Positions 1 through 64,000 of a DNA stretch of 64,000 bases are shown here, piece after piece. The translations under genes and the position numbers were made by a program. The stretch's first letter is position 1, and every line of letters begins with the position of its first letter. This stretch comes from Dacryopinax spathularia (Eukaryota > Basidiomycota > Dacrymycetes > Dacrymycetales > Dacrymycetaceae). The DNA lies in NCBI GenBank assembly GCA_037974965.1, contig JBBPFI010000010.1:1116001-1180000 (forward strand), in the 5' to 3' direction. The notes beneath the pieces are model-generated. The model searched no databases and was not told the origin of the DNA. It worked only from the letters and a program-made list of their open reading frames with translations.

Positions 1-750
1 TTATCTCAGTGTTCAGCCTCGGAAGCGAATTTTCAGAGGAGGCAGAAGGGACGGGGACGGACGGGAAGAGCCGTGAAGACGTGCACGGGAGCAAACGCGC
101 GAATAGACTTTTTCATGCGTTTCTTATCGGGCAGAGGTGGGACGCGATTGGTGTCGAGGCCAGCAGCAGAGATTTGGCGTATGGGCCAGTGAGAGAGCAC
201 ATGCAGGCTAAGAGGGGGCTAGCCGGACCATAAATACGGTCAGCACGGCCCGAATCATAAAATTTTGCGCGACATGAGCCTCGGCGAGGTGTTGAATGCT
301 GAATGTTACTGATAGATAGAGCAGTAGTAGGAGGTGTGTAGCAGTGCGGCGGTATCGTATGGAAAAGGGTCGTGCGATAACTTGACAATCAGGGGTGAGC
401 GGCTGTCTTGTTCGCGTGGCTTTTCTTATCTCTTGGAGCTAAGGGGCGGTGAACGGTGTGGTGCGAGTGGGTGAGCGAGCGGTGTGCCACGGAGCTATCG
501 ACCCCACCGACACCGACAGGCCATACATCGGTAGGCGCTGCCTCCGGTTACATCAGACATCAGAGACCACCGTCCTCAGCATACATAATGTCACTCCGTC
601 CACAAGGTACACCCCTTCCTTCTGTCCCTGGTCCCCTCTCTTCCCTTCCATCGCCTTCACCGGCTTGTTTGGCTGCTTAAAGGTCTCTGACGATACCTAC
701 CCTGGTCATCGACAGCAGCAGAACCCACCACCATTACACTGGGTGCCGCC
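1..750. other. Upstream intergenic stretch
   Basis: No gene can be supported here. Open frames on both strands are short, lack family resemblance and have no sensible splice pattern. The last 100-200 bases are presumably the promoter and 5' leader of the permease that starts at 751. Confidence 0.5.
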
Positions 751-2572
751 ATGTCCTCCTCTCCAACTTCAGAGGTCCCTGAAAAGGACATTGAAAAGTC
801 GCAGCCGTATTACCACCATGCTCCAGTGGCTATTGAGGAGATCCGGCCCACGACAGGGCCGCTCGCAACAGTGCGTATATGCGCCGGGGATGACTGGCAG
901 ACAGCCTGACGAGCGAGTGTAGCTCTGGGCATGGGTCGAAAAGTTTGATCGGTACGGAGTTGAGATCCGCGGTATTGAGCGCGTGAGGCCCGATGAGCGG
1001 AATCCCAAGCAGAGCGCCTGGGACGCCTGTACGATGTGGATGGCGGCCAACTGTAATGTACGCACCGGGCTGCTTCATATATGCGTGCTTTCACTGACTG
1101 TATGCGCAGATATCGACCTTCTCGCTGGGCACGCTCGGGACATCCGTCTTCTATCTCAGCCTGAGGGAGTGCTTCCTCTGTATTCTCTTCTTCAACCTTC
1201 TCTCCACTCTTCCCGTCGCCTACTTCTCCACCTGGGGCTGCAAGCTCGGTCTCCGGCAGATGACCATTGGCCGATATAGCTTCGGCTACTGGACCTCCCT
1301 CGTGCCTGTCATTCTCAACTTGATCGCCTGCGTCGGCTGGTCGACCATCAACTCGATTGTCGGTGCCTCGGTGTTGCGTGCTGTTGCACCCGATTCCGAC
1401 CACAATATCCCAGTTGCGGCCGCCATCGTCATTATTGCGGTTCTGACCACCATTGTATCTCTTTTCGGGTACAAGGTCGTACACGCATATGAGCGGTATT
1501 CATGGTACCCGGTCGCTGTAAGTTTTTCCGGATCTAGTCCGCACATCGATTCCTGACCCGGAGTCCAGGTCATCTTCATCATCCTGCTCGGCCTGTCCGC
1601 TAAGTACATGGTCTCCGGCCCGTATGGCGGCTCCGGCTCCCTTGAGGCTGGCAACATCCTCTCGTTCGGCGCTGCGATTGTCGGATTCGGCCTTGGTTGG
1701 TCGAGTTTGGCCGCAGATTACACCGTTAGCATGCCCGAGACGACTCCTTCCTGGAAGATCTTCTGGCTGACCTATGCTGGTCTCAACATCGTACGTCTTT
1801 CGTTCGTCCTATCGCAAATCAGGCTCTAACGTCCAAAATTAGCCTCTCGTCCTCATCGAGACCCTCGGTGCTGCCATGACCACGGTCACACCGGACAGCT
1901 ATCAGGCTGCCTTCGCCGATGGCGGAATTGGCGGTCTTATCGGCGCCGGTCTGAGCCCGGCGAAGGGCTTCGGCCAGTTCCTCCTCGTCCTGCTCGCCCT
2001 GTCAATCGTCGGCAACAACATCCCGAACATGTACAGTCTTGCACTCACCGCTCAGGTGCTGGGCAAATGGGTCCAGATGATCCCCCGTTTCTTCCTCGTT
2101 CTCGTCGGCACGGCAATCTACATCGTCCTTGCCATTGTGGGCGCTTCGCATTTCGAAGAGTGGCTCGACACCCTTCTCGTTCTGCTCTCGTACTGGCTTG
2201 CGATCTACTCAACGATCCTGATCGAGGAGCACCTTATCTTCCGCAAGGGCAAGTGGTCGAACTACATGCCGGACGAGTACAACAACATCGCCCTACTACC
2301 GCTTGGTCTTGCCGCTCTGTTCGCGCTTTGCTGCGGTATTGCCGGTGCTGTGCTCGGTATGGCCACCGTCTGGTATGTCGGTGTGATTGGCAGGCAGAGT
2401 ACGTCTTCTTCCTTCCACATATATCGGAACATCCCGCTGACCACAATCTCTAGTTGGTGACCCCGTCTTCGGCGGTGATATCGGCTTCGAGCTCTCAATG
2501 GCCTTCACAGCCATCGTCTACCCTCCTGCCCGCTGGCTGGAGAGGCGCCTCACCCCCTCCCGCATTGCATAG
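751..2572 (+). CDS. NCS1-family purine-cytosine permease (FCY2-like)
   Basis: Plasma-membrane proton symporter for cytosine, purines or related bases. Six exons join in phase: 751-870, 923-1057, 1110-1517, 1569-1790, 1843-2398 and 2454-2572, giving 519 residues, the usual length for fungal NCS1 carriers. Many hydrophobic helices are visible, such as the IAAAIVIIAVLTTIVSLFGY-like segment in exon 3 and the LLVLLALSIVGNN region in exon 5. Family signs are the SLGTLGTSVFYLSLRE region, GLGWSSLAADYTV, GNNIPNMYSLALTAQ and a charged HLIFRKGKW loop. The charged start (MSSSPTSEVPEKDIEKSQ) is the usual cytosolic tail. Introns are 51-55 nt. Substrate among cytosine, purines, vitamin B6 (TPN1-like) or other bases cannot be told from sequence alone. 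Confidence 0.9.
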
Positions 2573-3390
2573 ATTGCGTTTTTCTGCAAAAGGAAAAGAT
2601 CATCATTCGACTTTTACTCCTCTGCTTTGATATGTCTCCTTTGCCTGTGGATGTCGCCGTTGGTCTTGGCTGTTTATGGGTTAATATGAATCGAGGGGCT
2701 GTGTAGCTTATTGTTGGGATGGATATAGGGATACAGTAGCTCGCACCAATGTAACGCTTATTGGAAAGCCCCTAAGACTGTATACGACCTGCCAGAGTGA
2801 CACTCGTGATGTAGGATGACGTCGACCTCAGCATTTGGCAGCGAAGGACCAGCGATGCCAACAAAGAGTTTCGGCAATAACGCCACGGTGCTTCTGTTAA
2901 TTAGTCTAGATCTCAGAAGGGTGCAGGTGCCATGACAACCGCGACGAGAAGTCGCGTTGTACGGCGAGAACCTCATTGTCCAGATCTCAGAAGAGTGACA
3001 ATAGGGTCGGGTGCAGACATCTCGTGGCCGCCATCAGAGGAAACAAACAAAAGCCAGCCCAGCGTACGCCTTACGTCAGCGCAGCAACGCGGAAAAAGAA
3101 GCCCGCCCGACTCCCCTTCCACATGCTTCCCCTCCCGAACAAAAGTGAGGACGGATGACGCTCACATGGCAACAAGCTGCCCGTCTGCGGACATCGCCGC
3201 GCGCTTCTGTCTCGGAATCGCTCGGCCCCTTCCCCTTCCCGTCCCTCCCAGCCCGAGAACAAGGGACCTCCTGAGTGACGGTCCAGAAGAAGTACGTTGT
3301 TCCATCGTCTTCGCGTCCCATCATCATCTTTTTATTGTTGTCCCCCTGTTGACGTCTGCTATCAGGAGGTGTGACTGAGGCCGTCCGTCG

Positions 3391-3400
3391 TCTATATAAT
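3391..3400 (+). promoter_or_regulatory. TATA-like element
   Basis: TCTATATAAT lies about 165 bases before the ATG at 3564 and is followed by a CA-rich leader with long C/T runs, the usual look of a strongly expressed fungal promoter. The rest of 2573-3563 holds the permease 3' end and no supported gene. Confidence 0.5.
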
Positions 3401-3563
3401 GACGCACAATAACGGCCATGTCCCATCACTCAGCTCCCAAGCCAACGAGCCTCAGCAACTCTTGTGCCCCGCACTCAACCCAGAGCGACTATTATCCTCT
3501 CCTCGCACAACAACAACCTCTCCCACGCCTAACAACCCCCCGCTACTACCTACTCATACAACA

Positions 3564-3785
3564 ATGTCTTCCCGCGGCACTTTCTCCGTCCCGGCCTCCC
3601 CGACCTCCAACGCCTTCTTCAGCCCCAAGGCGAGGCGCGACTCCTCCGTCCTCATGGACATCAGCGGCGCGATGCGCGGCACCTCCGCCTCCTCCCACCA
3701 CGCATCATCGGGCAAACAGTCCCCGCCTCCTTCCGCCAAGGGCGGCCGCCGGCCTTCTCAGGCTTGGGGGACGATGAAGGCATGA
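3564..3785 (+). CDS. Small Ser/Pro-rich protein of unknown function
   Basis: A single exon of 73 residues starting MSSRGTFSVPASPTSNAFF and ending QAWGTMKA. The start was chosen because the ATG follows a CA-rich leader (ACAACAATG) and a TATA-like box upstream. The protein is low-complexity, rich in Ser, Pro, Ala and basic residues, with several SP motifs that could be phosphorylated; there is no membrane segment or known domain. The organised SPKARRDSSVLMDISGAMRG core looks more like a conserved short fungal protein than noise, but I cannot name a family. Confidence 0.6.
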   Translation: MSSRGTFSVPASPTSNAFFSPKARRDSSVLMDISGAMRGTSASSHHASSGKQSPPPSAKGGRRPSQAWGTMKA

Positions 3786-5112
3786 CTTGCCCGACTCCGA
3801 CTTCGCATTCGGAAGCAGCCGAATCGCCGGCGCTTCTCCGCACCTACTACCCTACACCCTCAACAATATCAACGCTACTCTTTCGGCTTCGCGCATCCGT
3901 TCCTCTCTTGATCGCACTCGCATCCTCAACTGTCGCACTCTCACACATAAATTCGGCTCATAACACATCCGATACCCTCGCAAAACACCGATCATCGTCC
4001 ATACCAGCGCACTCGCCTGCGCGATCTGGAATCCCTCGGGCGACCGCACGGCGCAACATCATTCGCATGTCTCATCTCTCTCTTCGCATTTTTTCATCTC
4101 ATTCTTCGTTTCGGGCTTGGCTTTCGCACTCTCATATGGGAAAAGATACGCACTGCAACTCATCCATCATTGTACATACATCTGCACGAGTATGAGGGCT
4201 TAGAGCGCCCGATGTAGCAATATAGCAAAAGCAATGATATTACTCGATTACTCGCAATTACTCTGAGCCGGCTAGTGAACTCTTGAAAGCTGTCCGAAAG
4301 CTACATAGTTCTCATGGTCTCGATGCTGTTGATGAGCGAGGTTACCAGAGAAGCTGGTGCTGGCGTGATCCTGATCCGCTCATCATACAGGGGTTGGCGG
4401 ATCGTCGACAAACGTGATCCGCTGCATATGTCCAATGCTGTAAGAACTATTGGGCACATTACAGCGAAGAACATCTGTACACAGTGCTATTCCACTCGAA
4501 TCGAACCGCAGACCCGCTTCAGGGGGATCAAGGGGGGCGTTCTAGCAGGTCGCGTGATCAAGGAGACCCTCAGCCCCCTCAAGCCGTTGTCCGCCGATCG
4601 TGCGAGCGGAACAAGCCGTGTCTGCCCGTGTATGGCAAGCGCAGTAACCAAAGCGGGAAAGTGCGTGTCCATTCGACTGACGTTGCGAAGGAGACCGACG
4701 AGAGATTACTCGGCGGCGGTGGAAAGGCCCGAAGTTTACGTAGTGACCGGCCAAGCGAAGTTACTGGAACGGAGGGAGGCTGCCTTCTGAGGTGGTGAAA
4801 ATAGATCCGTCAAGGTGTGGGGGGCTGCGTGCGATGGGTCGCGTGAGATGATGTCAGGTGCAGGCCACGGCAGCCCATTCCGTCACCTGCCTCACACAGC
4901 ACCTCACAGAATGGGGAAAGAAGACCGCCGCATCGCCCGCTCACTAGAGGGAGACCCGCTATATAACCCTCACGCAGTACCGTGACGCCTCTCTCTCTTT
5001 ACGCTGTTACTGAAAGAGAATCACCCCTCGTCGCTTACAACCACCACCACACAACACTTACCCGCATACATCCGCCCTTCTACCGCACTAACCACTTCCT
5101 ATCCACCACATC
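3786..5112. other. Intergenic region
   Basis: Contains the presumed 3' UTR of the small gene and the promoter of the next. Open frames around 4314-4798 overlap on both strands with no recognisable protein, so no gene is called. A C/T- and CA-rich leader (about 4980-5112) precedes the ATG at 5113, with a TATATAA-like box near 4961. Confidence 0.4.
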
Positions 5113-5675
5113 ATGACCCGCACTCAACGGTAGGCTCACCTCCCCGTCGCTCCAGGCTGGACACCGATGCTCATTGGTGGTTAGCTCCACCGACCCTCAT
5201 GCCCTCATCAAGGACCGGTCCGAAGCTAAGAACGGTCTCGACAAGTCCATCAAGAAGCAGGGTGCCGGTCCTCACTCCTGGGGCTCCATAAAGGACGAAG
5301 CCCGGCTCGAGCTACAGGCTCTAGAGGACGAGAACATCGACCTGGAGGAGGAGCTCGCCGAGCAGGACGATATCCCCAAGCAGGACCCGTTCAACCCCAA
5401 GAAGGTTGAACCCGTCCAGCTCACCGAAGAGGAGGAGAAGGCCAAGGCTGAGGCGCTGAACGTTAGGAACGGGATCAAGAACGGCGGTCCGCGTATGTCT
5501 CTTTGCTCCGCTCCGCTACACCCGCATATATGCTAATAACGCCTGCTTAGTGGACCTGAACGCCGTCGCTCAGACCTCTCATGCCGTCTCCGGCTCGCCA
5601 CCCAGGACTCGCAACGAGTTCATCCCCGTCACCACCAGCAGCGACGCGCACACGACGCGCAACGCCGAGTTCTAA
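5113..5675 (+). CDS. Small HABP4/SERBP1-type protein (Stf2/Tma10-like)
   Basis: Three exons (5113-5129, 5185-5492, 5551-5675) give 149 residues. The first exon encodes only MTRTQ plus two bases, the same start (MTRT) as yeast Stf2 and Tma10. The core reads KNGLDKSIKKQGAGPHSWGS, the signature of the HABP4/PAI-RBP1 RNA-binding family (K-x-GxGxxNWG). An acidic helix follows (LEDENIDLEEELAEQDD). Relatives bind RNA or ribosomes, and yeast Stf2 is also linked to the F1Fo-ATPase and desiccation tolerance; which role applies here is inference. The second intron has a clear TGCTAATAAC branch site just before its acceptor. Confidence 0.8.
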
Positions 5676-6720
5676 TCGCATAATCACCAACTCGATTTGG
5701 CGCCGGTCGATCAGATCGTAGTGTATCATTGCATTCCGCCCCGACCCGACCTGGACCGCTCATTTGCCATGCATCGCCTGATCACTGAAGAATATAAAGC
5801 TAAAGATGAAGTAGTGTACACATAGGAATCGAATCGCAATTCAAGGAGTTGATGCTGCATAATAGGCTGGTCTCGACAAGTAGTGCGGGGACGACCACCG
5901 TCGTTGAGTGGATGAATTCCGTCACGCGACCTTCCGTTGCCGCGACCTGCTGATGCTGCGCATGGCCAGAATGCGGGGCATCAACACGTTGCAATCCCAA
6001 CAATCACCTTGGCACGTTCTAGCATTTATCAGCGTTTACGTGTAAGCACGCCAGCTCACGACCTGCTCTGGCACGAACATTCCAGGCGTATCTCTGGCCA
6101 CTCTCTAGCTGGATCCTTGCTATCACGGAGTTCTCCCGCTCGTCTGGGTCCTCGGACCAGTTCTTCCCATCACATCGATGCACGTTCATCTCTGCTGCCT
6201 TCGCAACATAGGGGTATCTCTATCGTACTCTCGTTCTCTACTATTGCGAACCACTGAAATGAGGCTTCCAATACATCCGCTTGCGTGCTTATCCGCCATG
6301 CTGGACGACTTCTATCCTCTTCTGTCCATCTGCCGATCGCTGGGGGTTGCTATGTCACAGTCTACCACGACCCTGGGTTTGTTTCTAGAGTGATGGCACA
6401 AAGAGTGGCCTCGAAATACGTCTATCTGAGTGTTGGAGCTCTTCTGTTCTTGTGGCCAGGAAGGTGGCTCGAGCCAGCGGGAAACCGTATCTGAGCATTT
6501 GGGTTATCTGGGACGACTAGGCGACCACTATTCGCTTGACTGGCGATATCTCGAGAGCTGTTATCTCTGGACTGGCGATCGAGATAGACGTACATAAGCT
6601 CGATCGTGGGCGTCGCGTTTTCTCTGTGCCGCTCTGCCGCCTCTTCTGCGTCTTTGCCTGATACCATGTTAGTACTGCGTCTCTCTCTAAGCGCCTGAAG
6701 ATAGGCTGACAGTTGTGTAG
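5676..6720. other. Intergenic region; may hold 5' exons of the TPR gene
   Basis: No gene is certain here. The TPR-like frame that follows is open back to a likely splice acceptor (TTGTGTAG, ending at 6720), so one or more 5' exons probably lie in the last few hundred bases. I could not fix their ends. Confidence 0.35.
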
Positions 6721-8398
6721 GCTGTCCCGCTTCGTCGTCAAGCTCGCTCGCCCCAAGCCCACCAGAACCGACAGCTACGAGCACTTTGGCCTCGAGCGCG
6801 TCGCCCAACAAATCCTGACGTACGACCACCTGGGGGACGACCGCATGCTCGAGACCTCCATTCTAGACTGCGAACGCGCTCTCTCGCTCATCCTCCCTAA
6901 CCTGCTGGACGACCCCACCCAAGGCCAACGATGGACCGTCCTGATGGCTTCTTGTCTCCGACTCCGGTTCGAGAGGGACGGCATGCCGAAGGATATCGAG
7001 GACGCGCAGCAGATGTTGGGGGGCGTGATCGCCGCTACCACCCCTGGCAACCCCGTCCACACCCGGGCGATATACGAGCTCGGCAGGGTGTACGAGACGC
7101 TGCATCATTATACGGGCTTGGACGAGTATGTCGCCCAGGCGCACGGCTGTTTTGGAAGAGCGTTGGACGGGTTGGAGGATATGAAAGAGGAAGTTACGGC
7201 GATGGAGATGATTCTCCTTGTTAGCCTCGCTTGGTGCTTGAACTCGATCCCGGCAAGGAAAGCCAATGCGGAGGCGCTCCGGCTTTGTGCAGCCGTGCTG
7301 AAGGAGACGAGCGACACCGACTATGCGCACCTGCTTGCTCTATATGGCTTTTCGTGCGCGTCGTACGCGAGGTGGATCATGAATGGTCAGCAAGACCGAA
7401 CGGACCTTATCAACGCGCAGGATTATGCACGACGTGCTGTCCTCCCTTCACATCGACTCCGATTCCGGCACTTACGATGGCTCGCCACAATCTGCCGAGA
7501 GCGTGCAGAAGCTGGAGACGGAACCTCATACATTGACGAGTCGATCGAACGGAGTGCCCAAGCAGTTGAGATCGTCAAAGAACGACATGCGCCCGCCTCG
7601 TACGACGTCGCAACTATCCTAATCACCCTTGGACTGGCATACCACGTTCGCTGGAAAACCCACGCCGACCCAGAGGACCTAGACAATGCGATCAACCTGC
7701 ACCGACGAGCACTGGCGACAATACCGTTCACACCGTTCTCTGCGAGGCATACCCTCGTAGATTGTCTTTGTGACCGCTTTCAGGCAATTGGGCTGCCGAA
7801 GGATATTGAAGATGCGTTCGCTACTGCCGAGAAAGCGCTGGAAGAGTCTCCTGAAGGATCGGGTGACAAGATGCTGGCGCTCATTAACGTCGGTCGGATA
7901 CTGGCTTTACGTTACTCTCACGGGAAGGAAGACTCGGACTTCAATGGCGCAAGAAATGCTCTGCACGCTGCTGCCCAATCGCTGCAAGCGTCCGAGAACA
8001 GTCCGCCTGCAATGATGGTCTTCGTCCTTGAGTTGCTGGCCAAGATCCATGATGTGCATTATCAGGTCAGGAAGAGGGAGGACGACGCCGATCTGGCCGT
8101 GAGGTATATGGACGAAGCGTTCCGTATGCGGAGGGCGCATGGTCTGCTGGAGCAGGAGGAGCCTAGCCCCCGCAGTTCGTACGGTTCCCAAGTCAGCAGC
8201 AGCGGCTCGGAGGCGAGCGCGGAGGTCACTACGCCTGACACAGTGGCTTCACCTGCTCAAGGCGTGCCCTTCCCGACCACGGAGATCAATGTCACCATCA
8301 GCCGGGAGACGCACAGCGATGCCGACTCGGAGAAGCGGAAGTCGCGCGAGTTCTCGCCGTTGAAGCCGTTTTTGGCTAGGCTGTCGCTCCATGGCTGA
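6721..8398 (+). CDS. TPR-like repeat protein (5' end unresolved)
   Basis: An uninterrupted frame of about 558 codons ends at 8398. It is all-helical and full of degenerate 34-residue repeats with matching spacing: DIEDAQQMLGGVIAATTPGN, LDNAINLHRRALATIPFTP and DIEDAFATAEKALEESPEGS are the clearest. Such arrays occur in Agaricomycete TPR proteins, often with a CHAT protease; no CHAT domain is present here. The C-terminus (about 70 residues) is a Ser/Thr-rich disordered tail. The first in-frame ATG is at 6845, but repeat-like sequence begins earlier and an acceptor-like TGTAG ends at 6720, so an upstream exon is likely. The role is presumably protein-protein binding; no partner can be inferred. 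Confidence 0.75.
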
Positions 8399-9204
8399 TT
8401 TCCTTATTGGGTCTTTTGGACTTCATGACTCGGTTCCCTTCTACGCGCATCTGTCTCGCCCGTTAGATCTGCTGCTGCATCGGACCGTTCCTTAGCTTGC
8501 GCCTCATTGTACCCCAATCCATTCACGCCGTTCCATTCCCTGAATGCACGTCGATCTGTGCTTGACGACGCTCGAGCCGTCCTGCCATCCGAAGAGCTAC
8601 TCTGCGAGCCTCCGCCTTCCATCCCTTTGCCCAACCGGCGGTCTGCATTTTTGTATGCGCCCTGAAGATGTCAACAACGTAAGAATTCAGGGTAGGTTGC
8701 AGTGTGCGATCCGATCAGGGATCACCAGCAGGCAGCGGGAGAGATGACGATGCCAACTGTGGGGAAGACTCGTACGAAGTCTAATAAATGCCTCCGACAT
8801 AAGGACGGTTATGTCGCACTCATTGGAATGTTACACTATTGACAAACACATCTCACTTCTCCCTTCCCTCTCTGTATGCAATGCGGCGGCGGTGATATAA
8901 CACAGTAAACACCGGTGGAATGGCGGACGGTGGGAATACCATAAACAGTCGGAGGAATTCCACGTGTTTGCACAGTGCAAAGAAACACATCGCACGTCGC
9001 AATGTAAGTAATGTACTCTCTGCGCTCGCAACCGGCTCTCAGCTCCTTCACCTCACGTTCCTTACCTTCTCTTTCCTCCTTCTCTCTCCCCCTTCTCTTA
9101 CCTTACAATACCTCCCTAACTACATCCCCCCTAATAGGCCGTCGAAGCTGCATCTTCGTGCACCGCTTCTACAACCACCCTAATTCGTCGGCTATCGAGA
9201 CTAT
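8399..9204. other. Intergenic region
   Basis: Holds the 3' end of the TPR gene and a long C/T-rich leader (about 9040-9150) ahead of the Axl2-like gene. No supported gene. A signal-peptide exon for the next gene could be hidden here. Confidence 0.4.
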
Positions 9205-11312
9205 ATGGACGCTCTACTCGGAGGATTCAACACCACCGTTCGCGACCATGTCAACTACTTCTTTTGGCCAACAGGTGCTCAGTTCAATGGGGAGACAGTG
9301 GATCCGAGCTTGGTGGGCGCGAAGTGGGACTTGACCGCGGCTCCTTGGTTGTCCTACGATAGGTGCGCCCCTCTCACAACCTTACATTCTCCAGTAGTGA
9401 CTAATGCATTCTGAGCAGTTCTACGCGCTACCTCTCTGGAATCACCCCCGACACATACCTAAACGGCACCTCCGAGCCAATCCAGATACCCGTCAGCCTC
9501 ACCTACCCCGATTCCGACCCATTGCCTACAACCCTCCTCGTCCAAGTCCAGCCTTATCAGTTCACAGCGCTCGACCTACCGCAAGTGAACTATACGTCTG
9601 GCTCAGGCGCACTGAACTACTCGTTCGCGGAGTATATGCGCACGCCGTACTCGCCTGAGCTGTGGGTGGAGGTGTTCTTCGATCCCACAGACGCGGAGGG
9701 TTGGCTGAACTTGACCGAGGACCGGACGGGGCTGTACGGCACGCCGCCAGATACGGCGTACAGCCAAGTGAAGGTTGAGTTGCTCGCGTGGGACATGTCG
9801 ACGAACCTAACTTCGACGTCGAATGTGGTGTTGCAGCTACGACAACCAACACCAGCTACAACGTCCGCAAGCTCCGTGTCGCAGACAGCAACAGCAACAC
9901 CACAACCAGCAGAAGCGAGCGGGGGGACAGGTCTGTCACGAACAGCTACTATAGCGCTCATCACGGCACTATGTGGCGCCTTCTTCCTCATGCTTCTCTG
10001 CCTACTGATCTTCTGCTGCTGTCGACGACGAAAGCGGTTACAAGAACTTTCGGTACGCGAGAAGGGGATTGGCAAGCCTGTACGCGCCCCATCGGCACTA
10101 CCTCCACCCGTCGCCCCTACCCTCTCCTCCGCTGCAAGCTCACCAACACTCTGCGTCAACTCGCCCGAGACCGGCGGAGAGAAGAAAGGCAAGGACAATG
10201 CTATGTACGGCAGCGCTGAGACGAAGGACGGATTCGACCACAGCCGAAGTGTAACGCCCGTCGAGCAACTGCGGACGATGTACCCCAACGCGTTCCTCCC
10301 TTCTGAGGAATCACCGCCAGACGACTCCTTCCTCGCCTCCGAATCTAACGAGACCTACCTTCACGCACCAGGCGTCACCCTCACCCCCGCTGACATGCGC
10401 AACCAGTTTGGTGTTACCGCCAGCGAATCAGAGCAGATCCGGATGATCGACGAAGCCGTGCGGAACTCCACGTCCGACCGGCATATGTCGAGCGACTTCG
10501 GCGATCATGCGGACGAGGCGCGCCGGAGCAGGTTTATGACCTTCTTCGATAATGCCCCGCAAGCGATCTTCAAGGGCCGAGCTGCCGTCACGCCTCACGA
10601 CTCTATGACGAACGAGTCGGTTGCGAACGGGATCGTGGTCACTCCTCGTGGACTGGCGGACCAGGATGCCGATCCCTTCCAAGGACGGCAGTACGATGCG
10701 TTTGGGCGGCTGATCAAGCGACCGACCGAGACGGATCTGTGGAACGAAGCGTCCGAGCCTCGCGCACTGGGACAGAAATACCTCAACGAAGGGGACTCCA
10801 ACCCGTTCGGTGAGGGTCGATCGGATTCCAGTCTTGGCCTGAACCAAACCCGGCTGCATTCGGATTCCGAGCCTGGCTTGGGCGAGTTCTCCGAGGACGA
10901 CGAGTCCGGTTCAGGAGGGGAGACGATGGAAGACTACAGCCATTCGGACGAGCACTACACCGAAGTCCGGCACGCGAAGGTCGTCGACGTTTCCGAAGAA
11001 AGACAAAGAGTGACCGGCACGCCTCGCGTTGTCTACGCTGGCTCGCAGTGGGATCCGTCCCATGATAGCGGCCTTGTTCGGCAGGAAGACTCGTTAGCCA
11101 GCCTGGACTTCCCCGTGTCGTCAATGTTCCCGCCATCTATGTCCGTTCGACTGATCGACTCGACCGGACCGGCTCTGTCGCCCGATTCGGTCGCTACTGC
11201 TCGTCTCGGGCAGAAATCGTCCTTCCCTTCGTCCGACCTTGCGTACCATTCCTCGCGACCTCATCCGCCGAGTCCACTGAGTGATCCGCAAAGACCTGTC
11301 CGGCGGCGATGA
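9205..11312 (+). CDS. Axl2-like single-pass membrane protein with cadherin-like repeats
   Basis: Two exons (9205-9362, 9419-11312) give 683 residues. The outside part has two dystroglycan-type cadherin-like (CADG) units, shown by PWLSYDSSTRYLSGITP and WLNLTEDRTGLYGTPPDT, each followed by strands ending near VQVQP and VVLQLR. A Thr/Ser stalk leads to one membrane helix at about residues 230-254, followed by CCCRRRKR (stop-transfer). The cytoplasmic tail of about 430 residues is acidic and Ser/Pro-rich. This matches the layout of yeast Axl2/Bud10, a bud-site or polarity marker; the same role is inference. Oddity: no signal peptide at the chosen ATG, so either a 5' exon is missing from my model or the first fold is incomplete. 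Confidence 0.75.
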
Positions 11313-11812
11313 GCGGGCTCATACAAAATCACCCAAAAACACCGAAAAAAATTCTTGGAGGATGACTGCAGAGAGACCAGCCGTCCGTTTGCCTCTTCAT
11401 CGAAAGAAGAAGACGCAAATCACAAAACTGGATGACTCTGGAGGAGGAAGCCGATTCCCTGCGCCGCATAGCGGGTACCGGACGAAGTCGACGCTTATCT
11501 CAAGCCTCGACCTCTACCACTTACATTATAGTCCACATCAGATAATACCCGTATACCAGCCTTTGCGCTGACTGTCATTCATTTGGAGCACTGTCGTTCG
11601 TTACACCCTGTCGTTCGTTACCCACTGTAGCATCTGCTATCTGTAGCTCTACGCTAAAAATCACACGCTCATTTGCCACCACAATGTTACTCATGCGTGC
11701 TGGAAACTTGGTTCAAAGGCTCGAAAACCAGCCACAAATAAGCAGGTATTAGCAGGGTTGCTTTGATTTCATTCTCGTACAGCGTCGTCAAACCCTATCT
11801 ACACCAACACGT
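11313..11812. other. Convergent intergenic region
   Basis: Lies between the 3' ends of the Axl2-like and cyclophilin genes. A short tandem copy of TGTCGTTCGTTACCC-like sequence occurs at about 11592-11630. Nothing else seen. Confidence 0.4.
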
Positions 11813-13223
11813 CTACGACGAGAACAGGCTCTTGTACGCCTTCTTCTCCTTCTCGCGCTTCTGCCGCCTCCTCACATCCAGCTTCTCCTTCTCAGTCTTG
11901 ATCGCCGCGTCGTTCGGCACCTTCGCGGCCGCCTCCTTCAGGTCCTGCTCGGCGAGCTCATCGTCCCCAGTCGCGACGTACGCCAGCGCACGGCGGTAGA
12001 GGGCTTTGGCCTGATCGGCGGAGGAGACGTTCGGCTGGCTCAGCACACGCGTGGCGCTACTGATCGTCAGTTGACGCGAGGCGGGTGTGCCGACGCGAAC
12101 GCCGGTAAGGGCGATGTTGAGCAGGACGGGGACAAGGACGGTCGGCCAGGCGGATTTCACCTCCGGGGCGGCATCATCCGGCAGGACGGGATGTACGTCC
12201 AGGTAGCGAAGCGCCTCTGCAGAACGGTCAATATATGCACTGCATATACGCAGGAGGCAACTACGCACTCTGATACTTGTCTAACGCCTCATCGTACTTC
12301 CCAGCCTTGAACAGCTCGCCAGCGATGTTCTTCAGCTCAGTAGCGATCTCAAGCGCGACCTTCGGGTCCTGCACATCCTTCTCCGCCTCATCATCCGGGT
12401 AGTCCTCATAGTGATCCGCCGCGGCAGGACCAGCAACACTAACGATGGGCGCCTCGTCGCTTCCTGGCGAGAGCTCGCCGCATGCGGCGATGATGACGGG
12501 TGAGACTGGGACGTCGCCCGAGCTCGTCGGCGTGTTCTCGATCTTCCGCACAACGCTCTTCCCCTTGATCACTTCTCCGAAAACGACGTGCTTCCTGTCA
12601 TGACGTCAGCCCACGGCCCAGCAGGAAGAAGGAAGTCAGAAGCCGGGAAACGTACCCGTCAAGGTGCGGCGTCGGGGTGCAAGTGATGAAGAACTGCGAC
12701 CCGTTCGTGTTCGGCCCTGCGTTCGCCATGGACAGCAGGAAGGGTTTCTCGTGCTTGACGGGGAAAGCCTCGTCCTCGAATCGCTCGCCATAGATGGACT
12801 CGCCGCCGGTACCTACAACCGACGCGTCAGCTACGAGCAGGGTAGAAACGAGCGCATATACGTACCGTTGCCCGCGGTAAAGTCACCTTAAACATCTGCG
12901 TGAGTCTTGAACATTGCCATACTGACATAAAGGAGCGAACATACCACCCTGGACCATGAACCTACACGTGAAGCATTGCGGTCAGTTACGTCGCCTCCGG
13001 AATCCAGCGAAAGGCTCGGAGCTCACCCTTTGATGACGCGGTGGAAGCCGCAGCCAGCGTAGTGCAATGGCTTGCCCGACTGCCCTATCCCCTTCTCGCC
13101 TGTGCAGAGAGCCCGGAAGTTCTCTGCTGTCTTGGGGACGAGGTCGGAGTAGAGCTCGAATATGATCCTCCCGGCTGGTTGTCCACCGATGGTGATGTCA
13201 AAGTAGCAGCGTGGACGAGCCAT
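11813..13223 (-). CDS. CPR6: Cyclophilin-40 (peptidyl-prolyl isomerase D, Hsp90 co-chaperone)
   Basis: Six exons on the minus strand, read from 13223: 13223-13027, 12961-12945 (17 nt), 12886-12866 (21 nt), 12812-12656, 12594-12269 and 12216-11813. They join in phase to 373 residues, close to yeast Cpr6 (371). The cyclophilin domain fills residues 1 to about 175, with the catalytic landmarks [43 protein letters not shown] and [13 protein letters not shown] linker leads to a TPR domain (about 210-350; [17 protein letters not shown] and [19 protein letters not shown]) that binds the Hsp90 MEEVD tail. The C-terminus is basic ([19 protein letters not shown]). The two micro-exons are needed to rebuild the conserved GGDF motif. 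Cytosolic protein folding and steroid-receptor-type chaperone work is the known family role. Confidence 0.95.
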
Positions 13224-13868
13224 TATGCGTCGTTGAGAGTCGTTCGTCGTGTCAATTGAGAGCTAGTTGAGCAAGTAGAGATAAGGGTAGAGGTAGAGGT
13301 ATAAGAGAGTCAGATGTTCGTTGGTTGACAAGGTGATGTTAAGCCGAAAAGGTGCGAATGAGCGGCGAGCGGTGTTTAGTGGATGAGGGTGTATGCGCCG
13401 TAGACGGAAACGACCAGAAAGAAAGGACGGCACGCCGAGGTAATAGGGTCGTGCCGTGAACCATACAAACCCCTACAAACGATTTGGGGTCAGCATCGCC
13501 ACCGAGAAGTCAAAGAAGGTTGTGTTCTGTCTACCATCTCTTCACCGTATCCAAGCTGCATTGACACTCATCAGCTAATCCAGTCTGCCACGCCAATCTC
13601 TACGACACTTTTACATAAGACGTGAGAATGCGGATTAGGTACCCCGCTTGTATGTTGGCACAGGAAGGCGGCTAGCTCTCCCTAGCCCTGCCAGCCTGGA
13701 ATCATTGCATGTGCTCCTGGTCTGTTGAGCAGTCGTGCACGCAATCCTTACTATTACTCCTTAAGCGTCCAGACTGAAACTTCTTGCTCTCACAGCCTTC
13801 ACTCCGACGTTGCGCTGTCATTACGTGTAAGGTTCAGAGTCCGAGGGGATTGAGATCAAGGGGGAGGC
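13224..13868. other. Cyclophilin promoter region up to the large element
   Basis: Presumed promoter of the minus-strand cyclophilin gene. No ORF with family resemblance. It ends where the terminal repeat of the 32.9 kb element begins. Confidence 0.45.
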
Positions 13869-13889
13869 GCCATCAGTAAATACCTCCGT
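13869..13889 (+). repeat. Left terminal inverted repeat
   Basis: GCCATCAGTAAATACCTCCG; 12 bases match exactly the complement of 46716-46727, and after a two-base mismatch CCTCC matches again. About 18 of 21 positions agree. Confidence 0.6.
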
Positions 13890-14046
13890 GGCTTTATAGC
13901 CCTATGGTGGCTATGTAGAAGCCATAGCATCCATTGCATCGTCCCGCACTGGATAGCTGGACATAGGGACCAGCGGACCTATACACGCGCGCGCTAGGCT
14001 ACATAGACCCCGGTTTTCTATGAGTGCTATGACCCGAAATAGGGCT
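13890..14046. repeat. Left subterminal CTATG/CATAG-rich block
   Basis: About ten copies of CTATG, CATAG or near variants in both orientations within 157 bases (for example CCTATGGTGGCTATGTAG and GGCTACATAG). Such clusters are known as transposase-binding sites in CACTA-type ends; that role here is inference. Confidence 0.5.
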
Positions 14047-14417
14047 TTTCAATTGCAGAGGGCCCGTCCTTATTCTGCACGGTGTGAAAAGACGTCTGCC
14101 CAGGAAGCAGGGCGGCCTGGTCGGACGCCCTGAATGAAGTGGAAGGCTGGTGGGGCAGCGGATTAACTTGGGGGGACTGCCAGTGCGATCATGGAGCCTG
14201 AGGGTACTACTAGTACCAGCGAGAGATCCGTATCTTTCGGTGCGCCCAGCCCTTCAGCCAGATAAGTCAGATTTCCTCACCAAGTACCCTCAAAGACGTC
14301 GTTACACCCTAGGTGATCGAGCTCGTGATGTTCCGCGTACCAGGGAGTATGCGGCATATAATGACCTCGTTCGTAGATACGAAACTCAACATGGACGCCC
14401 TAGACTATATCCATTGA

Positions 14418-16571
14418 TCACACTCGCCGAAGGCTTCCTCCGGCGCGGCGGAGTTCAAGATTGGAGGTGTTACCTGGTCTCTCGCGCAAGGCGTCGTCGA
14501 GAAGATAATCCCCGCGATCGCAAGCACGATTGCGATCGCCCGAGCCGTCGTACCAGGCGTTCAAGACCAGGATTGTTACGAGCTGTGCGCCGCATCTGAG
14601 CAACCATTCTGTGCTGATTGGCGCGGCCAGGGTTCCAGCGTCCATGTTTGAGCACGATACATGGCGGGACTCGAGTGTCCTGTTCGTGCGGAAGAAACTG
14701 TCGATATGCCTGTCAAGAAGAGGTGGACGTTTCAGAGGCTGATAGAGCCGTTGAGGGAGATGCAGGCTACGCGTCCTTTCCCTCCTTGAACTACGTGCTT
14801 CGCTGATATGCGTGAGAGACAAGTGAACCAGCCGAGCTGTCGATCGAAGGCAGTAACCCGTACCTCCAGGCTCAGCCACACAGCTCGGAAAGTTCGGCCA
14901 AATCTCGAAAAGACGCTGAGTGAGCTGGTAAAAGGACAACGAGGCGCGCTTACATGCAGTAGGTAATAGAGGGTTGCGAGACGTTTGTATGAATAGATCA
15001 ATGATACCAGTTGTACATCCTGAAAACGGTATCATGCTAAGTGAATAGGCACCTATGGATGTGGGGAAATGGTGTCCACAAGGAAAGAGCAACTGTGTAC
15101 GGTCGAAGTGATTGGCGGCAAAGCGTATTCAAGAAAAATCAGACATGCCCGCGTTCGGCGCACATGACTCAGAGCGGCTATTTCGATATACGTACCCAAT
15201 AAAGAACACGACCGTCGTCGCCATCGTGTGACGTTTCCATAGTACAAGCGCAGGCGGTGTCAGCTTTTCGGTAGAACGAGTGCAAAGACTCACATCGGCG
15301 TTCCCTTGCCCGCCCCCTCAAACGACTCCCCGGCACACCCTCACGATCTCCTCGAGCCATATCCTGCCCATTATGGAACAGACACGAGGGATTATGGGTA
15401 TGTCTTCCTTCTGCTTGCCAGGGCGACGACGTTTCCTCCCATCTGTGCTGCTCTGGCGCGGGCTTCTCGTTGGGCACGGGGTGGGCCTGATCGAGAGAGG
15501 TGCGTAGCCCGAGTACCTTCATGCAATGAGAGCCGGATACTGCTAGGAAATATTGTCCACCAACAGCCTGAGATGTTTCCTCAGGCACTGGAGTGGGAAC
15601 TTGGGCGCAATAAAGAAGAGACGGAGGTTGGCGTGCAGAGGTGCTTGCCCGTTGATGAGGTCTTCTATGGTGGGGTTTGGGGCGTTCAGGTCGTAGGCAG
15701 CAATCGAGACTGCGACGCCGAATTAGGACACATAAACAAATTCTAGATTGAACATGGTCTGTTGAACCTCCAGCGACTGGTTAACATATCCGTTGGCGTT
15801 AGCGGCACAAGCCGCTCCGACAGCCCAGTATTTAGGACAGATCAGCCCAACCTGCCTTCAGCTGGTCCATCCTGTGTGCCCCACGCCTCGTAGTTGTCGT
15901 TCAGCCTCTTCGCGAGCTGGGCCGACGACGGCGAAGGTCGGAGAACATGCTGTCGGAGGAGCTTGGGAAGAAACGCTTGTCCTTTTCTGGGATTGAGGTT
16001 GCACGTAGCACGCGGGCTGTTGTGGCTGGGACAGGGAAGAGAAAGGGGACGCGTCAACTTCTACGTATGCTAGAGGCCTAGTCAGCGACGGACAAAGGTG
16101 GTGGAGCGAATATGGAACTCACAAGCCCGTATTCCGATTAACTCAATGATCAGCCCCTTGTACGGTCAATTCCGAATGAAGCAGGGTAATCGCATGTCTT
16201 CCTATCCACAATAACGAGCGAATACAGTACTGTCTCAGTAGCAAAAGGGGGAGAGATATCGGTCAGCCCAGCTTGTCCCACCCGAGGGAGTAGATCGCTC
16301 AGACGCTTGGAGGATTTGCCTTCCCTATGATCCGGGGAGACAGCCGGGACGCTTATTGGACTGTCCCGAGCGCTTGCGCAGAGTACATAGATCGAGTATG
16401 GTCTTCATGTTCTCTCACGTAAGATCTTTTGACACGCGGCTTAGAGGAGGGAAGGCAGGACGTACTAGGAAAGCCTCGATTGCATGTATTCCCCATCTCC
16501 AGGCGAAGGACTCCTTCCTCGAGCGGTTGGAACTCGCGTTCTAGCTGGCTAATAGTGAGATCGTTACGCAT
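14418..16571 (-). pseudogene. Decayed or unresolved minus-strand gene
   Basis: Several minus-strand frames look like protein but do not join cleanly. Reading from 16571: a piece starting MRNDLTISQLEREFQPLEEG; then a piece around 16000-15850 with KLLRQHVLRPSPSSAQLAKR followed by LNDNYEAWGTQDGPAEG; then about 15740-15560 with VAAYDLNAPNPTIEDLINGQ and APLHANLRLFFIAPKFPLQC; then 15250-15060 with LYYGNVTRWRRRSCSLLGTY. Stops and frame changes between them are more than I can explain with introns. The order and style suggest one helical basidiomycete protein of about 600 residues. I do not recognise the family. The bounds are approximate and the 14.4-15.0 kb part is weakest. Confidence 0.3.
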
Positions 16572-16910
16572 CCCTCACTCCTCCAGCGTCCATTGACAAA
16601 GGATGACCCGGCGCAATAAGGTATACGAATGTATGTCACTGCATGAAGAACGTCGCTTGATCTGGGCTGTCCCGACGGGAGGACGTTTGAAGTCAGGAGG
16701 ACAGGTTGGGGGACCTACCGGCGAGGGATCTCTATCCTCTGGATTGGAGACGACAGAGGTATACGATGATATGCGTTTGCGAGGATAATGAACGTTGAGA
16801 CTCAGAAGGGCAGCGGACCCTGAATGCGGTGATCCCGGATGCAAGTCAGTATTGGCGATGATAAGTATCATGTTGATCATGATCGTCCTCCTGCGAGGAG
16901 CCTCTCTGCC

Positions 16911-19900
16911 ATGCCCACCTGCGTTGGCTGCGATCGCGCGTTCTCGAGCTGGGCTTCTTTGATGCAGCATGCAACCCAACGGAGATCTACACCTTGTTTC
17001 GTGCGATACCGGGAAACTCTATGCTCAGACGACCTCACCGTGATTGCGGACACGAATATTTTTGCTGCAGGAGGCCAGAACGCAGTTGAGGATACAATCT
17101 TGGTTGACGGATCAAGCGTCTTGAACATCATGGACGCCTACCGTCACTCCCCAGTACCTGTCGACTCTGTCGACGATTCGGATACACCAACTTTCCGAGA
17201 ACACAATTCTCCCCCCCAACACCGATATCCCAGCGGATACCTGCAGGAAGTGTATGGCAAGCTCCATCACATTCGGCAGTACGCCATACCGGCTGGAGTA
17301 CCGCTCGCTCGAGACCGCCAGTCGGATCCAAGGGGTCAGGCCCGCGCAGTCCCCAATGGTAACATCTGGCATCCATTCGAGTCCTCGGTCGACTTCCATG
17401 TGGCTCAATGGCTGAAGGCTGAGTCCATCAGTAAGGCTGCTGCAGACCGATTTCTTACCTCTGATGTGAGTCATGAGCATGCTGCTGAGTTATCAAATCG
17501 CTCAAGGCGCGCAGGTGGTTGACATGCTGGGACTCTCGTTCAGAACTATGGATCAGCTGAATCAGAAAATTGACAACGAGCTTCCAGTCCCCCGCTTGTA
17601 TTGGCACCAAGCTGAGATCCCGCTGCAAAATACGCACCACGTCTCAATCTTCTGGTACAGGAGCATTATGGACGCCATACGTATGCTCTGGGGTGACCCT
17701 CGGTTTGCCAATCAACTGCACTTCGTTCCCGAGATGCATTTCGCCGACGCCGACGAAAACGTAAGGCTCTACTCGGAGCTTTGGACGGGAAACTGGTGGC
17801 ACCGGGTACAGGTTGGTCTCGAGAGGTCTGTGAGGCAAAACTACATACTGATCATGATCGGCCTGACAGGGTCAGCTTCCTGCCGGTGCAACGCTCGTAC
17901 CTTATATTCTGGCAACGGACAAGACCCAACTTACGCAATTTTCCGGAAATCGGCAAGGTTATCCGGTTTATATGACGATCGGGAACCTTCCGATAGCAAT
18001 TCGTAAGACCATTTCGATGGGGGCAACCGTTGTTGTAGGGTATTTGCCCACCGACACCTTCGATAACTTGGGTCTCAGCGAGGAAGGCGCTAAAGTGGCA
18101 CGGCAACGCCTCTTCCATTTCTGTATGGGAAGACTGCTGGAGGGTACGAAGCTTGCAGGCTCCGAAGGGATCGACCTGGTATCCGGAGACGGTCTAACGA
18201 GGCGCTGTTATCCCGTTTTGGCCGGCTTCTCAGGCGATTATCCGGAACAATGCCTAGTTACATGCACTCGACATCGCCGCTGTCCCATCGGAGATATTGC
18301 TTGGAAGGAAATGGGTATGGAGCTCACGGGCAAAGAAGATGTCTACGTCAATCGCTGCACCGTTGACTGCAAGCCCCGGAAGCAGCAAGTTACTGTCGAC
18401 ATCTTGAGAGGGCACGTGGTGACCGCGTCAAACGATGACATCGTCGATACTACTCTGGTCGCCGAACCATCGTTGCAGAATGACTCGGTCCTCCTGCCTA
18501 CAAATGGTCATCCTGAACGTCCTCCTGTACAACTCGTCGCAAATCCAGCCACACACACCCTCACTGGGGCGCTGCGTTCGTATAACGCCGTCACCCGAGC
18601 TCTCTCTCTTGCTGCCGTCCCTGAGCCTCTGTTTGCAGACCTTCCGCATGCCGAAATCCATTCTTCCATATGGCCTGATCCTCTGCATCAACTGCTAGAG
18701 GGGGTTGTCAAGCACCTCATGTCATGGGTGAAGACGGTAATAGGAAAGAGGGACATCGATCGTTGTTTCAGGGCCGTCCCGCCTACACATGGTGCACAAA
18801 CGTACAGTGGAGGCTTCCCTGACTACCCTCGCCTCACTGGGGGTGAGGTTAAAAACCTCATCCGTGTCCTCCCAGGTGCCGTATGCGGATCTGTCACGTT
18901 ACGGAACAAGGGCGACGACGGGGCGCACGTAATGAAGGTTGTCTGCGCCCTTGTGGACTTCTATTACGCTGCATGTCTGCCTGTACACTCAGACCGCACA
19001 CTTCCTTTACTGCGGAAGGCGCTGCTGGCTTTCCACAAAAACAAGCATGGACTCACGAACTTGGGAATTCGAAGCGACAAAGGCCTGTCGGAGGATGGTA
19101 ATCGTGAGTCGTACACAAAACTCGCCAATGGTCACTATAACTCTCCGCAGAGAATCCGTTCTGTATACCGAAGTTACATTCGCTGGTCCATTATGTCTGG
19201 CACATTGTGGAGGGTGGATCACTAGATGGGCGAACTACCGAGCTCAGCGAACGTCTCCACATCGATCTTACCAAGCGTCCTTTTCGGAGCAGCAGTCGAC
19301 GGAAAGATACGGCAACCCAGGAAATGGCATTGTGGGTGTGCCGACACGAGACCCTGCAAGGATTCCGAGCGCTGGTCCATTGGCGAAGAGGCGGTGAGCG
19401 GAAGAAACCTCTTCTCCTTCAACGGGAATACTAAATTCCCCTTAGAACCGCCTCAGTCAACCACCGGGCAGAACACACAGCAGGATTATGTTACGCCAAT
19501 GACCAGTTATCGTCTAGCTAAAAATCCCACTTATCAGCGAGTATCCCTGGAGAACATCGTGGACCCACAGGGCTGGGCATGCCTGGACTTCTTTTCTGCT
19601 TTGAGACAGTATGCTCTCAGACGTGCTAGAGATCGCGGACACTCTCCTCCTGCCACAGCCGCAAACATCGCCCCTCACTTGATAGGACCCATATCGGTGT
19701 GGGCTCAGGCAACGGTCGAGACAGTGACGGGGGCTCGAAAGCATGCCTCCACCGTTCACGCATCGGTTTCTCGCAGTAAAGCGGAATCGCGCTTAGTCAA
19801 GGATCACGCGGCTCGCTTCGATACGGTGCTTACTGACGGACAGTCTGGATCGTTAAGTGAGTGCCATGAGTGATCCTGCATTTTCACCCTTGACGACGTC

Positions 19901-20263
19901 ATAGGTGTTGACGACTTCGGTGTGGCGCGAGTGCGGCTAATCTTCAAACTCACCACCCCACTGGGTTGCTCCGCCCTGTACCAAGGCTGGGAAGAACCAC
20001 TCGTATATGTTGAATGGTACGGCGTAGATGCTACTGTCTCTCACCCCTCTGGCTTTCCGCTCTATTGCCGACAACTCACGGGACGCGGTGGTTGCCTGGC
20101 AAGTATACTACCCCTCAGCGCCATCCGCCGCACTTGCATGTTACAAGCGGCCGAAATTGACAGTGTAGACTTGGCAGGAGAGGAAATATTGGATGAATGC
20201 CGGTACTTCTTCTTAAACAAGTACCTGGATCTTGACATGTTCTTGTTTTCTACCAAAGTATAA
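16911..20263 (+). CDS. Plavaka-type (CACTA-like) DNA transposase
   Basis: Six exons (16911-17465, 17515-17811, 17870-19103, 19151-19393, 19446-19856, 19905-20263) join in phase to 1032 residues without an internal stop. The N-terminus is a C2H2-like finger (MPTCVGCDRAFSSWASLMQH). Plavaka landmarks follow in order: LPAGATLVPYILATDKTQL (first Asp), GYPVYMTIGNLPIAIRK, SSIWPDPLHQLLEGVVKHLM (second Asp region), the DIDRCFRAVPPTHG block, ACLPVHSDRTLPLLRKALLA-FHKNK and, after an intron, FCIPKLHSLVHYVW with SERLHIDLTK (likely acidic Glu). It would cut and paste DNA in the nucleus. The third acceptor choice (17870) is the least certain join. The frame seems whole, so the gene may be active or only recently inserted. 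Confidence 0.85.
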
Positions 20264-20354
20264 CTCACGCATGTGCTCTCCTGCGGTTCCGTCTCCCCTC
20301 TAGATCTGTGCTCCCGACGTCACGCAACGCCATTGGACCATCGTGCCTCCAACT

Positions 20355-20605
20355 TCTCCCCTCCCGCTTCGCCCCTCTGCCTTTCTCGCCCCCCGTCTCC
20401 CTCGCCCTCCCGCTTTCTCGCCCCTCCCGGCTTCTCGTCGTCCTGCTTATCGTCCCTCCCGTTTTCTTCCCCTCCGTCTTTCCCGCCCTTCGTCTTCCTC
20501 CGTCCAGCCCTCTCCCGTCCAGCTCTATCGTCCTCCCGCTTTATCCGCCCTCCCGCTTTATCCGCCCTCCCGCTTTCTTGCCCGTTCCAGCTTTCCTGCC
20601 CGTTC
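20355..20605 (+). repeat. Pyrimidine-rich degenerate tract
   Basis: The plus strand is almost all C and T with recurring CCCTCCCGCTTT-like words (for example CCTCCCGCTTTATCCGCCCT twice around 20532-20575). The word is the complement of the purine unit found at 21071-21760. Confidence 0.8.
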
Positions 20606-20726
20606 CACCCTGATGTCCTTGGCACTGAGTTTGCAGATGGCCTCAATGGCCGGTGTACACGGCTGCACCATCCTTCTTCCTACCCCGAAGCCCACAACCT
20701 ACAATGGTTGGGATAAAAGGTGCGTG

Positions 20727-20957
20727 GCTAGAGGCTGGACGGAGGGTGCGTGCCAATGGCCAAATGGAACAGCATAGGACTGACAGGCGTTTCAGAATCG
20801 GATGTCGCATGCGCAAGATCCTAGCATCGATGCGGCCTGTCGTAAACTTATCGCGATAACGTGTCCCCCATTCATCCCATCCATCCAATGTCGTGCATCG
20901 TTGAAGAGCGTTCTTCCTAGTCACACAGCTCGTAAAAATCCTCATAGATTCTCACAG
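20727..20957 (+). repeat. 231-bp diverged inverted repeat, copy 1
   Basis: Runs from GCTAGAGGCTGGA to AGATTCTCACAG and is the complement of 33482-33714 with roughly 90% identity by eye (scattered substitutions and small indels). It ends seven bases before the left long arm begins. No coding potential seen. Confidence 0.8.
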
Positions 20958-21070
20958 AACGCTCCTTGGCTTAATCAATGGGCTGAAACTGCTCCATAAT
21001 GCACGTTCTTGTGAATGCCTTCCTCGTCGGCTCACCACCTCTGTATATGTCCCATGAAGACCTCCAGAGC

Positions 21071-21760
21071 GACGAAAAAGCGGGAGGGAGAGGAGAGCGG
21101 GAGGGAGAGAAAGCGGGGGGGGGGGAGAAAGCGGGAGGGGAGAAAGCGGGAGGGAGAGGAAAGCGGGAGGGAGAAGAAAGTGGGAGGGAGAAGAAAGCGG
21201 GAGGGAGAGGAAAGCGGGAGGGAGAAGAAAGCGGGAGGGAGAGGAAAGCGGGAGGGAGAGAAAGGGGGAGGGAGAGGAAAGCGGGAGGGAGAGAAAGGGG
21301 GAGGGAGAGGAAAGCGGGAGGGAGAGAAAGTGGGAGGGAGAGGAAAGCGGGAGGGAGAAGAAAGCGGGAGGGAGAGGAGAGCGGGAGGGAGAGAAAGCGG
21401 GAGGGAGAGAAAGTGGGAGGGAGAGAAAGCGGGGGGGGGGGAGAAAGCGGGAGGGGAGAAAGCGGGAGGGAGAAGAAAGCGGGAGGGAGAGGAAAGCGGG
21501 AGGGAGAAGAAAGGGGGAGGGAGAGGAAAGCGGGAGGGAGAGAAAGGGGGAGGGAGAGGAAAGCGGGAGGGAGAGAAAGTGGGAGGGAGAGAAAGTGGGA
21601 GGGAGAGACAGCGGGAGGGAGAGAAAGTGGGAGGGAGAGACAGCGGGAGGGAGAGAAAGTGGGAGGGAGAGACAGCGGGAGGGAGAGGAAAGCGGGAGGG
21701 AGAGGAGAGGGGGGGGAAGAGGAAAGCGGCGGAGAGGAAAGCGGAGGAGAGAATGTCCGG
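21071..21760 (+). repeat. Purine minisatellite, long allele (left arm)
   Basis: About forty tandem 16-17 nt units of the type GGGAGGGAGAGAAAGC, GGGAGGGAGAGGAAAGC and GGGAGGGAGAAGAAAGC. Open frames of up to 270 codons run through it only because purine codons contain few stops; they are not genes. The tract is about 148 bp longer than its partner in the right arm, the one clear difference between the arms. Confidence 0.9.
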
Positions 21761-22346
21761 ACTACAGTGCTAGGTTCATATCGCAGCGTAATGCTTGCTC
21801 CCTATAGTTGAATAATCCTGCTTGTTCTGTCAACAATGACGACGCATCCTTCATCCGCGAGAGCGAGCTTGCAAGGAGCACGAAGCAGAGCATAGTGATA
21901 CGAAAAAAGCATAGCAGTTCGGTGAGGTGCAGCGGTCATGTCTAACAATGTCACATTTTATGTTCAGGGTACGTATCCCCCAATCTGCTAGACTACTGTA
22001 CAACAGCGTACGATGCGATGAGGATCGGAAAGCGTATCGTGATCTTAGCGTCCTGCGGCGTTTTGTAACAGCGTGTCTACTTTACTGCGACGGTGGTGGA
22101 TGAGAAGAGAAACGGAAATTGTTATCGTAATCGTGGCGGTCGTGGGCGATCTAATGATTTGAATCATAGCGGTCGTAATTGTGGTTGTAGAGCGGGAGAA
22201 TCTTGCGAGTCGTACTGCCAGGTGCAGCATAAGAGTGTAGTGTCCATAATATACAGGTCAGGTAGTAGCGATAGAGCAGAACTTGCTGGACGTCCGGCTG
22301 TGTGGGGTTTGCATGCGTCCCATCACAGGATAGGCTCTTGTTTGTC

Positions 22347-24358
22347 TTAGAGAGAGTCGAAGAGAGAACGGAACTACAGGTCGTCGTCAGGTCAGCCGAA
22401 ACCAGAGTAGAGACCGACTCACGACATTGGGTCCTTGGTGCTGAGTAGGCCCGTACTCCTCAGACTCGTCAGCATCCACGTTGTTATTGTTGGCGGCATC
22501 ACCGGTCGAATGATAGGAACCACTAAGGTATACGGGGTTGATAGTCTGCCACCACTTAGCTAGGAGTCCTCAGATCTAATAGGTCCTGCTCACCGGCTCC
22601 TGGTATGTGCCAACTGCACGGGTTGGAATGGGCGTGATATCCGCGTCAGCCTCGTCCTTCATCGCTCCAGAGGCATTGTACGGCGTAAACATCAGGAAGG
22701 GGCTAAGAGAGATACGGTCGTCCACACTGCCGCGATGATCATCAGCTTCTCCAGAAGTATGGTACGTGGGCGCCGTGGATGAGGAAGGTCCGGGTGGCGC
22801 GGCATCGTCCAAATCGATGTCTGACTCGGCAAGGATCGCAGCCGTGTCGAGGCGGCTCATGATGTCTGCCGCTTCCCCCTCGTTCACCTCACCCCCGTAA
22901 ACGCGCAGAGAGCTGCGCTCTTCTCGAGCCTGAAGAGCCTTGATCCGGTGTGCTGCGGCCGGGGAGGGACTGTGCGGACGGTTCTCTTTATCTTCGATAC
23001 GGCGCCTTTTATGCGAAGTTGGCGTCGTAGGCGTTGTCGGCGTCCTGTTGCGGCGCAGAGACCCGTGGGTGGGAGAAGCGATAGCATTTAGTTGCTCCTG
23101 CACCGTAGCCATGGCCGCAGCGGTCGCCGCAGCCGTAGCATGCGGTCCCCAAGGCAACCCGTCGCTGGTCGCCAAGAAGTACTCGACATACCAGTCTTGA
23201 ACCGCGTCCTTGGGGGGAAACGAATCAGATATCGTCATCACCAGCGGACTCGGCGCGGATGTGTATGTCCATCTGATGTTCCTATCCATTTTGGCAACGA
23301 GCGCGAGAGCAGCCTTGAATGACATGAGCCAGAGGATCATTTCGTTAAGCCTGAATCGCTTACGGCGAAGTACCTGTTGTTGACGTTGAAGGAGAAGGGT
23401 TCCGGGGTGGGACTAGACTCGATCAGGTCCGCTTTAAAGAAGCTCAGCTCCGTGTAAAGCTTTCCGCGCCCTGTGATGTGTATGTCAGCAATGGTTCCAG
23501 ACCTAGGAGTGGGGACCAACCAGCAACGGCTTCTACTTTAACGAGGTCTTCCTCGAAGGTTATAATCACAAAGCCATCCGCCTTCGATGTGAAAGCATGC
23601 AGCACCTTGTTGATGGACTTGCACGCCATAGGGCTGAGAACGAGGTGAGGAAGCAGCCCGAAATCTTCATCCATCCTGGGTTGATTAGGCGCGTCCGGCA
23701 CGTCGATGAGTTCAAAGCGGTACGTGTACGAAACACCTAGCAGAACATAGCATATATGCGTCAGTTGACACGATGCGGCTCGAAGTAAAGCTCAGGCTCA
23801 CCGTGAGGCAGGGAGAACCTGACGAAAAATGCACTCTCCACACCATGCTCGTGTTCCATCCAGTCGGGATACTCGTCCTCGTCTTCTTCCATATCTTCGG
23901 ATGGTTTATAGATGAGAATGGTGGCAGAGATTAGGCCAGCCGCTTTGAAGGGGAGCGCCTTGAAGCGCGTTTCGAGCAGCTTGATGTACAGGAACGATGA
24001 ATCCTGGTCCCCTTCGGCCAGAGATACAGGGGAGGGCTGGTAGAGAATATTCGGCGAGAGACCAGGCGTATGATACTTCATAAAGAATGACCGATGAAGG
24101 ACAGCTTTTGCATGAGCAGAACGGGCCATACACCATGTCCGAAGGTGTAGCTATATGCACATCAGAAACTGTAAACGTGAACGGCCTTGCAGGCAGCGCA
24201 CCTCGTCAGGCATAGTGATAATCTCCATCTCATCGCCGTACTTGCTCAAGCTCCGCAGGATCTCATACAGGTCTAATACTCAGCTGCAGATCCCGACCCC
24301 AGAAAGGAGACTAACCTCTAGCAGCGCTGGGGCTTACGGTAGCATTCAGTACGATCAT
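22347..24358 (-). CDS. RAD9-like checkpoint clamp subunit, left-arm copy
   Basis: Mirror image of the right-arm gene at 36584-38595 (each base x maps to 60942 minus x), with the same eight exons and, by eye, the same 551-residue product. See the right-arm entry for domains. Rad9 is one subunit of the ring-shaped 9-1-1 clamp (Rad9-Rad1-Hus1) loaded at damaged DNA. Both copies look complete, so either could be expressed. Upstream of this copy lies the truncated PIF1 with the same 151-bp divergent promoter. Confidence 0.7.
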
Positions 24359-24509
24359 GGCAGCTGATAAGCGGTGATTAAAGTAGAGGCGATGGCTGAA
24401 AGTGTGTTGTTGTCAGAGGAGAGAATGGGTATGTTTGGAAGTACAGTGAGGAGAATAATACAGAGCGGATAAGTGGTCGTACAGGCGGAAGTTCTAGCAG
24501 GGCGAGAAT

Positions 24510-25310
24510 GTGTCCCGCACGCCCAGGTTGAACGCCCTGACGTCGACTCTGCTGATCCCTACTGCATGTCTCCTGCTGTCTGCAACGTTCACCTCGACGC
24601 ACCACCTTGCTATGAACTACTACGGAATACCGCTGCAAAAGCGCGAGAAGCATCTCAAAACTCAGGCGGACTGCCGGGTGGAATTCATGAGACGCATGAT
24701 GTCTCGTGTGGCACGTCATTCGTACGCACCTCTCAACCCGACCCCAGCAGTAACCTGGACGCCTGGATCTGCCCTGGACGAGGCTCCTCCTAGGGGGGAA
24801 TCGGATACCCCGCTCTTGCAGGTTGACTTCCATTCGCCAGACCAGACGATAAACGATGAAAGCATCTGTCTGGGGTATGAGCAGAAATACTTAGTCGGCC
24901 GCGCAAGGGAGGGGCGCAGTTTCTTCTTCAGTGGAGCAGCAGGTGTGCCGCCTACTATTCGAAGGGATACTGGGTTATTGATTACTCTTGCAGGCACCGG
25001 AAAGACAGTTGCGCTACTTGCCATCATCAAAGCGCTAGAAGAGATCCACCCTCGCAGCGCAATCGGAGTCTGCGCAACGACCGGACTTGCTGCTTCTCAC
25101 ATTGGGGGTACTACTCTCCACTCGTGGGCCGGTATCGGGCTAGGAGAGGGATCAGCGGCGGATATGGCGGCGGCTATTCGTAGCTCTCCGAAGGCACTGG
25201 AGCGCTGCTTGATCGCCAGTATAGTACTGACTGGACGGCGTACCGCTACCTTGCGGAGCCAGTCCCAAAATCCTTTAACAAGAGCTACGTTGTATAGATC
25301 CGGTCTTTAA
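24510..25310 (+). pseudogene. Truncated PIF1 helicase copy (left arm)
   Basis: Exon 1 (24510-24942) and the first 219 bases of exon 2 (24994-25212) match the right-arm PIF1 exactly as far as I can see. They include the Walker A motif (GTGKT) and the CATTGLAASHIGG motif Ia region. The homology stops at 25212, just before the Walker B aspartate block, and the frame runs on through unrelated sequence to a stop at 25310. The product would be about 250 residues and cannot be an active helicase. It marks the inner edge of the duplication. Confidence 0.85.
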
Positions 25311-25537
25311 ATGTTGACAATGATCGTCACGGTTTTAGTGCGTCGCATCAGGCTACAGGGTAGCCGCCGCGGCCTGTGTCCTCGTGCCTCTGGACAATCC
25401 ATAGTTCCAGGACCGTTCCCCTGGGTTGTCGCTATGGGCAGAAAGCGGATTCGAATCCTTATCGTCCTATCTGCGGATACACAACTCGCACACTATGGCA
25501 ACGACCCGCTACTGAGAAGGGCACTAGACGGGGAAGC
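25213..25537. other. Start of the unique spacer between the arms
   Basis: No gene supported. Open frames are short and shadow the 3' end of the minus-strand gene that follows. Confidence 0.35.
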
Positions 25538-28500
25538 TCACTTCTCTGTCCTCTTTTGCCGCTTCTTCTTCTTCCTTTTCTCCGCTTTTTCCTGCTTGGT
25601 TTCGGGAGGGCGTCCGCGTAAGCGGAATATACGACCTTGCTGCGTCCACAAGAAAGGTTTACTTGGCGTACTCCGTTTAGCGATTCCGACGGCAAACTCT
25701 GGCCAAGTCGCCTGCTCTTGCTCGTCGAGTTCCGCTGCCAGCTCGCTGAAATCCGTCTCGCATTCGTAACAATCGTGAGGTACTGCAGCCAGATTAGTAG
25801 CTCGGACCATCAGCCGCTCGCCATGCTTACTGTCCACCATCTTGTCGGTGCGGAACATGCAGGGTACTTGTTTTCCGCTACAATGCGTGCATTTCTCACC
25901 TAGTACACGCCAGCAGGTCTCCGTCCATTTGCTTTGGCTTTTCTTCGTCTTGCTTTGCGACCAGCAACGCTGGCATGTCTGGCACCTGTAGAAACCATGC
26001 GCGATCTTGAGATGATATAAGGATCGCCTCGAGAAAGAGCAGAGTAGATACTCACGATTACGAAGCGCTCCCTAGGGCGGAAGCGGGTTATGACGACGCC
26101 CGCACGGCGAATGCGGGCCCGGTTAAGTTTCCACCAGGGATAATACTTAGGCATAATCTTCGAACCAACCACGTTTTTTTCATATTTTTGAAGGGCGCGC
26201 TCCGTTTGGGCAAACCATACGCGGGGTACGAAGTCGGTCGCTTCCGTGCCCTTGTAGTAAGGATTATCCGCTCTGCGACAATCTTCGTGAATGCTGATCC
26301 AGCCCTTCTGAGCGATAGCGGCGTTGCGCAGGGACACCTGCGAATGCTCTCCATTGGGAGACCAATCGCTGAGCTCGTCGACCGGAAGATTTAGAGTTTC
26401 GTCATCCGTCATCTCAGTTTCATCGTAGATCCATGTTTTGTCGGTCGTCGCCTGATCGGAGGGTACTTCGGCCGGCCTTTCCATGCCCGTGAGGGGTGGG
26501 CCGCCGATATCAGGGACGGGGGGAAGTGAGCTGTTGGACGGATTTGGCGAGAGGTCCCCAACGTTTGGAGTAGCAAGAGGCGACAGCGGACGTTGAACTT
26601 GATCAGACGATCTGACCGGGTGTCGTGATGCATCTGGTTGTCCACCTCCAACGTCTTCTGACCTTTGCAAAGCTTCTCCTTCGTTTCGCTCGTCCTCTTC
26701 GCTCGTCCCATCTGAATCCAGTCTTGAATCGTCCGTATCCTCTTGCTGCGTGCGACGCCGTTTGGTTTGTGATGCTAATAAAGGTACAGTCGGATCTGGG
26801 TCCTGAGGCATGTCTTCCTCTGTTGACTCGGGGAGCACCGGCTTCGCATCTCCCTGCCTCAAGCTAGTCTCGCTCACAGCAGCGTTAGGAAGGAGCATCT
26901 GTGGTTCCTCTCCAGAATCCACTAAAAGATCAGCTCCTGGTGGCTCGAAAGCGCCGTTGCCACTACCTCTGGGAGGATCAGAATGGTCAGACGACCAAGC
27001 GTTCAGCAGGTCGATCGATGGAGGGAGCTGAGCGCGACATGCGACTGCTACGCTGTCCACGCCCTCCCGGGCAGGGTTGCCAGCTGATATGGAGCGAAGA
27101 GGATCCAATATTGAGGCAGCCTTAGCGAGATAACTCTCCGTCTTCCGTCTCAGTTGAGTATCTGCTATGCCCATGGCAGTCTTATGCTGCTGACGATGAC
27201 ACCAGGGCACGCACGTCGGATTCGGGAGGTGTTCTCGTATTCGCACGTCGCCTCGCTTTGCCAGAGCATGGGCTTCATGCAGGAGCTTAAGCACGTCGGC
27301 ATGAAAAGCCCCGGGAATCATATCAAATACTTGCGATTCGAAGCACGCATAGAACAGGCCCTGTATCACTTAAGAAAGGGACTATCCAAGACGAGCCAGG
27401 CACTTACGAGCAACCGGCACGCCATTACTACACGGTCTCTGCGCTCTGTTGCCGTCTCTCGTCTCGGAGGTGTGAGCATCGGTGACAATCGGTCTTGCCA
27501 ATGCTTGAATTTCATGAACTGAACGCCGCGCGGTCGAAGAGTTTCGGCCGGATCACAACGTAAAACAAGGGCGAGAGGCAAGCGTTGTAAAGGAAGAATT
27601 GCACCGGGTATAGCAAGTGACAGTAGTTCGTCGGAGCCCACGAGATCGTTCAATTGCTTTAGAAGAGTGATCAGGTTCTCGACCATCGTCGTACTGATTT
27701 CAGAATAGGCAACATAATGCTCAAGAAGGAACTGTATCTGTCGCGGCGTGAAAACCCGTCGGCGACCATTAGCACGACAAAGGTGATAATCACTCACCCA
27801 GGCGTCTGTGGTATAAAGGATATAGAAACCGACGCTTTCTCTACTGGCGTCCTGCGACCACTTGGCGTCCGGGATTATGGACCGCACAAGCTGATTGCCG
27901 TACTCCACACTCAAATGCATCTGGACGAAGCTCTGTCGAGGTATGCCAGTATTTTGCCACCAATCTTGGTCCCTGCCTTTCTTCCTTGCATCGGTCGGAG
28001 CGTTGATCCAAATCCAAGCTTCGCGCCCCAGAGCGTAATTACGAAAGCTGTCTGGTGCGCAGGAAGCATGCAAGGCGGTCACCTCGGGCTTGAAACCGCA
28101 GGCGAAGATAGTATCTCTCGCGTACAGCATGTCACTGAGCAACCGCGTCCGCAAAATTCCCGGAAGAGGTCGGATTCTCAGAGCCATCGCAGCGTTCCAA
28201 ATAATATCCTAGAGGACTCGTTGGAAGGACCTGGTCAAAAGGACAGAAAGAGGAGCTGGGACGCGTACCCATAATTCTCGCACGACGGCGACATGTGCCT
28301 TCGCTCTGTTGCCGGAACCATCAGCTCGAAGGTCTGGACCATGGCCGAGGAGATCTATGAGAGATTTGGTTGCATGTGCGAATGCGTAACGCAACCGTTC
28401 GTCCCAGTTCAACGCGATTTGGACGGGTTTCTCTTTCGAGGTGGCTTTCAAATTCAAAAAACCGTCCGATGTGATGATTCCATTCGGACGAGGGGACCCG

Positions 28501-28926
28501 CGCTGCACGACTCCTGCTAAGGCTGGGAAGGAGACGAAGTACTCAGAGGGCAATAAGTTAATGGCGAGAAGTCTGTCTTGAGAAGCAAGCTCAGAGGCTA
28601 ACCCGGCGTCATGCAGCCATTGCCATGTTTTCAAGACGTCAAGAATCCGTTCCTTTAGTGGAATGGGATGTTCGTCGGCAAGGTCAAGGAAGAAGTAGAG
28701 CTTGATCAGTGGATTCTGTAGGGTTCGTTATCAAGCCATTTACTCTGCAGAGTGGTGGAGGCGTACGCACCAGAAGTTTTGACCAGTGCTCGAGTTGAGT
28801 CAGAACCGTCCTCAGGTACTTCTTGTTACGTCGCAGCTGAAGATTCAGATAGGTGGCCACCTTCACAAGCATCTCTTCGAGATATACCGGTAAGCGATAC
28901 TTCACGGCGGTTTGGACGGCTGCCAT
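25538..28926 (-). CDS. Unknown 1049-residue protein with Cys-rich, basic C-terminus
   Basis: Five exons, read from 28926: 28926-28771, 28715-28269, 28208-27408, 27360-26056, 25978-25538; all join in phase 0. The first 470 residues look globular and mostly helical (start MAAVQTAVKYRLPVYLEEML). A long acidic, Ser/Pro-rich disordered part follows (about 560-780; EEDERNEGEALQRSEDVGGG style) with a nuclear-signal-like QTKRRRTQ. The last exon has a candidate zinc site: C905-x2-C908-x16-C925-x7-C933-x2-C936-x6-C943, then HDCYEC and a very basic end (KAEKRKKKKRQKR). That suggests a nuclear, possibly DNA-binding protein. I do not recognise the family. The last acceptor (GCCAG, ending at 25979) was chosen because it keeps the frame open to the stop. 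Confidence 0.65.
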
Positions 28927-29397
28927 AGTGCGGGGAGAGTGGCAGGACACGGGCGGGGCATGGGCGCCTCCTCCTTCGACGCCCCCTGTCATTGCAGAGG
29001 TTCAAGCCAGTGCCTACGAAGCGGTCTCGTTCTAGTACTACCATCAGACCAAAGTACCCGTGTTCTGGAAAGTATCGTACATATATGGTACGGACGGTTG
29101 AGAACCTGATGGTCGGCAGAAGAATACCTTTTCGGGCGGATTACCAGAAACGGCTTGTTTGAGGATGCACGAGGCACCATTCTTTTGTTTCCGTCGGTTA
29201 GTAAGGCTGGTTCCACATGATCAAGATGCGGTGACACACGCAGCCTCAGCTGAGGCGCTTCGTGTGGTCGCAGAGGGCTGGCTGGCTGTGAGGGGGTGAA
29301 GAGGCCTGCTGGCCTGGATACGTACTAATAGAAGTTCCCTCTTGCCAGAACCGCTACATACTGCATCAACCGATCCTCTCTTCATCTTATATCTAAC

Positions 29398-31447
29398 ATG
29401 GCCAACATGTTTATTGGGGACCGCTATTCCGCTACTATGGCCGACTGGTCGCCGCTATACGAGGAAAGAGCGTCCAACGTCGGACTGGGAGGCAGCACGC
29501 CCTTCGACACACGAGCCCGTGCTCCCATCACACGGTCCCCAGACAAGCTCTATACGTACCGTTCTGTTGAGCGAGTCCTCGTCCCCGGCTTTCAATCTTG
29601 CATCGCATGGGCTGCGGTCAAAGGACCATGGACCATCTCCATCGATCAGCTCGGATATATAACAGTGGTCCATCAAAGCTACAAAGGCTCATTCCCCAAC
29701 GCCCCGCGCGCCGCACCAGGCTTGTACAAGTGGACGCCGCCCTTCCTCGCCCATGGAAGCAGTGGTCGACTCGGTCTGGATGGAACGCCTCAGATCCGGC
29801 AGTCGTCGTCGGATCAGGTGGACATTTTGGTGTCTTGGTTCCGAGACGACCTATCTACGCTTCTTACGTTGTCTGGCGATATGCCGGTGGCGAGGAATAC
29901 GACAAGACAGACATTTTTCGTCTCATTCTCAGCATTTTCCGATCCTCGTCACATCGAGATCGAGAGGTCCGCTCGTCCGGTCGCGTGGGGGGGTCCATGG
30001 GCTTGTTTCGCTGAGAAGGATGGGCTGCCTCGCGTCCATGTACGAAATTTGGCGGATCAGAGGGAGGTCGACGTAGCCCTTGATACCTATGTGCGTGACA
30101 CCTCTCTCGTTTCTAGAGCGTAAATTGATGGACATATGATAGCATGGCTCTGTCTATGGAATATTCGCCGCGCCCTCCCTCTCATTATTTTTGCTAAATA
30201 ATGAGTGGGACGGTGTCAGAGTCTTTGATATCGGCTCCATCAACAATCTTGCAGTCCACAAGGCGCGCAGAGAGGAGACATATTCGACCGCCGATCGCGT
30301 CCAGCCAGAAGCACAATGCCAGATCGGTGGAATACCTCACGACGCTGTCGTCCTGGATCATCCCGAGATTGGCATGGTTCTCGCCATTCGCCGCCAACGC
30401 GATTACATCCTTTACTGTCAAGTAGACATCGAGGGTTACGGGGAACCGTGCCCTTGGGCTACCCTGCCAACTCCTGAGCAGGAAACAGTCTCTGCGATCT
30501 GTTTCGGGCCGGAGCCGGATCTTCTGCTCGTCCTCGTACACGACATCGGCAGCCAGACAAGCAAGATACGGATCGCTGTTCTGCCGCCTGTTCCGGCAAT
30601 GTATCGGAAGAAACCGAGGCCTTGCGTCGGCAACTGGGAGCTCGCAGTGACAGAGAAAGAATCTGATCTGCTCCGTCATTGTGACTCCCTTCACGTGCTC
30701 GCAACCGGGGCTACGTCCGGCTGTACGTTGCTGGTGGGGCAGAAGGAGTCGCGTCTCTGGTTCGTGGTCAGCTGTGATATCTGCTCCACGAACCGCGAAG
30801 CTGCACCAATTATCCATATCCCTTCCTGGATGCTAGAACAATATGGAAGCCATATCCCCACGAAAGAACAAGCCCTCGTAAGTATACAATGTACACGTTA
30901 TGACGCGGGCAATGCTAATTTTCGTCTGCCGCAGCATGTTCGCGCTCGTACGGCAGCCGGTGGACTCATTCGGGAAGCTCCAGTGATTTCCCCTCAGCGG
31001 GTGACATGTCTTCCTTCGGAATGCAGTGAGCCAGAGCAGATTGCTCTGTATAAGGCCGAGTTTTACAGTCGACCTGGACCTGCCTGGGAAGCTGTTCTCT
31101 CATTTGGCGTATCGCGCCCTTTCACCCTGATCAGCGCTCACGTCGAAAGTTACGTATCGACCTGGGTGGCTGACCTTCTCACACCGAGGGGGAGTCGCTA
31201 CATCGCATTGCGTGTCCTGGAAGAGGAGGAAGAGACACCAGCTGAACGCTACGTCTTCCGCTACAGCGATAAGGCGGAAGATAGCGTGGCTCTTCTGAAC
31301 TCCGACCAAGGCCGATGGCGTTTCAAGTTATACCATCCCGACGCCTCCGCCCTTGCAGCCGAAATAGAAAATGACGTGCTTCTCATGATCAACGATAGGC
31401 TGGACATAACTGCGCGACGCGCTGCTGCGCTGCGTCTAGGTTGTTGA
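29398..31447 (+). CDS. Unknown protein, WD/propeller-like in style
   Basis: An open frame from ATG 29398 (MANMFIGDRYSATMADWSPL) ends at 30123 and a second in-frame part continues to a stop at 31447. An intron must join them: donor GTGCGT near 30090 and an acceptor close to 30205, not fixed with certainty. A second intron, 30880-30933 or close, has perfect signals (GTAAGTATAC and CTAAT then CGCAG) and is a multiple of three, so the frame stays open through it. The product is about 600-640 residues, rich in beta-strand-like stretches and lacking membrane helices. I recognise no domain. It is divergent to the 1049-residue gene (about 470 bp between starts). Confidence 0.55.
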
Positions 31448-31734
31448 GGAGGGTTATGCTTGTCTTCAGTGCGCGATTCTTTCCAACAACGAGAGCAACC
31501 TAGACATGTCTTGACGACGGTCTTATGCTTAGCCGTAGATTTGCTCTAAGCTCTAGGCTTCTGTACATAGCGACACCTTAACTCATTGTGCGAATCACAT
31601 ACGTTCACCCTCTCGCGAATGCGCGCGCTATGACGAGCTTGAAAATCGGCTTTCATCACCACATGCCATCACATTGTGCGAGCATAGAAACAGGGGTACT
31701 TCAGCAACATGGCAGCTACCTACGCTTGCTACGG
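31448..31734. other. Convergent intergenic stretch
   Basis: Separates two converging 3' ends; no feature seen. Confidence 0.35.
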
Positions 31735-33065
31735 CTAGTGATCATCCTGGACGGGCTCGCCTTGCGAGGTAATGAGATTACGCGGAGGTTCAGGCTGGCT
31801 GAAAAAGTCATATAGGAATGGAATGGTCCACACAAGCTTCGTGAGGAGATGCCAACCATTGCGGTCTTGATACTCGATGTGCAGGGTCACGACCTGCGCG
31901 TCGTCCGCATACGAAATCGCAAGCCTGCATCTCCAACAAGGAGCGACGAGGCAGAGTTTGCCTATGCCGTCTTGAAGGAGCGTGTTAGCCAGCTGCACCA
32001 GCACAGGACCCGTGGAGTTCTGCATGCTCTGGCGGAGGGCGGCGAGGATGTAGGGGACGGACTTCTTCCGGATAGTGACGACCTTGATATCCAAGCCGCG
32101 CCGTGCTTCCGATACCAGAACCCTACGACTCATAACGAATAGCCTGATTTGGTGAGTTAGTAGGTAGAACCTGTGTGAAGGAGAGGCGTACCATATAATG
32201 AACGGTCTCTCCGCGCAATTCAGAATGCCCGCTTGGTCCTTAGGATCGGGACGCTCATCGCCAATCTCACCCCGGGCGCGCGCAAGCCTCTCGAACTCCC
32301 TCATTCCCTCATACTGGACATCGGACATCAGCTCCTGCAGGGCTTGCAGATGCTCTTCCTGGACAACACGCTTGCACCATCCCCTCGTCTTCCAAGGACC
32401 CGGCAGGTTACATCCGGCCAGGGATTCGAGAAGACCAGCAGTCGGCATTTCAGCGCAGGTTCCCGACACAGCAACAGACGAGAGAACGACGGGGGTTCCC
32501 TGCGGACCGAACAGAATCTCCATCCATCCGTAGGTGAGAATGAGCGTAGCATACGTCTCGTTTACGCCGCCCGCGCCAAGTTTATGTCGTATGAATTGCA
32601 CTTCATAAATATCAGGGACACCATGCAAACTAGAGCACTGTACTCACGGAGTGCGTTGCACGCATCGGCAATGACATGCCGGGAGCCCTCCAGATCCAAC
32701 CTCACGCACACAAGTCGGATGTCGGGAATTTGGGGATACTCCAGACCGTCCGGATGTGCCGAGGCGGGAACCAGCCTATAATGGTTTACCTCGAAGCCCC
32801 TTCAGGTTGCGCGTCAGCCGCTTATACCAATACAGCACCAAGGAGAAAACATACGACTGCTTTTCGACCAGGCAGGGATGAATCAGGCCGTTATACATTC
32901 GGTCCCATTGGCTTCCAGCAAAGGCGGGCAGCTGCAGCATAGCCTCGAGCTGCGCTTGCATCGTCTGTATGGGATGAGTCGCGGCAGGTGGAGGTAACAA
33001 GTGGTGCTCACCGATATATCGTTGACGGACAGGAGGGTGCGAAAGGCAGCATAATCGAACGGCAT
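31735..33065 (-). CDS. Unknown protein of about 400 residues
   Basis: Read from ATG 33065: exon 1 33065-33012 (MPFDYAAFRTLLSVNDIS), intron with GTGAGC and CATACAG signals, exon 2 from 32964 (TMQAQLEAMLQLPAFAGSQW), and the last part from about 32590 to the stop at 31735, which contains LILTYGWMEILFGPQGTP and ends FFSQPEPPRNL...PVQDDH. Between about 32810 and 32790 the frame appears to move by one base at a run of four G; I see no intron there, so this may be a frameshift or a misread join. Pairs of Cys (LVAPCWRCRL) occur late. No family recognised. Confidence 0.5.
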
Positions 33066-33481
33066 AACCTCTAAAGCAGATGTTGTGTTGCAATGTGCGA
33101 GAGAATCGAGGATGTGAGTGAGTGGAAGCGCTGACTCAATGTGACGGCCGTTTAAAGGACGACAAGGACACGGCCAGTGGCAGGGTCCGCTGAGTGGCTC
33201 ACACGAGGCCGGTGGCTTCCGGAAGCGGCAAAGATACCTCCCTCGCCACATCAGTCCATTGTGCTCCCATTCCAGACGTGACCAGAAGGAGGCATACAAG
33301 GCGTGTGTGACTATGGGCTCCGGTGGCTTCCATGATTGTAGTGTGTGGAGATAGGCGGGGTTTATCTGTTCAGCATTGTCCCGTAAGCGCCATCGGCAGT
33401 GAGACGGGTTTCTCGCACCTTTTCTTTCCCCTTTGCCATCCAGCAGGATGTTTACTCATGATGCTGCAAATGAACTCCATT
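33066..33481. other. Promoter-side intergenic region
   Basis: Upstream of the minus-strand unknown gene. No supported gene. Confidence 0.35.
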
Positions 33482-33714
33482 CTGTGAGAATCTATGAGGA
33501 TTTTTACGAGCTGCGTGACTACGAAGAACGCTCTTCAGCGCACGACATTGGATGGATGGGCTGGATGAAGGGGGACACGTTGTCGCGTTATGTCTACGAT
33601 ACAGGCCGCATCGATGCTAGGATCTTGCGCATGCGACATCCGACTCTGAAACGCCTGTCAGTTCTATGCTGTTCCATTTGGCCATTGGCACTCACCCTCC
33701 TTCCAGCCTCTAGC
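33482..33714 (-). repeat. 233-bp diverged inverted repeat, copy 2
   Basis: Reverse complement of 20727-20957 at roughly 90% identity by eye. Unlike the long arms, it has accumulated substitutions, so this pairing is older or belongs to a dispersed repeat family. Confidence 0.8.
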
Positions 33715-34313
33715 AATGCACATTTCAACCCAACCATTGCACCAATCTCCGCCCCGGACGCCAGCTCAGGCGCCAATGCTCAACACCCTTTCCCCAGTGT
33801 ATTCAGCCTGAAGACCAATGGGTAAGTATACCGAGTGACCCGTGCTTTCCACCACCCTGGAGAAGCCCTCAGAGGCCAAAGCGGATTACAGGACAAAGGG
33901 GCGTTCCGGGATAGTGACGAGTCCCGCTTCAGGGAGATAGTCGGCATCAAAGGCGCGGTGAGCGCCACACCTGAGCATATGATCCTAAGCATCCGCTGGG
34001 AGCTCGCATGATCGACTGTCAATGGAGGGAATGATGCTGCTCGCAAGTGCTACCGCTCATCTGTGCTGAAGCAGCCAAGCTAACTTCTTGGTAGGTACAA
34101 GGTCTCTCTCAGAGCGCATGGTTACCGTATCTGTCACGGCAAGGGAGGGGACGTCCGTCGCAAGAGCTGCGAATGGGCTGGCCAGGGAAAAGAAGGCAGT
34201 GGCTTATTGACCCGAGCAGAAGTAATTGGCTGTAATATACATTGTGCTAGCATGAACGACAAACATACCCATACTTACCGCGACAGAAACACACCCAGCG
34301 CACTTACGACGTC
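33715..34313. other. Intergenic region after the PIF1 stop
   Basis: No gene or repeat recognised. Confidence 0.35.
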
Positions 34314-36432
34314 CTATGCTGAATGCTCAGCAGGAATGCTGCGCACCGTCTTGTAGTACCGCTTGACGGTAGAAGACGCTTTAATCTCAGATTCGTGGTC
34401 AGAGCACGGCAGCTGGTGAGGTGCCTGAATACTCACTTTGCCTGGATCGAAATTAAGCAGCTGCAGACCCCGTCTCGTTCGCACGCGCGCAGAGCCAGAG
34501 TAAGCGTGACCTATCAACGGTTACCGTAGGAGCCTCGGCTCTTAAAGAATCTCATTACCCAGGCCCCAGACGCGCCTTAGATCCACTTTGGCCGCGTCCG
34601 CGGTCGTCCCCTGAGCTTTATGAATGGACATTGCGTAGCCCAGAGCGCACGGAAGCTGCGCAGAAGCTTATGAGCCAGGGTAGGAATTCCTTTGGCGAGC
34701 GAACTTGCCTGCGTACGACTTGCAATGACATCACCGTTGGCCTTAAGGTCAATCCTTTGCGGCACCAGCAGCATCTGATATGCGTCTCGAGTAGAGGTTT
34801 TAGGGAATTCCACAACCGGAAAGAGCCTTTCAGTACGGGTGTGCAGCGCCGACGCGCTTGTGCAGTTTGCAAAGTTTTGACCGGCTCTGATCCATGCTAT
34901 CCTGGATGCGAAACCGAGAACACGACCAGCACTTCCATTCGCAAGAAAGGGATCGCCTTGTTGGTTCCGAAGTAGCATGATCTGCGCGCCCACCCGCAAT
35001 CTGAGGTCGCCAGGCACTGTGAGATCCGCAAGCGCTGCGGCTGCTTCAATCAGACAGGTGGGTGAGGGGTGGTCGACTGCCTTGTAGACGAATTCGGGAC
35101 CGTCGAGAAGCTCCAGATGAGCCATATTCGCTACATAAGCCTCTGCGCGTGTTGCAAATCTGTCCGACCACGTAAATGAGAAGCCAGACTGGTTTTGATT
35201 GCGACCCACAATTCTGTTGGTTCTACTCCAGCGGGGCACTGGATCGGCTCTGCTAGCTCCTGAAATCGCCGTATGCTGTGGTCAGATAGCTCAGCTTGCC
35301 GCATCTCCTCCAGCATCTGAATGAACACTGCCCGACGTGAGTCAACTGTCTGCGCTATCCGCATAGATGAACATACCCGGGTCACTTTGGCGGTAGACAG
35401 TCTTCAGACACCAAGCCTCATCCAGGCCAGACCAGCAGGACGCCTCGAAAGCAAATTTCGTTCGGCTGGTGTCAAGGGCGCGGTGAACAGGAGGGAGTTG
35501 GAGGAAGTCACCGCATACGATCAACTACCGGTCGTCAGGCATTGCTTGAACGAGTTCCAGCAACTCACCTGTACGCCACCAAAGGGCCTTTGATTGTCGC
35601 GGACCATGGCGAACGCTTCGAAGAAGGTATCGAGTAGTTCGCCGTGTGCCAAGCCGACTGTTTTCTATGAGGCGATTCAAGAAGCGAAAGCAAGCCGCTT
35701 ACTTTCCTCAATGATCAAGACTTCGTTGGTCAAGCAGCGCTCCAGTGCCTTCGGAGAGCTACGAATAGCCGCCGCCATATCCGCCGCTGATCCCTCTCCT
35801 AGCCCGATACCGGCCCACGAGTGGAGAGTAGTACCCCCAATGTGAGAAGCAGCAAGTCCGGTCGTTGCGCAGACTCCGATTGCGCTGCGAGGGTGGATCT
35901 CTTCTAGCGCTTTGATGATGGCAAGTAGCGCAACTGTCTTTCCGGTGCCTGCAAGAGTAATCAATAACCCAGTATCCCTTCGAATAGTAGGCGGCACACC
36001 TGCTGCTCCACTGAAGAAGAAACTGCGCCCCTCCCTTGCGCGGCCGACTAAGTATTTCTGCTCATACCCCAGACAGATGCTTTCATCGTTTATCGTCTGG
36101 TCTGGCGAATGGAAGTCAACCTGCAAGAGCGGGGTATCCGATTCCCCCCTAGGAGGAGCCTCGTCCAGGGCAGATCCAGGCGTCCAGGTTACTGCTGGGG
36201 TCGGGTTGAGAGGTGCGTACGAATGACGTGCCACACGAGACATCATGCGTCTCATGAATTCCACCCGGCAGTCCGCCTGAGTTTTGAGATGCTTCTCGCG
36301 CTTTTGCAGCGGTATTCCGTAGTAGTTCATAGCAAGGTGGTGCGTCGAGGTGAACGTTGCAGACAGCAGGAGACATGCAGTAGGGATCAGCAGAGTCGAC
36401 GTCAGGGCGTTCAACCTGGGCGTGCGGGACAC
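34314..36432 (-). CDS. PIF1-family DNA helicase
   Basis: Eight exons, read from 36432: 36432-36000, 35948-35703, 35657-35569, 35524-35377, 35327-35210, 35159-34709, 34655-34559, 34510-34314; they join in phase to 592 residues. Motifs in order: SGAAGTGKT (Walker A), CATTGLAASHIGGTTLHSWAG (Ia), LIIEEIGLAHGELLD (Walker B, with EE where DE is usual), QLIVCGDFLQLPPV (III), LKTVYRQSDPVFIQMLEEM (IV), LRLRVGAQIMLLRN, SIHKAQGTTADAAKVDL (V) and RTRRGLQLLNFDP (VI). Family members are 5'-3' superfamily 1 helicases that unwind G-quadruplexes and forked DNA. The sixth intron uses GC-AG borders (GCAAGT donor). Motif VI reads YSGSARVRTR where YVALSRVRTR is usual, a possible activity-lowering change. It has no Helitron Rep or HUH part. 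Confidence 0.88.
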
Positions 36433-36583
36433 ATTCTCGCCCTGCTAGAACTTCCGCCTGTACGACCACTTATCCGCTCTGTATTATTCTCCTCACTGTA
36501 CTTCCAAACATACCCATTCTCTCCTCTGACAACAACACACTTTCAGCCATCGCCTCTACTTTAATCACCGCTTATCAGCTGCC
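36433..36583. promoter_or_regulatory. Divergent promoter between PIF1 and RAD9
   Basis: 151 bp separate the two start codons. C/T-rich leader sequence precedes RAD9. The identical stretch is present between the left-arm copies (24359-24509), so both copies of RAD9 keep their own promoter. Confidence 0.6.
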
Positions 36584-38595
36584 ATGATCGTACTGAATGC
36601 TACCGTAAGCCCCAGCGCTGCTAGAGGTTAGTCTCCTTTCTGGGGTCGGGATCTGCAGCTGAGTATTAGACCTGTATGAGATCCTGCGGAGCTTGAGCAA
36701 GTACGGCGATGAGATGGAGATTATCACTATGCCTGACGAGGTGCGCTGCCTGCAAGGCCGTTCACGTTTACAGTTTCTGATGTGCATATAGCTACACCTT
36801 CGGACATGGTGTATGGCCCGTTCTGCTCATGCAAAAGCTGTCCTTCATCGGTCATTCTTTATGAAGTATCATACGCCTGGTCTCTCGCCGAATATTCTCT
36901 ACCAGCCCTCCCCTGTATCTCTGGCCGAAGGGGACCAGGATTCATCGTTCCTGTACATCAAGCTGCTCGAAACGCGCTTCAAGGCGCTCCCCTTCAAAGC
37001 GGCTGGCCTAATCTCTGCCACCATTCTCATCTATAAACCATCCGAAGATATGGAAGAAGACGAGGACGAGTATCCCGACTGGATGGAACACGAGCATGGT
37101 GTGGAGAGTGCATTTTTCGTCAGGTTCTCCCTGCCTCACGGTGAGCCTGAGCTTTACTTCGAGCCGCATCGTGTCAACTGACGCATATATGCTATGTTCT
37201 GCTAGGTGTTTCGTACACGTACCGCTTTGAACTCATCGACGTGCCGGACGCGCCTAATCAACCCAGGATGGATGAAGATTTCGGGCTGCTTCCTCACCTC
37301 GTTCTCAGCCCTATGGCGTGCAAGTCCATCAACAAGGTGCTGCATGCTTTCACATCGAAGGCGGATGGCTTTGTGATTATAACCTTCGAGGAAGACCTCG
37401 TTAAAGTAGAAGCCGTTGCTGGTTGGTCCCCACTCCTAGGTCTGGAACCATTGCTGACATACACATCACAGGGCGCGGAAAGCTTTACACGGAGCTGAGC
37501 TTCTTTAAAGCGGACCTGATCGAGTCTAGTCCCACCCCGGAACCCTTCTCCTTCAACGTCAACAACAGGTACTTCGCCGTAAGCGATTCAGGCTTAACGA
37601 AATGATCCTCTGGCTCATGTCATTCAAGGCTGCTCTCGCGCTCGTTGCCAAAATGGATAGGAACATCAGATGGACATACACATCCGCGCCGAGTCCGCTG
37701 GTGATGACGATATCTGATTCGTTTCCCCCCAAGGACGCGGTTCAAGACTGGTATGTCGAGTACTTCTTGGCGACCAGCGACGGGTTGCCTTGGGGACCGC
37801 ATGCTACGGCTGCGGCGACCGCTGCGGCCATGGCTACGGTGCAGGAGCAACTAAATGCTATCGCTTCTCCCACCCACGGGTCTCTGCGCCGCAACAGGAC
37901 GCCGACAACGCCTACGACGCCAACTTCGCATAAAAGGCGCCGTATCGAAGATAAAGAGAACCGTCCGCACAGTCCCTCCCCGGCCGCAGCACACCGGATC
38001 AAGGCTCTTCAGGCTCGAGAAGAGCGCAGCTCTCTGCGCGTTTACGGGGGTGAGGTGAACGAGGGGGAAGCGGCAGACATCATGAGCCGCCTCGACACGG
38101 CTGCGATCCTTGCCGAGTCAGACATCGATTTGGACGATGCCGCGCCACCCGGACCTTCCTCATCCACGGCGCCCACGTACCATACTTCTGGAGAAGCTGA
38201 TGATCATCGCGGCAGTGTGGACGACCGTATCTCTCTTAGCCCCTTCCTGATGTTTACGCCGTACAATGCCTCTGGAGCGATGAAGGACGAGGCTGACGCG
38301 GATATCACGCCCATTCCAACCCGTGCAGTTGGCACATACCAGGAGCCGGTGAGCAGGACCTATTAGATCTGAGGACTCCTAGCTAAGTGGTGGCAGACTA
38401 TCAACCCCGTATACCTTAGTGGTTCCTATCATTCGACCGGTGATGCCGCCAACAATAACAACGTGGATGCTGACGAGTCTGAGGAGTACGGGCCTACTCA
38501 GCACCAAGGACCCAATGTCGTGAGTCGGTCTCTACTCTGGTTTCGGCTGACCTGACGACGACCTGTAGTTCCGTTCTCTCTTCGACTCTCTCTAA
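36584..38595 (+). CDS. RAD9-like checkpoint clamp subunit, right-arm copy
   Basis: Eight exons (36584-36626, 36670-36740, 36792-37140, 37206-37421, 37472-37578, 37629-38348, 38397-38519, 38569-38595) join in phase to 551 residues. The N-terminal clamp half shows the Rad9 pattern LRSLSKYGDEMEIITMPDEL, then LRTWCMARSAHAKAVLHRSF-FMKY. Later come the HGVSYTYRFELID strand, PFSFNVNNRYF and an AALALVAKM helix. The tail is long and disordered with a KRRR signal and ends EEYGPTQ...FRSLFDSL, the hallmark GPTQ/FRSLF end of fungal Rad9. Known role: forming the 9-1-1 DNA damage clamp. It is divergent from core Rad9 proteins, so it may be a specialised paralogue. The fifth intron (GTAAGC, CTTAAC branch, AAG acceptor) is the least certain. 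Confidence 0.78.
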
Positions 38596-39171
38596 GACAA
38601 ACAAGAGCCTATCCTGTGATGGGACGCATGCAAACCCCACACAGCCGGACGTCCAGCAAGTTCTGCTCTATCGCTACTACCTGACCTGTATATTATGGAC
38701 ACTACACTCTTATGCTGCACCTGGCAGTACGACTCGCAAGATTCTCCCGCTCTACAACCACAATTACGACCGCTATGATTCAAATCATTAGATCGCCCAC
38801 GACCGCCACGATTACGATAACAATTTCCGTTTCTCTTCTCATCCACCACCGTCGCAGTAAAGTAGACACGCTGTTACAAAACGCCGCAGGACGCTAAGAT
38901 CACGATACGCTTTCCGATCCTCATCGCATCGTACGCTGTTGTACAGTAGTCTAGCAGATTGGGGGATACGTACCCTGAACATAAAATGTGACATTGTTAG
39001 ACATGACCGCTGCACCTCACCGAACTGCTATGCTTTTTTCGTATCACTATGCTCTGCTTCGTGCTCCTTGCAAGCTCGCTCTCGCGGATGAAGGATGCGT
39101 CGTCATTGTTGACAGAACAAGCAGGATTATTCAACTATAGGGAGCAAGCATTACGCTGCGATATGAACCTA

Positions 39172-39726
39172 GCACTGTAGTCCGGACATTCTCTCCTCCG
39201 CTTTCCTCTCCGCCGCTTTCCTCTTCCCCCCCCTCTCCTCTCCCTCCCGCTTTCCTCTCCCTCCCGCTGTCTCTCCCTCCCACTTTCTCTCCCTCCCGCT
39301 GTCTCTCCCTCCCACTTTCTCTCCCTCCCGCTGTCTCTCCCTCCCACTTTCTCTCCCTCCCGCTTTCCTCTCCCTCCCCCTTTCTCTCCCTCCCGCTTTC
39401 CTCTCCCTCCCGCTTTCTTCTCCCTCCCGCTTTCCTCTCCCTCCCGCTTTCTTCTCCCTCCCCCTTTCTCTCCCTCCCGCTTTCCTCTCCCTCCCACTTT
39501 CTCTCCCTCCCGCTTTCCTCTCCCTCCCCCTTTCTCTCCCTCCCGCTTTCCTCTCCCTCCCGCTTTCTTCTCCCTCCCGCTTTCCTCTCCCTCCCGCTTT
39601 CTTCTCCCTCCCACTTTCTTCTCCCTCCCGCTTTCCTCTCCCTCCCGCTTTCTCCCCTCCCGCTTTCTCCCCCCCCCCCGCTTTCTCTCCCTCCCGCTCT
39701 CCTCTCCCTCCCGCTTTTTCGTCGCT
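39172..39726 (-). repeat. Purine minisatellite, short allele (right arm)
   Basis: The same 16-17 nt units as in the left arm, seen here as pyrimidines on the plus strand (CCCTCCCGCTTTCTCT type). About 148 bp, or nine units, shorter than the left tract. Confidence 0.9.
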
Positions 39727-39865
39727 CTGGAGGTCTTCATGGGACATATACAGAGGTGGTGAGCCGACGAGGAAGGCATTCACAAGAACGTGCATTATGG
39801 AGCAGTTTCAGCCCATTGATTAAGCCAAGGAACGTCGATTGATTTGAAGGGAACAGAAACAAGCA

Positions 39866-42800
39866 TTAAATCTTCATCCTTTGCGGCTTTGGGGCGCGCT
39901 TTCTACGGGCAGAAGCAGGTATCTCTGGATCGAGGCGGTCGGGTTTTCTTCTCGTCCGCTTGCCAGGAAGTTCGTGCACAACAGGAGCGTTTCCGCCGTC
40001 AGCAGTAGCTCCTTCGGCAACCGGATCCGTTGTGCTGATTCTCGGAGAGGCGACGGCCTTGCCCGTATCATCGCTCGCTTGATCTTCAGGGCGGCCGACA
40101 ACTGCTTCAGCGAAGTCCGGGGACTGCATAGTGTCATCGACAATAGGACTTCTGGGCGAACTCAGAGTGGGACAGGCATTCCCCACATGAAGATATTCGC
40201 GATCGTCAGACGCTTGCTGGTCTGGTAGCTCGCCACTTCGCATGCCGGGGCTATATTCTGGTGTTGAATGCGCTTCCTGTTGTGCACCAGCGAAGGGGTA
40301 GAGGACTGAGTCGATGATCTGTTGTTGACCTTTCTGCGCTTGTAGATCTGCCATCTGATGAGGTAGGTCCACCAGTTGTTCCGTCGGTGGCACTACAGTG
40401 GATGACCGCACTTCGCCTGTAAGCACCAGCACATCAGGCTGGCTATGATCGCTGGGTGGAAAGTCGCTGGTTGGCCGCGCGAAGTTTGCCGCCGGAGTGG
40501 AGAAACCAATGGGTGGTAAATCGCGGAATGGCGCAACGCTATTCGGCTGCATCCTTGTTCCGGTAGTTGCGGCATCGTTGGGTAAGGGCAAAGAAGCTGG
40601 CTCAGGAACAGTCTGACGAAGAGGTGCCAAACGCCGGGGGCGGGGAACATTCTTCTTCTTGGGCGATTCCGGGCGGATGGGCTCGCAGCTGCGGACAATC
40701 GTGCCGTCAGGCGCAGTGGTGCCTTCAAAGTCAATCTTACGAATAGCGTTGTCGGATCTGCCGGTAGCTTTGGGGCGCAAAGCGCATTGGGAAGGCCTGG
40801 GTAAGGAAGGGATATGAGAGTCACTTGATCCCGCCACAGCTGGGTCAACTCGGTATGTCGACTTATTAGCGACCTCGGCAATAGCCGCGATCGAGGGGCT
40901 TCGCCGTTCCGCTTGGACTAGACCATGGACTATCAGCACCATACTTGTCCAAAGTTGAAGGACCGTACCATCGTCTACATGCCCAGACACACAAGATTTA
41001 CGTTTACCGTCGGCTTCCAGAACTTGAGGTGTCGATGAGATACATGGTTCCACACCGGCAGGCATGTCCCTTGAAGAGTCATTTGCCGGAGTGCTGAGAC
41101 TCCAAAGATTCAGATGATTGGCTCCGAAGAACCCGGCACGCGAGAGCGAAATGCTCTCCACGCCACTCTGCAAGCTGTGCGGCGATGTCTGCACTCGAGC
41201 AGGAACTGCGGGAGTCGAAGGCGGTGATTCGGTGCGAGAGAATATCGGCGGACCCCAGCTGTCATTGACCGCAGCACCCCAGCCGTCTTCGCCTGCTGCA
41301 AGGGACTCATCCGCGAACGGTTCTTGCGCGAATGCGTCAACGTGTAGCTCTGGGCGTATGCAGCTTGAACGTGTCGCGGGAGACCGAGTCGAGACATCTT
41401 TGTCACATAAAGGCTCGGTACTTCGATACCGATTGATAGGTGACAGATCCGCATGTGCCATAACGTTATCGCCCGAGTTGGACTTATCAGGGTCGAAATC
41501 ATCGGAGGAGCTTTCGGAACTTTGTTCGTCATTGACAGCGGAGATGCTGTCCTCCTTGGGAGCCGACTGTCGCTCTCGCAATCTTTTGATGAGCGCGCCG
41601 GTGTATGGCTGGCGTGGACGGTCCTTCGTCTTCTTTGATCCACTCGCAGTCCTGGATGACAGCCAGTACGTTACCAAGGCAGCAATACCTTTTACGAGCC
41701 TGCCGACTTACATTGCGGTTTTGAACAGCTTGCGCATGATTGAGTCGTATTTGTCGGGGAACGCCTCTGCAAAGTCCTGGATGCTCTCCAAATGATCTTG
41801 ATAGACAGGCTCCCAGGTCTCAGCGCTGAACTTGTGGCTGACGCCACTTACTTTCTCGCCCGTAGACCACTGGTCAAAGGCGCAATGTATCTGGAAAGTG
41901 TCAGACTCCCCCGCTTCCAGCAGCTCATCGGCGCTCACAGCAGTAAGAATAAGCGCAAGCAGGGCCGGACGACCCTTGCTGTACAGTTCCTTGAACTTCA
42001 CACCGTCCTTACGGCGATCCTTAAAGAAGCTAGCGGTATACACAGCTTGGATCATAGGATGCTCAAAGATCTTCTGCGGGAGGTCATTCTGACCCGAGTC
42101 AAGACCAGTTAACGCCAGAATGAGAATCGTACCCAGTAATCGGCGTATACAAATAGGGCGTCAGTAAGCCAGTCTTGTACTGCTGATGCGATAGCCTCAG
42201 GCCCTCGAGCAAGTGGTAACTTGTAGAACTGTAGGAGATTGTCAGCTGCTACAGTCTTGACCTCTCCACGCAGTTGAGCTGTTCGCTGCGTTATCTGTTC
42301 AAGCATCAGTGGAGCGGTATGGCTCGTACTTAGGTACTTACAATGTCGCTCATCTGGTTACTATATCCCATATCGGCTTTGAACCGTCGTTGATAGTAAG
42401 CCCCTTCCACGCCCAAATCCACGCAAGCTTTCTTCATGGCCTGTCGGGCCCACTGCGTGGAGGTTACCTTATCGGGAAACGCATTAGAGTTGGCTACCAT
42501 GGCACGGAAGTTCTTGTTCGCCATCGAGGAAAGCGACCTCGAGTTCGGGGACAGGTCTGCCATTCGATAATGGTCTCCGGAACCTTTGGGATTTGCTCGG
42601 CGCGAGATGGCGGTCTCTCCTCGGCGATGGACGGCTGGGGCGTGAGGTGCACTCCGCTTCGTGCTCGAGCGCGGTTTAACAACCTGAGGCGTGCTCATGT
42701 GGAACTATCCAGGCGTCAGCCTGCATAGCACAGGTGCGAAGTAGGATGCAGGGGCGCACCTGAATATCGCGAAATTCGTCCCTGGTCGCCCTTCCCCCGG

Positions 42801-43609
42801 CTGTCGACCTCGAAGCTGGACCTCCTTGCATTGTCTCTCTACGTGCCGGCTGGGCCGCTGGAGTCCATCAGTCTCATGTCTATCAAGCATGTGCCACATA
42901 TACTCGCCTTCAGCCGTATGCTTGCTCTTTCCATGACGTTGTTCAGCTCTGTCGTGATGCTGGGCGAGACCCTGAGACACAGTGGGCAGGTCGTCCCTAT
43001 CCGTCAATGATTCTTCTCCGGACAACGCGATCTCTTCCGTTCGCCGTACAGCCGTGCGCTTTTGGGTGCGGGCTTTAGAGCAGCTTCTACCTCGGCTCGG
43101 CTCTGCTGCACTGTTGGACGTCTTATGCTGTGATCTGCTTAGCCGTTCTTCATCTTGCCAATGGACCGTACGACCTTGCTTCGTCTTCTCGCGCATAGAA
43201 CTGGCAACGCTGCGGGAATGTACGATAGGCGACCCAAGGTTATCCTGCTCAGTGCCGGAACTCGAATCAGGGCTGTCCCATCCGGGGATGCTCTCATTGC
43301 TGTCTGACGTGTCGCCTGGCCCAAAAAGGAGGGTTGCTGTTCCAATCGTCAGACTACTTGAGCATAAAGAGGGCAAGTACTACATGCCTGGGCTACTCTC
43401 CAAGCTCCGGGCAGTCTCTCTTGAGGCATGGACTGGCGGCCTTGCATCCTTCGGTCCTACTATATATCTGTCAGCCTCTGCATCAACAAAAATGGACCAC
43501 TCATACATCCGTCGTCCTCGCTCGAATCGCCCTCTCCGTCCGATAGCTTACGATGGTGATACGTACCCCGGAGAGCGCGCTTTCTTGGCATGCCTAGGCG
43601 GGGCGCCAT
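39866..43609 (-). CDS. DUF6532-domain protein A
   Basis: Minus-strand gene with several exons. A possible start at 43609 (MAPRLGMPRKRALR) or a later one near 43376 could not be decided. The frames 43376-42705 (disordered, basic), 42698-42330 (KNFRAMVANSNAFPDKVTST), 42306-42109 (TAQLRGEVKTVAADNLLQFY) and 42055-41708 (HPMIQAVYTASFFKDRRKDG, ALLALILTAVSADELL, QWSTGEK) cover the DUF6532 domain of Agaricomycete proteins. A final exon, 41651-39866, follows after a phase-2 intron (GTAAGT) and encodes a 595-residue disordered tail rich in Ser, Pro and Asp, ending in a basic KRKAPKPQRMKI-like stretch. The domain has no known function and is hugely expanded in these fungi. Confidence 0.7.
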
Positions 43610-44528
43610 AACTGGATAGGCTGGACAGGTGCTCGTGTTCTGCTGTAGTCGGTGGGCGGGCCTACTTTGGAGCGCGTTGCAGCGAGATATCGGAAGGCTT
43701 TCGTCTGGGTACTGGCAGAAGTCCGCTTGAGTCTCATAACGATAGGTTCTGACCATTCTTACAGGCTTCCTCAAAGATCCCCCTCCTCAAGCTCGTGTGG
43801 GACAAAGAGTAAGAAGATGAGATGCTCGTTGAACTCTCAAGAACCAGTTTGCAGGGGAATGAGAAAAATCCGCGTCTTGCACGGTCTCGGGCAGTCTCGA
43901 CGAATACCTCCGCATCTGCGCTGATTTACAACTGTACAGCACCCTATTCGGACATGGTTTGAGCAGATACTATCTCTATGGTAAACCTCTCCCTGAAGCA
44001 TTCCGATCGGTGAAAGAGGTTCTGCGACCCCATAACGGGAATTCAGATACTGGCAGCCTCTGGACAGTTTGTGCTGTGAGAAAGCAGAAGTAGCTGTGGC
44101 GGTCTTGCGTCTGCATCGACTCCATCGAGGCATATCGGGTTGAGCAACTGACCACGGTCCCACTGGATATCATTGTACACGTCTTTCCGCTATACAGGAT
44201 CCAATTCCAGATGTCCTTCCGTATATATTCATACAGCGGTGGGTATTGTGTACCTAAGTAACGGACTTCGAGACATGAACCATGCAGCACAGCGGGCTAT
44301 TAAGCAGGACAACAGATAAGCGTGTAGATGATGTTCTACATAAGCGTGAGAGACGGGTATATGCGTATTTTCTGCGGAGAGGCAGTACTTTAAGCAACAT
44401 CTGTGAGATTGAGATGGAATTTTCTTCTGGGAGGAGTTCGAGCTGCAGGCGGATTCGTACATAGCACGGGCGCTGGCTGGTCTAAGCGCGGGACGAGACG
44501 TCGAAGTCTGGATCTGTTAAAAGCAGGG
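43610..44528. other. Region between the two DUF6532 genes
   Basis: No supported gene. Holds the 3' side of gene B and the promoter of gene A. Confidence 0.35.
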
Positions 44529-45962
44529 TCAAAGCCAGACGCATGAAGGGGATGTCAAAGGTGCATACAGGTATTCGTTGGTCACGAACGTCCTCATCTG
44601 AGCGTAATTTATCGGCGCTGACGCCTCATAATGCTCGAGCCAGCCACAAATGTCCCGATAAGTCTCTGTATTCTCCGGGTCGTCCTCTTTGAAATGCAGA
44701 TTGACAAGTGTACCAGATTCATAGCACGAGAAGCCATGATAGAGCTGCATACGTGTTAACTCAAAGCGTTTCAGGAGAGATGCGTGCGTACCCCAGTCAC
44801 TGCGGCAGCGATTAGTCGCGGGGGTATGGACAGAAATATTTCCGGAATTGGCTCAGCGTTGGTCGAGCTTTCCGCCAGCGTATAAGCCACCAATCTTGCG
44901 CAGAGTTCAATGACGCCAGAATGACAAAAAGCATCCTCGGCAGAGAGGGGCGGGCTGGGCTGCAGGATCATTGTAAGTGCCCGCACGAGAAGCTCCTGTC
45001 AGACACGGACCTGGCGGCAATCGAAACCACGATATATGAAATGAACGTTTTCGCGTAGGTTGGAGAAAGCTGCCTTCGAGGACTCGGTGGAAAAGCGGAG
45101 CTGCTCCCCCAGTTCTTCCTTGCGCTTTTTCCTCTTCTCTTCTGAGTAGGCCGATGCCAATCTGGAAGTCTCGTCCGCGAGTTTCACCGCATCTTGATAT
45201 TCAGACAGTATGACGTGTTGAGCCTTCGTCTTGAGGATTCCGCGAGCTGAGGGGCGGACTCGCTCGAGCTATGCCTGTCAGTCCTGCACACATGGCAACT
45301 CACTACAGCAGCTTACGAGTGCCTTTTGCCCTGGGTATATGTGGAAATCTATCTGGGGTGCTTCCGGGTCTTTCTGACGAGCTTCTTCGTTGGCGGTAAT
45401 CCTGACTCGCTCCATAATCTCGTCCATCTCTAGAGGAGAAGGGAAAAGGTTTTCCGTGAAGAAATAGGTCCGCATCAGTCGTTTGGCGATCTGCAACACA
45501 CGGCGCATCGGGGGTTGATAGCTTGCAAGGTTCCTACCCTTGAAGTCTCTGGAAGGAGGAGGCCAGATCATCCAGGGGCCGTGTTTTTCTTCGTGTACGG
45601 GAAGTGTCCCAACGCCCAGGGATCGCTCAGTGACTGCGTCTGCCAGGATAGGCGTGACTGTAACCATCTCATCGTGGGCGCTGCGCTCAGGCAGCTCAAT
45701 GGCACTGATTGCAACACGCCGGCGCTTGGTTTGCTCGACCGGATAGTTGGACGTTGGCGCAACATTTCGTTTTCGGGGCTGGGCTGATGTCAGGCGCGAG
45801 GAACATCGACGTAGGCTGTTTACGCACACGACTTCGGCTTACACGACCGGGCTCAATTCCGATCTCTTCCCGACTCCCGCGCCTCACAGATATTTGACCA
45901 GAACCATTGTTCGATGCACCTTGAGCGGTCGCCGTGGTTACTCCAACTGGGACGAGGTACAA
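44529..45962 (-). CDS. DUF6532-domain protein B
   Basis: Read from about 45962 (MYLVPVGVTTATAQGASNNG): an intron with GTGCGT donor and CCCAG acceptor near 45780 leads to a basic linker, then LQIAKRLMRTYFFTENLFPS with LEMDEIMERVRITANEE, a later RGILKTKAQHVILSEYQDAV block, ENVHFIYRGFDC, IPPRLIAAAVTG and an end in FVTNEYLYAPLTSP. These match the segment order of DUF6532. The exon joins between 45300 and 44750 were not fixed base by base. The product is about 400-430 residues, without the long tail of protein A. Confidence 0.6.
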
Positions 45963-46593
45963 TACGTTGACAGACTCATCGGCTAGCTCCTTCGTGGGCT
46001 CCTGACCGCTCTGCTTCTAGGACCCGAAGCGCACCATCAGGATGATGAATAGTACGTTCTATGGTGCATTGACCTACCGCACGTCGTCGCACACGTGAGC
46101 CGCCTGTCAAGATGTTAGTAGCCTATTTCTGGGCATATCAACGCGTTCCTTACTGGCAAACTCATATCGTCGGCCGTGACTAACGTCGGAATCTGCAGCA
46201 AGTTTCGGCAGACGAGCAAGATGTCGGCCATTCCACATAGGTAGCGAGGTTGGGATCTGTAGAGCCATAGGTGTACACTCGCGTTGAGTTGAATCAAAGG
46301 CCAGGCCTAGGTGTCATAACTGACCAACCGCATCTCCTGAGAAACGAAACTTCTCAGACACGCAACAAACGGTCTTAGGTGGACGCGCTGACCCAATTTG
46401 CCTCCGAGCATCATGACTTTCGGATTACTGCAGTCCGGTCGAACCGGCCATTGGGCTAACGACAGTACGGGGAAGCCACATTCCTAGCAAATTTGGCTCG
46501 AATCCACCTGCGAGAGGAGATACGCTGTCAGCGCACTATTCAAGTTAGGTTTAGAGCCTCGTCTGCGCTTTCAGGACGTCAAATGGGGCGCTC
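45963..46593. other. Right interior of the element
   Basis: No supported gene. Short minus-strand frames exist but show no family resemblance. Confidence 0.35.
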
Positions 46594-46706
46594 ATAGTGG
46601 AACCATAGCGGCGGTACCCACTACATAGAAAGCAGGTGGACCCTATAAGTGAACAGCCACTATGGACACCGGATAGCGCGTTTTCGGGGTACCCACTATG
46701 CGTAGC
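46594..46706. repeat. Right subterminal CTATG/CATAG-rich block
   Basis: At least seven CTATG/CATAG-type words in about 110 bases, including GGTACCCACTACATAG and GGTACCCACTATG as two related copies that each contain CACTA. The mate of the left block at 13890-14046. Confidence 0.5.
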
Positions 46707-46727
46707 AGGGAGGGTTTTACTGATGGC
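46707..46727 (-). repeat. Right terminal inverted repeat
   Basis: Ends TTTACTGATGGC, the exact complement of the left edge for 12 bases. Confidence 0.6.
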
Positions 46728-46951
46728 ATAATCACGTGACTGGCCGGCCCCGCATCGATGTGCACGTGAAATAATGTGATAGCCGACCAAAGTGCGGCTC
46801 CGTCTCATCGCTCGTCCCTTCCCATCCACCGCCCCCTCAAATCGCTCACACCGCTCACCGGCGCTTCACTTTACGTCCTCCTCGTCGTCCCTCATTCTTC
46901 CATCGTCGCCATCGCTTTCTCTCCTCTTCTCCACCATCACTTATCGTAATT

Positions 46952-48079
46952 ATGGCAGCACCTCCAAAACCATGGGAACGGCAAACTCCTGTGCCTACCA
47001 CTTCAGCACCAGCACCAGCAGCGACAATGACACCGTCCTCAACGTCTGAGACATCAACCGTCGTCGACCCCACACCTTCACTCCCATCCCGGCCATCATC
47101 CATCACAGCACCCACAGCAGCGCTTGCATCCACCTCGCAAGCACTCGCACAACCATTGGCGTCGGCCTATGGTCAGCCATACTCGGCTTATGGATCAACA
47201 TACGGCGCACCATACTCATCACCGTACTCGTCCTTTGCCTCACCATATTCACGGTTTGGCACCTATGGAGGCGGCTATGGAGGATATGGAGGGTACGGAA
47301 CTGGGTACGGCAACCCATACAACCCCATGCTGCCCGGCCAACCCGGCTACGATCCAAACAACCCCTCCCTCACCCAGCGTATGGAAGCGTCGACGTCGCA
47401 AACCTTCCAGCTCCTCTCCTCCCTCGTGCAGACATTCGGCTCCTTTGCCCAGATGCTCGAGTCGACATATATGGCCACTCACTCCAGCTTCTTCGCCATG
47501 ATCGGCGTCGCGGACCAATTTGCGAGTCTGAGAAAATACCTCGGCGAGGTGCTAGGCGTGTTCAGCTTGCTCGCATGGCTCCGAGGCTGGATGCGAGGCG
47601 AGCGAACAGCCAGCGGGCTAACACGCGACTTCCGAGCATTCCTCGAAGGACCGAAAGGCGCCGACGGTCGGCCACTCCCACGCCCAAGCCGGAAACCCCT
47701 TGTCATCTTCCTCCTCGCTGCGTTCGGCCTGCCGTATATGATGCACAAGCTCATCATTATGCTGTCTAAGCGTCAACGCCTTCCTCCCATGACGGACCCC
47801 CAAAATGCCCTCGCTGCCGGGCAAGAGATCATCGACCCTTCCACACTTACGTTCGCTCGCTCGTTATACCCATTCGATACCACCGACCCTGTCGAGCTGC
47901 CGCTGAAGAAGAACGAGATTGTTGCAGTGCTTAGCAAGCTGGATCCTGTAACTGGTGTGGAGGGAGAGTGGTGGAGAGGAAGGACGAGGGATGGCAGGAC
48001 AGGATGGTTCCCACGCAAGTGGGTCGAGATCATCAAGAAGGGGGTTGATGAGGCGCCTGTGCCGAAGCCGTCTGCGTAG
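46952..48079 (+). CDS. PEX13: Peroxin 13, peroxisomal import docking protein
   Basis: Intronless, 375 residues, starting MAAPPKPWERQ, the conserved Pex13 N-terminus. A Tyr/Gly-rich part (about 75-130; YGGGYGGYGGYGTGYGNPY) precedes the membrane region with FAQMLESTYMATHSSFFAMI and a hydrophobic LVIFLLAAFGLPYM segment (about 248-262). The C-terminal SH3 domain (about 293-361) has ARSLYPFD, WWRGRTRDGRTGWFP and a final WVEI. Pex13 sits in the peroxisomal membrane, binds Pex14 and the Pex5 receptor, and its YG-rich part is known to form a pore-like meshwork. The promoter is only about 225 bp from the right end of the large element. Confidence 0.95.
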   Translation: MAAPPKPWERQTPVPTTSAPAPAATMTPSSTSETSTVVDPTPSLPSRPSSITAPTAALASTSQALAQPLASAYGQPYSAYGSTYGAPYSSPYSSFASPYSRFGTYGGGYGGYGGYGTGYGNPYNPMLPGQPGYDPNNPSLTQRMEASTSQTFQLLSSLVQTFGSFAQMLESTYMATHSSFFAMIGVADQFASLRKYLGEVLGVFSLLAWLRGWMRGERTASGLTRDFRAFLEGPKGADGRPLPRPSRKPLVIFLLAAFGLPYMMHKLIIMLSKRQRLPPMTDPQNALAAGQEIIDPSTLTFARSLYPFDTTDPVELPLKKNEIVAVLSKLDPVTGVEGEWWRGRTRDGRTGWFPRKWVEIIKKGVDEAPVPKPSA

Positions 48080-48309
48080 ATAGCCATATTGCTCTCACCG
48101 GTATTTCTTAGGCTCGATGTTGTACGATTCGGTCGATGCTACATTGTTACCACACACGGGCAACATCATACGATCCAGGGCACAGTGTGAACCGCATCCA
48201 TTTGCGCCGAACCACAAAATCATTAATCTACAGATGCAAGACGCGTACTAAGATGGCGAGAAGGCAGCTGTCTAGGGGCAGGATAGCGGCCAAGTTCATG
48301 CAGAGTCTA

Positions 48310-49200
48310 CTAGTCTGGGGGAAGCGGGAGGTGAACCGTTATTTCGTGTAGTACGGCATCTGCATCCCGGATCTTCCCCTGCCAGATTTCGAGTATGAGA
48401 TTGCCCAGAGGCAATCCAGTTGTATCCGGAAATATGCCCTTCTCGTATGACTTCGCCCAATCCTCATCCTTTTCGTATCCCTCCGCTCCCTCAAAAGGCC
48501 CCCTGCCTTCCAGGATCCAGTACATGGTGCTCGCGAGGCCGTAGATGTCCACCTGCCGAAACTCGTCCCAGTCCTCCACCTTTGCGCTCCAAAAATCTTT
48601 GATGGACAGTCGTGGTTCAAGCGCAGCACGCCCGTGGTAATTGCCGGGGTATGACGCTTCCTCAAAATCGGCGAGCTTGACGTTGAGATCGTCATCGAGC
48701 AGGACGTTACGTGGATGAAGGTCCGCATGGATGACACCGCAGGAGTGTAGGGTGCTCAGAGCATACGCCAGTTGGGCACACCACTTGATGCGCTGGAGGT
48801 TGGTGGGATACGTCCGGTAGATCTCGGCCCGCCTGAGGTGCCCAACAACGTCGCGGTGGCTCATCTTGGGCAGATATAGAGCGCACGCCTGACGATCGAA
48901 TCCCAGTGGACGGAGGACATATGGGCATTTTGCTGTCGGCAAGGAGTCGGCCAGCACCATATAGCAGTTGTATTCGCGCTCAATGGCCTCATGGCAGCTC
49001 TTCCAGTCCGGATTTCGGGGCTTCTTGACCACCCACCCATCTTCTGGGTTGCTGGATGCATAGATGAAACCGGTTTGTCCCACTCCCATTGGATGGATCC
49101 GATGGTCGGTATGGAGGTTACTGAGCAGAGTCAGTAGCATTCCGATGGGAAGAGACAGCCGCCAAAATAGTGCTTACGGTGGAGAATTTGTCGAGCTCAT
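48310..49200 (-). CDS. Protein kinase-like protein with altered DFG motif
   Basis: Two exons (49200-49178, 49120-48310) give 277 residues. Kinase landmarks: VVKKPRNP (likely Lys of lobe 1), an EREYNCY helix, the catalytic loop HADLHPRNVLLDDD (HxD and Asn kept) and VKLADFEEA, where DFG is replaced by DFE. APE-like and VDIYGLASTMYWILEG (DxxxxG) segments follow. The domain is short, with a reduced N-lobe. Similar small kinases are expanded in Agaricomycetes. It could be active, since the metal-binding Asp remains, or partly degenerate. The gene converges on PEX13. Confidence 0.8.
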
Positions 49201-49875
49201 TGCAAAGTGATAATAAGTTTGGCGATAAATGGTATTCGTGGGTTGTAGTACAAACCGTGCCCGCGTTTCAACCCACCGCGGCACGGTCGACCATGAGGGA
49301 GGGGTTCATTGCGGATATCCCCATGCCAACCTGAGAAGACATCGCGCCAACGTGTTGTCCCTTTCTGCAAGTTGTCTGTGCGGACAAGCTTACGTTGTCG
49401 CCATCGCTGTATAGTGGAGAGAATGAGTTGCTTGCAATGGCGGTCGTTCGGTTCCTACTCCAAGTTCATCGTAAGAGAGCGCAGGTAATCGGAGTGAAGC
49501 GGTGATGCATGCATGGGTGGCCGAAGTGGACTGCCGAGTGGACGATTATGTGAGGGTGGAGGTTACGTGGCTCAATGCGGGGAATGCGGGGATTACTGCG
49601 GGGTTGGCTAAACGTCCGGGCCGATGTCGCATTTGCTCGGGTCGACGGTGCTGTCCCTCACTGTCCAGCGCGTTGAGGGGAGAGAAGCCGCACGCCGTAC
49701 ACGCGCTTCTGCCTGAACTCATTCCCCTGTCATCGTGCGGTCGCCGTCGTTGTCCACGTCGGCTCGCTACCGAACACCCCTTGTACCCCAACGACGTGTC
49801 GCTCGTCCGACCCAGTTGATGCGCAGAGCTCGTTAGGAGGTTAAGACGCGGTGTTGGACACATCCAAACCCGACC
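49201..49875. other. Divergent intergenic region
   Basis: Promoters of the kinase and of the transhydrogenase. No supported gene. Confidence 0.4.
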
Positions 49876-52800
49876 ATGAGTGCATTGCTCCACCTCAGAG
49901 CTGCACAGGGGGCGCGACCCTTCCATTCTCAGCGAGGTGCGCATAATACATTCATTGTACAACTTCCTCAGTCCACTGACGCATCATCTTCCAACAGCAG
50001 CCGTCATTCTTCGTGCCTTCCATCGCTCCACCCGCTTGAACGCCGATGCTGCAACACCAGTGGGCACGCCCTACTCCAAGCTCACCGTCGGTGTCGCACT
50101 CGAGACCTTTCCGAATGAACGACGTGTCGCCCTTACACCCCAGAACACGGCTGCTCTTCTCAAGAAAGGTTTCGGTCGCGTCCTAGTCGAATCCGGCGCA
50201 GGTGCTGAAGCGCAGTTCTTGGACGAACATTACAAGGCAGCAGGTGGCACAATCGTGTCTAGAGACGAGCTATATGCTGGTACCGACATCCTGCTCAAGG
50301 TCCGACCGCCTCTGCTCGAGCAGAACGCGACCGAGATCGACAAGCTCAAACGGGAAAGCACACTGATTAGCTTCCTATATCCCGCGCAGAACAAACCTCT
50401 CATCGAGGCATTGGCAAAGAAGGAGATCAATGCATTGGCAATGGACTGCATACCGCGAGTGTCGCGGGCACAGGTATTCGATGCCCTCAGGTGCGCCTCA
50501 TCCTGACCTCTGTGACTCTAGGCTTGTTGCTGATGCGTGCCAGCTCTATGGCGAACATTGCTGGCTACAAGGCGGTCCTAGAAGCGGCAAACCATTTCGG
50601 CCGATTCCTTACGGGTCAAACCACTGCTGCTGGCAAGATCCCTCCCTGTAAGGTCCTTGTCATCGGCGCTGGTGTTGCCGGTCTCTCCGCTATTGCCACC
50701 GCTCGACGGATGGGTGCCATCGTCCGCGGCTTTGACACCCGCTCGGTCGCCAGGGAACAGGTCGAATCCCTTGGTGCAGAGTTCCTGGAAGTTACCGGTG
50801 TCTCCGAAGATGGTGCTGGCGCTGGAGGCTATGCCAAGGTCATGAGCAAGGAGTTCATCGAGAAGGAGATGGAACTCTTCATGGACCAATGCCGGAACAA
50901 CGTCGACATCGTCATTACCACCGTAAGCTGGTTCTAATTCTCGCATATGCACCTATACTGATTGTCCCTGGCTAGGCTCTTATCCCTGGCAAGCCCGCCC
51001 CGAAGCTGATCACCAAGGAGATGGTCGCCGCTATGAAGCAAGGATCTGTCATCGTGGACTTGGCCGCCGAGTCGGGCGGGAACTGCGAGCTCACTCAGGC
51101 TGGCAAGGTCGTTCAACACAACGGCGTCACGATCATCGGTGAGGCGCAAGTCAACTCCCTCGAGAGGACATCGCTGATACTCCCGCAGGATACACTGATC
51201 TTCCCTCTCGTCTGCCCACCCAGTCCTCAACGCTCTATTCCAATAATATCACCAAGTTCCTCCTGTCCATGAGCAGCACACCTGGCTACTTCCATATCGA
51301 CCACAATGACGACGTCGTTCGGGGGGCTCTCATCCTGGAGAAGGGCAAGCTGATGTGGCCGCCTCCCCCAACCGCCGTTGCTGCACCTCCACCCGCTCCA
51401 CGCAAGATCGAGGAGAAGAAGGAAGAGGTCACGGCGATCACCCCATGGCAGAAGGCCACCCGCGAAGTTGCTGTTACCACTGCCGGAATGGCTGGTGTGT
51501 TGGCCCTTGGGAAGGCCACCGGCTCCGCGTTCATGGACAACTTCTTCACGTTCGGTCTGGCATCGCTCATCGGCTATCGTGTTGTCTGGGGTGTCACACC
51601 CGCGCTGCATTCGCCACTCATGAGTGTGACGAACGCAATCTCCGGCATGGTTGCTGTTGGTGGTCTCTTCGTCATGGGAGGTGGTTACTTCCCAGGGACC
51701 ATTCCCCAACTTCTTGGTGCAGCTTCAGTGGCACTGGCCTTTGTCAATATCTTCGGTGGTTTCGTCGTTACCCAGCGAATGCTCGACATGTTCAAGCGGC
51801 CCACAGATCCACCAGAATACCCATGGCTGAACATCATTCCAGCTGCTGTCTTCGCAGGAGGCTTCCTCGCATCTGCAGCCACGGGCATGTCAGGCGTTGT
51901 ACAAGCGGGTTACTTGGCGAGCAGCATTCTTTGCATCGGTACGCGACAATTTAGACCTGTGAAAACCTAAGCTTACACTGTCGAAGGCGCTCTATCGGGT
52001 CTATCCTCTCAGGCTACCGCTCGTCAGGGCAACGCCTTCGGTATTCTCGGTGTCAGCACTGGTATCCTCGCGTCGCTGGGCGCCGTGGGTTTCTCAACCC
52101 CGGTTCTAGCTCAATTTGGCGCTGTTGCGGGTATTGGTGCGGTGGTTGGGACTTGGATCGGTCGCCGCATCACCGGCACCGATCTTCCTCAGACTGTGGC
52201 AGCCCTTCACTCCGTTGTCGGTCTCGCTGCGGTCTTGACCTCCATTGGCAGCGTTCTTTCTGATCTCAGCCATGTCTCCACGCTCCACATGGTCACAGCT
52301 TATCTCGGTGTGCTCATCGGTGGCATCACGTTCACCGGTTCGATTGTCGCTTTCCTGAAGCTCGCCGGTAAAATGAGCTCAAAACCACTTCAACTTCCTG
52401 CTCGGCACTTTATCAATGGTGGCATGCTTGTCACCAACCTGGGCCTTATGGCTCCCTTCCTTTCCGCCGGTCCCGCTGCCCCGCTTATTGCGGCGGGATG
52501 CTTAGCTGCCAATGCGGCGCTCAGCTTCATCAAGGGGTATGTCGTAACTGGCTTCAGTGAGGCAAGCATCTGACTGTACAGTCTAGATGGACGTTGACGG
52601 CGGCAGTCGGCGGCGCCGATATGCCCGTCTGTATTACCGTGTTGAATTCGTACTCCGGGTTCGCTCTCGTCGCCGAAGGTCTGATGCTGGAGAACCCCTT
52701 GCTGACCACCGTGGGAAGCCTCATTGGGGTGAGCGGCGGTATTCTGTCTTATATCATGGTGAGTCGGCTCAGCCTACCTTTGACGTGTCTAACATACAGG

Positions 52801-53569
52801 CAGTGCCGAGCTATGAATCGCTCATTAACAAACGTGTTGTTCGGTGGAATACCGCCCATGCCGGCTTCGGCGGACGGACCAAAGATGACTGGAACGGTCG
52901 TGCCTACAACGGTGGAAGAGACCGCGGATGCACTCCTGAACGCGGAAAGCGTGATCATCACACCAGGTTATGGAATGGCTGTTGCAAAGGCGCAGTTCAC
53001 AATCGCCGAGATCACCAAAGCCTTGACGGCTAAGGGCGTCAAGGTCCGCTTCGGCGTGCATCCTGTTGCTGGTCGTATGCCCGGACAACGTAAGCCACAT
53101 ATATTGTTTGCAAGGATCGCGCTAACGCCACTTTTCTAGTGAACGTCTTGCTGGCTGAAGCATCTGTACCGTATGATGGTATGACTCAGCGCAAACCCTT
53201 GCTTCCAATGCTAATATGCGCCTAGTCGTACTGGAAATGGACGAGATCAATGATGACTTTTCCGACACGGACGTTGTCCTCGTCATTGGGGCAAACGACA
53301 CGGTGAACCCGATTGCTCTGGAACCTGGGTCATCTATAGCAGGCATGCCCGTGCTGCACGTCTGGAAGGCAAAGCAAGTGATAGTGATGAAACGAAGCAT
53401 GTCGAGTGGTTATGGTAAACCCTTCCACCTAATCTCACAAATATTCGCTAATGTTGCCACAGCCGATGTGCCGAACCCGCTCTTCTACATGCCCAACACG
53501 CGCATGCTTTTCGGAGATGCGAAAGACACTTGTGACGCGATCAAGAAGGCGATAGATGAGAAAGCTTAG
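49876..53569 (+). CDS. NNT: NAD(P) transhydrogenase, mitochondrial, proton-translocating
   Basis: Eleven exons (49876-49936, 49998-50490, 50544-50922, 50976-51138, 51189-51938, 51987-52536, 52587-52758, 52804-53089, 53140-53178, 53226-53414, 53463-53569) join in phase to 1062 residues, the normal length of the one-chain animal and fungal enzyme. The N-terminus is Arg-rich and Ser-rich, as in a mitochondrial signal. Domain I (about 45-430) binds NAD(H): [40 protein letters not shown]. Domain II is a bundle of membrane helices. Domain III (about 880-1062) binds NADP(H): [51 protein letters not shown]. It uses the proton gradient of the inner membrane to make NADPH from NADH. Confidence 0.96.
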
Positions 53570-55080
53570 AAATAAATGCTAGACAATCCCTAGACAGCTT
53601 CCTTGTCCCAATGGCGGTTTGCGTCTTGCATTCGTAGATCAATCAGTCTTTTCTGGGTCTGTAGTCAACCACAAACACATGTAGCTCACCCTATGCATTG
53701 CATCGTATGATGTACTGCAAAACTGCCCGAGCGTGGGAACAATTCAGCATGTGGTCGTGGGTGCAGACTGGCAAGAATCCGTGCAAAGCTTGGTGTCAGG
53801 GGACGGACCTTTTTGTGAGGGTATGAGGCCACACCACAATAACAAGGCTACTGCCAGTGAATAGAAAGACAGAGGGGTGTCCAGAGAAAGTGGAAAGGTG
53901 TGAGGGCACACCACAATAACAAGGCTACTGCAGGTGACAGAGAGACGGGATAGCGATTGGAGTAGAGTAGAGGGTGTAGAGGATAAGAGTAGAGTGGATA
54001 GTGAGATCGAGTGCCTAGGAGTTACAGTGGTGGAAATCCTCAGAGACCGGATCTGAGGAGCCTTAGGCCTTACAGGCCGTCTATTTATACCCTACAGTAA
54101 CTGTGGCAGTGCTGTCTAGAGAACCTACCGGCATAATCCAGAGGTGTGGCTACGCCCTATGGCGGAAGGTGCCGGCATATATTAGGACCAAGGCTGCACT
54201 CGATGAGTAAGTGTCACTTACTACGAGGCTGCGCTCCAGTATTCCGGAAGGTACCGGCGGCCCATGGAATGCACCGGTGGTTGCCAGTTGCCGGTGACCC
54301 AGGTCCTTGGCATTGGCAGTGGTGGCAGGGTAACCCCATGCTACGGCAGCGGTAAGGCAGAGAAGCCAATGATCGGTGGCCACAATTGGCACGAGCGGCC
54401 ACAAGGGCATGGGCGGCATCAGAGGTTGAAACGGAGTGTGCGGCACGTCATTATGCCGACCATGCTTCTTGGTTCCTGAGCGGCACCAGGGATAGTGCTA
54501 ACCCCGATAGATCGGTGGAGATAGCCAGGGAGTCTGATGACCAGGTGTTCGGGAAGGCATGGAAGCAAGGAAGGGGCTAGGCTCCAAGGCCAAAAAAGGT
54601 ACGTCCCCTGACATCACCGCCCCCTCAAGGTGCTATGTCCCAGAGCATGTGGCGGTGGTGGCAGTGTTGATAAGCAGTCGGTGACTGTGTCTTGGCCAGT
54701 TGGGTCTTGACACCTCTTGTCCTCTTGACCACCATGGACATGGGTGCGTACCCCTCGTCTGTCTTGCTCAGCTTCTGACTGGCCGTCTAGTCCCCTCCTC
54801 CTCTTGCTGCTCACTGGCACCCCTGTATTGGAAGGAACGATCTCAGGTGGTGTTGGCACGGCTGCCAAACATGGCCTGGTTGCAGCTGGTAATAGGGCGG
54901 TTTTTGGCAAGGGGAGAGACGCAGGAGGGGTTGAGTCGATGTCGCCACTGCGTGGTAGGATGGAAGGTGTGTGTGCATCTTCCTAACCCTGGCATCCTAC
55001 AGGGGTCTATGGGTGAGTACGGATAGGGGTTGAGGGTAGGGTACGCCAAAAATGCGGCCCAAAACCTCCCTATCTCCCTA
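53570..55080. other. Gene-free stretch; possible old repeat remnants
   Basis: No gene supported. Contains a 77-bp-spaced direct copy of CACACCACAATAACAAGGCT (53830 and 53907) and a TATA-like CTATTTATACCC near 54080. The GC-rich 54.1-55.0 kb part has the patchy look of decayed repeat DNA, but no coding part of any element can be recognised. Confidence 0.35.
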
Positions 55081-55107
55081 TCTGTAACACCCATCACCTC
55101 CCCGCAG

Positions 55108-55200
55108 GCGAGCTCGTGATGGGTTGGCACGCATTTGAATCCATCACGAGCTCGCGCGCGAGGAGGTGATGGAAAAACGCTTACGAACCCATCACCTCCT
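55108..55200. repeat. Pair of perfect hairpins with shared GGTGATGG word
   Basis: Stem 1: 55108-55122 (GCGAGCTCGTGATGG) pairs perfectly with 55141-55155, loop 18. Stem 2: 55161-55172 (AGGAGGTGATGG) pairs with 55189-55200, loop 16. CCATCACCTC at 55091-55100 could pair with stem 2 instead. Confidence 0.85.
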
Positions 55201-55229
55201 AGCCCACAGGCCCCGTGGGAGCGTGCGTC

Positions 55230-57220
55230 CATTCTGAGTGCGTCCATTCCGAGTTAGGGTTGGAGCGCACGTCCCTTTCTCAGGGGTTAGGGTTAGAATG
55301 GACGTCCGTTCTGGGTGGGTCGGGCCGCGCGGGTGGGGCTCACATGTGCCCAGGTGTGTCCATGATCGGCGTCTGCGCTGTGGGAGGCAGCAAGGAAAAA
55401 GCGCGGTCAGGGTGAGAATGTGCCTGCCTTCAGGGTCAGAATGCACGTGCCTTTCAGCGTTAGGGTTAGAATGGACGTGCCTTTCAGGGTTAGGGTTGGA
55501 ATGCACGTCCATTCCGAGGTGCATGCTTGGTGCGGGAGGGAGGGCCACACCCAGAGCACATGGCGGTTAGGCGCGACAAAGTGTGCACATTGGGTTACAG
55601 TGGGTGTGTGTACAGTCAGTGGGCTTTTGCTGGGGCCACTTGCAATCGATCACAATACCTGGTGCAATGGGGGCCTGCGTGCGCTCACCGCAAGGTCGTG
55701 CGAGTTTAGTCCTTTTGTAGAGCGGACCGGAGAGGTTTGGGTGCACCCCGCTGGTGGCCCTCCAGGTGGACGTCGTCCAATTCGACTAACCTTTCTGCAG
55801 ACCAATATCTGCCAAGAGGCAAAGGAACACAAGGAGTGATCCCTGGGTCAAGAGAGATGCTTTGGCTGGGTGGCTTGCCTTTGTTGCCAGTTGCCAGCAA
55901 CTGGTTTACAGCTCATCAGTTCAGGGCATCTTGTCTTGTATGTAGTAGAGGCGAAGAGGAGCGCACGTCCATTCCGGGGCGCCGGCACCTCGGTCGCGTG
56001 CTGCGCGGGGGCTTTGCGCATGTGGGGCACGGCATGCAATGCGGCATTACTTGCGGCATTACTTGGGGTGCACAGCGGCCAACAAAAACACGTGCGCCCC
56101 AGTTAGGGTTAGAATGCACATCCCTTTCTCAGGGTTAGGGTTAAAATGGACGTCCGTTCCAGCTGGGTCGGTCTTAGAATGCACGTCCCTTTCTCGGGTT
56201 AGGGTTTAACATGGACATCCGTTCCAGATGGGTCGGTCTGCACCGGTGGGTGAGGGGAGGGGGGCACATGTGCCCAGCTTTATCCATGATTGGCTTCTGC
56301 ATTGTGGGATCCAGGAAAACGCGTAGTCAGGTTAGAATGGATGTGCCTTTTTAGGGTGGAAATGCACGTGCCTTTCAGGGTTGAAATGCACGTGCCTTTC
56401 AGGGTTAGGGTTAGAATGGACCTGCATTCCGAGAGGAGGGCTGCTCTGATTGGGTCCATCGCATAGCCATTGGGTTTGCACGTGTCAAAAGGGGTGGGAG
56501 CAAACACGTGATCAGGTTTGGTGCCGGCAGAATGGTGAGTGGACATGCGGGTCTGGACGTGATTGGCGCTTCTGGTCCCGCATGGCAGTGCTGGACCCAA
56601 TCGTTTGACCCGGAGTCCTGATCTGAGATCTCAATGCGTAACCTTGAGGACTTCAGGTTCCAAATCAGAAGTCTCGGCCCCAAAATCCGGCGCAAACTCT
56701 CAGCAGGCAACAAAACACGTTGCGCATCCAGTTAGCGTTAGAATGCACGTCCATTTCTCGGGTTAGGGTTAACATGGACGTCCGTTCCAGCTGGGTCGGT
56801 CTTAGAATGCACGTCCCTTTCTCGGGTTAGGGTTTAACATGGACGTCCGTTCCAGATGGGTCGGTCTGCACCGGTGGGTGAGGGGAGGGGGGCACATGTG
56901 CCCAGCTTTATCCATGATTGGCTTCTGCATTGTGGGATCCAGGAAAACGCGTAGTCAGGTTAGAATGGACGTGCCTTTTTAGGGTGGAAATGCATGTGCC
57001 TTTCAGGGTTAGGGTTAGAATGGACGTCCATTCTGAGAGGCTGGCTTAGGGCTGGGCTGCTTGGATTTGATCCATTGTGTAGCCATTGGGCCTGAGGTGG
57101 TGATCAGGTTCTATGCTGTCCGTTAGCAGGGAACATGCAGTTTCAGAGTTGAAAGGCATGTGCCTCCCTAGGGTTAGGGTTGGAATGGACGTCCATTCTG
57201 AGAGGCAGGCTAAGGAGTAG
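55230..57220. repeat. Interspersed TTAGGG-containing repeat region (subtelomere-like)
   Basis: GGTTAGGGTTAGAATGGACG-type units, each with one or two telomere-like TTAGGG words followed by AATGGACGTCC or AATGCACGTCC, recur about a dozen times (for example near 55252, 55290, 55462, 55486, 56104, 56143, 56402, 56760, 57010, 57170). Larger blocks also repeat: 56155-56340 is nearly copied at 56785-56970. All units have the same orientation. TTAGGG is the telomere word of these fungi, so a subtelomeric setting is likely. Confidence 0.75.
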
Positions 57221-57370
57221 CGGGGGAGACACCCAGTGCACATGGTGGTGAGGCATGGTCGCCAACAAGCACACTGGTTTACAGATCATCACTTTAGCTG
57301 TTTCCTGTCTCTGGTCCAGACCGCCGCTGATCAAGTGTATTGCTGGGCCCTGCGTGACTTGGAAATGTTG

Positions 57371-60300
57371 AATCCCACGAACAACGCTAGGGATCCCACA
57401 AACATTGGGCCGCTCCACCGTGCAGAACGGCCCAGCCCCCTTCGGCACATAGCCCCTCCATTCAGCGGTGCCAAAATCAAACATCAGATTGATCCACCAT
57501 CCATTCTCAAACTCCATAGGATCCCACAAACATCTGGCTCCTCCACCGTGCCGGCCGGGAAGGAAACGGCCCAGCCCGCGTCCCCGCGCAGGAATCCCAC
57601 GAACAACGCTAGGGATCCCACGAACATCCGTCCCCTGCATCATACATACCTCAAAGGCAATAACCCAGCCTGCGTGGGACGCAGAGCAATCCCAGGAACA
57701 GCGCTACGGATCCCACGAACATCTGGCCGCTGCACCGTGCCGACAAGGAAGAGAACAGCCTTGCCTGCGTCCCCGCGCAGGAATCCCACGAACAGCGCGA
57801 ACATCGGGCCCCTCCACCCAGCCGGCAAGGAAGAGAACAGCCTTGCCTGCGTCCCCGCGCAGGAATCCCAGGAACAGCGCTAGGGATCCCACGAACATCC
57901 GGCCGCTCCACCCAGCCGGCAAGGAAGAGAACAGCCTTGCCTGCGTCCCCGCGCAGGAATCCCACGAACAGCGCTAGGGATCCCACGAACGTCCGGGCCC
58001 TGCATCATACGTACCTCAAAGGGAATGACCCAGCCTGCATCCCCGCACAGCAATCCCACGAACAACGCTAGGGATCCCACGAACATCCGGCCGCTCCACC
58101 ATGCTGGCCAGGAAGGAAACGACCTTCCCCGCGTCTCCACGCAGGAATCCCACGAACAACGCTAGGGATCCCACGAACGTCCGGGCCCTGCATCATACGT
58201 ACCGCAAAGGCAATAACCCAGCCTGCATCCCCGCGCAGGAATCCCACGAACAACGCTAGGGATCCCACAAACATCCGGCCCCTGCATCATACGTACCTCA
58301 AAGGCAATAACCCAGCCTGCGTCCCCGCGCAGGAATCCCACAAACAATGCTAGGGATCCCACAAACAGAACATCCGGCCCCTGCATCATACGTACCTCAA
58401 AGGCAATAACCCAGCCTGCGTGGGATGCACAGCAATCCCAGGAACAGTGCTACGGATCCCACGAACATCCAGCCGCTCCACCGTGCCGACAAGGAAGAGA
58501 ATGAAGGCAATAACCCAGCCTGCGTCCCCGCGCAGGAATCCCACGAACAACGCTAGGGATCCCACGAACATCTGGGCCCTGCATCATACGTACCTCAAAG
58601 GCAATAACCCAGCCTGTATCCCCGTGCACGAATCCCACGAACAACGCTAGGGATCCCACAAACATTGGGCCGCTCCACCATGCTGGCCAGGAAGGAAACG
58701 ACCTTCCCCGCGTCTCCACGCAGGAATCCCACGAACAACGCTAGGGATCCCACGAACGTCCGGGCCCTGCATCATACGTACCGCAAAGGCAATGACCCAG
58801 CCTGCATCCCCGCGCAGGAATCCCACGAACAACGCTAGGGATCCCACGAACATCTGGGCCCTGCATCATACGTACCTCAAAGGCAATAACCCAGCCTGTA
58901 TCCCCGTGCACGAATCCCACAAACAATGCTAGGGATCCCACGAACATCTGGCCGCTGCACCGTGCCGACAAGGAAGAGAACGGCCCAGCCTGCGTCCCCG
59001 CACAGGAATCCCACAAACAACGCTAGGGATCCCACGAACATCCGGGCCCTGCATCATACGTACCTCAAAGGCAATAACCCAGCCTGCGTGGGACGCACAG
59101 CAATCCCAGGAACAGCGCTACGGATCCAACGAACATCCGGCCGCTCCACCCAGCCGGCAAGGAAGAGAACAGCCTTGCCTGCGTCCCCGCGCAGGAATCC
59201 CACGAACAGCGCTAGGGATCCCACGAACATCCGGGCCCTGCATCATACGTACCGCAAAGGCAATAACCCAGCCTGCATCCCCGCACGGGAATCCCACGAA
59301 CAACGCTAGGGATCCCACGAACGTCCGGGCCCTGCATCATACGTACCGCAAAGGCAATAACCCAGCCTGCGTGGGATGCACAGCAATCCCAGGAACAGCG
59401 CTACGAATCCCACGAACATCCGGCCGCTCCACCGTGCCGACAAGGAAGAGAACGGCCCAGCCCATGTTTCCGTGCAGGAATCCCACCAACAAACAACGGG
59501 TCCCCGCGCAGGAATCCCACGAACAACGCTAGGGATCCCACGAACATCCGGCCCCTGCATCATACGTACCGCAAAGGCAATAACCCAGCCTGCGTCCCCG
59601 CGCAGGAATCCCACAAACAATGCTAGGGATCCCACAAACAGAACATCCGGCCCCTGCATCATACGTACCTCAAAGGCAATAACCCAGCCTGCGTGGGATG
59701 CACAGCAATCCCAGGAACAGTGCTACGGATCCCACGAACATCCAGCCGCTCCACCGTGCCGACAAGGAAGAGAACGAAGGCAATAACCCAGCCTGCGTCC
59801 CCGCGCAGGAATCCCATGAACAACGCTAGGGATCCCACGAACATCTGGGCCCTGCATCATACGTACCTCAAAGGCAATAACCCAGCCTGTATCCCCGTGC
59901 ACGAATCCCACGAACAACGCTAGGGATCCCACAAACATTGGGCCGCTCCACCGTGCAGAACAGCCCAGCCCCCTTCGGCACATAGCCCCTCCATTCAGTG
60001 GTGCCAAAATCAAACATCAGATTGATCCACCATCCATTCTCAAACTCCATAGGATCCCACAAACATCTGGCTCCTCCACCGTGCCGGCCGGGAAGGAAAC
60101 GGCCCAGCCCGCGTCCCCGCGCAGAAATCCCACAAACAACGCTAGGGATCCCACAAACATCTGGGACCTGCATCATACATACCTCAAAGGCAATAACCCA
60201 GCCTGCGTGGGACGCACAGCAATCCCAGGAACAGCGCTACGGATCCCACGAACATCTGGCCGCTGCACCGTGCCGACAAGGAAGAGAACAGCCTTGCCTG

Positions 60301-63300
60301 CATCCCCGCGCAGGAATCCCACGAACAGCGCGAACATCGGGCCCCTCCACCCAGCCGGCAAGGAAGAGAACAGCCTTGCCTGCGTCCCCGCGCAGGAATC
60401 CCACGAACAGCGCTAGGGATCCCACGAACATCCGGGCCCTGCATCATACGTACCTCAAAGGGAATGACCCAGCCTGCATCCCCGCACAGCAATCCCACGA
60501 ACAACGCTAGGGATCCCACGAACATCCGGCCGCTCCACCATGCTGGCCAGGAAGGAAACGACCTTCCCCGCGTCTCCACGCAGGAATCCCACGAACAACG
60601 CTAGGGATCCCACGAACGTCCGGGCCCTGCATCATACGTACCGCAAAGGCAATAACCCAGCCTGCATCCCCGCGCAGGAATCCCACGAACAACGCTAGGG
60701 ATCCCACAAACATCCGTCCCCTGCATCATACGTACCTCAAAGGCAATAACCCCGCCTGCGTGGGACGCACAGCAATCCCAGGAACAGCGCTACGGATCCC
60801 ACGAACATCCGGCCGCTCCACCGTGCCGACAAGGAAGAGAACGAAGGCAATAGCCCAGCCTGCGTCCCCACGCAGGAATCCCACGAACAATGCTAGGGAT
60901 CCCACGAACATCCGGGCCCTGCATCATACGTACCTCAAAGGCAATAACCCCGCCTGCGTGGGACGCACAGCAATCCCAGGAACAGCGCTACGGATCCCAC
61001 GAACATCCGGCCGCTCCACCGTGCCGACAAGGAAGAGAACGAAGGCAATAGCCCAGCCTGCATCCCCGCGCAGGAATCCCACGAACAACGCTAGGGATCC
61101 CACAAACATCCGTCCCCTGCATCATACGTACCTCAAAGGCAATAACCCCGCCTGCGTGGGACGCACAGCAATCCCAGGAACAGCGCTACGGATCCCACGA
61201 ACATCCGGCCGCTCCACCGTGCCGACAAGGAAGAGAACGAAGGCAATAGCCCAGCCTGCGTCCCCACGCAGGAATCCCACGAACAATGCTAGGGATCCCA
61301 CGAACATCTGGGCCCTTGCATCATACGTACCTCCAAGGCACCCAGCCTGCGTCCCCGCACAGGAATCCCACAAACAATGCTAGGGATCCCACGAACATCT
61401 GGCCGCTGCACCGTGCCGACAAGGAAGAGAACGGCCCAGCCTGCGTCCCCGCACAGGAATCCCACAAACAACGCTAGGGATCCCACGAACATCCGGGCCC
61501 TGCATCATACGTACCTCAAAGGCAATAACCCAGCCTGCGTGGGACGCACAGCAATCCCAGGAACAGCGCTACGGATCCAACGAACATCCGGCCGCTCCAC
61601 CCAGCCGGCAAGGAAGAGAACAGCCTTGCCTGCGTCCCCGCGCAGGAATCCCACGAACAGCGCTAGGGATCCCACGAACATCCGGGCCCTGCATCATACG
61701 TACCGCAAAGGCAATAACCCAGCCTGCATCCCCGCACGGGAATCCCACGAACAACGCTAGGGATCCCACGAACGTCCGGGCCCTGCATCATACGTACCGC
61801 AAAGGCAATAACCCAGCCTGCGTGGGATGCACAGCAATCCCAGGAACAGCGCTACGAATCCCACGAACATCCGGCCGCTCCACCGTGCCGACAAGGAAGA
61901 GAACGGCCCAGCCCATGTTTCCGTGCAGGAATCCCACCAACAAACAACGGGTCCCCGCGCAGGAATCCCACGAACAACGCTAGGGATCCCACGAACATCC
62001 GGCCCCTGCATCATACGTACCGCAAAGGCAATAACCCAGCCTGCGTCCCCGCGCAGGAATCCCACAAACAATGCTAGGGATCCCACAAACAGAACATCCG
62101 GCCCCTGCATCATACGTACCTCAAAGGCAATAACCCAGCCTGCGTGGGATGCACAGCAATCCCAGGAACAGTGCTACGGATCCCACGAACATCCAGCCGC
62201 TCCACCGTGCCGACAAGGAAGAGAACAGCCTTGCCTGCGTCCCCGCGCAGGAATCCCACGAACAGCGCGAACATCGGGCCCCTCCACCCAGCCGGCAAGG
62301 AAGAGAACAGCCTTGCCTGCGTCCCCGCGCAGGAATCCCAGGAACAGCGCTAGGGATCCCACAAACATCCGGCCGCTCCACCCAGCCGGCAAGGAAGAGA
62401 ACAGCCTTGCCTGCGTCCCCGCGCAGGAATCCCACGAACAGCGCTAGGGATCCCACGAACGTCCGGGCCCTGCATCATACGTACCTCAAAGGGAATGACC
62501 CAGCCTGCATCCCCGCACAGCAATCCCACGAACAACGCTAGGGATCCCACGAACATCCGGCCGCTCCACCATGCTGGCCAGGAAGGAAACGACCTTCCCC
62601 GCGTCTCCACGCAGGAATCCCACGAACAACGCTAGGGATCCCACGAACGTCCGGGCCCTGCATCATACGTACCGCAAAGGCAATAACCCAGCCTGCGTCC
62701 CCGCGCAGGAATCCCACAAACAATGCTAGGGATCCCACAAACAGAACATCCGGCCCCTGCATCATACGTACCTCAAAGGCAATAACCCAGCCTGCGTGGG
62801 ATGCACAGCAATCCCAGGAACAGTGCTACGGATCCCACGAACATCCAGCCGCTCCACCGTGCCGACAAGGAAGAGAACGAAGGCAATAACCCAGCCTGCG
62901 TCCCCGCGCAGGAATCCCACGAACAACGCTAGGGATCCCACGAACATCTGGGCCCTGCATCATACGTACCTCAAAGGCAATAACCCAGCCTGTATCCCCG
63001 TGCACGAATCCCACGAACAACGCTAGGGATCCCACAAACATTGGGCCGCTCCACCATGCTGGCCAGGAAGGAAACGACCTTCCCCGCGTCTCCACGCAGG
63101 AATCCCACGAACAACGCTAGGGATCCCACGAACGTCCGGGCCCTGCATCATACGTACCGCAAAGGCAATGACCCAGCCTGCATCCCCGCGCAGGAATCCC
63201 ACGAACAACGCTAGGGATCCCACGAACATCCGTCCCCTGCATCATACGTACCTCAAAGGCAATAACCCCGCCTGCGTGGGACGCACAGCAATCCCAGGAA

Positions 63301-64000
63301 CAGCGCTACGGATCCCACGAACATCCGGCCGCTCCACCGTGCCGACAAGGAAGAGAACGAAGGCAATAGCCCAGCCTGCGTCCCCACGCAGGAATCCCAC
63401 GAACAATGCTAGGGATCCCACGAACATCCGGGCCCTGCATCATACGTACCTCCAAGGCAATAACCCAGCCTGCGTGGGACGCACAGGAATCCCAGGAACA
63501 GCGCTACGAATCCCACGAACATCCGGCCGCTGCACCGTGCCGACAAGGAAGAGAACGAAGGCAATAGCCCAGCCTGCGTCCCCGCGCAGGAATCCCACGA
63601 ACAATGCTAGGGATCCCACGAACATCTGGGCCCTGCATCATACGTACCTCAAAGGCAATAACCCAGCCTGTATCCCCGTGCACGAATCCCACGAACAACG
63701 CTAGGGATCCCACAAACATTGGGCCGCTCCACCGTGCAGAACGGCCCAGCCCCCTTCGGCACATAGCCCCTCCATTCAGTGGTGCCAAAATCAAACATCA
63801 GATTGATCCACCATCCATTCTCAAACTCCATAGGATCCCACAAACATCTGGCTCCTCCACCATGCCGGCCGGGAAGGAAACGGCCCAGCCCGCGTCCCCG
63901 CGCAGAAATCCCACAAACAACGCTAGGGATCCCACAAACATCTGGGACCTGCATCATACATACCTCAAAGGCAATAACCCAGCCTGCGTGGGACGCAGAG
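57371..64000. repeat. GGATCC satellite array with higher-order structure (runs off the window)
   Basis: Units of about 94-104 bp begin AATCCCACGAACAACGCTAG then GGATCCCACGAACATC, followed by one of several variable middles (CTGCATCATACGTACC type, or CCGCTCCACCGTGCCG type) and CCCAGCCTGCGTCCCCGC. Pairs form 198-bp dimers, seen three times in a row from 60726. Blocks of about 2.4-3.8 kb repeat: 58926-59760 recurs at 61377-62210 (offset 2451), and a unique insert with GGTGCCAAAATCAAACATCA occurs at 57460, 60000 and 63781. Both strands stay open over long runs because unit lengths and base content avoid stops. No start, domain or codon pattern supports a real protein. Confidence 0.92.

Follow-up and report, generated by a model that had tools for sequence, protein, structure and literature searches.

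Evidence for a giant PlavakaB-type DNA transposon carrying RAD9-like, PIF1-like and DUF6532 genes in Dacryopinax spathularia

Introduction

As far as the literature that we found tells, most of what is known of giant cargo-carrying transposons in fungi concerns Starships, which the cited parts of their descriptions present as built on a tyrosine recombinase (PMC12134995, PMC12289983; Tremella fuciformis, PMC13066641). Plavaka elements belong to a different kind of transposon. For PlavakaB of Agaricomycotina, the section of Kojima 2025 used here (PMC12730594) gives the termini CATCA..TGATG and a target duplication of 2 or 3 bp, and some PlavakaB families carry a further gene (TET/JBP). Giant Plavaka repeats have also been reported from the protist Amoebidium, where the cited part of the account describes tandem clusters, intron-poor genes and many tyrosine recombinases (PMC11244446).

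Here we describe a locus in a 64,000-nucleotide stretch of the Dacryopinax spathularia genome (GCA_037974965.1, contig JBBPFI010000010.1, positions 1,116,001-1,180,000 of the forward strand; hereafter the window), which very probably holds a giant PlavakaB-type DNA transposon that is complete and moves by cut-and-paste. We call this element W, and use C1, C2, C3 and so on for other contigs of the same genome. W resembles PlavakaB as set out in the cited section in its PF18759 transposase, its CATCA..TGATG termini and its 2-bp duplication, but elements of the W type reach 33-46 kb and carry two DUF6532 genes together with a clamp-helicase cluster (PMC12730594). They differ from the Amoebidium repeats, as far as these are described in the cited part, in that the clamp, helicase and DUF6532 gene models contain introns and the elements have defined ends and target duplications (PMC11244446). 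Starships are likewise giant, cargo-carrying and fungal, whereas W has a Plavaka transposase and inverted ends in place of the tyrosine recombinase given for Starships in the parts cited (PMC12134995, PMC12289983, PMC13066641). A search of the open-licence PMC literature found no bounded fungal Plavaka of 33-46 kb with such cargo.

Results

Ends and target-site duplications

The first-pass annotation had proposed a transposon-like block with matching inverted ends at 13,869-46,727. The inverted ends are indeed present, although the outermost GC on each side is the target-site duplication, so that the element itself spans 13,871-46,725 (Table 1). A copy on C2 (C2:1801548-1834132; 99.2 and 99.6% identity in two aligned pieces) has its own 2-bp duplication, CA, and starts and stops at exactly the same two bases as W within unrelated flanks, which places the ends of W beyond chance. 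The proposed field of CTATG/CATAG motifs at both ends was borne out: the outermost 200 bp of W hold 7 motifs on the left and 5 on the right, where the average over the window predicts 0.32 for that length. None of 6271 overlapping 200-bp intervals of window sequence away from both W ends contains more than three, and the two subterminal fields are putative transposase binding sites. The flanks are ordinary host genes, as had also been claimed, with a cyclophilin-type isomerase on the left and PEX13 on the right. Among the unusual genes that had been placed inside the block, the Plavaka transposase, the inverted arms, PIF1 and DUF6532 all stand, and the RAD9 likeness is weak (E 4e-4).

Table 1. 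Features of element W, in positions of the window
Feature	Position	Strand	Remarks
Element W, very probably a complete giant Plavaka	13871..46725	+	32,855 bp, CATCAGTAAA..TTTTACTGATG; same-base ends in C2 copy
2-bp target-site duplication GC, left copy	13869..13870	.	Flank comparison of W with C2
2-bp target-site duplication GC, right copy	46726..46727	.	Flank comparison of W with C2
Left subterminal field	13871..14070	.	7 CTATG/CATAG motifs
Right subterminal field	46526..46725	.	5 CTATG/CATAG motifs
Plavaka transposase gene	16839..20263	+	~984 aa, ~7 exons; PF18759 E 1.7e-62
Inverted arm 1	20959..25212	+	17-bp minisatellite tip, RAD9-like gene, 5' part of PIF1
RAD9-like gene, copy 1	22151..24228	-	576 aa; PF04139 E 4e-4, below cut-off
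Truncated PIF1 5' part, open frame in arm 1	24498..25307	+	PF05970 E 5.8e-8
Gene A, no Pfam match	25348..28926	-	~1031 aa; 36 loci in genome
Gene B, no Pfam match	29398..31447	+	~646 aa; 15 loci in genome
Gene C, no Pfam match	31735..33065	-	~362 aa; homologue in C12 element
PIF1-like helicase gene	34555..36330	-	~489 aa; PF05970 E 1.3e-25; 5' part in arm 2; 3' end of model uncertain
Inverted arm 2	35730..39835	-	Identical to arm 1 at all 3413 bases compared, minisatellite excluded
RAD9-like gene, copy 2	36714..38791	+	Gene model and Pfam scan
DUF6532 gene 1	39866..42524	-	~810 aa; PF20149 E 7.5e-22 on one open frame
DUF6532 gene 2	44529..46231	-	~454 aa; PF20149 E 1.5e-14

Diverged relatives share ends and gene plan

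Two elements diverged from W, one of 45.9 kb on C12 and one of 45.7 kb on C11, have homologous ends and duplications of AT and AA. All four bounded elements (W, C2, C12 and C11) therefore carry a 2-bp duplication (GC, CA, AT and AA), and they follow a common plan: the ends are of one type, the Plavaka transposase lies towards the left and DUF6532 genes lie towards the right. They represent 4 of the 22 Plavaka loci in the genome. The CATCA..TGATG termini are exact on both sides in W and C2 and on the left in C12, and at the right end of C12 and at both ends of C11 the sequence is CATCG/CGATG, which departs from the published PlavakaB terminus by a single base. The first-pass annotation had surmised that ends and transposase belong together, which holds in all four, and had suggested comparing the ends and cargo of other copies: C2 ends at the same bases as W, C11 and C12 have homologous ends, and the gene sets of the latter two resemble that of W. 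Searching the genome DNA with the two W ends gave at least six and at least three places among the best candidates scored. Two of the six places of one search (C9 and C1, with one end read for each) belong to a related family, and no short stand-alone element with W ends was seen among the best-scoring places.

Each of the eight different genes of W has a homologue in the C12 element (tblastx; blastp 25-51% identity): the transposase, the DUF6532 pair and, in a middle block, the RAD9-like gene, PIF1 and genes A, B and C. The C12 element additionally contains RAD1 and RAD17. Homologues in C11 cover the transposase, RAD9-like, PIF1, gene A, gene B and DUF6532. In W and C2, PIF1, B and A have the opposite orientation to that in C12 and C11. 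Transposase DNA is shared at 90% between C11 and C12, whereas the remainder of the first 15 kb of C11 shows little DNA likeness to C12, which hints that parts have been exchanged between elements. Host-looking gene pieces also occur: Pfam AARP2CN and M20 peptidase in C12, which we take to be BMS1-like and DUG2-like, and L7Ae in C11, presumably an eL8-like ribosomal protein gene.

Transposase and DUF6532

The transposase gene model is approximate, with at least one misplaced splice site, and because all gene models were predicted from DNA alone, without RNA, the transposase frame of W is judged likely, rather than certain, to be intact. An N-terminal C2H2 zinc finger is weak (zf-C2H2 E 0.0092, below cut-off). 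Among the best 8000 candidates scored there are 582 homologues at E<=0.001, the nearest from Calocera viscosa (36 and 40% identity). The W transposase is ~51-52% identical to those of C11 and C12, which between them give a dN/dS of 0.21 from partial, approximate models, in keeping with constraint. An alignment of 11 sequences has 17 invariant D/E/C/H/W positions, candidates for the D-D-E residues and the C(2)C and H(3-4)H motifs of Plavaka.

Plavaka loci (45 matches merged to 22) lie within 45 kb of DUF6532 (57 matches merged to 39 or 37 by two counts) in 20 of 22 cases, where 1.7 would be expected; this and the other expected co-location numbers assume uniform placement. The two exceptions are on C5 and C14. 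DUF6532, an unexplained domain, is now linked to Plavaka transposons.

A gene cluster repeated across the genome

Gene A (71 matches merged to 36 loci) lies within 20 kb of PIF1 at 34 of its 36 loci, compared with 4.2 expected from all 90 PIF1 places, and at 27 of 28 when one of each of eight apparent near-identical pairs is dropped; gene B has 31 matches merged to 15 loci. The 90 PIF1 places come from 104 matches, and 44 of these places, with small frames, were chosen by hand; two of the 44, C4:512048 and C11:421462, have long frames and joined the set once the positions of gene A had been established. Only 8 of the 36 gene A loci have a Plavaka transposase no farther than 45 kb away (2.3 expected), and half of these 8 are W, C2, C11 and C12, so the cluster does not require Plavaka. 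The other 28 loci have no Plavaka transposase within that distance, and the inner genes therefore also occur outside this transposon. Thus, the clamp-helicase cluster is a repeated unit in its own right that is partly carried by Plavaka, and the middle block of W is a genome-wide repeated gene cluster rather than random captured DNA.

Genes A, B and C have no Pfam matches in open frames or gene models. Gene A matches no solved structure and has no protein homologues at E<=1 among the best 8000 candidates; a structure search with gene B gave seven weak matches (E 0.12-0.59). The idea that genes A and B come from viruses was rejected, since 29 and 27 IMG/VR pattern matches yielded 0 confirmed relatives. 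A KDZ transposase (52 matches merged to 29 places) was rejected as the enzyme that moves the clusters lacking Plavaka, since none of the 36 gene A loci has a KDZ place within 45 kb (3.2 expected). A fixed opposite orientation of gene A and its nearest small PIF1 was likewise ruled out (24 opposite, 10 same).

The RAD9-like gene of W scores 20.4 bits against the RAD9 profile, below the Pfam cut-off of 25. For its C11 and C12 counterparts Pfam gave no hit at E 0.5 or below, and the match between C12 and W is confined to 105 residues (E 5e-5). A profile of the W, C11 and C12 proteins did not find the RAD9 structure, and the RAD9-like protein has no homologue at E<=0.001 among the best 8000 candidates. 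Because sister clusters hold RAD9, RAD1 and RAD17 matches above the cut-off, it is nonetheless plausible that the arm gene encodes a divergent clamp subunit (RAD9 of 9-1-1). Genome-wide, 15 of 16 RAD9 matches at E up to 0.1 have PIF1 no more than 25 kb away (2.3 expected), as do 11 of 12 without the four in the arms of W and C2, and 6 of the 7 over Pfam's cut-off; the genome's second-best match, C3:1068248, has no PIF1 within that distance. Three loci share the order RAD17-A-B-PIF1-RAD1.

Helitrons encode a Rep domain with a helicase, and have neither terminal inverted repeats (TIRs) nor a target duplication. W shares a PIF1-type helicase with them, but differs in its terminal inverted repeats, its target duplication and its small, intron-containing PIF1. 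The cited part of PMC8290104 defines Helitrons by Rep and PIF1 domains. Pfam scans of 20 W open frames (E<=0.05) and six of the eight different gene models gave no match to a Rep domain or to a Starship tyrosine-recombinase captain, and the scanned W frames and models had no TET/JBP match. Nor did Pfam scans of W reveal a capsid or DNA polymerase gene such as a virus or Polinton would carry.

Inverted arms

The arms match in inverted orientation over 3671 bp reported at 100%, with minisatellite tips at 98% and less. They differ at 0 of 3413 bases in W and at 3 in C2, compared with 8-9 differences across the copies. No target duplication was found at the outer arm tips of W, and a nested TIR transposon between the arms is ruled out on that ground. 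The arms may allow the middle block to flip, and gene conversion between them could keep the two RAD9-like copies alike.

Discussion

That the two near-identical copies arose by segmental duplication or an assembly artefact is barely credible. Just two such copies occur in the genome among the best candidates scored, as a duplication would leave, but both stop exactly at CATCAG/CTGATG with different flanks and 2-bp duplications, and two diverged relatives show the same junctions. It is also improbable that the inner genes are host genes caught by chance and now decaying. The BMS1-like and DUG2-like pieces of C12 and the eL8-like gene of C11 do resemble host captures; against this, clamp-helicase genes stand together at dozens of loci, three of them in one shared order, and nonsynonymous changes between W and C2 are below neutral (20 in 11,289 sites, compared with 15 synonymous changes in 3543 sites; Fisher p 0.015, with the transposase left out as its models differ in length and the arm gene counted twice).

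A stronger rival, though one we still consider unlikely, is that the middle block (20,959-39,835) is an independent mobile element nested in a smaller, ordinary Plavaka, the 33 kb resulting from the nesting. The many clusters away from any Plavaka transposase and the 4-kb inverted arms that frame the block in W fit this proposal. The missing duplication at the arm tips speaks against it, as does C12, where long arms are absent (longest inverted match found, 241 bp). Furthermore, in C11 and C12, whose transposases are far diverged from that of W, the cluster likewise sits with the transposase on one side and the DUF6532 genes on the other.

On the preferred reading of W as a single cut-and-paste element, the transposase, a D-D-E nuclease by family with a weak N-terminal zinc finger, would bind the CATAG-rich subterminal fields, cut out the whole block and insert it at a 2-bp target. 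Excision would leave a donor gap of 33-46 kb, which might be refilled by long synthesis of the break-induced-replication type. Break-induced replication in yeast requires PIF1. If the element brings its own clamp, loader and helicase, these could favour such refilling, and a refilled gap would keep the element at the donor site while one copy is gained. We offer this PIF1-dependent donor-gap refilling only tentatively as the role of the cluster. More speculative still is the idea that PIF1, A, B, the clamp (RAD9/RAD1) and the loader (RAD17) form a selfish replication-repair cassette, multiplying by PIF1- and clamp-driven long synthesis, with Plavaka as one of several vehicles.

A cut-and-paste family thus appears to move blocks of 33-46 kb in a basidiomycete, and the recurring cargo resembles genes for the checkpoint clamp and PIF1, with which the cell itself carries out repair synthesis. 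With a giant cut-and-paste element whose cargo resembles repair genes, restoration of the donor site becomes directly testable.

Termini and copies of the element

The window corresponds to C10:1116001-1180000. Searching the 29.2-Mb genome (24 contigs) with the terminal DNA of the window element, W, returned six places for the left end and three for the right. A copy on contig C2 aligns to W as two long pieces of 99.2% and 99.6% identity; the alignment terminates precisely at window bases 13871 and 46725, and the flanks of the two copies are unrelated to each other. The dinucleotide adjoining both ends, GC in W and CA in C2, is a 2-bp target-site duplication. The block of 13869 to 46727 proposed in the first-pass annotation thus stands as an element, but those limits include the duplication; the further copy ending at the same bases, which it had suggested looking for, exists in C2.

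Two divergent relatives on contigs C12 and C11 are likewise bounded, and four 2-bp pairs would agree by chance with a probability of about (1/16)^4. In each of the four elements, CTATG/CATAG motifs are concentrated at either end (left/right counts per 200 bp of 7/5 in W, 7/5 in C2, 7/6 in C12 and 4/5 in C11; expected 0.32), and no 200-bp stretch of the window away from the ends holds more than three. On its termini, duplication and transposase (Kojima 2025, PMC12730594), W is a giant PlavakaB-type transposon.

Locations of elements and associated features
Feature	Location	Length	Remarks
W	window 13871-46725	32,855 bp	duplication GC
C2 copy	C2:1801548-1834132		duplication CA
C12 element	C12:987440-1033318	45,879 bp	homologous ends both sides; duplication AT
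C11 element	C11:85131-130871	45,741 bp	homologous ends both sides; duplication AA
RAD17-A-B-PIF1-RAD1	C12 element; C8:730-746 kb; C7:1521-1537 kb		gene order
RAD17-A-B-PIF1	C10:836-848 kb		gene order
RAD9 with long-frame PIF1	C4:1012613 with C4:1015122		
RAD9 with long-frame PIF1	C17:256624 with C17:253821		
RAD9 with long-frame PIF1	C14:949880 with C14:946976		
Plavaka-type end pair	C9:1252161 (L024); C1:1548747 (L025)		
Inverted repeat within W	window 20702-20840; 33601-33739	139 bp	94% complementary
L7Ae-family gene	C11:93075-94178 (L023)		apparently intact
BMS1-like pieces, WD40/M20 DUG2-like gene	C12 element bases 28161-37101 (L016-L018)		
TTAGGG-like repeats, degenerate	window about 55.2-57.2 kb		
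Minisatellite array	window 57370-64000		units about 94 bp

One end of a related family occurs on both C9 and C1, with 99.7% identity across 5160 bp (one end compared). ACTCAGG(TAA) lies directly outside the aligned stretch in both, which may mean that this family has another terminus or favours a particular target. Beyond W, TTAGGG-like repeats precede a long minisatellite array and the contig terminates some 44 kb past it, so this region may be subtelomeric.

Cargo genes

Our own small, home-made gene finder predicts nine models in W: the transposase, PIF1, two DUF6532 genes, three genes called A, B and C, and one RAD9-like gene in each of the two arms (the long inverted repeats framing the middle block), the two RAD9-like copies being identical. 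The RAD9 match falls below the Pfam cut-off. All eight different genes have counterparts in C12 (tblastx and blastp), with blastp identities of 51% for the transposase, 38 and 46% for DUF6532, 31% for PIF1, 26-31% for A, 29% for B, 25% for C and 30% for RAD9-like, the last over 105 residues only. For C11, the first 15 kb and last 0.5 kb were compared and hold the transposase, RAD9-like and PIF1; genes A, B and DUF6532 also map within the C11 element in the genome-wide searches. Within that part-sequence, the transposase DNA of C11 and C12 is 90.1% identical along 3517 bp, and their ends agree at 79-82%; elsewhere, the 20 longest matches are minisatellite apart from a single 213-bp match of 75% identity. 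Four bounded copies show that a Plavaka element carries cargo, as the first-pass annotation had supposed.

C12 additionally holds RAD1 (E 2.1e-39), RAD17 (E 9e-19), an M20 peptidase, an AARP2CN protein and an APH-family kinase, the last sitting between or across the BMS1-like pieces; the WD40/M20 gene resembles DUG2. The extra gene of C11 encodes an L7Ae-family ribosomal protein, presumably eL8. Named transposase relatives among the matches listed (120 of 582) are all from Basidiomycota, for example Calocera, Trametes and Ganoderma, which marks the genome as that of a basidiomycete.

From the transposase side, the order is A-B-PIF1 in W and C2 and PIF1-B-A in C12 and C11, which a single inversion between W's arms would explain. 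With minisatellite left out, the two arms differ at 0 of 3413 bases in W and at 3 in C2, whereas W and C2 arms show 8-9 differences. Arms are thus kept alike within each copy, presumably by gene conversion or flipping. The 139-bp inverted repeat is possibly a small mobile piece.

Genome-wide associations

Match lists were merged into loci by hand. Plavaka transposase gave 45 matches at 22 loci, 20 of which have DUF6532 within 45 kb (expected 1.7), the exceptions being on C5 and C14. At E up to 0.1, 15 of 16 RAD9 matches have a PIF1 place no more than 25 kb away (expected 2.3), or 11 of 12 without the four of W and C2; seven of the 16 exceed the Pfam cut-off, six of them near small-frame PIF1. 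RAD17 (4/5; expected 0.7) and RAD1 (4/6; expected 0.9) are also near PIF1. Part of these RAD matches are presumably the host's own genes. At three loci a RAD9 match and a PIF1 gene of the long-frame, Helitron-like kind are 2.5-2.9 kb apart, which may reflect a separate capture or insertion.

Gene A (71 matches, 36 loci) has one of all 90 PIF1 places within 20 kb at 34 loci (expected 4.2), but a long-frame PIF1 at only five (expected 2.2), so gene A pairs chiefly with the small intron-containing PIF1. Gene B has A within 5 kb at 14 of 15 loci (expected 0.2).

Precedents and role of the cargo

In the literature searched, we found no description of Plavaka with RAD9-like, PIF1, A, B and C cargo. 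Published work describes Amoebidium Plavaka repeats of up to 50 kb (PMC11244446), giant like W but with other cargo; many Plavaka elements in Marasmius oreades (PMC8290104); eight elements in Tremella fuciformis that a pipeline based on tyrosine recombinases identified as Starships (PMC13066641); and Plavaka and DUF6532 together among the additional domains of two Ganoderma species (PMC8955403), the last being consistent with the linkage found here.

Departure of an element would leave a 33-46 kb gap at the donor site, and the element would benefit if that gap were refilled. Break-induced replication in yeast uses PIF1; 9-1-1 together with RAD17 works at breaks. Gap refilling may accordingly be what the cargo does. 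Alternatively, the clamp-helicase cluster may be a mobile unit of its own with Plavaka as its vehicle. Plavaka lies within 45 kb of only 8 of the 36 gene A loci (expected 2.3), four of these being W, C2, C11 and C12, and KDZ lies near none of the 36 (expected 3.2). If true, an independent cluster would be the more novel case.
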